DNA of 64,000 nt. Origin: Polytrichum commune. Lineage: Eukaryota > Streptophyta > Polytrichopsida > Polytrichales > Polytrichaceae. The stretch is taken from the NCBI GenBank assembly GCA_950295325.1, contig OX485805.1, positions 58,366,758 through 58,430,757 of the forward strand, given 5' to 3'. The notes under the pieces are model-generated. The model was not told the origin of the DNA. It ran no database searches and saw nothing but the letters and a program-made list of their open reading frames with translations. Below are positions 1 through 64,000 of this stretch, in pieces. The stretch's first letter is position 1. Every line of letters begins with the position of its first letter. A program made the position numbers and the translations under genes.

Positions 1-108
1 TAATCCTGAACCAAAAAACATACTCAAACGGGTCTAAAACCTAAGCGGGGTTCACATATCAAACCTGGAGAACCGCTAGGTAAATTGGGATCCTATGCAT
101 AAATGAAA

Positions 109-759
109 TTATTGAGGAACAAAGCGTATTGAAAATACGCGGGAGCCATGGCCATGACCACCATCATCAAAGTCCAAATCAGTCAAGATAAAATTTCTGG
201 TGTAAGATTTCTTCAAGTAGGGGGCAGTCTCCAGCATTAGGTTAGTTTTGTACTTCTCAAATGACTATGGTCTAAAATAGGATCAGCGAAGTTAATTAAC
301 CAATCGAGCCTTTTGGTCATACTGCCGAAAAGCACTGAGGAGGCTTGTTCCGTAGAGCACTTGGGGTTCATAACCGGATACGTTAATGGCGTTGTTTTGC
401 GTTCGTGTAAAGGTGAAGTCTGCACACCAATTTATGCCACTTCCATTGCATGAGGAACCATTTGTTTTGTAAATTGAGTGTCTGTAATCTCTTGCATATG
501 AAGCACTTGATAAACTAATGAAACATTATGCCCTAATTATAACGCACAAGTGCACAACACATCGCATAGCAGTCAATTTGTAATATGTAAGTCTCGTGAT
601 TTTTTCTCTTCCTAAATTTTCTGCCTGATATGTAACTTGTGCAATTAATATTTGTTTAATTTTACCATGGATATGGCACAGAAGTAATTTACCTGTAAAT
701 GCCATCTTGATACTCTCCAACTGCTTGTCAGTGATTGTTGTGGAAATTGTAACTTCAGT
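109..759 (-). CDS. 3' end (three exons) of an unidentified gene
   Basis: Three exons on the minus strand join in phase: 693-759, 301-419 and 109-264, the last ending in a TAA at 109-111. Each junction has AG/GT signals (donors GTAAAT and GTTAAT; acceptors gtgcag, gtgcag and catag), and the phases match (1 then 0). The joined protein reads as ordinary coding sequence, for example AFTDFTFTRTQNNAINVSGY across the first junction and DFDDGGHGHGSRVFSIRF near the C-terminus. I do not recognise the family. The upstream exons are not resolved; an open exon at 1390-1535 may belong to the same gene. The splice model is seen in the sequence, while the function is unknown. Expression is not shown, and the gene could be a decayed fragment. 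Confidence 0.5.
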
Positions 760-1389
760 CTGCACTCAAAATATTTTAGCACAGTTTCAGTATGAATCTT
801 ACCACCAGGAACAGATCAAATTCCAAATTTCCTCACAGCCACGGTCTGCCCAAAATTAAGGCTCAGTAAACTCTTATACACAACTGGTGACTGGAATTTA
901 ATATGGAAACTAAGACTTTAAATCTAGGATTTTGAGTATGGAACTTATAGATGGAGTCTAAAGCTTGAGTCAAGATTTTACCAGAGTGCAGTCGTACTCC
1001 TCTGTAGCTTGAGCCATATAGCTTGGGGGAGGATCATTCGCCCACCACTGTTCGCAACAAGCCACAAATTGTGAGATGCTCTGTTTTGATAATCCACTGG
1101 GAGTCATACTTTTGTATAATGAGTCTACATACTACTAGCGAGCACCTTTCAATCGGCACAACCTCATCTAGGCATAAAACAGGATCTACTAAATTGATGC
1201 AGGAGCTGCATGGGATATATGTTGCATGAATTTGATCCCATGGCTCACTGGAGCAATTAGAGCTTAAAAGCTTATGACATTCAATCGAGAAGGTAGAAAC
1301 GTTCCTCATGAATACATTAAGCAGAAGTCTAAGCATCAACTAATTATTTGTCTAGAATTCATGTGGACATGCATGGACATCGGACCTAC

Positions 1390-1535
1390 CGCTTGCAAGG
1401 ACTGAGCCATGATGTATCTCTTGGAAAGTCACGTCGAATTTACTGAACGTGCGTCCAACAAGTCTAATGTCGTGAAGATGATGTATAAATATTTCCACCG
1501 CTTCTAGATAACAACCTCCCTGAGAATGAGTGTTC
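1390..1535 (-). CDS. Candidate internal exon, unidentified gene
   Basis: A 146-bp segment on the minus strand is open throughout in one frame and is flanked by a good acceptor (a T-rich tract, then atgcag) and a donor (GTAGGT). It encodes about 48 residues, including GRTFSKFDVTFQEIHHG. It starts and ends in phases that need one more exon before it could join the exons at 109-759. It probably belongs to the same gene, but the linking exon was not identified. Confidence 0.33.
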
Positions 1536-2148
1536 CTGCATAAAAAAAACAACAGATCATCAACTGAACTGGCGATCCCTCACCATGAAAATTATATTTT
1601 CCCACGCAGCATGCGTTTCTTGTTTCATTTTCAATGCACCATCTTGAGTGAAACTAACTATACAGAAATTCAAATCACTCTCTGAGCCAGCAGGTTATGA
1701 TACTAGGCCTGGTGAGCGGACATGACCCATACATTCATGTCAAGCTCAAATGACCGGCTTCACTATTCCAATTCAAAACATTTCAAATATAAGTTCCCTG
1801 ACTACTAGCTCAGACTTAATTATTCAAGCATATATATGTCCTCCATCGACCACACATTAATATTCTTGCGAGATCACTAACACCATTTGCTTACAAACTA
1901 TTGATCAGAATGAGTACTCTCATCCAGTCCCGCCATAAATGCTCTTCAAACTGACCCAACCAATCTAAGTAGACTCTTATCTTAACTGATCCATGGGTCC
2001 TCATGACAGACGCTCTAAGACTTGCTACAGATTGTTGTACTTGAATCAACAGCCGGTGATTCATGAACGTCCAAAAGTCCCGTCAAAATCTGCAAGAGAG
2101 ATGACAGAAACTAAGCCCCACTGCGTAGATGATCACCTTGTATACGTC

Positions 2149-2165
2149 GAGAGAGAGAGAGAGAG
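2149..2165. repeat. (GA)n microsatellite
   Basis: An uninterrupted GA dinucleotide run of about nine units. GA tracts are common in plant promoter and 5' UTR regions. Confidence 0.9.
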
Positions 2166-2343
2166 GTCAATGGAGAGGTTGGTGAAGAATGCCAGCAAGA
2201 GAGTTGGATGAGATTGATGTTGAGTGTGGGGAGTGGGTAGTCCGATCCGAGATTGGTATTTATTACGTGGTGAGATGGCAGACAATGTAGGCAAGAGAGA
2301 AAGATCATTAGGAAGTCGCGTATTAACTTGTTGTTGTGAGTTT

Positions 2344-2367
2344 GAGAGAGAGAGAGAGCGCGCGCGA
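2344..2367. repeat. (GA)n followed by (CG)n microsatellite
   Basis: About seven GA units run directly into a short CG alternation. Confidence 0.9.
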
Positions 2368-3721
2368 GATCATGGAGTTGACAAATTTGGGCGACACAGT
2401 CCCGTCGGAACACGGTCACCAGAGTTGGTGTCGGTCCGGGGGGCTCCTTACTCCCACATCCCAACCCGAGGTCCCATTTCAGGTCTGGTCTCAGGTTATG
2501 TGCCAAGTCATGTCCACGGAAGCCGGCCTCTGTCCAGGTCCCGGGGTAACGTAACTCTACTCGGGCGCCCAAGGAGACAACTGGGTGATTGCATTCATGG
2601 CAATGCCCGAGTGTTATTAGTTTTTAAAAAAAATATTATAATTGAATTTGATTTAAATGTCTGCAGGGGCTTGGGAAAAGGCTTATAAAGGATGGGACTA
2701 TATTAAGTGCAATGTCAATGGTGTCAAATATTAGGCTAGTAATTATCTACAGTAATGGAGCACAATGATTGGCTTTTGTGAGATAGAGGCTGATATCGAT
2801 TTGATGGTCCAATTGGAAGAAAGACATACGTAGTATTGCATTTTAAAATAGAGGTTCATGAAACTTAGATTCTCTAATGGAGTTATACATGGGATATGCA
2901 AACATGGAGTTGTGCCTCGTTTTCACCCACATTGTAAGAGCAAAAATGACATAGTTTGTTATCCCTAGGGATTGGGATAAGTTGACCACCAGCCAATTTC
3001 GGTGATGAGTTTATGATTTGAGATGTAGTGAACAACAACAACATAATTGTGTTGGGGTGGTATCAATGGTTGTCTCAATGTGAATTTGCATTGCGAGACC
3101 CTTCTCGAATATGAGCAGGTAAAGGTTTGAGAGGGGACGGATGGAGAGAATTTTCCGAAGACAATTAGCGGAAGACTCTAAGTCTCCAAAAACTTAAAAA
3201 GTCTCTTGGTTTTGTTTTAGGAAAATTACCAAAAATCAGGTTCATGTAAGTGAAAAGAAACAGGCTGCTTAATGATTACATCCCATGGATGAGTTTTGTA
3301 TTCAAGTATCTTGTGATGTGAAGGAAACCACAGTTTCATGATGTTAAGTTCACATCTCGTTGAAAAATTATCACACGGTAGGATTGTCTAGGTCACAGGA
3401 TGAGGTGGGCTCAGATGGTTACGTACATGGAACCTTTTCTTTTGCCGACAAGAATTACTATGAGCCTGACCGACCTTTCTCACGCTGCCATTGTGGCTGC
3501 ACCACCCGGGTTCCAAGTCTGTGGGCAGGGTGATGAGTAGTAAGCTCCTTCACCAGCTCCGACACTTTGCCTTCCCTTTTATCGGGCAAGACTTCCAGGA
3601 GCATCAGCAAGGCATGTAAATAGACAGTGGGCTAGTTGCATCAAATGCTGATGTGGCCGCCCACACCGTGAGCTCGCTGGCAGACACTCTGGGACATTTT
3701 AACCAACAAACACTTCAAACC

Positions 3722-5005
3722 GGCGGACGCTAAATACCCCCCCGCGAACTTTTCGGGTGGGGGGGAATATTCTGTCAGGGGCAGCCCCCGACATTTTTTC
3801 TGCACCCGACCGAAAATTGCTGCCCGCCCGCCCGATTTCGAAAAAACTAATGTACTTGCATTTTTGAAGGCTACTTGTCCACAAATCCCATATTGAGTGC
3901 ACTTCATTTTCAAGGTCTCAAATCCAATATATATGTTCACTTCCATTGAGTAAATAAGGACTAGATTTCATTTTCAAAGTGAAACCGCCAATAAAGCATG
4001 TAATTAACTTGGAAGTCAAGAATATTACAAAATGCTCATTACCACTGAGGTTATAATTTTTGTCACTTACAATTGAAAGGGACTTTGTCATTCTAAAATG
4101 AAACTAAAATTTACGATTTTTTATTTTTCATATAATATAATGTATTCTAATATAATATAATATATCTAATATCTAATATATATTTAATACCTTCTACAAG
4201 CACAAAGTTTTCAAACGCATTTAAACTAGCTAAGTAAGATTGAATGCAACTAAGTCTAATAATTTCTGATTAATCTTAATTCACCCTATTCAAGCCCAAT
4301 TAAATCAGAAAATATGCGAACCAAATTAATTGACCCTAATTAATTATAAAATGTAGTTACTGGAATTAGTCATGATTTAAATGGAATTAACTCCAGTAAA
4401 TATAATTTATGATTAATTAGGCTTAATTATTTTGGTAAGCATATTTTCTGATTTAATTGGGCTTAATTAGAATTAATCAGAATATATTAGACTTAGTTGC
4501 ATTCAATCTTACTTAACTAGTTTAAATGTATATGAAAACTTTGTGATAGTAGAAGGTATTAACTATATTATATTAAAATATATTAAAATATATTAAAATA
4601 TCATAAATTTTAGTTTCATTTTAGAATGACAAAGTCCCTTTCAATTGTAAGTGACAAAAATTATAACCTCAGTGGTAATGAAGATTTTGTAATATTCTTG
4701 ACTTCCAAGTTAATTACATGCTTTATTGGCGGTTTCACTTTGAAAATGAAATCTAGTCAATTGCTTATTTACTCAATGGAAGTGAACATATATATTGGAT
4801 TTGAGACCTTGAAAATGAAGTGCACTCAATATGGGATTTGTGGACAAGTAGCCTTCAAAAATGCAAGTACACTAGTCTTTTCGAAATCGGGCGGGCGGGC
4901 AGCAGTTTTCGGTCGGGTGCAAAAAAAATGTCGGGGGGCTGCCCCTAACAGAATGTTCCCCCCCCCCCCCCCGAAAAGTTCGTGGGGGGGTATTTAGCGT
5001 CCGCC
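3722..5005. mobile_element. Foldback Mutator-like (MULE) element, non-autonomous
   Basis: The element starts GGCGGACGCTAAATACCCCC and ends with the inverse complement of that sequence. It is flanked by a perfect 9-bp direct repeat CTTCAAACC (3713-3721 and 5006-5014). A 9-bp target duplication is the hallmark of the Mutator superfamily. The two arms, each about 640 bp, pair nearly end to end around a centre near 4370, leaving almost no loop, so the whole element is a hairpin. There is no transposase reading frame. The AT-rich interior of the arms has diverged more than the GC-rich tips. Ends and target duplication are seen directly; the superfamily is inferred from duplication length and TIR structure. 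Confidence 0.85.
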
Positions 5006-5014
5006 CTTCAAACC

Positions 5015-5844
5015 CCGGCCACAGCCCACATGATGATTTAGTAAAGTATGACACCCAGTGAACATACGAAGGATATCGAGACAATTGTGGTACAAGCCAC
5101 AACATATGATATTTTCACAATTTTCATAAAATATAATGAAAATAACATCAGTGTTTTTTATTTGCACCGACGTGAATGGGAGTTCGTTCTTCCTTACTCT
5201 GATCTTGTTTTAACTAAGTGACAGGGTAGGTGTACTTTTTACCTTCCGGAAGGTGAGCTTTTTTAAATAACAGTTTGGGGGGAGGGTGTCGTTTGTGAGT
5301 TTTTGGTGGATTAGGTGTGGATGTTTGGGTTCATGGGGACATGTCTACTGGGGTTTGGTTGTTGTCGAGTTTTTTCTATTTATTTAGGACAAGGTATGTG
5401 AGGTATTTACGGTTATTTGATGTAACACTATATTCGGTATTTGGAGACTTTTTGTTGATTATGAGACTATATAAGGATGCACCTTTCAAAATTGGACCAG
5501 TAATGACGACTAAAAATTCCATATGTATAATGGTATGCTACTATTATTATACATAAAGGCATGGAAGTGAACAAAAATGTGAGGCATACATGAAAATAGT
5601 TGCGTATGAAATCACAACTCGTTATGAATGGAAGGGAAGGTGCGAAGAATGAATGGAAGTTGAATGAATTAATTGGGATTGAAATACAATTATAATGGAA
5701 ATACCATCAATGTCTTGAGTAACTTGGAATAGCATAGAAAGTAAGCACTTAAATATGTTCTACACCTAAGCCCATTTAGGGAGTCCGTCCCACTAGTACG
5801 CTTCTAGACGTCACACTAGTCCGACCCATTATTTTTTTTTGCGG
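5015..5844. other. Intergenic region, no gene recognised
   Basis: AT-rich sequence with G/T-rich stretches around 5270-5400. Only short frames without coding character are present. I see no repeat or regulatory motif that I can support. Confidence 0.4.
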
Positions 5845-6816
5845 CTAAGCCCTTTTTTTTGGCGGCCTCCATGGCTCTAAAAATCTCAGGCCCACGACTG
5901 TATCCTTGTGTGTTGCCTGGACAGGAATATGTGTCGTTCTTGCATGTTTTAGGACGCGCTCCCGAATTGTAAGAGGTGGTATTATAAGTAGAATGCGAGG
6001 GTGTTTGCGAAAGGGAACGTCTTGCGCTTCTCCGGAGGGCCAGACAACGATCGGACTCGGAAGATGCGGCCTTGAGGGCGTGCCTATCCAAGGAGGACGT
6101 GGAGGAGGGCCGGGCACCAAGCGAGCGGGTAACCACCTGCGAAACAACGTCATAGGAAGATAAGAATAGGAATGGAGTGGGGAAAATAATGAGGGCGGTT
6201 TGGGATGGGCGCTCGTAAAGAGAACGGCACGCAAACGGAAGACAAGGAAAGCAAAAGCGAGAAAGGGGTTCAGGGTTGAGGAGGGCACCTTGGCTTTGGG
6301 GACGTCCATGCGGGGAACGGTGGGAACGAGGGGGGCGTCGACGGGAGCATCCGGAGCCGATGGAACTATTGCAATTATGTTGGATGGCGGGGGGGAGTCG
6401 AGGCGTGGAGGGCCCACGATCGCGGAGGACGTTGCGGGGGGAGGAACGGAGTCGGCGGGGGAGGTGTGGCAACGGGGGCCTTCCATGCGGAGACGCCGGC
6501 TCGGCCCGCGACGAGCGACGGCGTCGTCCCTCGAGGGCGAGAGGTGTCCCAAACGAACGAGCGTCCGTTTCTCCTTGGAGAGGGGGGAGGGCGACGGGGC
6601 GTAGGCGCGGGCGACAAGTGGTGGGGGCGGGCTGTTGACGACGCCGTCGTCGATGCCGACGTCGCGGGAGTAATCCACGGCCGAGGCCGCGTCGACCGCC
6701 GAGAACTGGTAGAGGGATGGCATTTGGAAGCCCGTGACGTCGCGGGAAGGGGAGGCAGGGGGCGAGAGGAGACGGGAAGGGCCGTCGACCACAGGGGCGT
6801 CGCATATGGGGGCAGA
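5845..6816 (-). CDS. Doubtful proline-rich reading frame
   Basis: A GC-rich frame that could begin as an exon after a pyrimidine-rich acceptor ending cccatag (first base 6816) and stays open for about 320 codons. The first 190 residues look protein-like (SLYQFSAVDAASAVDYSRDV, many Ser/Pro and acidic residues). The rest is Arg/Pro-rich and may be fortuitous, because several other frames on both strands are also open in this GC-rich stretch. It starts only about 110 bp after the stop of the phosphatase on the same strand, leaving little room for a separate promoter. It could be an alternative 3' exon of that gene, or no gene at all. Confidence 0.28.
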   Translation of the reverse strand, partial: SAPICDAPVVDGPSRLLSPPASPSRDVTGFQMPSLYQFSAVDAASAVDYSRDVGIDDGVVNSPPPPLVARAYAPSPSPLSKEKRTLVRLGHLSPSRDDAVARRGPSRRLRMEGPRCHTSPADSVPPPATSSAIVGPPRLDSPPPSNIIAIVPSAPDAPVDAPLVPTVPRMDVPKAKVPSSTLNPFLAFAFLVFRLRAVLFTSAHPKPPSLFSPLHSYSYLPMTLFRRWLPARLVPGPPPRPPWIGTPSRPHLPSPIVVWPSGEAQDVPFRKHPRILLIIPPLTIRERVLKHARTTHIPVQATHKDTVVGLRFLEPWRPPKKRA

Positions 6817-6927
6817 CTATGGGCAAGAACAACAACAACAACAATCACAACAACAAAAGACATCCAAAAACGAAGCAAGCATTAGTAAATGTGAACCACA
6901 TGATACAAGCAAAGACATGGAGGCATT

Positions 6928-7695
6928 TCAAATCAATTTATTGAGTTTGGCGAGCCTCATGATGCTCTTGAATACATTATCGCGGGGGCTTAGTGCCGCA
7001 TTGCCGAAGGGGTTGGACCTAACAAAAAATGGGATGCTACCGGCGTGGAGCACGAGCCTTCTAAGGTAGGGGGCTAGCCTATCGACCAAAAATGTGTCTT
7101 GCCTATCGCCGGTCCAAGTGTCCGGGAAGATGACGTTGCCCGGGGGGTTCAAGACGCTCTTGGTGGGGCTGTCGTCGATGAGGACGGTGTTCTCTGGAGT
7201 CGGCCACCACCCGTGCGGCGTCCCTTGCAGACGGGGGATGCCTCGCCAGAGTCTCGAGCAGAGGACCTTGAGGAACTGTTGTCCTCCGCCCCGACCGCCA
7301 AACTTGGGCACCGGTTGACCTTTCTCGTCGAGCAGCTCGTCGCAGTCCTCTTGGCCGAGGACGAGGCAAGGGCTCGGGAGATCGCGGAACAATAAGTGCA
7401 CGATGGGCTCGGTGTTCTCCATGACCATGGAGCTCCACACAATGACGTGAGCGAACTCGACCACCTCGCGAAGGAAGTCACGCAAGCCGGGATGGGCGCG
7501 GACAGCCTTGCGGTTAATGAGGGTGTCGAGCTCGCCGTCGTAGTCCCTTTCGTCGGGGTGACGGAAGGGACGCGTGGGGACCCTTGGGATGTGTTGGGTG
7601 TGACACAACACCCCGTTGAGGTCAAAAACGATGAAAGGTTTGTTCCGGGTGGGAGGTCCACTGGTAGAGGGGTTGCGACCAATCTCCGGGGGGTC
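6928..7695 (-). CDS. FCP1/NIF-type HAD phosphatase, 5' exon(s) not found
   Basis: The exon encodes 255 residues of an FCP1-homology (NLI-interacting factor-like) phosphatase of the HAD superfamily; relatives dephosphorylate Ser/Thr, including in the RNA polymerase II C-terminal domain. Motif I is FIVFDLNGVL (about residues 21-30), motif II VIVWSS (84-89) and motif III VLIDDSPTKS (171-180). The second Asp of the usual DxDx(T/V) is Asn here; FCP1-like proteins with DLNG are known in plants, so activity is uncertain. The frame is open upstream to an acceptor ending catcacag (exon starts at 7695), so N-terminal exons should lie further upstream, but only palindrome-rich sequence is seen there. 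It lies downstream of ParB-like gene copy A on the same strand. It may be a host gene at the edge of that locus or a captured fragment. Confidence 0.72.
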   Translation of the reverse strand, partial: DPPEIGRNPSTSGPPTRNKPFIVFDLNGVLCHTQHIPRVPTRPFRHPDERDYDGELDTLINRKAVRAHPGLRDFLREVVEFAHVIVWSSMVMENTEPIVHLLFRDLPSPCLVLGQEDCDELLDEKGQPVPKFGGRGGGQQFLKVLCSRLWRGIPRLQGTPHGWWPTPENTVLIDDSPTKSVLNPPGNVIFPDTWTGDRQDTFLVDRLAPYLRRLVLHAGSIPFFVRSNPFGNAALSPRDNVFKSIMRLAKLNKLI

Positions 7696-7828
7696 CTGTG
7701 ATGAACAACGCGACTAGTTTAATTCTATGATCCAATAATGAAATTTTGCGTAGAAAATGAAGACGGTGCATTATGGGGAAAGACGAGGAAGTGAGGAGAG
7801 TGCAAGGAAAATGTGCTCAAGGGCACAC

Positions 7829-7983
7829 TTGCGAACGAGCGTTCGTGAATGAAGGCTGCGGGGGCGGTGCGCATCATTTACGAGCGCTCGTTCGTGAGCG
7901 CGGCTACACGTACATTTACGAGCGGTCGTTCGCGAATGAGGTGGACAGTGGGTCGCAGCCTTTCACGAACGAGCGTTCGCGAA
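7829..7983. repeat. 3' palindrome cluster of gene copy A (four degenerate sites)
   Basis: Four members of the TTACGAACGNNCGTTCGTAA family lie at about 7829-7849, 7877-7897, 7915-7936 and 7962-7983, with centres AG, CT, GT and AG on the plus strand. These are the most decayed sites in the window: several outer TTA/TAA positions are replaced by gc or gaa, and two have CGAGCG in place of CGAACG in one half. They lie beyond the 3' end of copy A, matching the palindrome array beyond the tail of copy C at 16599-17393. Confidence 0.85.
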
Positions 7984-8266
7984 TGAGGTGGGTATGCAAG
8001 AATCAACATAATCTCATCAACATATACAACATACGAGAAGGGGTCGAGGGCAGAGAATTTGAAGCAACGCGATGCAGATAACATAGGCTCATATATTAAT
8101 CCGTTGAATATTTACATTTCTCACGTGATAGTCTATCACATTTTCCTAAGGCAAAATGATGCCGTGTCCTACAAAACTGTTCGGCCCTAAGGGGGGACCG
8201 CTGAAGAGGGCTCTCGCAAGGCCACTGGATGTCGATGAAGATAAAAACATCGCGATGTTAGAGAGG

Positions 8267-8286
8267 TTACGAACGCGCGTTCGTTA
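8267..8286. repeat. Palindrome site in intron 3 of copy A
   Basis: Site with centre CG inside the 90-bp intron 8225-8314. The homologous site in copy C (17653-17674) also has centre CG. Confidence 0.85.
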
Positions 8287-8373
8287 AAAAATGGTATTCT
8301 CAGAGGAGAGTTACCTCGTCATCGGGGGGAGGGGTAGCGGCGCTGGACCGAGCAGCAGGTCCCTCCTCAACGA

Positions 8374-8394
8374 TTAACGAACGCGCGTTCGTAA
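8374..8394. repeat. Palindrome site inside exon 3 coding sequence
   Basis: Site with centre CG lying in frame within exon 3 of copy A, where it is translated as VTNARSL. It carries one extra base in the left outer arm. No intron signals surround it. Confidence 0.85.
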
Positions 8395-8749
8395 CCTCCA
8401 CAGCTGCAGCCGCCTCTGTCTCCATGGCCTCTGCCTCACGCTCCGGTTGAGAGGCCTGTGTCGCCTGGATGCGCAGCGCGTCTTCTTCCTCGGCGCCCAG
8501 GTCGAGCGCGTCCATCCTGACATCCTCCATCCACGCCGCATGGGTTTCTTCCACGTCCATCCCATGCACCCCTGGTGCGTCATTGGGGCTCCCCTGCGTG
8601 TCCTCCACAATGACCATGTCAGTGTGTCGCGCAGAGTCATCGCCATGTCTGTCTACTACCATGGGGACGACGGTGAAAGACGATGCATCGGTGTATGAGG
8701 GCAGTCCTACCCTTGAAGGGGGAGGGGTGAGGACTGGAGGACCTGAAGA

Positions 8750-8771
8750 TTCACGAACGCGCGTTCGTAAA
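8750..8771. repeat. Second palindrome site inside exon 3 coding sequence
   Basis: Site with centre CG, translated in frame as LRTRVRES in the Pro-rich tail region of copy A. Confidence 0.85.
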
Positions 8772-9775
8772 TCCTCGTCCTCCTGGATGGCCGCCGCCAC
8801 AGCATCGTGGGAGGTGGTCGAGGGAACCTCTGGTGGCGGAGGAGTGCCAACAGGCGTGGGGTGGGGCGCCTGCTGGCGGGAAGGCCCTCCGGTGAACATG
8901 CCCGGTGGAGGGGATTGGGAGGGGTATCCTCCAGGGAAGGGGTAGGCCGGCTGGGGGGGCGCCGAGAAGCTCTGCATACGCTGGAGCATGGCGAGGATGG
9001 CGTCCGTCTTCTCGTTGGACTGCCTCAGCTCCTCCTGAATTGCGAACATTTTCTTGGCATTCTCCTCTGCCGCCTTCGCCATGTCCTCCTTCATCTTTTG
9101 CTCGAGCTTGGCGTTAAGCTCGGCGACGGACAACGCCTCCTCCTTGACCCGCTTGTTCTTGTCGAAGTCTACCCCCAGCTCGACCATGATCTCCATGTCG
9201 CCCTCGTCCTCATCGGAGACCTCGATGATTGCCCCCGGAGGCAGCTCCACGTAGGGGGTCTTCTTCATCCTCCGCCTCGTGTTGCGGTACTGGTCCAACG
9301 TCGGTCGGGACCGTTGGTCCAGAAGGTCGAGGTTCTCCATCTTGGGAACCACGATCGGCCTGGGCGACACGGATGTCGAGCATCCCCCGGGAGTGCCGAA
9401 TGCCTCCGCTCCAGACGTTCTCGCGGGGAGGACATCTTGGGTTGTCCCCGCCGACGACCCCGTGTATCCACCCGGAGTCCCTTGCACGTCGGATGGATTT
9501 CCCGACGGCGCCAAAATGCGGAGAGGAGTGACGTCCAAGGATCGGAGGATCGCCTCGACGTTGTAGGAGGGCGCGGGCTCGTCGTCGTCCGTCTCCATGG
9601 CGGGCATGCCTTCGTCGACGGGCATGTTGATGTCCGTCCTCGGGAGGGACATGTCCTCCAGGTCCATCGTGGAGGCCTTCGCCCTGTGCACGTGGAAGTC
9701 CTCCTCGTCGATGGCTTCAATGAAGCTGTTGACGACCAGCCCCAGCATCTGAGATTCAAGCAAATACGTTAGAAA

Positions 9776-9795
9776 ATACGAACGTGCGTTCGTAA
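9776..9795. repeat. Palindrome site near the acceptor of intron 2
   Basis: Centre TG on the plus strand. It lies about 28 bp from the 3' splice site of intron 2 (9749-9888) of copy A. Confidence 0.9.
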
Positions 9796-9847
9796 ACATC
9801 AACGACGAGAAACAATGTCATCAAACCCAAGACAAGTTGAGGTGAAC

Positions 9848-9869
9848 TTTACGAACGAGCGTTCGTAAA
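9848..9869. repeat. Palindrome site near the donor of intron 2
   Basis: Centre AG on the plus strand. It lies about 20 bp inside the 5' splice site of intron 2 of copy A. Confidence 0.9.
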
Positions 9870-11247
9870 TATTAGTTGGAGAGCTTACCATCGCAGCGTA
9901 CATGAACTTGCTGCCGCCACAAACGTTGTACACGGTCTCTCCGCTTATTGCCACGCTCTGCAAAACGGAGACGTAGAACTCCAACCTGAGTTCCATCGCC
10001 GGGAAGACAGTGTACAAGGTCTCCTGCAGCAGATCCTTGGGAGGGGGATGGGGGATGCTGTAGATCTTCTTGAACGTAGTGTTCGCCTTGACAGGGGCTC
10101 GCCCATTCCGCAGCGCGTTGTACGTCAAGAAGACGAGGCTGACCGCCCCCACCTGTTTGTTCCCCCTGGCCTCGTTGATGGCCACGATCCCTTCCGTCTT
10201 GGCGGGCACGTAAGTGCTGTGGAAGATGCTGTACTCAAATTTGATCGACTTCTCGTACAGGTCGACTACAGCAGAGAGCTTCTCCTGCTCGACTATCCAC
10301 AGCCAAACGTGAGGCTCCCTCATGTCCGGAGACTTGTGCTCCTTGAACTTGGCCATGAAGGGGTCGTAGAAAGGTATGTCCTTCCCCCCCTGCCTCGACG
10401 CACCGGGGATCCCCCTGAAATCGATCAGGGCAAATGGGCACCCCCGTCGATCCTCCCTCACCTCGGCCCTGCTCATGGTCCGGTCCCACTTGGAAAATGT
10501 CACCCTCTCCACTCCTTTTGTCAACAGACAAAATCTGGCCACTCCTTCGAATGTGGCCAACCTCTTCCGCGTCAAAAAGCTTCTGTATTGCTCCACCTCT
10601 TGGGGATCCGTCTCGGTTTTCTTTGTCCTCTTGTTCCCCTTCTGCTTCAAAATGGAGGCGTGCTCCTTGACAAGACAACGCATTGAGGGTCCGGAGATGT
10701 TGTAGTCGACCTTGAACATCTTCCAGCTGGCCCAATTAATGTCCCCGTCGGCTAGGATGAGTGCGTACTCTGGTATTAGGGCGCTCAACTCCCTCATTGC
10801 AGCAGTCTTCAGCTTGCGGTGTTCGCACCATTCCTTGATGGAATACGTGCCGGGCTTGTGTCTTGGCCTCTTCAAAAATATCTTCGGGTATGGGATGGTT
10901 CTTCCCACAGTGTTCCCAAGAAGATGCACCGCGCACCTCTGCAACTCGGACTCTGTTAACCCTTGAAGGGACCTGAAGAACTCCCTCAGTAGTGGAGGGG
11001 CCTCCCCGGTCTTCTCCGCGCTGTACTTCTCCTCGGTGTCGGGGTTGACCAGATCGCCCGAGCTGTGCGCATCAAAAAATTGTGTCCACAACTCCCAAGT
11101 GTCCCTGTTGCAACAGATGAGGCGGAGCTCACCCTTGAGCTCCAGGACAGACTTGGTTGTTGTAGACTTCATGTCGATGGAGGAGAACTTGTCCACCATC
11201 GCGTCGCAGAATGCCTGCAGCAAGAAAAACATCAGTAACGCACAAAA

Positions 11248-11267
11248 TACGAACGCACGTTCGTAAG
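11248..11267. repeat. Palindrome site near the acceptor of intron 1
   Basis: Centre CA on the plus strand, TG in gene sense. The matching site in copy B intron 1 (56485-56503) is also TG in gene sense. Confidence 0.9.
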
Positions 11268-11308
11268 TTTGAATGTCAAAGAACTTGAAAATTTGAATGT
11301 CAAAGATA

Positions 11309-11330
11309 TTTACGAACGTTCGTTCGTAAA
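11309..11330. repeat. Palindrome site directly at the donor of intron 1
   Basis: It begins within a few bases of the GTGAGT donor. The centre is TT on the plus strand, AA in gene sense. The copy B counterpart (56419-56441) is also AA in gene sense. Confidence 0.9.
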
Positions 11331-12659
11331 CTCACCTTCCATTGTGGAGACGGCGTCTTCGCGTTCTCCCTTTCTTTAGGGGGGCACCCGTGGGCGACCC
11401 AGACGTCCCTTGCAGCCACTATGTTGGCTGCCCACGACGCCTCGAAGGCCTTGATTTTGTTGCCGGAGTTGAGGAAGGTGGATATCTTCCGCAGCTTGTC
11501 CCAATCGTCCGACCACACCAAGAACGCCTTCCAGTAGCGCAAGTCCTCCTTCAGCTCATGCTGGAAGTTGTCGTCCTTGAGAATTATTTGGGACGCCTCC
11601 AAGCTGTGTTGGCCGTCTATGATCCAGAACTCTCCATTCTGGATCCGTGGCCAGTCCTTCTCCGTCGGACGGGATGTCAGCCCCTTCGGCATGACGCAGA
11701 CGGTCTGCCTGTCCCACTTGACGTTGTTCATTAGATTATTTATCTGCCACTTCACACCACCGCTTTCGCGAGAGCGAACCACCCATTTGTTGGAGGACAT
11801 CTCGCACTTGAAGCAGTCCACGTTGAATGTGAAGTGGCGTCCCATGGGCCAGCAATCCTTCGAGTAGTTGTTGAAGTCTCGAAGGATCCTCGTGGCCTTC
11901 ACAGCGTCAGGGTTCTCACCCTTTTTCAAGGGGGTGGGCATTACGACAGGCGAGGTCACCTCTGCGGTCTCCGTTACTCCCGATTTCTCCATCTCCTCCC
12001 TTGTCCTCTTCGATGGCGTGGAGTGTCTACTGGGGCCCTCCGTCGCCCTGCTAGCGGAAGGCACAGGCCTGGGTGCACTTCTAGATCCTCCTGCCCCTGA
12101 TGTGGATGGTTTCCTGGGGCTCTTCTTCTTCTTGTTTGCCTCAGTGACCACACTGTTGTATTTGGAGATGTTCAATGCCAGGGCGTTCAATTTCCTTGCA
12201 GTCCAGTATGGGCTCAACGCATATTTGGAGAAGAGGCCGTCCAGGTCGAAGTGCTTGGCATCTTCCGCTACGTTATTGGTGGCGTATTGGTAGGAGAAGG
12301 TATTTTTCTGAAAATGTAACAAGAGGTTGATATGATCCTTCTTGTTCTTCATGTCCAGAATTACATACTCCCCCTGGGCCTCTATGGACTCTATCTCCCA
12401 CGTCTTCATTTGAACCCACTGTTCGGGCTAGTCCGGTCTTGTCTCCAGCTCGTAGGTGAAGCGCATGCAGAAGAGGCCGTCCCCGATCTTCTCTGGCAGT
12501 GCCGTCCACTCCCCCATGAAGTCTTCCTTGGGGACATAGTTGTCGTTGCCGTTATCGTCTAACACCGACTCTGGGAGGCCATCGACCTTCACCGCGAACA
12601 TCTCAATGGCGCTTCTGCTTGATCTTGCCATCTGCAACATAATATAAACAATTAGTGAC

Positions 12660-13292
12660 TTTACGAACGAACGTTCGTAAGTGACATGCATATCCCACAG
12701 ACTACGCAGTGTTAATGCGTCTTTGCAATTGATGTAATTATATTTACGAACGTTCGCTCGTAAATGAGGGGTTGCAAGATCATATAAATTTTTAGTATTG
12801 AGTTTACGAACGAGCGTTCGTAAAAGATATGAAGATCAAAGAGACTACTCGTCATGAATGTGTTTGTAATATATTTGGTTATTTTTACGAACGATCGTTC
12901 GTAAAAGATATAGGTTTTATAGGTTTGGATTCATTTACGAACGTGCGTTCGTAAGTATGTCCATTTGGTCTATCTTTTCGGATATTTGGTTGATTTATCT
13001 TTCGTAAGTACATGTGATTTGTCTTATTGGTGTTCGCAAAATTGTATTTGTTCTTTAGATATTCATAGAGGTTCATATTTAAGTTAAGGTTCTTTCTGAG
13101 TGATATTTTGAGTATATTTACGAACGTGCGTTCGTAAATATAGATCATCTCAAAGAACGTGGAGTGCGTATTTACGAACGCACGTTCGTAAATGGAGGTT
13201 CGGTATGCAGTGTATGTCCATTTACGAACGAGCGTTCGTAAATGGAGGTGGGTATGCAGTGTATGTCCATTTACGAACGAGCGTTCGTATAT
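12660..13292. repeat. 5' palindrome array of copy A (nine sites)
   Basis: Nine sites lie upstream of the copy A start codon, at about 12660-12680, 12742-12764, 12803-12824, 12884-12905, 12933-12954, 13116-13139, 13170-13193, 13220-13243 and 13269-13292. Plus-strand centres in order are AA, TT, AG, AT, TG, TG, CA, AG and AG. The best sites are 24-bp palindromes with outer ATTTA/TAAAT. The site at 12742 has one arm base changed. Intervening DNA is AT-rich and not obviously repeated, except for a local duplication around 13200-13290. The array probably lies in a long 5' UTR intron between the promoter-like region near 14200 and the ATG at 12631. Confidence 0.92.
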
Positions 13293-13317
13293 GTGATGGT
13301 TTTGGGATCCCCTGTCC

Positions 13318-13372
13318 GTACATATATGTATTCGTGTATATACGAATACGTATATATATGTATATGTATATA
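13318..13372. repeat. Low-complexity TATA/CGTATA palindromic tract
   Basis: An AT-rich tract with nested TATACGAATA-type inverted repeats. A related tract with the same GTCCGTATATA elements lies in the other arm at about 24468-24505. Confidence 0.7.
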
Positions 13373-13775
13373 ACTCACTTATTAGTTACTCTGCTTGCAG
13401 CCGTGCCTGCAAAATTTTGGTCAGAATGATGCAATTCTTCAATCATAAAGCAATTGAGATGCAGAATGAGATGCAGAATGAAACATGAAGAAAAGAGTGA
13501 TAGTTCACATTGCATGTAACAAAAGAAATTGAATTCAAGAAGCAACATTTTCAGAATGTGAGAGGAGTTGGAAAGGATAACAAATTACATTGAAATGCTG
13601 CACACTGCAATCCCTGCTTCTTCTCTTTCTGAAAATCCCAGAAATCCTCACAACTGCACACTCAATTGCCTTTCAAATGCACACTCAGATAACTCTCTAA
13701 TGCAGACCTCAAGCCTTCACAGCTTATATACAAACCCTAGTATACTCCTATGTACACAAAACTCACAACCTTGTA

Positions 13776-14110
13776 GCTCTCAAGCTTCTGAACTCTTAAG
13801 CAAACCCTAAACTCTCAAGCTTCCCTAAACTCTCAAGCTTCACTTCTGAAGCTTCCCTAAACTCTCAAGCTTCACTTCTGAAGCTTCCTTAAACTCTCAA
13901 GCTTCAACTCTAAAGCTTCCTTAAACTCTCAAGCTTCTAAAGATCACCCTCAAGCTCTCAATCCGAAACTCTGAAGCTTTCCTACTCAAGCTCTCAAGCT
14001 TTTGAAACTCACAAACTCTCACACTGAAAGCTTTCACAAACTCACAAGCTTTCACAATGAAAGCTTTCACAAACTCAAAAGCTTTCACACAAGCTCTCAA
14101 TCTGAAATCT
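13776..14110. repeat. Degenerate tandem repeats rich in CTCAAGCTT
   Basis: Many short units of the type AAACTCTCAAGCTTC alternating with TGAAGCTTCC, with HindIII-like AAGCTT palindromes throughout. A shorter equivalent is present in the other arm around 22885-23090. Confidence 0.8.
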
Positions 14111-14159
14111 CTCAAAACTTGCAACAAAACTAATTTAAAACTTCAAGACTAAAAAAAGC

Positions 14160-14300
14160 AAGAGCTTCGCTCTCTAAACGCTCCGCTCCTCCTCTCCTCG
14201 AAATGACAAATGAGGAGAAGAGGAAGGGGCGCGGGGAGGTAGGTGCGCCGCTAGGGTTTCCCAGCACCTGCCACGTGGCACAACTCCACTGGCTAGGGTT
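14160..14300 (-). promoter_or_regulatory. Promoter / 5' UTR-like block for copy A
   Basis: A GC-rich block with a G-box CACGTG (14272-14277) and, 12 bp away, a telo-box-like AAACCCTA on the minus strand (14252-14259). They are followed in gene sense by a pyrimidine-rich CTTCTCCTC stretch resembling a plant 5' leader. The same G-box, telo-box and CTTCTCCTC order is present in the inverted copy at 22780-22860, so the block is conserved. The transcription start is not proven. Confidence 0.5.
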
Positions 14301-14306
14301 GGGAGA

Positions 14307-14390
14307 GAGATGGGATGGGATGGTATGGGAGGTGATGGGAAGGGATGGGATGGGATGGGATGCGATGGGAGATGGGAGATGGTTGTATAT
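14307..14390 (+). repeat. GGGAT-type G-rich repeat, G-quadruplex capable
   Basis: At least eight GGG runs are separated by AT or a few bases on the plus strand. The other arm has a corresponding C-rich run on the plus strand (22705-22730). It lies just upstream, in gene sense, of the promoter-like block. Confidence 0.75.
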
Positions 14391-14972
14391 TGGAACCCTT
14401 CATGTTATTCTCATGCTTTGACATATTTATATGTAATGGACGCGTTTAAGGCATTAACTTGACAAGCTTAGTTCAAATACATGAATTTTACTCGTTTTAT
14501 TTCCTTAGTACCTCTACATTTGGATTCCTTGTAAACATATTTTAGGAAAATATGCTCAGTTAATTCGTAATAAACAATGCATGTCACTCCCTAGGTTGTC
14601 AATGTAGAATCCACCCCCAAAGATATATATATGGTGTTTTAAAATATAGTTTATGTAAGAGCTAGATATCTTTCAATTAATTCGATGGTTCCTCAAATAA
14701 ATATTACATGCAAAAAAGAATTCATAATAATATGAGATTGCGCAGAGTTGCTATACGATAGGATGTCAATTCAAGTTCTAATATTAGGTGTTAGCTTGAA
14801 CTAATGCATTTCTGGAGTGGTCAACTATTTTGCTAGCATCAACTACGAGCTTGCGATGAATGAAGTTAATGCAATTACAAGGGTTTTTGAGGAGTCAATA
14901 TTGTTTGTGTGTGTAATGTATCCTAGTAACAATCTAAAACCTAAACCCAAATACCACATACACAACTTTCAC

Positions 14973-15041
14973 AAACCCTAAACCCCTAAACCCTACCCCC
15001 AAACCCTTACCCTAAACCCTAACCGCAAACCCTAAACCCTA
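14973..15041 (+). repeat. Telomere-like CCCTAAA repeats
   Basis: Roughly nine perfect and imperfect CCCTAAA units on the plus strand. The inverted counterpart TTTAGGG is at 21815-21872, so the two tracts face outwards around the central segment. Confidence 0.85.
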
Positions 15042-16020
15042 CATCCCTGCATCTTTTTATCTTACCAACCTTTCTTATATGTGGCCATGTTGTTTTCTGA
15101 GGGCAGGTCAAATTGGTCTACCAATGTTGGTTGGATGGAGAATGCTTAATTCCGTTCATAACAACTATAATAATTGATAATGATGGCAATTGTCAATTTC
15201 ACATTCCAAATTAATAGATTTGAGATAAAACTTTGGTTTAAGTGATAAGTGAAATTTCAAATATTCCCACTTTCACCTTAATAGTTCTGAGTGAAATTTC
15301 ATCACACAATCCACGATCTTATTATAATAACATGCATGTCTTAAGACTTCAATTTATATCAACACTTTAAGCTATGATGATGCACATCCTTCTCATAGGA
15401 TGCAAAACATATATTAATTGTAAGTACATACTATTGTATGCACCATTCCAAATTAATAGTGCATTTCCCCAAACCCTAAAAGTCTATTTCCAATAGGACC
15501 TCAACTCATTTAATCATGTGTCAACTTAAACTAACAATCGAACAATGCATTCAACTATAAATATCACCAATGATCTAATAAACATTTAACCAATGTGTAT
15601 CCGTACCCTTACAACAAGTGGACGAAAATTCAATTTCCAATAGGACGTCAAACACATAATAATTGTAACTATGATTCAACGTTACGGTAGCTAGTATGGT
15701 TTCAAGTCTCAATGATCATTACGCTATCATACTATGCAGCATTACAAATTGATTAATCCTTCCTACTCATGCCATTTTAATTCCTTATTTTCACACCTAG
15801 ATACCATTTGAAAGAAGACCTAACTTACATATATTATTAGGTATAATTAGTTCATAGTGTCCTCAATCTACCCTAGTGCAAGCCATTATGGATTAACCCG
15901 ATTTTTTAGTTGTATTCATGCACTTGGTGACCATATTACGGTCATTTTTTGATGTGAAACATATGATACCTATAATTTTAGGGGCGTCCGCAACATGTTT
16001 CTTAGCCACTCTGACCTCAT

Positions 16021-16022
16021 TG

Positions 16023-16062
<40 letters not shown>
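16021..16062. repeat. (TG)n(TA)n microsatellite
   Basis: A TG run passes into a TA run. Confidence 0.9.
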
Positions 16063-16063
<1 letters not shown>

Positions 16064-16179
16064 CTATGACTTCGACATTCATAACTTTATTAGGCATTAA
16101 TTGTCAATTAACTTGGACTTCATACCTTAGTCGCAAATCATTAAATATTCAATGTTAACCATCTCCATATTTAGACATT

Positions 16180-16225
16180 ATGTGTATATATATATATATA
16201 TATATATACGTATATACATATATTT
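16180..16225. repeat. (TA)n microsatellite
   Basis: A TA dinucleotide run interrupted by CG and CA. Confidence 0.9.
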
Positions 16226-16598
16226 CGATGAGACCTTGGTCACAACTAAGGTGTGCAACCGATTTATATATTTTCAATATGTTGGCGTGCATGCAAGGCA
16301 TGTTCCATACATGACAATGCTATTTATATAATTCCGCATGGATGGAATGGGAGATTGTTAGGTCAAAGAAGGCGGCGGGAATCTGCTTTTTAAAAAGCAT
16401 CCAAGGGATTTTGAACCAGCGGGGTGAAGTACTTAAAGCTCTTCCCCCCACAACAAAGCTCTTTTCAGCGGCACATGCAAGTGTGCGCTCTACAGACCTC
16501 ACCGAACGCGCTCAAGCCATTTCGTGTGCGCCAACCCTACACCACCCAGGTACAGTACAGGCTGTACCTACCGCATATACCGCCGTAAATACCGGAAC

Positions 16599-17230
16599 TT
16601 TACGAACGCACGTTCGTAAAGATGAAGAGCTTCAGGTTTAGACAAACGATTCGGACCTGGACATGGCAAGGATTTACGAACGCGCGTTCGTAAATTCCAC
16701 ATGAGAGCATGTTCTGGATTGGGCTACTCATATGGATAGTCACATGCACGTAATCCATCTCAGTTATTTACGAACGTGCGTTCGTAAATATGCCTTCGAG
16801 GACCATGCAGACATATTTGACCCTTATCTATTGGTACCTGATGGTCGGTAATTTACGAACGTGCGTTCGTAAATCCCACAGGAGATCATGTTTTGGATTG
16901 AGCTACTCATGGATAGTCACATGCACATCATCCATGGCATTTATTTACGAACGTGCGTTCGTAAATATGCCTTCGAGTTTCATACATACATATTTGACCC
17001 TTGTCTATTGGTACCTGTTGGTCGGTAATTTACGAACGTGCGTTCGTAAATCCCACATGAGAGCATGTTCTGGATTGAGGTACTCATATGGTTAGTCACA
17101 TGCACTTAATCCATGACAGTCATTTACGAACGTGCGTTCGTAAATATGCCTTCGAGGATCATACATACTTATTTGACCCGTATCTATTGTTACCTGATGG
17201 TCGGGAATTTACGAACGTTCGTTCGTAAAT
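16599..17230. repeat. Tandem array with eight palindrome sites, period about 178 bp
   Basis: Three tandem units of about 178 bp start at 16672, 16851 and 17028, with a partial fourth at 17207. Each full unit contains two palindromes. Sites are at 16599-16620, 16672-16695, 16766-16789, 16851-16874, 16943-16966, 17028-17051, 17122-17145 and 17207-17230, with centres CA, CG, TG, TG, TG, TG, TG and TT. The spacers GAGAGCATGTTCTGGATTG and CATATTTGACCC recur in each unit with a few differences. A single half-site is seen at about 17294-17305. Confidence 0.9.
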
Positions 17231-17369
17231 ACATGTCATTATTGTCTACGCATCCAGCAACACATCTTCATTCATGCACATCAGTATGGCAGTAATTTAC
17301 GAACACAGAATAGCAAGAAAAATATGCTCATCGCTCGTCCGTGAAGGATGTGAACACGGGGTCGCACCC

Positions 17370-17770
17370 ATTTACGAACGTCCGTTCGTAAATGGGTAGG
17401 TACGCAAAAGTCAACATAATCAAATTCACAATATGGAGGTGCTCAGTGTTCAAAATATTGTTGGAGTTGATTCAGGCATCATCTGCAGATTTGCTAATTT
17501 TGTGCGTATGGACAAGTGTTCTCTTGTGATAGTATATCGCGCATGTTCCTAAGTCAACATGGTACTTTGACCTACAAAACCGATATTCCTCAGGGTGCTC
17601 TCATTTGAGGGATCTCGAAGGCCGCCGGATGTACATGGAGAAGTTACTGAGGTCACGAACGCGCGTTCGTAAATGCATGTGGCGTTCTCGGATTTCTGAT
17701 TTCGTCGTCGGTTGTATGTGGACAGGCGCTGGTCCGAACAGCAGGGCCCTCCTGGACGACTACCGAGTGT
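17370..17770 (-). pseudogene. 3' tail remnant of a third ParB-like gene copy (copy C)
   Basis: On the minus strand this segment aligns with the end and 3' flank of copy A (about 7990-8380). The C-terminal EGPA(A/V)R motif and DDE just before intron 3 are recognisable, as are the intron 3 palindrome (17653-17674, centre CG) and the final-exon stretch around TTTTGTAGG. Final-exon homology continues, but the acceptor AG is lost and an in-frame stop appears. A further palindrome with centre TC lies at 17370-17393. Exons 1, 2 and most of 3 are missing; the DUF7869-like gene begins where they should be. The copy is in the same orientation as copy A. Confidence 0.65.
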
Positions 17771-17818
17771 TCTCCTCTTTGTCCATGTATTGTTTACATT
17801 AGTGAACAACCTAGACGT

Positions 17819-20800
17819 ATGCTTAAAACGTTTTTTTGGGACGCGCGTTCGTCTTTGTGCGTGAGGTTCTCCAATGGTGCACCAAAATTTGTTTGTCAAT
17901 TTTGGGCCATTTATCTCCACATATATTCTATCCTCTCTTGTATGCATTGCGGTGGTGGTTGGGTTGATCATGTCCTGGTGGTTGGTCTAGGCTGTATGGC
18001 GTTGCATGTGGGTGATAGTTCATTGGAGTTGTCGACGTATGCATCGTCATCCGATGCTGAATGTGAACTGTCTTCCCCGTCGGCAGATAGTAATGGTGTG
18101 CCAAACGTGAGGGGGGTGTTTGTGGATACATCCTCCCATGAATCTTTGGAAGTCCACGAACAATCTCTGCATTCCGGAGATGACCACGATGACATTCCGT
18201 TGTGTGCCGGTTTCGGGAGGGAGCAATGGGTTGGCCTTGATGTCGTTCTACTCAACGAGGTTGGTGTCCCGGTGGCAGATGGTATATGTAGAAACTCCAA
18301 TCCCCGTGATTGTGTCGATGCCAACGCCCTAGGTCTCGATGATGTTGGCGTGTGCATCTTGAACTCTTTGCTTCCGGTAGAGTTCCCGGTGACATGGAGA
18401 TTTTCCTTGCGTCGATGGCCGCTTCGTCGAGTTCTACATGAGGAAGTGAGTTTGTGGGATCATGAGCGGCGGCATAAGCAAACACAATTAGCTTTGTTGG
18501 CCACAACACGTCCTCGCAAAGGCCTCCGTAGATATGATTCAAACCGTGTGCCTCGCGGAGATAAGGAGCGTCGACGGGATCGGCTTTTGGGGGACGAATC
18601 TATCCGTCTAGTGTCCGGCAAGGATTGTTGCGCGAGGAAATGTTGCCAATTTTTCCCGCGGGAGAAAATTAGATCTCTGCGTCAAGAGATGTGGCTTGCG
18701 GATTTTCGTATGAGGTCGGCTAAGAAACTCGAGGTCCACAGAAATTTGCACCTTGATACCCATGGGCATAAGGTGGTGACACTTGAGAATGTTGATGTGT
18801 GTTGTACAGCGTGGTATACCATCCACGCCGTCTCCAAGGCTGACTTTTATAGGTTTCGAAAATATTCATCGTTGGGTCGCCGCTCTCGATTTCATGGCAA
18901 CTCGGGCACAAAGAAACCTAGGGAGGCTACACTGCAAGCGTCCGCGACACTATCCACCATCATAGTGCCATTGGCCGATGCAATGCCCCACAAGACGAGG
19001 ACATTGTCGTCAGGGGAGGAGGTTGTTCAAATGGTGTTGCCCACGGGCACAAAATGGAAGAACATCTTAACGGACATCAATGAAGTGGGTCGCATAGCGG
19101 GATGTGGGCCCATTTCTTTGTCCAAGTTGAGTGTGATTAAAAACCAGCAGTTTGCGGAATACATTCTGAAAAGACCCGGGGACAAGTTCGCTAGATGTAC
19201 GACGTGTGAAAAATACAAAGGTCTTCGAGACGCCCACCCCATAGGCACTGAATCTCATTCCAGACACCAGAAAAAATATATTGAACATGTCAACAATCAA
19301 GAGGCACACCGTCAAGATTACTATAAGAATCGTGCTCTATCCATAATGAGGCCCACAGAGGTTCTAACAGTCATCCATGATAAAATGGACCACGCCAAGA
19401 CCGCATGCCCTTGTTATGCACGCAAAATAAAGGCCACGGATGGTCTCTTCAAGTTGCCCGTAGCTGTCACAGGTTTGTATGAAATCACAACTACGTGTTT
19501 AAAGTCTATCCAATTTTCTTGGGTGTGTTTGGCAAATGTCCAACTCCATACATCCGTTTAGTGGTTATTTGATTATTTTGGTCACGCATCGTTTGTTTTT
19601 TCCAGGTATGATTGCCCACGGCCATGGGGACGTAAAGTATGCCCATTATGGTTTGGATTTTTACCCTGGGGATGCTAACCACACGGTGGGTTCATTTGCA
19701 AAACTGTTGCGCGATCTTGAGAAGCCACCGGTACATTCTTCCCGTGCACTTTTTGATGGTTGTGGAACCACATCCCTTTATGAGGCAGTGCTTTTGGGGA
19801 AGGAGGTTTGTATGTCGTCATTGCCAGAACCACCCGGAGAGCCCATTTGTGCAAAACCATTGCCTCCAACTCTCCACGTTCAACTTGATAATTGTGCGAA
19901 GGACAACAAATGTCGATACGTATTTTGTTTTTGGTCATTGCTCGTGGCGAAAGGAATCTTCAAGGAGGTGTTTGTGTCTTTCTTGATGGTGGGACATACA
20001 CACGACGACATTGATGCATCATTCGGACGGTGGAGCATGAAGTTGCATGAAGAAGATTTTCCAACCATACCTCTTCTTATGAAATCGTATATGGATTTGG
20101 ACCATATGCCAGTAATTCCGCACTTGATTGAGGAAGTACCAAATTTCAAGGCCTTCATCAAGCCATACATGTTGAAGGGAGGGGACCGTTTGGTGGGGCA
20201 TACCAAAGCACAACAATTCCGATTTTATATGAGGGATGATGGTCTCCCGGCCATGCAATTCAAGCTTTTGTGCACATCTCCTAATTGGGGCCCGGATGAT
20301 GGTATACTCGTATGGCGTCAAGACAATGATGGGAAATGTTTGGTCCCGGATGGGGAACCAAAGCCTTGCAAACCCGAACCCATGAGGAATGGGCCGGAAA
20401 TCATCAAAGGCATATCCGGATTCATTGAATATTGGAAAGAGTTGTGCGAGGAGGACATCACAAGACGTGTTAGAGATACCCATGAACCGTTGATCGCGTA
20501 TTGGGATCGCATTCGCTCAGCCTTGATGACACTTGGTGGCGACACCCGTACGACTTTGACACAAGGATTTTGGCCACAAAGTCGTTTGACGGTTGTCGAG
20601 TCCGATACTATGTTTTTCAGCAATGGAGACGTTCGTGAAGAGTTCGCAATGGACGAGCATTACGTTGGCCCTGCCCGCAATCGACCGGCACCGTCGTTTC
20701 GTGTAGGTGTTGATTGCCATGAAGGGTATTTGGTCCTCGTACGAGCTGGGGATGAGGAGCATCCCAAGCCAATTTGGTTGGTAAAAGCATTGTCTTCACC

Positions 20801-21125
20801 CAATTTTGTTCGAACTAGCCCCAACTTTCGTCAAATTGAGGTGGAATATTGTCGTCCAAGCACTAAAGACCACAACGTGCTCCGCACTTATTTAGGTTGG
20901 GACACCAAAAAGAATTTTAAGTGGACAGTGGACTCAGCGTACACACCGGTTTGGATAAACACGGATACTATACTTTGTGCTTGGAAGCCGCGCAAAGGTT
21001 CCAACACAGAAGCAATGACCATCCCCCAAAAACATATAGATTTTGCCAAAGACAACTTGGCACGTATTGCAGCTGCGGAAAATGACGCCGAGAATGGATA
21101 TGAAGCGGAAGATGGAGATGGGTAA
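17819..21125 (+). CDS. DUF7869-like GHTHDDID-family protein, two exons, intact
   Basis: Exon 1 ends at 19472, a 133-bp GT-AG intron spans 19473-19605, and exon 2 is 19606-21125 (TAA). The join gives LPVAVTGMIAHGHGDVKYAH. There is no internal stop over about 1,050 codons. The first ATG is at 17819, but the first residues overlap decayed copy C sequence; ATGs at 17942 or 17996 (998 residues) are more plausible. Visible motifs are a Cys-rich KDCCARKCCQFF (about 18615-18655), CTTCEKYK (about 19198-19225), HDKMDHAKTACPC (about 19376-19415), VQLDNCAKDN (about 19879-19908) and GHTHDDIDASFG (about 19991-20026). The last motif is typical of widespread uncharacterised eukaryotic proteins with DUF7869-like domains. 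The spaced acidic motifs would suit an RNase H-like transposase or nuclease fold, but that is inference. The palindrome array lies immediately upstream. Confidence 0.75.
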
Positions 21126-21540
21126 ACATAACATAGGTGAAAGTTAACGGCGGGAAAAAACATTAGTACTTAGTAGTCTTGGTTTTTAATAGACTTAGTA
21201 GACTTGTCACACTCCATTGTGGTATACGTTTGGGATGTGCCATCCAAAACCATAAGAACCTTACTTATGGGATGCGCACCCCAAACTCTATAATGATATA
21301 AACCATTTGTTTTTTATATTCGCTTGTTATTTTCCACATGGAGTTCACGTTTTCATTATAATTGCAATTTTCTATTTTTAGTATTAGGAATATTCTTTAC
21401 GTGCGAATTTTTAAATTGTCATGTTCTTGATGTTCCCAACATTCCATATGCCCACAATATTGGCATCCCAAACTATGGGCATATTTTATTTTGAGACTTT
21501 CAAAAGTCTCCGATTAACGAATATAGTGTTACTTATGACA
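21126..21540. other. 3' flank of the DUF7869-like gene
   Basis: An AT-rich stretch with several AATAAA-like signals but no defined terminator. Homology with the left arm begins beyond it. Confidence 0.35.
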
Positions 21541-21814
21541 AGTCACACTTAAAATTATGTGTTTTACATCCTGTCAGAAGTATGTGGATGCTTGTATTAG
21601 ATAAAAGTGTTGAGTTACAGTAAAGTCTTAAGACATGCATGTTATAATGATCCCATGTTTGGATTATGTGATCAAATAGCACTGAAGAGTATTAAGGGGG
21701 AAGATGGAGCATTTCAACACTCACTTTTCGCCCAAACCAAAGCTTTCCCCGAAATCTATTAATGTTGAATCTCAAAATAACAATTGGCATGGTATAAAAA
21801 AAATGTAGGGATGC

Positions 21815-21872
21815 AGGGTTTAGGGTTAGGGTTTAGGGTTTGTGATAGTTGTGTATTAGGGTTTAGGGTTTT
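21815..21872 (+). repeat. Telomere-like TTTAGGG repeats
   Basis: Two short blocks (21815-21842 and 21855-21872) of TTTAGGG/TTAGGG units, the inverse of those at 14973-15041. Confidence 0.85.
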
Positions 21873-22719
21873 GTCATTAGTACGATACATTACACACACA
21901 CACAAACAATATTGACTCCTAAAAACCCGTACTGCACTAACTTAATTTATGCAAGCTCAAAGTTGATGATACCCTCTCTACACAATCTCAAATTGGTCCT
22001 TTATGAATGTAATAGTGATTTGAAAAACCATGGTTCGAATTGAAAGATATTATATTGTTTACGAAAACTGTATATTATTTGAAAACATCATATACACATC
22101 CTTAGGGGTGTGTTCTTCGTTGGAAACCTATTCCATACATTTGATGCTAGCGAGATATCTGACCATATGGCTCATTGGTTAAATGCAATCCCATCATTGT
22201 TGAAAATTAAAGTTCAATGCACTGTACAATTGTTAGTTCAAGTTGACGCCCAATTAAATGATTCAATTGACGTCCTATTGGAGATTGAGTTTTCCTCCAC
22301 CTCTTGTAAATAAGCGAATAGGGCCTCTAAACAATCTCAAATTGGGTCCTTTAAGTACTATGTCATATATACCTGAAGAACGACGGTTCAATCTTAAAGT
22401 TATCTCGTTCATGAAAACTCTATACTGTACAACACCATATACACATCCTTGGGGGTGGATTCTTCATCGCAATCGCACAAAATGCATATATTATTGTGCA
22501 ATACGAATTAGCTTAAGGTTGTTTTGAAAATATGTTTACAAGGAATCTAATAGTAAATGTACTAAGGGCATACTGTAATCAAAATTCATGTCTTCATACT
22601 AAGTTCTTTAAGTTAATGTGATTAATGCTTCCATTACATATAATACATATACACATGTTTTACGCCCCCCCTTCATTACATCTACATCCATCTCCAATTG
22701 CATTTCCCCCCATCCCCCC

Positions 22720-22880
22720 ATCCCCCCACGTGGAGCGTCGCCAATGAAAGGACGGCATTGGGCCGTCGCCATTGGCAGAACGCCACGTGGCAACCAAGGG
22801 TAAACCCTAACGGCGCCGGCCACCACCCCGCGGCCCTTCCCACTTCTCCTCATTCTCATTTGGAACAGAGAGGAGGAGGA
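22720..22880 (+). promoter_or_regulatory. Promoter / 5' UTR-like block for copy B
   Basis: G-boxes CACGTG lie at about 22726-22731 and 22784-22789, a telo-box AAACCCTAA at 22802-22810, then GC-rich DNA and CTTCTCCTC. The order and spacing correspond to the block at 14160-14300 in the other arm. A C-rich run upstream (22705-22730) matches the G-rich repeat there. Confidence 0.5.
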
Positions 22881-23195
22881 GAGGAAAGCTTAGAATATTC
22901 GAAGCGAAGCTCTGCCGGATTGTGGTCTGCCTTGTTTTACTTTGCTTGAAGTTGTGTTTGAGTTGCATATTTCGCTTGAGAGGTGACTTATTGTGAGTAG
23001 GGAGCTTGAGGGTTGCAAGAGCGCTAGTAGACTCACCTGCAGTTTGAATATTGGGATTTGAAAGCTTGAAGCTTGAAGCTTGTAGCTGCACCAGATTAGG
23101 CGCTAGGGTTTGTACATAAAGAGTGAGGCCTTGAAAGTGTGGTGAAGGAGTGAGTGGTGCAAGAGTGCATTTCAACAACAGGCATTGTAGATTTC

Positions 23196-24168
23196 TGTCG
23201 CAACCCTTGCTAGGTCCCTTAATAATCTTGCCAATTTTCGTTTCTAGCAAAGGTTACGAGCGCTAACCATTCGCATTCCGCCATGCTAATGGATAGCTCC
23301 TCTTACCCCGGACCAATAGTTCATAGGAGGGAACCAACCCTCCTACTTTGCTTTCGGGACTCACCCCTTAATCGGTAACCCATTTCCCCAATGTGGACTT
23401 CCATCCATGGAAGTCCAATCCTATGTTGATCATCGCGTTGCCGGAGCAACACTACAACAACCCGAACCATACTAGGCAACTATGGCCTCACAATGGGCCA
23501 ATGCCCATGGAGGCCTTGCCGTTCGGCCTCGGGTGGGTGAGGCCACACCACCTCACCCATATAAGCCTCTAGGACTCTACACGGAGCCCCTACCCCACCG
23601 CCAACCAACCTCTTGTCTCTCTACCAAGAGTTGGGGCCAAGTGGACATTTTCCCTTAGCTGCTGGGCCTAGAACCCCCCCAGCAGCTTCAGACCATCATA
23701 ACTTCCTTGTATGATGTCTGATCATAACAACCAACCGCTCCATCCTCATCTACGCTTCACGTAGATGCCGATGGACTCCTCGCTTGCCCCATTCGGGCAA
23801 GTCTTGAGGAAGTTATGCCTGTTTGAACCTTGGCAGTCCCGGGAATCACTCCCAGGCACTGCTGCACCAGGGCGCTGTCCCGGGACAGCACCCCACTCAA
23901 ATGGCCATAACTCCTAGCTCACACCTCCGATTGAGGTGATCTTGAGCATTCTAGAATCACCACGCCATGAGCTACGCATAGCTCATGGCCTCACCCTCAT
24001 GCCTCCTAGTCTTTGTGGGTGGGAGGCGTTCCCAACGCCCGGGGCCCTCACCCACACTAGGATCACTTGGGCCCTCTCACCAACGGCGCCACAAGTCCCG
24101 GGTGTCACTCCGGGGTCCCCCTTGTGCCCATGGTGTTTCGGGCACTCCTCATGGAGAGGTGCGCGACA
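23196..24168 (-). mobile_element. Solo LTR S2 (chromovirus-like family)
   Basis: A complete 973-bp LTR in minus orientation (TGTCGCAACC to GCGCGACA on the plus strand). It is flanked by ATTTC (23191-23195) and ATTTG (24169-24173), a target duplication with one mismatch. There is no adjoining internal sequence or primer-binding site. It lies in the 5' region of copy B. Confidence 0.9.
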
Positions 24169-24530
24169 ATTTGTGTGTTGTTGTGTGGTTTTTTCAGCAA
24201 GGGAGAACCAATTTTTGTCAAGGAACACTTCAATGTGAGTACATTCCATCCAACTTGCCTCACAATCCACATCCTGAATTGGTTCATTGTAGATTTCCTT
24301 TTGCATTGTTTGAAGGGTGAGCCTTGGCAGGTTTTGCATGCAATCTGAGCTTTGCTAATCATTCTGAAGCTCAGATATGTTGTGTTTTTCATTTTTTGTT
24401 CAATTCAATCGTTCTGACCACGCACTTGCAAGCATTCTACACATGAATAAGCACATTCTACCCTATATGTATTCGTATATATACGAAACCGTATATATAC
24501 GGACAAGATGTGAACAGCCAAACCAGCCAC

Positions 24531-24865
24531 ATTTACGAACGTGCGTTCGTAAATGCGAATGCATTGCCTAACCCAACCCTTTTTACGAACGCTCGTTCGT
24601 AAATACCCCTACCCAAAGCCCATGCGAAGGAGTTTTACGAACGCGCGTTCGTAAATACCCTTCACCAACAACACAAATTCAAAACTTTACGAACGCTCGT
24701 TCGTAATATACGATACAAAACAACATACACCAACATACTGTCAGTGATAAACACACTAAGTGAAATCATTCAAACCAAATATCAATCTTACGAACGCACG
24801 TTCGTAAAAACGTGAAATGTAAATTAAACCGACCAAAAACTATTTACGAACGATCGTTCGTAAAT
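24531..24865. repeat. 5' palindrome array of copy B (six sites)
   Basis: Sites lie at 24531-24554, 24582-24604, 24634-24656, 24686-24706, 24788-24807 and 24842-24865, with plus-strand centres TG, CT, CG, CT, CA and AT. This is the counterpart of the 12660-13292 array. The order of centres is only partly conserved, and spacer sequence is largely diverged. Confidence 0.92.
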
Positions 24866-24947
24866 ATGAACAAAGGCCTCTAGATCAAATATATGAAATG
24901 TTGTACAGCCAAACCAACAATGCAAACAACATTGTCTGCGGCCTAGT

Positions 24948-25921
24948 TGTCGCAACCCTTGCTAGCCCCCCCTTGACCATCTTGCCAATTTTCAATTCTA
25001 GCAAAGTTACGAGTCGCTAACCCTTCGCATACCGCCATGCTAATGGTTAGCTCCTCTAACCCCGGACCATTAGTTCATAGGAGGGGAACCAACCCTCCTA
25101 CTTTGATTTCGGGACTCACCCCTTTAATCGGTAACCACTCCTTAGATGTGGACTTCCATCCATGGAAGTCCAATCCCTTGTTGATCATCGCGTTGCCGGA
25201 GCAACACTACAACAACCCGAACCATACTAGGCAACTATGGCCTCACAATGGGCCAAAGCCCATGGAGGCCTTGCCGTTCGGCCTCGGGTGGGTGAGGCCA
25301 CACCACCTCACCCATATAAGCCTCTAGGACTCTATGTGGGGCCCCTACCCCACCGTCAACCAACCTCTTGTCTCTCTACCAAGAGTTGGGGCCAAGTGGA
25401 CATTTTCCCTTAGCCGCTGGGCCTAGAAGCCCCCACAGCTTCAGACCATCATAACTTCCTTGTATGATGTCTGATCATAACAACCAACCACTTCATCTTC
25501 ATCTACGCTTCACGTACATGCGGATGGACTCCTCACTTGCCCCATTCGGGCAAGTGGTGAGGAAGTTATGCCTGTTTGAACCTTGGCAGTCCCGGGAATC
25601 ACTCCCAGGCACTGCTGTACCAGGGCGCTGTCCCGGGACAGCGCCCCACTCAAATGGCCATAACTCCTAGCTCACACCTCCGATTGACGTGTTCTTGAGC
25701 ATTCTAGAATCACCACGCCATGAGCTACGCATATCTCATGGCCTTACCCTTGTGCCTCCTAGTCTCCGTGGGTGGGAGGCGTTCCCAACGCCCGGGGCCC
25801 TCACCCACACTAGGATCACTTGGGCCCTCTCACCAACGGCGCCACAAGTCCCGGGTGTCACTCCGGGGTCCCCCTTGTGCCCATGGTGTTTCGGGCACTC
25901 CTCATGGAGAGGTGCGCGACA
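24948..25921 (-). mobile_element. Solo LTR S3 (chromovirus-like family)
   Basis: A 974-bp LTR in minus orientation with a perfect 5-bp target duplication CTAGT (24943-24947 and 25922-25926). It lies in the presumed 5' UTR intron of copy B, between palindrome sites. Confidence 0.93.
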
Positions 25922-25933
25922 CTAGTGGTACCA

Positions 25934-25956
25934 CTCACGAACGAACGTTCGTAAAT
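25934..25956. repeat. Palindrome site just upstream of the copy B start
   Basis: Centre AA in gene sense. The positional counterpart in copy A (12660-12680) is TT in gene sense, the same site in flipped orientation. Confidence 0.88.
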
Positions 25957-27228
25957 ACTTCACTAAAAGTGTACATCATTGTACAGATGGCTAGATCAAC
26001 CAGGAGTGCCATCGAGATGTTCGCAGTGAAGGTGGACAGCCTGCCACAGTCAGTGTCGGATACAAACGACAATGACAATTACGTCCCAAAGATCGACTTC
26101 ATGGGGGAGTGGACAGCGCTGCCAGAGAAAACCGAAGACGGTCTTTTTGTCCTGCGCTTCACCTACGAGCTGGAGACGAGACCGGACCAGCCAGAACAAT
26201 GGGTGCAGATGAAGACATGGGAAATAGAGTCAATAGAGGCCCAGGGGGATTACGTCATTTTGGATATGAAAAACAAGAAGGACCACATCAACCTCCTCTT
26301 GCACTACATGGAGCACTCCTTCTCCCACAATTACGCCATTCTGACCGTGGGAGAAGAGGCCAAGCATTTCAACCTGCAGAATCACTTCACAAAGTACGCT
26401 TTGAGCCAGTACTGGACAGCCAGAAAGTTAACTGCCTTGGCTTTAAACATCTCCAAGTATAACAGTGTGGTTGCCGAGGCGAACAAGAAGAAGAAGAGTC
26501 CTAGAAAACCTTCTGTGTCCGGGGCAGGAGGTTCGAGAAGTGCACCCCGGCCTGTGCCATCCGCGAGCCGGGGGACGGACGGGCCCAGCAGACAGTCCAC
26601 GCCATCCAAAAGGACAAGGGATGACTTGGAAAAATCAGGTGTAACAGAAACGGTGGAGGTGAGCTCGCCTCCCGTTATGCCAATTCCTTTGAAGAAGGGA
26701 GAAAACCCGGACGCCGTGAAGGCTACCAGAATCCTGAGAGACTTCAACACTTACTCAAAGGATTGCTGGCCCATGGGGAGGCACTTTACATTCAACGTTG
26801 ATTGCTTCAAGTGCGAGAAATCGCCAAACAAGTGGGTGGTGAGGTCTCGTGAGAGCGGGGGTGTCAAGTGGTAAATTAACAATTTGATGAACAACGTCAA
26901 GTGGGACAGGCAGACCGTTTGCGTGATGCCGAAGGGCTTCACGTCCCGTCCGACTGAGAAAGATTGGGCCCGGATCCAGAATGGTAAGTTCTGGATCATA
27001 GATGGACAGCACAGCCTAGAGGCGTCGCAGCTCATCCTGAAGGACGATAACTTCTAGCATGAGCTGAAGGCGGACCTGCGCTACTGGAAGGCCTTCTTGG
27101 TGTGGTCTGACGACTGGGACAAGCTCCGAAAGATTTCAACTTTCTTGAACTCAGGCAATAAGATAAAGGCGTTTGAGGCATCATGGGCAGCAAACATAGT
27201 GGCTGCACGAGATGTCTGGGTGGCACAT

Positions 27229-28201
27229 TGTCGCAACCCTTGCTAGCCCCCTTAGCAATCTTGCCAATTTTCTTTTCTAGCAAAGGTTACGAGCGCTAAC
27301 CCTTCGCATACCGCCATGCTAATGGTTAGCTCCTCTTACCCCGGACCATTAATTCAAAGGTGTCGAACCAACCCTCCTACTTTGCTTTCGGGACTCACCC
27401 CTTAATCGGTAACCCATTTCTTCGATGTGGACTTCCATCCATGGAAGTCCAATTCTATGTTGATCATCGCGTTGCCGGAGCAACACTACAACAACCCGAA
27501 GCATACTAGGCAACTATGGCCTCACAATAGGCCAAAGCCCATGGAGGCCTTGCCGTTCGGCCTCGGGTGGGTGAGGCCACACCACCTCACCCATATAAGC
27601 CTCTAGGACTTCACGCGGGGCCCCTACCCCACCGTCAACCAACCTCTTGTCTCCCTACCAAGAGTTGGGGCCAAGTGGACATTTTCCTTTAGCTGCTGGG
27701 CCTAGAACCCCCCAGCAGCTTCAGACCATCATAACTTCCTTGTATGATGTCTGATCATAACAACCAACCACTCCATCCTCATCTACGCTTCACGTAGATG
27801 CCGATGGACTCCTCACTTGCTCCATTAGAGCAAGTCTTGAGGAAGTTATGCCTGTTTGAACCTTGGCAGTCCCGGGAATCCCTCCCAGGCACTGCTGCAC
27901 CAGGGCGCTGTCCCGGGACAGCGCCCCACTCAAATGGCCATAACTCCTAGCTCACACCTCGGATTGAGGTGTTCTTGAGCATTCTAGAATCACCACGCCA
28001 TGAGCTACGCATAGCTCATGGCCTTGCCCTTGTGCCTCCTAGTCTTCGTGGGTGGGAGGCGTTCCCAACGCCCGGGGCCCTCACCCACACTAGGATCACT
28101 TGGGCCCTCTCACCAACGGCGCCACAAGTCCCGGGTGTCACTCCGGGGTCCCCCTTGTGCCCATGGTGTTTCGGGCACTCCTCATGGAGAGGTGCGCGAC
28201 A
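27229..28201 (-). repeat. 3' LTR of E0
   Basis: Runs from TGTCGC to GCGACA on the plus strand and borders the internal 3' end of E0 at 28202. Confidence 0.93.
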
Positions 28202-29989
28202 CTCACCCCCACCAAACGGAGTCGATGCCCTCATCGACTATACTCGTAGTCGGCACACCAATTCTCAAGTTGCCATCCTCTATGGTGCGGCATTGTGTTT
28301 ACCTTAGGGCGCGACCCCCACAATGCATCTTCAAATTTGGCATAGTCCCAAAGGTGTCGTTACTAGGCGGTCCGTTAGCGACCTTGGAACTCCTCCAAGG
28401 ACCTAACCTACAATAGACCCACCTACTTTGAGACTCACTTGGGTTGCCCCTCCTTTGGGGCCTCCCCCATTAGGCTTCACTAGCCTAACATGACACATCT
28501 AGGCGAGACCTCAACGCTTCCACTAAGTTGTCTCGGTTGCAACTCCGAGATGGCTTTCCATTGTTAAGCCACGCCTCGATCGCACGGGGGTGATGCCAAG
28601 TCCCGCCCGACTCGGTTCCCACTTTGCTCTTTCGAGACATGGGTTCATGACTCCCATGCGCCAACTCTCGTTAGCTCGCGGGTAGCACTTTTATGAGCAC
28701 GCGCCATCACCTTGTCCCCGCCCGGACAAGCCCACTGCTAAGAGGTTTCTTGGTTTTATCCAAGGCCCCTCCAAGCCATGGCCCCCAATTACTCGGCTTA
28801 CCCAACCTAGTTTGGCATGTCTATTCCCCCTCTTCCATTAACCAAGCACAAGTACAAGACTAGGACCTCATCTCATACTTTTCTCTTTGCACCACTAAAG
28901 TTTGGACTTTATTCCCTCAAGCCAAAGAACAAGTTCATGTTGTGGAGCAATTAACCTCGAAGCTAAGTGTGCTACTAGCGTCTCTCCCCCACTAAAGGAG
29001 ATTGATGTCCTCATCAATGCCTACGCTTCATTTTATTGGAATCCTTAGCCTTAGTTTCTTCAAAGTGCTTCACCAATTCATTGGTGTTCACCATGTCTCT
29101 TGCCGCTACCCAAACGGCTTCATTCTATCCTCACCATTTCACCAAGTAGTCCTTTGTACATTTTCTTTCATTTTTACTTGGGCTTCCTACACTTGAGGAT
29201 GCCCTCCTACCTCATGTTCCAAATGACGTCCACAAGGTCGGGAGGTGGCCTAATCACTTGCTTGTGATCGGGCCACAAGGTGTCGTCCTTAAATGGTTTT
29301 AGGAATGAGACATGAAATGTCGGATGCACTTTGATCTTGGGCGGTAATTCCAACTTATATATGTCCTTGAACACTTGTTCCACAATGGAAAACGGAGCTC
29401 CAATTTTGGACATGAACTTTGGAGTGAGGCCTTCCGGCTAGGTGAAGTTGTTCACATTCAACAACACCTTTTGGCCCACCTCATTCTCCACTTCGCGTCT
29501 TCCGGCATTGACTTGCACTCCGTAGTACCTTCGGGCTTTCTCCACCAACAACTTGGTCATCTCCAAGACTTGTTTACGATCCTTGGCCAAGTCCTCACCA
29601 TCTTGGTTAAACTCTAGTGTTGAATGTGCCCCCTCGAGAGCTAGGTTAATAGGTTGGAGCGCATCCACTCCATAAGCCACCACCAAAGACCACCCCTTGG
29701 TAGCCAAGTGCGTGGCTACATTGCAATTACACTCCGCTCGACCCACATAGTCCGCCCAATCTCCTTGGTCCGCCCCCACCAAGTTCCTCAAGTATTGCTT
29801 CAAGACTCCATTCACACGCTCCGTTTTCCCATCCATTTGGGAATGCAAGGTCGTGCTAAACCTTAGTTTCATTCCGACCTCCTTAGAGAAATGCATTGAA
29901 AATGCACTTGTGAACTTTGGATCTTGATCCCACACAATCACTCTTGGCAACCCGTGGTGCCTCAACCATCCTTTGAGAAAAGGCTATGC

Positions 29990-30962
29990 TGTCGCGCACC
30001 TCTCCATGAGGAGTGGCCGAAACACCATGGGCACAAGGGGGACCCCGGAGTGACACCCGGGACTTGTGGCGCCGTTGGTGAGAGGGCCCAAGTGATCCTA
30101 GTGTGGGTGAGGGCCCCGGGCGTTGAGAACGCCTCCCACCCACGGAGACTAGGAGGCACGAGGGTAAGGCCATGAGCTATGCGTAGCTCATGGCGTGGTG
30201 ATTCTAGAATGCTCAAGAACACCTCAATCGGAGGTGTGAGCTAGGAGTTATGGCCATTTGAGTGGGGCGCTGTCCCGGGACAGCGCCCTGGTACAGCAGT
30301 GCCTGGGAGGGATTCCCGGGACTGCCAAGGTTCAAACAGGCATAACTTCCTCAAGACTTGCTCGAATGGAGCAAGTGAGGAGTCCATCGGCATCTACGTG
30401 AAGCGTAGATGAGGATGGAGTGGTTGGTGGTTATGATCAGACATCATACAAGGAAGTTATGATGGTCTGAAGCTGCTGGGGGGTTCTAGGCCCAGCAGCT
30501 AAAGGAAAATGTCCACTTGGCCCCAACTCTTGGTAGAGAGACAAGAGGTTGGTTGACGGTGGGGTAGGGGCCCCGCGTGAAGTCCTAGAGGCTTATATGG
30601 GTGAGGTGGTGTGGCCTCACCCACCCGAGGCCGAACGGCACGGCCTCCATGGGCATTGGCCCATTGTGAGGACATAATTGCCTAGTATGGTTCGGGTTGT
30701 TGTAGTGTTGCTCCGGCAACGCGATGATCAACATAGGATTGGACTTCCATGGATGGAAGTCCACATTGGGGAAATGGGTTACCGATTAAGGGGTGAGTCC
30801 CGAAAGCAAAGTAGGAGGGTTGGTTCCCTCCTATGAACTATTGGTCCGGGGTAAGAGGAGCTATCCATTAGCATGGCGGAATGCGAAGGGTTAGCGACTC
30901 GTAACCTTTGCTAGAATTGAAAATTGGCAAGATTATTAAGGGACCTAGCAAGGGTTGCGACA
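29990..30962 (+). repeat. 5' LTR of E1
   Basis: Starts TGTCGCGCACC and ends GTTGCGACA, two bases before the primer-binding site. Confidence 0.95.
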
Positions 30963-30964
30963 TT

Positions 30965-30976
30965 TGGTATCAGAGC
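30965..30976 (+). promoter_or_regulatory. Primer-binding site of E1 (initiator tRNA-Met)
   Basis: TGGTATCAGAGC is complementary to the 3' end of plant initiator tRNA-Met, the usual primer of many plant LTR elements. Confidence 0.9.
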
Positions 30977-32795
30977 AGGGTTCCAAGTTTTGAGCTCGCA
31001 CTTTGAGGGAAACATGGGTATCAAAAATGCGGGTTATGATGGTGAGCCCGGGGTTTCCAAAAGGTTGTGAGGCTCAAATTGGAACAAGGATCATGTGCAA
31101 GTGGATTTTGACCATACCATTGATTCTAATGGCAATGGTGGGCATGAGGGTGGATTCGGTGAGGAAAATGGAGGAGTGCTTTGAAAAGGGCTCCCGCAAA
31201 CCTCAAAAAACATTTGGGGCCTAGAATACCGAAAGCACCCAAAACCTTGGAGGGTATTAATGTTGGATTGAAATTCCAATTCGAAATGCTTGGAAGGTAT
31301 TGATGTTGGAATGAATTTGGTGCTAATGAGGCACCCGGGGCCTCTTAAGGCCTATGTGCGCTATTCAAACGCACAAATGAAGGATACACCTAAAACGGAC
31401 GAGCTTTCTAAGAAATGTATCCTTTTAGGTGGGGTTTTAAAAGCGGGTGGTGGATGCCTTGTTTAAGTCCCCAAGGCTTCTTGAGGACACGGTGGGGACC
31501 ATCAAGTTTGCAAGAGCATTGAAGCCAATGGTCCCAAAGAGAAGTTCGACGGCGCATCACCACAAGTGGCTTTAGCCAAAGTAGGTCCCAAAGAAATGAG
31601 TGCAAATTGTTTGGTCCATTTTACTTAGGCAAAACATGTTGGTGCCGCGAACGGAATGTTGAAAGGTGGCTTTATGCTTCCAAAGCAAATCATACTTGTG
31701 CCACGGACGGAATGTTGGGAGGTGGGTTTGTCCTACCAAGGCAATTCATGTTCGTGCCGCGGACGGAGTGTGGGAAGGTGGCTTTGTACTACCAAGGCAA
31801 AACATGTTTGTTTTGCGGACAAATTATTAGAAATTGGTTTTGTGGCACCAAACCAATTTGTCCCGCGGACGAAATGTTTAAAGTGGGCTTTGCGGACCAA
31901 GCCAAGCCAAGTTGCCGAGGACCAAATGTTGGACGATGGCTTTGTGGCCAAGGCTAGTAGCCTTAAGCCGAGGCCAAGTATTTTGTACCTTGAGGCTCAA
32001 ATAAATGGGAGGTTTGTCTCATGGGTTGACAAAGAGTTAAGGCATTCTTTCATGACCCCAAAGCTCACAAGGGAGTTGGGGTTTGCCGATTGGTGTAGTG
32101 GTGAAGCCCACCAAGGTGCGGTTTGGAAAGGGCGAACCGCATGAGACAAAGGAGGCCGCGATGCATGTAACCTTTCAATGTGGGACATTGGAATTTTGTC
32201 AAAATTTCACACCAAGTGAAATAGATGAAATGCATGTCATTGTGAAGGCCGCCTTCTTTGAAACTCACATGATAGATGTGAGGCGCAAGCCGGTGTGCTT
32301 GCCGTGCATTATGATGTGTCATAATGGCAAAGAATTGAGGTTCAAATTGACAAGGACTCCTATGGTAGGAGGACCCAAGTTGAATTTGGTCTTAATGGAC
32401 CAAATGAAATATGGTAAACATAATGGTCGTGGTTCAATTGAAGCAACTCCAAGGAACTCATGGGGAGGCTAGGAAAGATGGGCCTCCCCCAAACCATACT
32501 TGTGGGATGTTGATGAGATACAATGATGTATTCACCAATGTGTTGCTCAAAATGTTACCACCAAGAAGTGAATTGCAACTTTGCTCAAGAAGAAATTGAG
32601 TTCTTGAGGCATGTAGTGACAAAGGAAGTTGGTGGACAAACATGAAGAATTTCAAGGCAATCCAAGAGGAGAATTGGTCCTTGACTCAAAAAAAAAAAAA
32701 AGCTTAGGTCATTGGTTGGCCTAGCCAACTACTACCACCACTTCATTCTAGATTTGTTTTAAGGTTGCTAGGGCCTTACTCGACTTATGGAGGAA

Positions 32796-33470
32796 ATGGC
32801 TACTCCAAGAGTGGGACGAGCCTTGTCACCAAGCCCTTGGGAAGCTCAAGAGCAAGTTCCCTTCACAAGATGTGGTTAAGTTTCCGGGTTTTCATAAGCA
32901 TTTTGAGGTGCACATGGAGACGAAGGACTTTATCATTGGCGGATGTTGATCCAAGATGGATGACCATTGCTTATGAGAGCATTACGCTCCATGGTTGTCG
33001 AACCTTGTCCGGCTTGTGCAAGAAATGGCTATCCCAAGAGTGGGATGAGCCGTGCCACCAAGCCATTGAGGAGCTTAAGACGAAGTTCTCTTCGCCGCCC
33101 GTGCTCAAGTTCGCGGAGTTTGACATACCTTTTGAGGTGCATACGGGGGCGAGAGACTTTATTTGGCGGATGTGGATGTAAAAAAAAAAAGATGGCCATT
33201 GCATATGGGAGCATGAAGCTCGATGGTTGTAAGATCTTGTCCGACTTGTGAAAGAAATGGCTATCCCAAGAGTGGGATTAGCCTTGTCACCAAGTCTTTG
33301 GGGAGCTTAAGAGCAAGTTCTCTTCACCGCCCGTGCTCAAGTTCATGGAGTTTGACAAACCTTTTGAGGTGCATACGGGGGCGAGTAACTTTGCCAATGA
33401 TGGATTGTTAATGTAAGATGGATGGCCTTTGCATATGGGGGCTTGAGGCTCGATGGTTGTCAAAGAAGAC
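32796..33470 (+). repeat. Three-fold tandem module in the RNase H region of E1
   Basis: Three units of about 230 bp start near 32796, 33023 and 33256. Each begins with the same ATGGCTATCCCAAGAGTGGG-like block and continues to a FEVHxG motif and a DNA segment with GCATATGGGAGC. In units 2 and 3 the first RNase H catalytic Asp (expected as HTDA) is Gly (HTGA). Confidence 0.75.
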
Positions 33471-34810
33471 AACCAACTCATGACAAAGAACTTCTTTGTC
33501 GTAGTGCATTGCTTGAAGATGTGGCCACATTATTTGGGGTTGCACAAAGCAAAGGTCTACATGGACAATGTGTCCTAAAAGTATTTTAACGTATACAAGC
33601 ACAAGTGAGCGCCAAGTCATTGCGGTGGCATGATAGTTTGGCGCTTATGAAGGTGGATTTGGTCCACAAACCGGACCATGGAAATGTGGTGCCGGATGCG
33701 CTAAGTAGACCGGATGAGTTCCAAGCAATGAGAACCATCCAAACCTTGTGGCTAATGTGTGCCGGCGAAGGAAACTTGTGATGCAAGATACGGGAGGGGT
33801 AAATTAACTACCCCGAGGCACAAAAGCTTTTAGGTGAGCTTCGCAAGAGCAAGGTGCTCAAAGAGGTTAAGTTGGTGGACGGATTGTTCAAGTGTAAGCA
33901 AAGTCGGGTGTATGTGCCTCAAGGCAAGTTGAGGCTATCGGTTTTGAAGGAAAAATGTGATAGTCCTATTGCCGGCCATAGAGGAGAAAGAAAAAACCGC
34001 CATAGAATGGTGTCATGGAGGTACCATTGGCGGTGCATAAAGGAGGATATAACCCACTTTGTGAAGGCGTGAATAAAGTGCCAAGTGAACCGAGCCTCTT
34101 ACCAAAAGCAAGGCGGTTTCTTGCAACCGTTGCCTATCCCGTCGGCGCCATGGCATAGTATGTGCATGGACTTGATCACAAGTTTGCCGGAGTCACATGG
34201 GTATGATGCCATCTTGTTGATGGTAGAGCGGTTTGCCAAGTTGGCACACATGGTGCCAATTGTGGGAACCGCCACCGCGTTGGAGACCGCATAGCCTTTT
34301 CTCAAAGGATGGTTGAGGCACCACGGGTTGCCAAGAGTGATTGTGTGGGATCAAGATCCAAAGTTCACAAGTGCATTTTCAATGCATTTCTCTAAGGAGG
34401 TCGGAATGAAACTAAGGTTTAGCACGGCCTTGCATTCCCAAATGAATGGGAAAGCGGAGCATGTGAATGGAGTCTTGAAGCAATACTTGAGGAACTTGGT
34501 GGGGGCGGACCAAGGAGATTGGGCGGACTATGTGGGTTGAGCGGAGTGTAATTGCAATGTAGCCACGCACTTGGCTACCAAGGGGTGGTCTTTGGTGGTG
34601 GCTTATGGAGTGGATGCGCTCCAACCTATTAACCTAGCTCTCGAGGGGGCACATTCAACACTAGAGTTCAACCAAGATGGTGAGGACTTGGCCAAGGATG
34701 GTAAACAAGTCTTGGAGATGACCAAGTTGTTGGTGGAGAAAGCCCGAAGGCGCTACAGAGTGCAAATCAATGCCGGAAGACGCGAAGTGGAGAATGAGGT
34801 GGGCCAATAA

Positions 34811-35802
34811 TGTCGCAACCCTTGCTAGGCCCCCTTGACAATCTTGCCAATTTTCATTTCTACCAAAGGTTACGAGCGCTAACCATTCGCATTCCGCCAT
34901 GCTAATGGATAGCTCCTCTTACCCCGGACCAATAGTTCATAGGAGGGAACCAACCCTCCTACTTTGCTTTCGGGACTCACCCCTTAATCGCTAACCAACC
35001 CCTTTAATCGGTAACCAATCCTTAGATGTGGACTTCCATTCATGGAAGTCCAATCTTATGTTGATCATCGCGTTGCCGGAGCAACACTACAACAACCCGA
35101 ACCATACTAGGCAACTATGGCCTCACATTAGGCCAATGCCTATGGAGGCCGTGCCGTTCGGCCTCGGGTGGGTGAGGCCACACCACCTCACCCATATAAG
35201 CCTCTAGGACTCTACGCGGGGCCCCTACCCCACCGTCAACCAACCTCTTGTCTCCCTACCAAGAGTTGGGGCCAAGTGGACAATTTCCTTTAGCTGCTGG
35301 GCCTAGAACCCCCCAGCAGCTTCAGACCATCATAACTTCCTTGTATGATGTCTGATCATAACAACCAACCACTCCATCCTCATCTACGCTTCACGTAGAT
35401 GCCGATGGACTCCTCACTTGCTCCATTCGAGCAAGTCTTGGGGAAGTTATGCCTGTTTGAACCTTGGCAGTCCCGGGAATCCCTCCCAGGCACTGCTGTA
35501 CCAGGGCGCTGTCCCGGGACAGCGCCCCACTCAAATGGCCATAACTCCTAGCTCACACCTCCGATTGAGGTGTTCTTGAGCATTCTAGAATCACCACGCC
35601 ATGAGCTACGCATAGCTCATGGCCTTACCCTTGTGCCTCCTAGTCTTCGTGGGTGGGAGGCGTTCCCAACGCCCGGGGCCCTCACCCACACTAGGATCAC
35701 TTGGGCCCTCTCACCAACGGCGCCACAAGTCCCGGGTGTCACTCCGGGGTCCCCCTTGTGCCCATGGTGTTTCGGCCACTCCTCATGGAGAGGTGCGCGA
35801 CA
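34811..35802 (-). repeat. 3' LTR of E2
   Basis: Appears identical to the partner at 40917-41908. Confidence 0.95.
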
Positions 35803-36599
35803 CTCACCCCCACCAAACGGAGTCGATGCCCTCATCGACTATACTCGTAGTCGGCACACCAATTCTCAAGTTGCCATCCTCTATGGTGCGGCATTGTGTT
35901 TACCTTAGGGCGCGACCCCCACAATGCATCTTCAAATTTGGCATAGTCCCAAAGGTGTCGTTCCTAGGTGGTCCGTTAGCGACCTTGGATCTCTCCTCCA
36001 AGGACCTAACCTACACTAGACCCACCTACTTTGGGACTCACTTGGGTTGCCCCTCCTTGGGGGCCTCCCCCGTTAGGCTCCACTAGCCTAACGTGACACA
36101 TCTAGGCGAGACCTCAACGCTTCCACTAAGTTGTCTCGGTTGCAACTCCGAGATGGCTTTCCATTGTTAAGCCACGCCTCGATCGCACGGGGGTGATGCC
36201 AAGTCCCGCCCGACTCGGTTCCCACTTTGCTCTTTCGAGACATGGGTTCATGACTCCCATGCGCCAACTCTCGTTAGCTCGCGGGTAGCACTTTTATGAG
36301 CACGCGCCATCACCTTGTCCCCGCCCGGACAAGCCCACAACTAAGAAGTTTCTTGGTTTTATCCAAGGCCCCTCCAAGCCATGGCCCCCAATTACTCGGC
36401 TTACCCAACCTAGTTTGGCATATCTATTCCCCCTCTTCCACTAACCAAGCACAAGTACAAGACTAGGACCTTATCTCATACTTTTCTCTTTGCACCACTA
36501 AAGTTTGGACTTTATTCCCTCAAGCCAAAGAACAAGTGCATGTTGTGGAGCAATTAACCTCGAAGGTAAGTGTGCTACTAGCGTCTCTCCCCCACTAAA

Positions 36600-39500
36600 G
36601 GAGATTGATGTCCTCATCAATGCCTACGCTTCATTTTATTGGAATCCTTAGCCTTAGTTTCTCCAAAGTGCTTCACCAATTCATTGGTGTTGACCATGTC
36701 TCTTGCTGCCACCCAAGCGGTTTCTTTCTCATGGTATCCTCACCATTTCACCAAGTACTCCTTTGTACTTTTTCTTTCATTTTCACTTGGGCTTCCTACA
36801 CTTGAGGATGCCCTCTTACCTCATGTTCCAAATGACGTCCACAAGGTCGGGACGTGGCCTAATCACTTGCTTGTGATCGGGCCACAAGGTGTCGTGCTAA
36901 AATGACTTTCGTAATGAGACATGAAATGTCGGATGCACTTTGATATCCGGCGGTAATTCCAACTTATACATGTCCTTGAACACTTGTTCCACAATGGAAA
37001 ATGAAGCTCCAATTTTGGACATGAACTTTTGGAGCGAGGCCTTCCGGCTAAGTGAAGTTGTTCACATTCAACAACACCTTATGGCCCACCTCATTCTCCA
37101 CTTCGCGTCTTCCGGCATTTACTAGCACTCCGTAGCACCTTCGGGCTTTCTCCACCAACAACTTGGTCATCTCCAAGACTTGTTTACCATCCTTGGCCAA
37201 GTCCTCACCATCTTGGTTAACCTCTAGTGTTGAATGTGCCCCCTCGAGAGCTAGGTTAATAGGTTGGAGCGCATCCACTCCATAAGCCACCACCAAAGAC
37301 CACCCCTTGGTAGCCAAGTGCGTGGCTACATTGCAATTACACTCCGCTCGACCCACATAGTCCGCCCAATCTCCTTGGTCCGCCCCCACCAAGTTCCTCA
37401 AGTATTGCTTCAAGACTCCATTCACACGCTCCGTTTTCCCAAATATTTGGGAATGCAAGGCCGTGCTAAACCTTAGTTTCATTGCGACCTCCTTAGAGAA
37501 ATGCACTTGTGAACTTTGGATCTTGATCCCACACAATCATTCTTGGCAACCCGTGGTGCCTCAACCATCCTTTGAGAAAAGGCTATGCGGTCTCCAACGC
37601 GGTGGCGGTTCCCACAATCAGCACCATGTGTGCCAACTTGGCAAACCGCTCTACCATCAACAAGATGGCATCATACCCATGTGACTCCGGCAAACTTGTG
37701 ATCAAGTCCATGCACATACTATGCCATGGCGCCGACGGGATAGGCAACGGTTGCAAGAAACCGCCTTGCTTTTGGTAAGAGGCTCGGTTCACTTGGCACT
37801 TTATTCACGCCTTCACAAAGTGGGTTATATCCTCCTTTATGCACCACCAATGGTACCTCTTTGACACCATTCTATGGCGGTTTTTTCTTTCTCCTCTATG
37901 GCCGGCAATAGGACTATCACATTTTTCCTTCAAAACCGATAGCCTCAACTTGCCTTGAGGCACATACACCCGACTTTGCTTACACTTGAACAATCCGTCC
38001 ACCAACTTAACCTCTTTGAGCACCTTGCTCTTGCGAAGCTCACCTAAAAGCTTTTGTGCCTCGGGGTAGTTAATTTACCCCTCCCGTATCTTGCATCACA
38101 AGTTTCCTTCGCCGGCACACATTAGCCACAAGGTTTGGATGGTTCTCATTGCTTGGAACTCATCCGGTCTACTTAGCGCATCCGGCACCACATTTCCATG
38201 GTCCGGTTTGTGGACCAAATCCACCTTCATAAGCGCCAGACTATCATGCCACCGCAATGACTTGGCGCTCACTTGTGCTTGTATACGTTAAAATACTTTT
38301 AGGACACATTGTCCATGTAGACCTTTGCTTTGTGCGACCCCAAATAATGTCGCCACATCTTCAAGCAATGCACTACGGCAAAGAAGTTCTTTATCATGAG
38401 TTGGTTGTCTTCTTTGACAACCATCGAGCCTCAAGCCCCCATATGCAAAGGCCATCTATCTTACATTAACAATCCATCATTGGCATTGGCAAAGTTACTC
38501 GCCCCCGTATGCACCTCAAAAGGTTTGTCAAACTCCATGAACTTGAGCACGGGCGGCGAATAGAACTTGGTGTTAAACTCCCCAAAGACTCGTGACAAAC
38601 ATCATCCCACTCTTGGGATAGCCATTTCTTCCATAAGTCGCACAAGGTGGGACAACCATCGAGCTTCATGCTCTCATATGCAATGGCCATCTTTTTTTTT
38701 TTACATCCACATCCGCCAAATAAAGTCTCTCGCCCCCGTATGCACCTCAAAAGGTATGTCAAACTCCGCGAACTTGAGCACGGGCGGCGAAGAAAACTTC
38801 GTCTTAAGCTCCTCAATGGCTTGGTGGCACGGCTCATCCCACTCTTGGGATAGCCATTTCTTGCACAAGCCGGACAAGGTTCGACAACCATGGAGCTTAA
38901 TGCTCTCATAAGCAATGGTCATCCATCTTGGATCAACATCCGCCAATGATAAAGTCCTTCGTCTCCATGTGCACCTCAAAATGCTTATGAAAACCCGGAA
39001 ATTTAACCACATCTTGTGAAGGGAACTTGCTCTTGAGCTTTCCAAGGGCTTGGTGACAAGGCTCATCCCACTCTTGGAATAGCCATTTCCTCAATAAGTC
39101 GAGTAAGGCCCTAGCAACCTTAAAACAAATCTAGAATGAAGTGGTGGTAGTAGTCGGCTAGGCCAACCAATGACCTAAGCTTTTTTTTTTTGAGTCAAGC
39201 ACCAATTCTCCTGTTGGATTGCCTTGAAATTCTTCATGTTTGTCCACCAACTTCCTTTGTCACCACATGCCTCAAGAACTCAATTTCTTCTTGAGCAAAG
39301 TTGCAATTCACTTCTTGGCGGTAACATTTTGAGCAACACATTGGTGAATACATCCTTGTATCTCACCAACATCCCACAAGTATGGTTTGGGGGAGGCCCA
39401 TCTTTCCTAGCCTCCCCATGAGTTCCTTGGAGTTGCTTCAATTGAACCACGACCATTATATTTACCATATTTCATTTGGTCCATTAAGACCAAATTCAAC

Positions 39501-40870
39501 TTGGGTCCTCCTACCATAGGAGTCCTTGTCAATTTGAACCTCAATTCTTTGCCATTATGACACATCATAATGCACGGCAAGCACACCGGCTTGCACCTCA
39601 CATCTATCATGTGAGTTTCAAAGAAGGCGGCCTTCACAATGACATGCATTTCATCTATTTCACATGGTGTGAAATTTTGATAAAATTCCAATGTCCCACA
39701 TTGAAAGGTTACATGCATCGCGGCCTCCTTTGTCTCATGCGGTTCGCCCTTTCCAAACCGCACCTTGGTGGGCTTCACCACTCTACCAATCGGCAAACCC
39801 CAGCTCCCTTGTGAGCTTTGGGGTCATGAAAGAATGCCTTAACTCTTTGTCAACCATGAGACAAGCCTCCCATTCATTTGAGCCTCAAGGTACAAAATAC
39901 TTGGCCTCGGCTTAAGGCTACTAGCCTTGGCCACAAAGCCATCGTCCAACATTTGGTCCTCGGCAACTTGGCTTGGCTTGGTCCGCAAAGCCAACTTTAA
40001 ACATTTCGTCCGCGGGACAAATTGGTTTGGTGCCACAAAACCAATTTCTAATAATTTGTCCGCAAAACAAACATGTTTTGCCTTGGTAGCACAAAGCCAC
40101 CTTCCCACACTCCGTCCGCGGCACGAACATGAATTGCCTTGGTAGGACAAACCCACCTCCCAACATTCCGTCCGCGGCACAAGTATGATTTGCTTTGGAA
40201 GCATAAATCCACCTTTCAACATTCCGTCCGCGGCACCAACATGTTTTGCCTAAGTAAAATGGACCAAACAATTTGCACTCATTTCTTTGGGACCTACTTT
40301 GGCTAAAGCCACTTGTGGTGATGCGCCGCCATACTTCTCTTTGGGACCATTGGCTTCAATGCTCTTGCAAACTTGATGGTCCCCACCGTGTCCTCAAGAA
40401 GCCTTGGGGACTTAAACAAGGCATCCACCACCCGCTTTTAAAACCCCACCTAAAAGGATGCATTTCTTAGAAAGCTCGTCCGTTTTAGGTGTATCCTTCA
40501 TTTGTGCGTTTGAATAGCGCACATAGGCCTTAAGAGGCCCCGGGTGCCTCATTAGCACTAAATTCATTCCAACATCAATACCTTCCAAGCATTTCGAATT
40601 GGAATTTCAATCCAACATTAATGCCCTCCAAGGTTTTGGGTGCATTCGGTATTCTAGGCCCCAAATGTTTTTTTGAGGTTTGAGGGAGCCCTTTTCAAAG
40701 CACTCCTCCATTTTCCTTACCAAATCCACCCTCATGCCCACCATTGTCATTATAACCAATGGTATGGTCAAATTCCACTTGCACATGATCCTTGTTCCAA
40801 TTTGAGCCTCACAACCTTTTGGAAACCCCGGGCTCACCATCATAACCCGCATTTTTGATAGCCAGGTTTC
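36600..40870 (-). pseudogene. gag-pol remnant of E2
   Basis: Reading against the plus strand: a gag-like region (40270-40870), degenerate repeats (39925-40262), a protease-like region (39410-39920), an RT-connection/RNase H region with repeated modules (38345-39300), integrase (zinc-binding part 37805-38023; catalytic core and C-terminus 37048-37792) and a chromodomain remnant (about 36630-36760). The integrase is broken by the family-wide stop at 37583-37585. No YXDD motif is seen. The part from 35803 to 36600 is non-coding. Confidence 0.75.
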
Positions 40871-40902
40871 CCTCAAAGTGCGAGCTCAAAACTTGGAACC
40901 CT

Positions 40903-40914
40903 GCTCTGATACCA
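40903..40914 (-). promoter_or_regulatory. Primer-binding site of E2
   Basis: Reverse complement of TGGTATCAGAGC, two bases from the 5' LTR. Confidence 0.9.
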
Positions 40915-40916
40915 AG

Positions 40917-41908
40917 TGTCGCAACCCTTGCTAGGCCCCCTTGACAATCTTGCCAATTTTCATTTCTACCAAAGGTTACGAGCGCTAACCATTCGCATTC
41001 CGCCATGCTAATGGATAGCTCCTCTTACCCCGGACCAATAGTTCATAGGAGGGAACCAACCCTCCTACTTTGCTTTCGGGACTCACCCCTTAATCGCTAA
41101 CCAACCCCTTTAATCGGTAACCAATCCTTAGATGTGGACTTCCATTCATGGAAGTCCAATCTTATGTTGATCATCGCGTTGCCGGAGCAACACTACAACA
41201 ACCCGAACCATACTAGGCAACTATGGCCTCACATTAGGCCAATGCCTATGGAGGCCGTGCCGTTCGGCCTCGGGTGGGTGAGGCCACACCACCTCACCCA
41301 TATAAGCCTCTAGGACTCTACGCGGGGCCCCTACCCCACCGTCAACCAACCTCTTGTCTCCCTACCAAGAGTTGGGGCCAAGTGGACAATTTCCTTTAGC
41401 TGCTGGGCCTAGAACCCCCCAGCAGCTTCAGACCATCATAACTTCCTTGTATGATGTCTGATCATAACAACCAACCACTCCATCCTCATCTACGCTTCAC
41501 GTAGATGCCGATGGACTCCTCACTTGCTCCATTCGAGCAAGTCTTGGGGAAGTTATGCCTGTTTGAACCTTGGCAGTCCCGGGAATCCCTCCCAGGCACT
41601 GCTGTACCAGGGCGCTGTCCCGGGACAGCGCCCCACTCAAATGGCCATAACTCCTAGCTCACACCTCCGATTGAGGTGTTCTTGAGCATTCTAGAATCAC
41701 CACGCCATGAGCTACGCATAGCTCATGGCCTTACCCTTGTGCCTCCTAGTCTTCGTGGGTGGGAGGCGTTCCCAACGCCCGGGGCCCTCACCCACACTAG
41801 GATCACTTGGGCCCTCTCACCAACGGCGCCACAAGTCCCGGGTGTCACTCCGGGGTCCCCCTTGTGCCCATGGTGTTTCGGCCACTCCTCATGGAGAGGT
41901 GCGCGACA
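40917..41908 (-). repeat. 5' LTR of E2
   Basis: A 992-bp LTR followed directly by the AATAA target duplication. Confidence 0.95.
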
Positions 41909-43186
41909 AATAAGGTGTTGTTGAATGTGGACAACTTCACCTTGCCCAAAGGCCTTACTTGAAAAGTTCATGTCCAAAATTGGAGCTTCGTTTTCCATTG
42001 TGGAACAAGTGTTCAAGGACATGTATAAGTTGGAATTACCGCCGGAGATCAAAGTGCATCCGACATTTCATGTCTCATTACGAAAGTCATTTTAGGACGA
42101 CACCTTGTGGCCCGATCACAAGCAAGTGATTAGGCCACGTTCCGACCTTGTGGAGGTCATTTGGAACATGAGGTAGGAGGGCACCCTCAAGTGTAGGAAG
42201 CCCAAGTGAAAATGAAAAAAATGTACAAAAGCGTACTTGGTGAAATGGTGAGGATACCATGAAAAAGAAACCGCTTGGGTGGCGGCAAGAGACATGGTGA
42301 ACACCAATGAATAGGTGAAGCACTTTGAAGAAACTAAGGCTAAGGATTCCAATAAAATGAAGCGTAGGCATTGATGAGGACATCAATCTCCTTTAGTGGG
42401 GGAGAGACGCTAGTAGCACACTTACCTTCGAGGTTAATTATGCCACAACATGAACTTGTTCTTTGGCTTGAGGGAATAAAGTCCAAACTTTAGTGGTGCA
42501 AAGAGAAAAGTATGAGATGAGGTCCTAGTCTTGTACTTGTGCTTGGTTAATGGAAGAGGGGGAATAGATATGCCAAACTAGGTTGGGTAAGCTGAGTAAT
42601 TGGGGGCCATGGCTTGGAGGGGCCTTGGATAAAACCAAGAAACTTCTTAGTTGTGGGCTTGTCCGGGCGGGGGCAAGGTGATGGCGCGTGCTCATAAAAG
42701 TGCTACCCGCGAGCTAACGAGAGTTGGCGCATGGGAGTCATGAACCCATGTCTCGAAAGAGCAAAGTGGGAACCGAGTCGGGCGGGACTTGGCATCACCC
42801 CCGTGCGATCGAGGCGTGGCTTAACAATGGAAAGCCATCTCGGAGTTGCAACCGAGACAACTTAGTGGAAGCGTTGAGGTCTCGCCTAGATGTGTCACGT
42901 TAGGCTAGTGGAGCCTAACGGGGGAGGCCCCAAAGGAGGGGCAACCCATGTGAGTCCCGAAGTAGGTGGGTCTAGTATAGGTTAGGTACTTGGAGGAGTT
43001 CCAAGGTCGCTAACGGACCACCTAGTAACGACACCTTTGGGACTATGCCAAATTTGAAGATGCATTGTGGGGGTCGCGCCCTAAGGTAAACACAATGCCG
43101 CACCATAGAGGATGGCAACTTGAGAATTGGTGTGCCGACTACGAGTATAGTCGATGAGGGCATCGACTCCGTTTGGTGGGGGTGAG

Positions 43187-44159
43187 TGTCGCGCACCTCT
43201 CCATGAGGAGTGGCCGAAACACCATGGGCACAAGGGGGACCCCGGAGTGACACCCGGGACTTGTGGCGCCGTTGGTGAGAGGGCCCAAGTGATCCTAGTG
43301 TGGGTGAGGGCCCCGGGCGTTGAGAACGCCTCCCACCCACGGAGACTAGGAGGCACGAGGGTAAGGCCATGAGCTATGCGTAGCTCATGGCGTGGTGATT
43401 CTAGAATGCTCAAGAACACCTCAATCGGAGGTGTGAGCTAGGAGTTATGGCCATTTGAGTGGGGCGCTGTCCCGGGACAGCGCCCTGGTACAGCAGTGCC
43501 TGGGAGGGATTCCCGGGACTGCCAAGGTTCAAACAGGCATAACTTCCTCAAGACTTGCTCGAATGGAGCAAGTGAGGAGTCCATCGGCATCTACGTGAAG
43601 CGTAGATGAGGATGGAGTGGTTGGTTGTTATGATCAGACATCATACAAGGAAGTTATGATGGTCTGAAGCTGCTGGGGGGTTCTAGGCCCAGCAGCTAAA
43701 GGAAAATGTCCACTTGGCCCCAACTCTTGGTAGAGAGACAAGAGGTTGGTTGACGGTGGGGTAGGGGCCCCGCGTGAAGTCCTAGAGGCTTATATGGGTG
43801 AGGTGGTGTGGCCTCACCCACCCGAGGCCGAACGGCACGGCCTCCATGGGCATTGGCCCATTGTGAGGACATAATTGCCTAGTATGGTTCGGGTTGTTGT
43901 AGTGTTGCTCCGGCAACGCGATGATCAACATAGGATTGGACTTCCATGGATGGAAGTCCACATTGGGGAAATGGGTTACCGATTAAGGGGTGAGTCCCGA
44001 AAGCAAAGTAGGAGGGTTGGTTCCCTCCTATGAACTATTGGTCCGGGGTAAGAGGAGCTAACCATTAGCATGGCGGAATGCGAAGGGTTAGCGACTCGTA
44101 ACCTTTGCTAGAATTGAAAATTGGCAAGATTATTAAGGGACCTAGCAAGGGTTGCGACA
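43187..44159 (+). repeat. 3' LTR of E1
   Basis: Preceded by the purine-rich GGTGGGGGTGAG and followed by target duplication TATGC. Confidence 0.95.
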
Positions 44160-45143
44160 TATGCGGTCTCCAACGCGGTGCGGGTTCCCACAATCGGCAC
44201 CATGTGTGCCAACTTGGCAAACCGCTCTACCATCAACAAGATGGCATCATATCCATGTGACTCCGGCAAACTTGTGATCAAATCCATGCACATAGTATGC
44301 CATGGCCCCGACGGGATAGGCAACGGTTGCAAGAAACCGCCTTGCTTTTGGTAAGAGGCTCGGTTCACTTGGCACTTTGTTCACGCCTTCACAAAGTGGG
44401 TTATATTCTCTTTTATGCACCGCCAATGGTACCTCTTTGACACCATTCTATGGCAGCTTTTTCTTTCTCTTCTATGGCCGGCAATAAGACTATCATATTC
44501 CTCCTTCAAAACCGATAGCCTCAACTTGCCTTGTGGCACAAATACCCGACTTTGTTTGCACTTGAACAATCCGTCCACCAACTAAACCTCTTTGAGCACC
44601 TTGCTCTTGCGAAGCTCACCTAAAAGCTTTTGTGGTTTGGGGTAATTAATTTACCCCTCCCGTATCTTGCATCACAAGTTTCCTTCGCCGCACACATTAG
44701 CCACAAGGTTTGGATGGTTCTCATTGCTTGGAACTCTTCCGGTCTACTTCGCGCATCCGGCAACACATTTCCACGGTCCGGTTTGTGGATTAGATCCACC
44801 TTCATAAGCGCCAAGCTATCATGCCAACGCAATGACTTGGCGCTCACTTGCGCTTGTATGTCAAAATACTTTTAGGACACATTGTCCTTGTAGACCTTTA
44901 CTTTGTGCGACCCCAACTAGTGTCGCCACATCTTCAAGCAATGCACTACCGCAAAGAAATTCTTTGTCATGAGTTGGTTGTCTTCTTTGACAACCATCGA
45001 GCTTCATGCTCACATATGCAATGGCGATCCATCTTACACATAATCCACCATTGGCAGAATCACTCACCCCCGTATGCACCTCAAAAGGATTGTCAAGCTC
45101 CGCGAACTTGAGTACGGGCGGCGAAGAGAACTTGGTCTTAAGC

Positions 45144-46115
45144 TGTCGCGCACCTCTCCATGAGGAGTGGCCGAAACACCATGGGCACAAGGGGGACCCC
45201 GGAGTGACACCCGGGACTTGTGGCGCCGTTGGTGAGAGGGCCCAAGTGATCCTAGTGTGGGTGAGGGCCCCGGGCGTTGGGAACGCCTCCCACCCACGAA
45301 GACTAGGAGGCACAAGGGTAAGGCCATGAGCTATGCGTAGCTCATGGCATGGTGATTCTAGAATGCTCAAGAACACCTCAATCGGAGGTGTGAGCTAGGA
45401 GTTATGGCCATTTGAGTGGGGTGCTGTCCCGGGACAGCGCCCTGGTACAGCAGTGCCTGGGAGGGATTCCCGGGACTGCCAAGGTTCAAACAGGCATAAC
45501 TTCCTCAAGACTTGCTCGAATGGAGCAAGTGAGGAGTCCATCGGCATCTACGTGAAGCGTAGATGAGGATGGAGTGGTTGGTTGTTATGATCAGACATCA
45601 TACAAGGAAGTTATGATGGTCTGAAGCTGCTGGGGGGTTCTAGGCCCAGCAGCTAAAGGAAAATGTCCACTTGGCCCCAACTCTTGGTAGGGAGACAAGA
45701 GGTTGGTTGACGGTGGGGTAGGGGCCCCGCGTGAAGTCCTAGAGGCTTATATGGGTGAGGTGGTGTGGCCTCACCCACCCGAGGCCGAACGGCAAGGCCT
45801 CCATGGGTTTTGGCCTATTGCGAGGCCATAGTTGCCTAGTATGCTTCGGGTTGTTGTAGTGTTGCTCCGGCAACGCGATGATCAACATAGGATTGGACTT
45901 CCATGGATGGAAGTCCACATTGGGGAAATGGGTTACCGATTAAGGGGTGAGTCCCGAAAGCAAAGTAGGAGGGTTGGTTCCCTCCTATGAACTATTGGTC
46001 CGGGGTAAGAGGAGCTAACCATTAGCATGGCGGAATGCGAAGGGTTAGCGCTCGTAACCTTTGCTAGAAAAGAAAATTGGCAAGATTGCTAAGGGGGCTA
46101 GCAAGGGTTGCGACA
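45144..46115 (+). mobile_element. Solo LTR S1, inserted in E0
   Basis: A 972-bp LTR in plus orientation with target duplication TAAGC (45139-45143 and 46116-46120). It lies in the RNase H region of E0 and has no internal sequence. Confidence 0.93.
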
Positions 46116-47801
46116 TAAGCTCCCCAAAGACTCATGACAAACATCATCCCACTCTTGGGATAGCCATTTCTTTCACAAGTCGAACCATCGAGCTTCATGC
46201 TCTCATATGCAATGGCCATCCATCTTGCATCAACATCCGCCAATGGTAAAGTCACTCGCCCCCCGTATGCACCTCAAAAGGTTTTTCAAGCTCCACGAAC
46301 TTGAACACGGGTGGTAAAGAGGAACTTGGTCTTAAGCTCCTCAAAGACTTGGTGGCAAGGCTCATCCCACTCTTGGGATAGCCATTTCTTGCACAAGTTC
46401 GACAAGCTTCTACAACCATGGAGCTTAATGCTCCCATAAGCAATGGTCATCCATCTTGGATCAACATCCGCCACTGGCAAGTCCTTCGCCTTCATGTGCA
46501 CCTCAACATGCTCATGAAAACCCGGAAACTTAACCACATCTTGTGAAGAGAACTTACTCTTGAGCTCCCCAAAGGCTTGGTGACAAGGCTCATCCCACTC
46601 TTGGGGATAGCCATTTTTTTCCAACATGTTGACTAAGGTTCTAGCAACCTTAGCAAAATCATGAATGAAGTGGTGGTAGTAGTTGGTTAGGCCAACAAAT
46701 GACCTAAGCCCTTTTCTTGAGTCAAGGGCCAATTCTCTTTTTGGATTGGCTTGACATTCTTCATGTTCGTCCACCAACTTCCTTTGTCACCACATACCTG
46801 AAGAACTCAATCTCTCGTTGAGCAAAGTTATTTTTCACTTCTTGGCAGTAATTTTTTTGGGCAACACATTGGTGAATACATCCTTGTATCTCACCAACAT
46901 CCCACCAATGTGGTTTGGAGGAGGCCCATCTTTCCTAGCCTCCCCATACATTCCTTGGAGTTGCTCCAATTGAACCACGACCATTATGTTTTCTATTTTT
47001 CATTTGGTCCATTAAGACCAAATTCAACTTGGGTCCTCCTAACATAGGAGTCCTTGTCAATTTGAACTTCAATTCTTTGCCATTATGACCCATCATAATG
47101 CACCGCAAGCTCACCGGCTTGCACCTCACATCTATCATGTGAGTTTCAACGTAGGCGGCCTTCACAATGACATGCATTTCATCTATTTCACATGGTGTGA
47201 AATTTTGACAAAAATCCAATGTCCCACATTGAAAGGTTACATGCATCGCGGCCTCCTTTGTCTCATGCGGTTTGCCCTTTCCAAACCGCATCTTGGTGGG
47301 CTTGCTTTCTCTATCAATCGGCAAGCCCCAACTCCCTTGTGAGTTTTGGGCTCAAGAAGGAGTAATAGCCTCTTTGTCAACACATGAGACATTTCTCCCA
47401 TTCATTTGAGCCTCAAGGTACAAAATACTTGGCCTCGGCTTAAGGCTACTAGCCTTGGCCACAAAGCCATCGTCCAACATTTGGTCCTCGGCAACTTGGC
47501 TTGGCTTGGTCCGCAAAGCCAACTTTAAACATTTCGTCCGCGGTACAAATTGGTTTGGTGCCACAAAACCAATTTCTAATAATTTGTCCGCAAAACAAAC
47601 ATGTTTTGCCTTGGTAGCACAAAGCCACCTTCTCACACTCCGTCCGCGGCACCAACATGTTTTGCCTAAGTAAAATGGACCAAACAATTTGCACTCATTT
47701 CTTTGGGACCTACTTTGGCTAAAGCCACTTGTGGTGATGCGCCGCCAACTTCTCTTTGGGACCATCGGCTTCAATGCTCTTGCAAACTTGATGGTCCCCA
47801 C

Positions 47802-48774
47802 TGTCGCAACCCTTGCTAAGCCCCCTTGACAATCTTGCCAATTTTCAATTCTAGCAAAGGTTACGAGCGCTAACCATTCGCATTCCGCCATGCTAATGGT
47901 TAGCTCCTCCTACCCCGGACCTTATAGTTCATAGGAGGGAACCAACCCTCCTACTTTGCTTTTGGGACTCACCCCTTAATCGGTAACCATTCCTTAGATG
48001 TGGACTTCCATCCATGGAAGCCCAATCCTATGTTGATCATCGCATTGCCGGAGCAACACTACAACAACCCGAACCATACTAGGCAACTATGGCCTCACAA
48101 TGGGCCAATGCCCATGGACGCCTTGCCGTTTGGCCTCGGGTGGGTGAGGCCACACCACCTCACCCATATAAGCCTCTAGGACTCTACGCGGGGCCCCTAC
48201 CCCACCGTCAACCAACCTCTTGTCTCTCTACCAAGAGTTGGGGCCAAGTGGACATTTTCCTTTAGCTGCTGGGCCTAGAACCCCCTAGCAGCTTCAGACC
48301 ATCATAACTTCCTTGTATGATGTCTGATCATAACAACCAACCACTCCATCTTCATCTACGCTTCACGTAGATGCCGATGGACTCCTCACTTGCCCCATTC
48401 GGGCAAGTGGTGAGGAAGTTATGCCTGTTTGAACCTTTGCAGTCCCGGGAATCACTCCCAGGCACTGCTGTACCAGGGCGCTGTCCCGGGACAGCGCCCC
48501 ACTCAAATGGCCATAACTCCTAGCTCACACCTCCGATTGGGGTGTTCTTGAGCATTCTAGAATCACCACGCCATGAGCTACGCATAGCTCATGGCCTTAC
48601 CCTTGTGCCTCCTAGTCTTCGTGGGTGGGAGGCGTTCCCAACGCCCGGGGCCCTCACCCACACTAGGATCACTTGGGCCCTCTCACCAACGGCGCCACAA
48701 GTCCCGGGTGTCACTCCGGGGTCCCCCTTGTGCCCATGGTGTTTCGGCCACTCCTCATGGAGAGGTGCGCGACA
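47802..48774 (-). repeat. 3' LTR of E3
   Basis: Follows the left CCCAC duplication directly. Confidence 0.94.
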
Positions 48775-49559
48775 CTCACCCCCACCAAACGGAGTCGATG
48801 CCCTCATCGACTATACTCGTAGTCGGCACACCAATTCTCAAGTTGCCATCCTCTATGGTGCGGCATTGTGTTTACCTTAGGGCGCGACCCCCACAATGCA
48901 TCTTCAAATTTGGCATAGTCCCAAAGGTGTCGTTCCTAGGTGGTCCGTTAGCGACCTTGGATCTCTCATCCAAGGACCTAACCTATACTAGACCCACCTA
49001 CTTTGGGACTCACTTGGGTTGCCCCTCCTTTGGGGCCTCCCCCGTTAGGCTCCACTAGCCTAACGTGACACATCTAGGCGAGACCTCAACGCTTCCACTA
49101 AGTTGTCTCGGTTGCAACTCCGAGATGGCTTTCCATTGTTAAGCCACGCCTCGATCGCACGGGAGTGATGCCAAGTCCCGCCCGACTCGGTTCCCACTTT
49201 GCTCTTTCGAGACATGGGTTCATGACTCCCATGCGCCAACTCTCGTTAGCTCGTGGGTAGCACTTTTATGAGCACGCGCCATCACCTTGCCCCCGCCCGG
49301 ACAAGCCCACGGCTAACAAGTTTCTTGGTTTTATCCAAGGCCCCTCCAAGCCATGGCCCCCAATTACTCGGCTTACCCAACCTAGTTTGGCATATCTATT
49401 CCCCCTCTTCCATTAACCAAGCACAAGTACAAGACTAGGACCTCATCTCATACTTTTCTCTTTGCACCACTAAAGTTTGGACTTTATTCCCTCAAGCCAA
49501 AGAACAAGTTCATGTTGTGGAGCAATTAGCCTCGAAGCTAAGTGTGCTACTAGCGTCTC

Positions 49560-52500
49560 TCCCCCACTAAAGGAGATTGATGTCCTCATCAATGCCTACT
49601 CTTCATTTTATTGGAATCCTTAGCCTTAGTTTCTTCAAAGTGCTTCACCAATTCATTGGTGTTCACCATGTCTCTTGCCGCCACCCAAGCGGTTTCTTTC
49701 TCATGGTATCCTCACCATTTCACCAAGTATTCCTTTGTGCTTTTTCTTTCCTTTTCACTTGGGCTTCCTACACTTGAGGATGCCCTCTTACCTCATGTTC
49801 CAAATGACGTCCACAAGGTCGGGAGGTGGCCTAATCACTTGCTTGTGATCGGGCCATAAGGTGTCGTCCTAAAATGACTTTCGTAATGAGACATGAAATG
49901 TCGGATGCACTTTGATCTCCGGCGGTAATTCCAACTTATATATGTCCTTGACCACTTGTTCCACAATGGGAAACGGAGCTCCAATTTTGGACATAAACTT
50001 TGGAGTGAGGCCTTTCGGGTAAGTGAAGTTGTTCACATTCAACAACACCTTTTGGCCCACCTCATTCTCCACTTTGCGTCTTCCGGCATTGATTCGCACT
50101 TCGTACCACCTTCGGGCTTTCTCCACCAACAACTTGGTCATCTCCAAGACTTGTTCTTTTGCTCCTTGGCCAAGTCCTCACCATCTTGGTTGAACTCTAG
50201 TGTTGAATGTGCCCCCTCGAGAGCTAGGTTAATAGATTGGAGCGCATCCACTCCATAAGCCACCACCAAAGACCACCCCTTGGTAGCCAAGTGCGTGGCT
50301 ACATTGCAATTACACTCCGCTCGACCCACATAGTCCGCCCAATCTCCTTGGTCCGCCCCCACCAAGTTCCTCAAGTATTGCTTCAAGACTCCATTCACAC
50401 GCTCCGCTTCCCCATCCATTTGGGAATGCAAGGTCATGCTAAACCTTAGTTTCATTCCGACCTCCTTAGAGAAATGCATTGAAAATGCACTTGTGAACTT
50501 TGGATCTTGATCCCACACAATCACTCTTGGCAACCCGTGGTGCCTCAACCATCCTTTGAGAAAAGGCTATGCGGTCTCCAACGCGGTGGCGGTTCCCACA
50601 ATCGGCACCATGTGTGCCAACTTGGCAAACCACTCTACCATCAACAAGATGGCATCATACCCATGTGACTCCGGCAAACTTGTGATCAAGTCCATGCACA
50701 TACTATGCCATGACGCCGACGGGATAGGCAACGGTTGCAAGAAACCGCCTTGCTTTTGGTAAGAGGCTCGGTTCACTTGGCACTTTATTCACGCCTTCAC
50801 AAAGTGGGTTATATCCTCCTTTATGCACTGCCAATGGTACCTCTTTGACACCATTCTATGGCAGTTGTTTCTTTCTCCTTTATGGCCGGCAATAGGACTA
50901 TCATATTCCTCCTTCAAAACGATAGCCTCAACTTGCCTTGTGGCACATACACCCAACTTTGCTTGCACTTGAACAATCCATCCACCAACTTAACCTCTTT
51001 GAGCACCTTGCTCTTGCGAAGCTCACCTAAAAGCTTTTGTGCTTTGGGGTAGTTAATTTATCCCTCCCGTATCTTGCATCACAAGTTTCCTTCGCCGGCA
51101 CACATTAGCCACAAGGTTTGGATGGTTCTGATTGCTTGGAACTCTTCCGGTCTACTTCGCGCATCCGGCACCACATTTCCACGGTCCGGTTTGTGGATCA
51201 AATCCACCTTCATAAGCGCCAAACTATCATGCCACCGCAATGACTTGGCGCTCACTTGCGCTTGAATGTCAAAATTCTTTTAGGACACATTGTCCATATA
51301 GACCTTTGCTTTGTGCGACCCCAAATAGTGTCGCCACATCTTCAAGTAAGGCACTACGGCAAAGAAGTTGTTTGGCATGAGTTGGTTGTCTTCTTTGACA
51401 ACCATCGAGCTTCATGCTCCCATATACAATGGCCATCCATCTTAAATCAACAATCCGCCATTGGCAAAGTCATTCACCCCCGTATGCACCTCAAAAGGTT
51501 TGTCAAGCTCCGCGAACTTGAGCACGGGCGGCGAAGAGAACTTGGTGTTAAGCTCCCCAAAGACTTGGTGGCAAGGCTCCTCCCACTCTTGGGATAGCCA
51601 ATTCTTCCACAAGTCGAACCATCGAGCTTCATGCTCTCATATGCGATGGCCATCCATCTTGCATCAACATCCGCCAATGGTAAAGTCACTCGCCCCCCGT
51701 ATGCACCTCAAAAGGTTTTTCAAGCTCCGCGAACTTGAACACGGGTGGTAAAGAGGAACTTGGTCTTAAGCCCCTCAAAGACTTGGTGGCAAGGCTCATC
51801 CCACTCTTGGGATAGCCATCTCTTGCACAAGTTGGACAAGCTTCTACAACCATAGAGCTTAATGCTCCTATAAGCAATGGTTATCCATCTTGGATCAACA
51901 TCCGCCAATGGTAAAATCCTTCGCCTTCATGTGCACCTCAACATGCTCATGAAAACCCGGAAACTTAACCACATGTTGTGAAGAGAACTTACTCTTGAGC
52001 TCCCCAAAGGCTTGGTGGCAAGGCTCATCCCACTCTTGGGATAGCCATTTTTTCCAACATGTTGACTAAGGTTCTAGCAACCTTAGAAAAACCATGAATG
52101 AAGTGGTGGTAGTAGTTGTCTAGGCCAACAAATGACCTAAGCCCTTTTCTTGAATCAAGGGCCAATTCTCTTCTTGGATTGCCTTGACATTCTTCATGTT
52201 CGTCCACCAACTTCCTTTGTCACCACATACCTCAAGAACTCAATCTCTCGTTGAGCAAAGTTATTTTTCACTTCTTGGCGGTAACTTTTTGGGCAACACA
52301 TTGGTGAATACATCCTTGTATCTCACCAACATCCCACCAATGTGGTTTGGAGGAGGCCCATCTTTCCTAGCCTCCCCATACATTCCTTGGAGTTGCTCCA
52401 ATTGAACCACGACCATTATGTTTTCTATTTTTCATTTGGTCCATTAAGACCAAATTCAACTTAGGTCCTCCTACCATAGGAGTCCTTGTCAATTTGAACT

Positions 52501-53830
52501 TCAATTCTTTGCCATTATGACACATCATAATGCACCGCAAGCACACCGGCTTGCACCTCACATCTATCATGTGAGTTTCAAAGAAGGCGGCCTTCACAAT
52601 GACATGCATTTCATCTATTTCACTTGGTGTGAAATTTTGACAAAAATCCAATGTCCCACATTGAAAGGTTACATGGATCGCGGCCTCCTTTGTCTCATGC
52701 AGTTTGCCCTTTCCAAACCGCACCTTGGTGGGCTTGCCCGCTCTATCAATCGGCAAGCCCCAACTCCCTTGCGAGTTTTGGGCTCAAGAAGGAATGGTAG
52801 CCTCTTTATCAACGCATGAGACATTTGTCCCATTCATTTGAGCCTCAAGGTATAAAAGATTTGGCCTTGGCTTAAGGCTACTAGCCTTGGCCACAATGCC
52901 ATCGTCTTACATTCGGTCCTCGGCAACTTGGCTTGGCTTGGTCCGCAAAGCCAACTTTAAACATTTCGTCCGCGGGACAAATTGGTTTGGTGCCACAAAA
53001 CCAATTTCTAATAGTTTGTCCGCAAAACAAACATGTTTTGCCTTCGTAGCACAAAGCCACCTTCCCACACTCCGTCCACGGCACGAACATGAATTGCCTT
53101 GGTAGGACAAACCCACCTCCCAACATTCCATCCGCGGCACAAGTATGATTTGCTTTGGAAGCATAAAGCCACCTTTCAACATTCCGTCCGCGGCACCAAC
53201 ATGTTTTGCCTAAGTAAAATGGACCAAACAATTTGCACTCATTTCTTTGGGACCTACTTTGGCTAAAGCCACTTGTGGTGATGCGCCGCCAAACTTCTCT
53301 TTGGGACCATCGGCTTCAATGCTCTTGCAAACTTGATGGTCCCCACCATGTCCTCAAGAAGCCTTAGGGACTTAAACAAGGCATCCACCACCTGCTTTTA
53401 AAACCCCACCTAAAAGGATGCATTTCTTAGAAAGCTCGTCCGTTTTAGGTGTATCCTTCATTTGTGCGTTTGAATAGCGCACATAGGCCTTAAGAGGCCC
53501 CGGGTGCCTCATTAGCACCAAATTCATTCCAACATCAATACCTTCCAAGCATTTCGAATTGGAATTTCAATCCAACATTAATGCCCTCCAAGGTTTTGGG
53601 TGCTTTCGGTATTCTAGGCCCCAAATGTTTTTTTGAGGTTAGCGGGTGCCCTTTCAAAGGACTACACCATTTTCCTTACCGAATCCACCATCATGCCCAC
53701 CATTGTCATTAGAACCAATGGTATGGTCAAATTCCATTTACACATGATCTTTGTTCCAATTTGAGCCTCACAACCTTTTGGAAACCCCGGGCTCACCATC
53801 ATAACCCGCTTATTTGATAGCCATGCTTCC
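49560..53830 (-). pseudogene. gag-pol remnant of E3
   Basis: The domain order and defects match E2. Reading against the plus strand: a gag-like region (53230-53830), repeats (52885-53222), a protease-like region (52367-52860), an RT-connection/RNase H region (51250-52210) with at least three modules, integrase (49869-51050) with the shared stop near 50567, and a chromodomain remnant (about 49600-49740). The gag-like region has an altered junction near 53640 compared with E2. The part from 48775 to 49560 is non-coding. Confidence 0.73.
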
Positions 53831-53861
53831 CTCAAAGTGTTAGCTCAAATATTGGAACCCT

Positions 53862-53873
53862 GCTCTGATACCA
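53862..53873 (-). promoter_or_regulatory. Primer-binding site of E3
   Basis: Reverse complement of TGGTATCAGAGC. Confidence 0.9.
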
Positions 53874-53875
53874 AG

Positions 53876-54848
53876 TGTCGCAACCCTTGCTAAGCCCCCT
53901 TGACAATCTTGCCAATTTTCAATTCTAGCAAAGGTTACGAGCGCTAACCATTCGCATTCCGCCATGCTAATGGTTAGCTCCTCCTACCCCGGACCTTATA
54001 GTTCATAGGAGGGAACCAACCCTCCTACTTTGCTTTTGGGACTCACCCCTTAATCGGTAACCATTCCTTAGATGTGGACTTCCATCCATGGAAGCCCAAT
54101 CCTATGTTGATCATCGCATTGCCGGAGCAACACTACAACAACCCGAACCATACTAGGCAACTATGGCCTCACAATGGGCCAATGCCCATGGACGCCTTGC
54201 CGTTTGGCCTCGGGTGGGTGAGGCCACACCACCTCACCCATATAAGCCTCTAGGACTCTACGCGGGGCCCCTACCCCACCGTCAACCAACCTCTTGTCTC
54301 TCTACCAAGAGTTGGGGCCAAGTGGACATTTTCCTTTAGCTGCTGGGCCTAGAACCCCCTAGCAGCTTCAGACCATCATAACTTCCTTGTATGATGTCTG
54401 ATCATAACAACCAACCACTCCATCTTCATCTACGCTTCACGTAGATGCCGATGGACTCCTCACTTGCCCCATTCGGGCAAGTGGTGAGGAAGTTATGCCT
54501 GTTTGAACCTTTGCAGTCCCGGGAATCACTCCCAGGCACTGCTGTACCAGGGCGCTGTCCCGGGACAGCGCCCCACTCAAATGGCCATAACTCCTAGCTC
54601 ACACCTCCGATTGGGGTGTTCTTGAGCATTCTAGAATCACCACGCCATGAGCTACGCATAGCTCATGGCCTTACCCTTGTGCCTCCTAGTCTTCGTGGGT
54701 GGGAGGCGTTCCCAACGCCCGGGGCCCTCACCCACACTAGGATCACTTGGGCCCTCTCACCAACGGCGCCACAAGTCCCGGGTGTCACTCCGGGGTCCCC
54801 CTTGTGCCCATGGTGTTTCGGCCACTCCTCATGGAGAGGTGCGCGACA
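53876..54848 (-). repeat. 5' LTR of E3
   Basis: Identical by eye to 47802-48774, and followed by CCCAC. Confidence 0.94.
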
Positions 54849-55368
54849 CCCACCATGTCCTCAAGAAGCCTTAGGGACTTAAACAAGGCATCCACCACCC
54901 GCTTTTAAAACCCCACCTAAAACGATGCATTTCTTAGAAAGCTCGTCTGTTTTAGGTGTATCCTTCATTTGTGCGTTTGAATAGCGCACATAGGCCTTAA
55001 GAGGCCCCGGGTGCCTCATTAGCACCAAGTTCATTTCAACATCCGAACCTTCAAAGCATCTCGAATTGAAATTCCAATCCAACATTAATACCCTCCAAGG
55101 TTTTGGGTGCTTTCGGTATTCTAGGCCCCAAATGTTTTTTGAGGTTTGCGGGAGCCCTTTTCAAAGCACTCCTCCATTTTCCTTACCGAATCCACCCTCA
55201 TGCCCACCATTACCATTAAAATCAATGGTATGGTCAAACTCCATTTGCACATGATCTTTGTTCCAATTTGAGCCTCACAACCTTTTGGAAACCCCGGGCT
55301 CACCATCACAAACCGTATTTTTGATAGCCATGTTTCCCTCAAAGTGTGAGCTCAAAATTTGGAACCCT

Positions 55369-55380
55369 GCTCTGATACCA
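55369..55380 (-). promoter_or_regulatory. Primer-binding site of E0
   Basis: Reverse complement of TGGTATCAGAGC, two bases from the 5' LTR. Confidence 0.9.
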
Positions 55381-55382
55381 AG

Positions 55383-56355
55383 TGTCGCAACCCTTGCTAG
55401 CCCCCTTAGCAATCTTGCCAATTTTCTTTTCTAGCAAAGGTTACGAGCGCTAACCCTTCGCATACCGCCATGCTAATGGTTAGCTCCTCTTACCCCGGAC
55501 CATTAATTCAAAGGTGTCGAACCAACCCTCCTACTTTGCTTTCGGGACTCACCCCTTAATCGGTAACCCATTTCTTCGATGTGGACTTCCATCCATGGAA
55601 GTCCAATTCTATGTTGATCATCGCGTTGCCGGAGCAACACTACAACAACCCGAACCATACTAGGCAACTATGGCCTCACAATGGGCCAAAGCCCATGGAG
55701 GCCTTGCCGTTCGGCCTCGGGTGGGTGAGGCCACACCACCTCACCCATATAAGCCTCTAGGACTTCACGCGGGGCCCCTACCCCACCGTCAACCAACCTC
55801 TTGTCTCCCTACCAAGAGTTGGGGCCAAGTGGACATTTTCCTTTAGCTGCTGGGCCTAGAACCCCCCAGCAGCTTCAGACCATCATAACTTCCTTGTATG
55901 ATGTCTGATCATAACAACCAACCACTCCATCCTCATCTACGCTTCACGTAGATGCCGATGGACTCCTCACTTGCTCCATTCGAGCAAGTCTTGAGGAAGT
56001 TATGCCTGTTTGAACCTTGGCAGTCCCGGGAATCCCTCCCAGGCACTGCTGTACCAGGGCGCTGTCCTGGGACAGCGCCCCACTCAAATGGCCATAACTC
56101 CTAGCTCACACCTCGGATTGAGGTGTTCTTGAGCATTCTAGAATCACCACGCCATGAGCTACGCATAGCTCATGGCCTTGCCCTTGTGCCTCCTAGTCTT
56201 CGTGGGTGGGAGGCGTTCCCAACGCCCGGGGCCCTCACCCACACTAGGATCACTTGGGCCCTCTCACCAACGGCGCCACAAGTCCCGGGTGTCACTCCGG
56301 GGTCCCCCTTGTGCCCATGGTGTTTCGGGCACTCCTCATGGAGAGGTGCGCGACA
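55383..56355 (-). repeat. 5' LTR of E0
   Basis: Shares rare variants with 27229-28201 (CCATTAATTCAAAGGTGTCG), confirming that these two LTRs are a pair. It is followed by CACAT and then by the remainder of copy B exon 1. Confidence 0.95.
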
Positions 56356-56418
56356 CACATGGTTGCCTTTCAAAAGAGAGAGAGAACGCGAAGACCCAGT
56401 CTCCTCAGTGGAAGGTAT

Positions 56419-56441
56419 GTTTACGAACGAACGTTCGTAAA
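56419..56441. repeat. Palindrome site at the donor of copy B intron 1
   Basis: It starts within five bases of the GTATGT donor, with centre AA. Same position and same gene-sense centre as copy A 11309-11330. Confidence 0.9.
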
Positions 56442-56484
56442 AGTCACTGCATTTCAATTTTCTTTTTTTCATGAAGTTTCCATT

Positions 56485-56503
56485 TCACGAACGTGCGTTC
56501 GTA
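56485..56503. repeat. Palindrome site near the acceptor of copy B intron 1
   Basis: Centre TG. Same position and gene-sense centre as copy A 11248-11267. The outer TTA on the left is changed to TCA. Confidence 0.9.
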
Positions 56504-57869
56504 TTTAGAGCAACACTGACATTTGTTTCGCATTGTAGGCATTTTGCGATGCGATGGTGGACAAATTTTCCTCTATCGATATGAAGTCCACCACCACAAA
56601 GTCAGTACTTGAGTTGAAGGGTGAGCTCCGTCTCATCTGCTGCAACAGGGACACTTGGGAGTTGTGGACCCAATTTTTTGACGCGCACAGTTCGGGCGAT
56701 CTCGTGAACCCCGACACCGAGGAGAAATACAGCTCGGACAAGACCGGAGAGGCCCCTCCACTCCTAAGGGAGTTTTTGAGGTCCCTGCAAGGACTCACGG
56801 AGTCCGAACTTCAGCGCTGCGCGGTTCATGTACTTGGGAACACAGTTGGGAGAACAATCCCATATCCCAAGATTTTTTTGAAGAGGCCCAAGCATAAGCC
56901 CGGAACATACTCCATCAAGAAATGGTGTGAGCATAGGAAGATGAAGACATCTGCGATGCGAGAGCTTAGCGCTCTCGTGCCAGAGATGCACCTCTTCCTT
57001 GCCGACGGCGACATCAACTGGGCCAATTGGAAGGTGTTCAAGTCGCGTTACAACATCAACGGGGCCTCAATGCGAAGCCTAGTGAAAGAGCACATCGCCG
57101 TTCTGAAACTCAAGGGCAATAAGAGGGCCAAGAAGACCGAGACAGAACCCGAGGAGCTGTAGCGGTACATCTCCTTCTTGGAGAGGAAGCATAACGCCAC
57201 ATTCGAGGGCGTTGCCAGATTTTGTGTGGTGACCACAGGGCTGGAGAGGACCACGTTTTCCAAGTGGGATGGCACCTTCAGAAGGTCCGAGGTCAGGGAG
57301 GATCGAAGGGGTTGTCCCTTCGCGGTCATCGACTTCAGAGGGATCCCCGGTGCCTCGCGACAGGGCGCGAAGGAGGAGCCTTTTTACAACCCTTTCATGG
57401 CGAAATTCATGGAGCACAAATCTCCGACCATGAGGGAGCCGCACGTATGGTTGTGGATTGTGGAGCAGGAGAAGCAATCCGACGGCATCGATTTGTATGA
57501 GAACAAGATCAAGTTCGAGTACAACATCTTCCACAGCACATACGTGCCAGCGAAGACGGAGGGGATTGTTGCCGTAAACAAGGCCAGAGGCAACAAGCAG
57601 GTGGGAGCGGTGAGCCTCATCTTCTTGACGTACAATGCGCTTAGGAATGGGCGAGCACCCATAAAGGCGAACAACACATTCAAGAAGATATACAGCATCC
57701 GTCATCCACCTCCAAAGGATCTCTTCCAGGAGACTTTGTACACTGTCTTCCCAGCGCTGGAGCTGAGGATGGAGTTCTACTTCTCCATATTGCAAGGTTT
57801 GGCGATGACTGGCAAGACTGTCTACAACGTATTTGGGGGCAGCAAATTTATGTACGCGGCCATGGTAAA

Positions 57870-58843
57870 TGTCGCAACCCTTGCTAGCCCCCCTTGACAA
57901 TCTTGCCAATTTTCAATTCTAGCAAAGGTTACGAGCGCTAACCATTCGCATTCCGCCATGCTAATGGATAGCTCCTCTTACCCCGGACCAATAGTTCATA
58001 GGAGGGAACCAACCCTCCTACTTTGCTTTCGGGACTCATCCCTTAATCGGTAACCCATTTCCCCAATGTGGACTTCCATCCATGGAAGTCCAATCCTATG
58101 TTGATCATCGCGTTGCCGGAGCAACACTACAACAACCCGAACCATACTAGGCAACTATGGCCTCACAATAGGCCAAAGCCCATGGAGGCCTTGCCGTTCG
58201 GCCTCGGGTGGGTGAGGCCACACCACCTCACCCATATAAGCCTCTAGGACTCTACGCGGGGCCCCTACCCCACCGTCAACCAACCTCTTGTCTCTCTACC
58301 AAGAGTTGGGGCCAAGTGGACATTTTCCCTTAGCTGCTGGGCCTAGAACCCCCCCTGCAGCTTCAGACCATCATAACTTCCTTGTATGATGTCTGATTCC
58401 AGCAACCAACCACTCCGTCTTCATCTACGCTTCACGTAGATGCCGATGGACTCCTCACTTGCCCCATTCGGGCAAGTGGTGAGGAAGTTATGCCTGTTTG
58501 AACCTTGGCAGTCCCGGGAATCACTCCCAGGCACTGCTGTACCAGGGCGCTGTCCCGGGACAGCGCCCCACTCAAATGGCCATAACTCCTAGCTCACACC
58601 TCCGATTGAGGTGTTCTTGAGCATTCTAGAATCACCACGCCATGAGCTACGCATAGCTCATGGCCTTACCCTTGTGCCTCCTAGTCTTCGTGGATGGGAG
58701 GCGTTCCCAACGCCCGGGGACCTCATCCACACTAGGATCACTTGGGCCCTCTCACCAACGGCGCCACAAGTCCCGGGTGTCACTCCGGGGTCCCCCTTGT
58801 GCCCATGGTGTTTCGGCCACTCCTCATGGAGAGGTGCGCGACA
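57870..58843 (-). repeat. 3' LTR of E4
   Basis: Carries private changes such as GATGTCTGATTCCAGCAACC where the other copies have GATCATAACAACC. Confidence 0.93.
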
Positions 58844-59639
58844 CTCACCCCCACCAAACGGAGTCGATGCCCTCATCGACTATACTCGTAGTCGGCACAC
58901 CAATTCTCAAGTTGCCATCCTCTATGGTGCGGCATTGTGTTTACCTTAGGGCGCGACCCCCACAATGCTTCTTCAAATTTGGCATAGTCCCAAAGGTGTC
59001 GTTCCTAGGTGGTCCGTTAGCGACCTTGGATCTTTCATCCAAGGACCTAACCTATACTAGACCAACCTACTTTGGGACTCACTTGGGTTGCCCCTCCTTT
59101 GGGGCCTCCCCCGTTAGGCTCCACTAGCCTAACGTGACACATCTAGGCGAGACCTCAACGCTTCCACTAAGTTGTCTCGGTTGCAACTCCGAGATGGCTT
59201 TCCATTGTTAAGCCACGCCTCGATCGCACGGGGGTGATGCCAAGTCCCGCCCGACTCGGTTCCCACTTTGCTCTTTCGAGACATGGGTTCATGACTCCCA
59301 TGCGCCAACTCTCGTTAGCTCGCGGGTAGCACTTTTATGAGCACGCGCCATCACCTTGTCCCCGCCCGGACAAGCCCACAACTAAGAAGTTTCTTGGTTT
59401 TATCCAAGGCCCCTCCAAGCCATGGCCCCAATTACTCGGCTTACCCAACCTAGTTTGGCATGTCTATTCCCCCTCTTCCATTAACCAAGCACAAGTACAA
59501 GACTAGGACCTCATCTCATACTTTTCTCTTTGCACCACTAAAGTTTGGACTTTATTCCCTCAAGCCAAAGAACAAGTTCATGTTGTGGAGGAATTAGCCT
59601 CGAAGCTAAGTGTGCTACTAGCGTCTCTCCCCCACTAAA

Positions 59640-62600
59640 GGAGATTGATGTCCTCATCAATGCCTACGCTTCATTTTATTGGAATCCTTAGCCTTAGTTT
59701 CTTCAAAGTGCTTCACCAATTCATTGGTGTTCACCATGTCTCTTGCCGCCACCCAAGCGGTTTCTTTCTCATGGTATCCTCACCATTTCACCAAGTACTC
59801 CTTTGTACATTTTCTTTCATTTTCACTTGGACTTCCTACACTTGAGGATGCCCTCCTACCTCATGTTCCAAATGACCTCCACAAGGTCGGGACGTGGCCT
59901 AATCACTTGCTTGTGATCGGGCCACAAGGTGTCGTCCTTATATGACTTTCGTAATGAGACATGAAATGTCGGATGCACTTTGATCTCGGGCGGTTATTCC
60001 AACTTATACATGTTCTTGAACACTTGTTCCACCATGGAAAACGAAGCTCCAATTTTGGACATGAACTTTGGAGTGAGGCCTTCCGGCTAAGTGAAGTTGT
60101 TCACATTCAACAACACCTTTTGGCCCACCTCATTCTCCACTTCGCGTCTTCCGGCATTGACTTGCACTTTGTAGCACCTTCGGGCTTTCTCCACCAACAA
60201 CTTGGTCATCTCCAAGACTTGTTCACGCTTCTTAGCCAAGTCCTCACCATCTTGGTTGAACTCTAGTGTTGAATGTGCCCCCTCGAGAGCTAGGTTAATA
60301 GGTTGGAGAGCATCCACTCCATAGGCCACCACGAAAGACCACTCCATAGGCCACCACGAAAGACCACCCCTTGGTAGCCAAGTGCGTGGCTACATTGCAA
60401 TTACACTCCGCTCGACCCACATAGTCCGCCCAATCTCCTTGGTCCGCCCCCACCAAGTTCCTCAAGTATTGCTTCAAGACTCCATTCACATGCTCCGCTT
60501 TCCCATTCATTTGGGAATGCAAGGCCGTGCTAAACCTTAGTTTCATTCCGACCTCCATAGAGAAATACATTGAAAATGCACTTGTGAACTTTGGATCTTG
60601 ATCCCACACAATCACTCTCGGCGACCCGTGGTGCCTCAACCATCCTTTGAGAAAAGGCTATGCGGTTTCCAACGCGGTGGCGGTTCCCACAATCGGCACC
60701 ATGTGTGCCAACTTGGCAAACCGCTCTACCATCAACAAGATGGCATCACACCCATGTGACTCCGGCAAACTTGTGATCAAGTCCATGCACATACTATGCC
60801 ATGGCGCCGACGGGATAGGCAACGGTTGCAAGAAACCACCTTGCTTTTGGTAAGAGGCTCGGTTCACTTGGCACTTTATTCACGCCTTCACAAAGTGGGT
60901 TATATCCTCCTTTATGCACCGCCAATGGTACCTCCAAGACACCATTCTATGGCGGTTTTTTCTTTCTCCTCTATGGCCGGCAATAGGACTATCACATTCT
61001 TCCTTCAAAACCGATAGCCTCAACTTGCCTTGAGGCACATACACCCGACTTTGCTTACACTTGAACGATCCGTCCACCAACTTAACCTCTTCAAGCACCT
61101 TGCTCTTGCGAAGCTCACCTAAAAGCTTTTGTGCCTCGGGGTAGTTAATTTACCCCTCCCGTATCTTGCATCACAAGTTTCCTTTGCCAGCACACATTAG
61201 CCACAAGGTTTGGATGGTTCTCATTGCTTGGAACTCTTCCGGTCTACTTCGCGCATCCGGCACCACATTTCCACGGTCCGGTTTGTGGACCAAATCCACC
61301 TTCGTAAGCGCCAAACTATCATGTCACTGCAATGACTTGGCGCTCACTTGCGCTTGTATATGTTAAAATTCTTTTAGGACACATTGTCCATGTAGACCTT
61401 TGCTTTGTGCGACCCCAAATAATATCTCCACATCTTCAAGCAATGCACTACGGCAAAGAAGTTCTTTGTCATGAGTTGGTTGTCTTCTTCGACAACCATC
61501 GAGCCTTAAGCCCCCATATGCAAAGGCCATCCATCTTACATTAACAATCCATCATTGGGAAAGTTACTCGCCCCCGTATGCACCTCAAAAGGTTTGTCAA
61601 ACTCCACAAACTTGAGCACGGGCGGTGAAGAGAACTTGCTCTTAAGCTCCCCAAAGACTTGGTGACAAGGCTAGTCCCACTCTTGGGATAGCCATTTCTT
61701 TCACAAGTCGGACAAGGTCGGACAACCATCGAGCTTCATGCTCCCATATGCAATGGCCATCTTTTTTTTTTTTTACATCAACATCCGCCAAATAAAGTCC
61801 CTCGCCCCCGTATGCACCTCAAAAGGTATGTCAAACTCCGCGAACTTGAGCACGGGCGGCGAAGAGAACTTCGTCTTAAGCTCCTCAATGGCTTGGTGGC
61901 ACGGCTCATCCCACTCTTGGGATAGCCATTTCTTGCACAAGCCGGACAAGGTTTGACAACCATGGAGCTTAATGCTCCCATAAGCAATGGTCATCCATCT
62001 TGGATCAACATCCGCCAATGATAAAGTCCTTCGTCTCCATGTGCACCTCAAAATGCTTATGAAAACCCGGAAACTTAACCACATCTTGTGAAGGGAACTT
62101 GCTCTTGAGCTTCTCAAGGGCTTGGTGACAAGGCTCATCCCACTATTGGGATAGCCATTTCCTCAATAAGTCGAGTAAGGCCCTAGCAACCTTAAAACAA
62201 ATCTAGAATGAAGTGGTGGTAGTAGTTGGCTAGGAAACCAATGGTTTTTTTTTTTTTTTGAGTCAAGGTCCAATTCTCCTCTTGGACTGCCTTGAAATTC
62301 TTCATGTTTGTCCACCAACTTCCTTTGTCACCACATGCCTCAAGAACTAAATTTTTTATTGAGCAAAATTGCAATTCACTTCTTGGCGATAACATTTTGA
62401 GCAACACATTGGTGAATACATCCTTGTATCTCACCAACATCCCACAAATATGGTTTGGGGGAGGCCCATCTTTCCTAGCCTCCCCATGAGTTCCTTGGAG
62501 TTGCTCAATTTGAACCACGACCATTATGTTTACCATATTTCATTTGGTCCATTAAGACCAAATTCAACTTGGGTCCTCCTACCATAGGAGTCCTTGTCAA

Positions 62601-63950
62601 TTTGAACCTCAATTCTTTGCCATTATGACACATCATAATGCACGGCAAGCACACCGGCTTGCACCTCACATCTATCATGTGAGTTTCAAGGAAGGCGGCC
62701 TTCACAATGACATGCATTTCATCTATTTCACATGGTGTGAAATTTTGACAAAAATCCAATGTCCCACATTGAAAGGTTACATGCATCGCGGCCTCCTTTG
62801 TCTCATGCGGTTCGCCCTTTCCAAACCGCACCTTGGTGGGCTTCACCACTCTACCAATCGGCAAACCCCAACTCCCATTGTAAGCTTTGGGGTCATGAAA
62901 GAATGCCTTAACTCTTTGTCAACCCATGAGACAAGCCTCCCATTCATTTGAGCCTCAAGGTACAAAATACTTGGCCTCGGCTTAAGGCTACTAGCCTTGG
63001 CCACAAATCCATCGTCCAACATTTGGTCCTCGGCAACTTGGCTTGGCTTGGTCCGCAAAGCCAACTTTAAACATTTTGTCCGCGGGACAAATTGGTTTGG
63101 TGCCACAAAACCAATTTCTAATAATTTGTCCGCAAAACAAACATGTTTTGCCTTGGTAGCACAAAGCCACCTTCCCACACTCCGTCCGCGGCTCAAACAT
63201 GAATTGCCTTGGTAGGACAAACCCACCTCCCAACATTCCGTCCGCGGCACAAGTATGATTTGCTTTGGAAGCATAAAGCCACCTTTCAACATTCCGTCCG
63301 CGGCACCAACATGTTTTGCCTAAGTAAAATGGACCAAACAATTTGCACTCATTTCTTTGGGACCTACTTTGGCTAAAGCCACTTGTGGTGATGCGCCGCC
63401 GAACTTCTCTTTGGGACCATCGGCTTCAATGCTCTTGGAAACTTGATGGTCCCCACCATGTCCTCAAGAAGCCTTGGGGACTTAAACAAGGCATCCACCA
63501 CCCGCTTTTAAAACCCCACCTAAAAGGATGTATTTCTTAGAAAGTTCGTCCGTTTTAGGTGTATCCTTCATTTGTGCGTTTGAATAGCGCACATAGGCCT
63601 TAAGAGGCCCCGGGTGCCTCATTAGCACCAAATTCATTCCAACATCAATACCTTCCAAGCATTTCGAATTGGAATTTCAATCCAACATTAATGCCCTCCA
63701 AGGTTTTGGGTGATTTCGGTATTCTAGGCCCCAAATGTTCTTTGAGGTTTGCGGGAGCCCTTTTCAAAGCACTCCTCCATTTTCCTTACCAAATCCACCC
63801 TCATGCCCACCATTGTCATTAGAACCAATGGTATGGTCAAATTCCATTTGCACATGATCCTTGTTCCAATTTGAGCCTCACAACCTTTTGGAAACCCCGG
63901 GCTCACCATCATAACCCGCATTTTTGATACCCATGTTTCCCTCAAAGTGC
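59640..63950 (-). pseudogene. gag-pol remnant of E4
   Basis: Reading against the plus strand: a gag-like region (63345-63950), repeats (62995-63340), a protease-like region (62505-62990, with DKEL in place of DTGA), an RT-connection/RNase H region with repeated modules (61330-62300), integrase (59960-61098, with the shared stop near 60658) and a chromodomain remnant (about 59675-59800). A short duplication, CACTCCATAGGCCACCACGA, occurs in the integrase region at about 60313-60353. The part from 58844 to 59640 is non-coding. Confidence 0.73.
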
Positions 63951-63971
63951 GAGCTCAAAACTTGGAACCTC

Positions 63972-63983
63972 GCTCTGATACCA
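63972..63983 (-). promoter_or_regulatory. Primer-binding site of E4
   Basis: Reverse complement of TGGTATCAGAGC, next to the truncated 5' LTR at 63986. Confidence 0.88.
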
Positions 63984-64000
63984 AGTGTCGCAACCCTTGC

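Follow-up and report, generated by a model that had tools for sequence, protein, structure and literature searches.

Transposons of the En/Spm (CACTA) type have CACTA in their termini, many subterminal sites for the protein TnpA and 3-bp target duplications, and the Sola (Sola1) superfamily is characterized by a 4-bp target-site duplication. In bacterial ParB–parS systems, a ParB-like domain goes together with clustered palindromes. A closer parallel to the locus analysed here is the VANC/VANDAL system of Arabidopsis. There, dense short motifs occupy the non-coding parts of one transposon family, both within accessory-gene introns and 5' of the transposase gene; the arrays grow by tandem duplication, and from family to family the motifs change along with the accessory proteins (PMC5735166). 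Binding and demethylation by VANC were shown experimentally (PMC5735166). In Ectocarpus, Sola1-1_Ec32 is described as a giant DNA transposon that encodes a ParB-like/N4C-N6A methyltransferase in the orientation opposite to its transposase gene; activity is predicted for the methyltransferase, the proposal being that the protein binds the transposon it comes from and modifies it, and binding sites go unmentioned in the available text (PMC12477816). Our literature searches (Sola/ParB/palindromes; ParB/transposons/N6-methyladenine/algae) returned no report of binding sites, the second yielding PMC12477816 alone, and a search combining ParB-like, transposon and moss found no papers.

The moss locus shares each of the listed VANDAL traits and, by description, the layout of Sola1-1_Ec32. 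However, the VANC21 motif is the 9-base, non-palindromic YAGTATTAY in one orientation (PMC5735166), whereas the moss motif is a 20-bp palindrome with a free 2-bp centre, and the VANC proteins differ from the moss ParB-methyltransferase proteins. The VANC system is also known from experiment, the moss system from sequence and predicted folds. The likeness to ParB–parS is confined to the ParB-like domain and the clustering of palindromes; the palindrome itself is different, and no ParA was seen in the moss element.

The window (the whole 64,000-nucleotide stretch of Polytrichum commune DNA) contains 39 palindromes when up to three mismatches are allowed (shuffle mean 0.03), the first at 7829 and the last ending at 56504, with none in the rest of the window. 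Exact matches to TTACGAACGNNCGTTCGTAA number 25, against 0 in 100 dinucleotide shuffles. The total and the tally of central dinucleotides (TG/CA 14, AG/CT 9, CG 6, AA/TT 6, AT 2, GT/AC 1, TC/GA 1) agree exactly with those of the preliminary description, and AT on both flanks extends 17 of the 39 sites to a 24-mer form. A scan of the genome (407.8 Mb, 64 contigs) with the centre left free gave 3737 exact palindromes and none for a reversed, non-complemented control. Arm pairs 0–12 bp apart occur 3739 times and have exactly 2 bp between the arms in 3737 cases; the 2-bp spacing is thus nearly fixed. The sites are not spread evenly: 98 of 100 listed palindromes (of the 3737) have another listed one within 10 kb.

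Thirty of the window's palindromes belong to one complete transposon (element 1) and nine to an interrupted second one (element 2). Element 1 is laid out as follows.

5424–21530: element 1, whole DNA transposon of 16,107 bp with inverted terminal repeats at both ends
5424–5452, plus strand: left terminal inverted repeat, AACACTATATTCGGTATTTGGAGACTTTT
5845–6812, minus strand: orf4, function unassigned, bounds approximate (ORF 5845–6792)
6928–7703, minus strand: NLI-interacting-factor/FCP1-like HAD phosphatase gene, start approximate (Pfam PF03031, E 1.6e-11, above cut-off)
7829–7982: four worn palindromes (arms with 2–3 mismatches) between the phosphatase and ParB-like genes
8267–8286: palindrome immediately 3' of the stop of the ParB-like gene
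8300–9748, minus strand: ParB-methyltransferase exon C, bounds from splice signals
9749–9888, minus strand: ParB-methyltransferase intron 2, palindromes at 9776 and 9849, splice signals by eye
9889–11214, minus strand: exon B, helical part and predicted DNA-methyltransferase-like fold without DPPY (predicted model md6269b0a1e1e)
11215–11335, minus strand: ParB-methyltransferase intron 1, palindromes at 11247 and 11310, splice signals by eye
11336–12632, minus strand: exon A, ParB-like part with DGQHS motif
12661–13290: array of nine palindromes upstream of the ParB-like gene
13291–16599: central AT-rich spacer between the two palindrome arrays
16600–17672: array of ten palindromes upstream of the DUF7869 gene
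17819–21125, plus strand: DUF7869 gene, putative DDE transposase (exon 1 to 19472, intron 19473–19605, exon 2 from 19606)
21502–21530, minus strand: right terminal inverted repeat, AACACTATATTCGTTAATCGGAGACTTTT

Element 1 aligns over its full length to two other genomic copies (99.4% and 99.1% identity), and the terminal repeat pattern, with up to two mismatches, occurs at 450 + 444 places in the genome (control 0). The ParB-like and DUF7869 genes run divergently; exon A of the window copy has an in-frame stop near 12433. Scans of orf4 against Pfam and NCBIfam gave no match, although weak tblastn matches exist in a sister family, where the phosphatase counterpart is 61% identical. The coding sequence of element 1 contains only two palindromes, at 8375 and 8751, both in exon C. 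The suspected connection of the motif with the ParB-like and DUF7869-like genes is supported, because the palindromes are located within the very transposon that encodes both proteins and because their arm differs with the ParB-like protein (see below). They are internal (no closer than ∼ 2.4 kb to the left end and ∼ 3.9 kb to the right) and not terminal, which disposes of a MITE terminal repeat.

Perfect 4-bp target duplications were found at six of ten scored end pairs (CATA, CTAA, ACCT, AAAG, TGAA and TAAA); five further probes were dropped as the second end was not located. The ends of c1_5765 show an AAAT repeat offset by one base, and no 4-bp duplication was found at the ends of the window copy, L030 or L036. 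The family thus has the 4-bp target-site duplication of Sola1, and a review table lists a 'Physcomitrella Sola1' (PMC9033089). The tips suggested a CACTA (En/Spm) label, which the duplications of 4 bp, not 3 bp, led us to reject; the ends read AACACTA. What is shared with En/Spm is CACTA in the termini and many sites for a second, here putative, element protein, but the moss element differs in its 4-bp duplications, internal sites and other genes. DUF7869 matches Pfam PF25273 (E 3.8e-40), and the predicted fold of a Ceratodon homologue suggests a DDE/RNase-H-like core, hence a putative DDE transposase. A literature search on DUF7869 found no papers. The protein is better read as a transposase than as the binder of the palindromes.

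Less remains of element 2, whose exon A and intron 1 are separated by LTR insertions; exon A shares ∼ 80% identity with the corresponding exon A region elsewhere in the family.

24533–24863: six palindromes upstream of the ParB-like gene
25935–25954: palindrome beside the ParB-like start
25987–27228, plus strand: ParB-like exon A, in-frame stop at 26872
56421–56504: intron 1 with two palindromes

The ParB-like reading of exon A draws on the DGQHS motif, on PHROG 1033, matched in ten rows out of 36 (best E 0.0013), and on weak, below-cut-off matches to Pfam DUF6551 in 9 of the 36 (best E 0.027). Scans of exons A, B and C against Pfam and NCBIfam gave no above-threshold domain, and PDB sequence searches with exon A gave no useful match. 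The predicted fold of exon B resembles a beta-class N6A/N4C DNA methyltransferase; the Foldseek matches for both predicted-structure models have E values above 0.001. Catalytic motif IV, (D/N/S)PP(Y/W/F), was sought in 52 exon-B rows and none of the eight such motifs was present. The equivalent strand end, placed by secondary structure, reads DFR in 51 rows and DFC in one. In this the moss protein differs from Sola1-1_Ec32, and since the methyltransferase-like domain has no DPPY, the protein most likely binds DNA and does not methylate it.

The arms are conserved between copies while the 2-bp centre drifts like the flanks: identity between compared copies was 447/489 for arms, 36/54 for centres and 912/1440 for flanks. 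Neighbouring palindromes also carry different centres. Both observations speak against the proposal, made in the preliminary description on account of the free central dinucleotide, that the sites are cut by a recombinase, such as a serine integrase, at a 2-bp crossover core. A Pfam scan of nine ORFs from the element region found no recombinase, and the element ends are terminal inverted repeats with 4-bp duplications, not palindromes; we regard this proposal as barely credible. In the youngest pair (window against c1_5765) the arms (533/540) are slightly less conserved than the flanks (1799/1806) and 116 of 122 site CpGs are kept, indicating that the palindromes of that copy decay without protection.

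Three families were distinguished in which palindrome arm (TTACGAACG, TTACGGACG and TTTGGGTCG) and ParB-methyltransferase differ together while terminal repeat and transposase are kept. Between families DUF7869 is 85% and 62–66% identical and the terminal repeats have 1 and 3 mismatches; divergence of the arm is greatest where the ParB-methyltransferase has diverged furthest. The third arm, TTTGGGTCGNNCGACCCAAA, is known from L048–L057 only. Of 23 palindromes in c1_31277, 17 are symmetric with GGACG, four are mixed, one has GAACG and one is of another kind. Divergence between families extends to exon C, orf4 and the phosphatase, and because the genes of one element are inherited together, a regulator encoded elsewhere might track the same clades through hitch-hiking. 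The resemblance of CGAAC-N4-GTTCG to a LexA box holds within its own family, but the sister arms TTACGGACG and TTTGGGTCG lack it; no LexA was found in the Pfam scan of the nine ORFs, and a LexA operator was rejected. The same comparison bears on the possibility that DUF7869 or a transpososome helper binds the palindromes for excision or insertion, as at the subterminal repeats of En/Spm or Ac. Arrays at fixed element positions, retained in gene-poor copies with terminal repeats, would suit such a role; yet the palindromes are internal and not subterminal, and the arm differs where DUF7869 and the terminal repeats are kept, making it unlikely.

Palindromes are placed upstream of both the ParB-like and DUF7869 genes, in both ParB-like introns and in gene-poor derivatives. 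The first two placements are what operators of a pure autorepressor would show, the bound protein only shutting down or pacing the two divergent genes in the manner of a bacterial repressor. However, gene-poor copies with terminal repeats retain and enlarge the arrays (43 palindromes in c1_635; 38 in the part of c1_34336 examined), something that promoter control by itself would not require, and we consider pure autorepression improbable. The central spacer is alike in copies with and without genes. Each palindrome could also pair with itself or with another in the same intron, forming hairpins in intron or leader RNA, but most lie outside gene models, in upstream arrays that persist in gene-poor copies, and a centre fixed at 2 bp leaves no room for a hairpin loop without opening of the closing pair. 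An RNA role is therefore very doubtful.

We think it likely that the palindromes serve, family by family, as binding sites for a dimer of the ParB-methyltransferase that the transposon itself encodes, probably for anti-silencing and/or the tuning of its own transcription. The evidence supports the dimeric protein-binding site raised in the preliminary description. The sites, their spacing and placement, the arm constraint and the arm–protein clade match are directly observed and the folds are predicted; the identity of the binder and its binding as a dimer are inferred. Two subunits would sit symmetrically on the two 9-bp arms around a centre fixed in length and free in sequence. The arrays upstream of both genes, in the introns and beside the spacer would load many protein copies onto the element, autonomous or not, and the bound protein may keep it accessible and expressed against host silencing and/or tune its own transcription. 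A VANC-like anti-silencing role by itself is put forward more tentatively. Counting against the preferred explanation are the two palindromes in coding sequence, the sites of c1_31277 that are not symmetric GGACG, the arms of the youngest pair, the Foldseek E values, the failure of Pfam to recognise either domain by sequence and the chance of a linked regulator.

It is an even question whether the arms TTACGAACG, TTACGGACG, TTACGGCCG and TTTGGGTCG form a self-recognition code, in which a moss transposon lineage uses a re-programmable reader made of ParB and a catalytically lost methyltransferase. Each family would have one 9-bp arm within an invariant 9-2-9 palindrome, so that families with a common transposase and inverted repeats would act on themselves only. 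The outcome, anti-silencing or self-marking, would be convergent with VANC but assembled from components of bacterial plasmids and restriction-modification systems.

The locus bears on how transposons outside Arabidopsis stay separate despite a common transposase and resist host silencing. One genome offers a reader candidate, its palindromes and three or more matched protein–arm pairs, which makes the specificity testable by swaps, and ParB-methyltransferases could serve as orthogonal DNA-binding modules. If the methyltransferase domain is inactive, a bacterial modification enzyme would have become a mere reader of DNA; activity via an unusual motif would instead mean a plant DNA modification of a new kind.

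In the window, the palindrome TTACGAACGNNCGTTCGTAA, a 20-mer with two 9-bp arms and a free 2-bp centre, has 25 exact matches, or 39 when up to three mismatches are allowed, compared with means of 0.00 and 0.03 in shuffled controls. The preliminary description had reported 39 such sites; a recount of their central dinucleotides gave figures identical to its own. Genome-wide (407.8 Mb), 3737 exact sites were found (reversed control, 0). Allowing any gap of 0–12 bp between the arms raised this only to 3739, and thus the length of the centre is fixed whereas its letters are free. The sites are clustered: among those listed, 98 of 100 have another within 10 kb.

Comparison of the window with ten 10-kb loci from the genome by blast identified a single repeated unit. 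Its copy in the window, element 1, is a 16.1-kb DNA transposon with inverted ends AACACTATATTCGG.../AACACTATATTCGT... at 5424 and 21530. The terminal inverted repeat (TIR) pattern (≤ 2 mismatches) is present at 450 + 444 places (control, 0). Two other copies match over their full length at 99.4% and 99.1% identity, which points to recent mobility of the family. Detailed reading covered some ten elements. Where both ends were seen, a 4-bp duplication was perfect in six of ten copies, offset by one base in one and absent in three, including element 1; for five other probes, the end-pair search did not find the second end at the expected distance. On its right, element 1 borders on the spacer of a second, interrupted copy (element 2), and since the element 1 flanks at 5424 and 21530 lack the duplication, the site may have been rearranged. 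A Sola1-like assignment is plausible because of the 4-bp duplication and the 'Physcomitrella Sola1' named in an excerpt of PMC9033089. The transposon also carries an FCP1-like/NLI-interacting-factor phosphatase gene (6928–7703), kept at 61% in a sister family. Telomere-like CCCTAAA/TTTAGGG runs (14980–15040 and 21818–21870) lie inside the central spacer of both elements. An AT-rich TATACGAATACGTATATA-like sequence adjoins the array in each (13330–13370 and 24465–24510) and is possibly another conserved cis site.

Element 1 holds 30 palindromes, 28 of them non-coding although 56% of the element is coding:

Array of 9 sites, upstream of the ParB-like (ParB-methyltransferase) gene
Array of 10 sites, upstream of the DUF7869 (putative transposase) gene
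2 sites in each of the two introns of the ParB-like gene
5 sites in and near the gap below the ParB-like gene
2 sites in the coding tail of the ParB-like gene

Element 2 has a second ParB-like gene copy with nine sites (24.5–27.2 kb and 56.4–57.9 kb), broken up by LTR-like repeats (∼ 1 kb, ∼ 95% alike among copies here and elsewhere) in which no palindromes were found:

23196–24168, LTR-like repeat
24942–25925, LTR-like repeat
27229–28203, LTR-like repeat
57870–64000, LTR-like repeat

In metagenomic ORFs, exons A and B read through the splice site, so that intron palindromes appear translated. In a 44–46% identical clade the ORF tails read FTDARP, and we therefore predicted a TTACGGACG arm. 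Indeed, this palindrome has 1310 matches in the P. commune genome (control, 0). In c1_31277, an element with this arm, GGACG palindromes occupy the same introns and arrays; its 23 sites comprise 17 symmetric GGACG, four mixed, one GAACG and one other. It has one mismatch per TIR, a TAAA duplication and a DUF7869 exon 2 at 85% identity, with ParB-methyltransferase exons at 43, 54 and 30%. The more distant clade represented by P0203 (at least 90 places in the genome at 76–79%) has (G)TTTGGGTCG-NN-CGACCCAAA(C) palindromes instead in its introns and upstream array (four places sampled). The 10 kb upstream of one such place contain a DUF7869 gene (62–66%), a TIR with 3/28 changes and 20 sites of this third kind at 78-bp spacing; no palindromes of the first two kinds were found there. 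A fourth arm, TTACGGCCG, was read from ORF tails (27 occurrences). On an exon B tree of 52 rows (arm readable in 21), the arms require four changes, compared with 7–11 in 1000 shuffles. The TIR is thus coupled with the transposase, and the palindrome with the ParB-methyltransferase.

Against an ∼ 82% identical copy, arms were 91.4%, centres 66.7% and 40-bp flanks 63.3% identical, and CpGs were kept at 95/109 in arms and 20/53 in flanks, although the alignment may favour site–site pairing. In the youngest pair the arms were slightly worse than the flanks (533/540 vs 1799/1806 identical), mostly through CpG loss; copies therefore do decay at the sites. In the 99.4% identical copy c1_5765 (loci L019 and L020), which forms this pair with the window copy, the predominance of CpG losses among arm changes suggests that its sites are methylated and decaying.

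The most likely candidate binder of the palindromes is the ParB-methyltransferase, which we infer to act as a dimer and which would load arrays of its own family only; fold matches are predictions (Foldseek E > 0.001). Gene-poor copies keep the arrays: c1_635 has 43 sites in 9.5 kb, with both TIRs, both arrays and the intervening spacer, and c1_34336 has 38 in 9.7 kb, with one end of the copy covered. The benefit of the arrays would therefore be in cis to the element, beyond its promoters alone. Anti-silencing would be their likeliest use, by analogy with VANC motifs, which in the excerpted text of PMC5735166 grow as tandem repeats and, like the palindromes here, lie in introns and upstream regions. 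In the available portion of PMC12477816, a 21.5-kb Ectocarpus Sola1 element has a ParB-like/methyltransferase protein opposite its transposase, proposed to bind and modify the DNA of its own element. The P. commune protein is likened to it by domain make-up but differs in the evidence that its catalytic motif is gone. Relative to that portion of the Ectocarpus study, our analysis contributes the probable sites together with their matched divergence.
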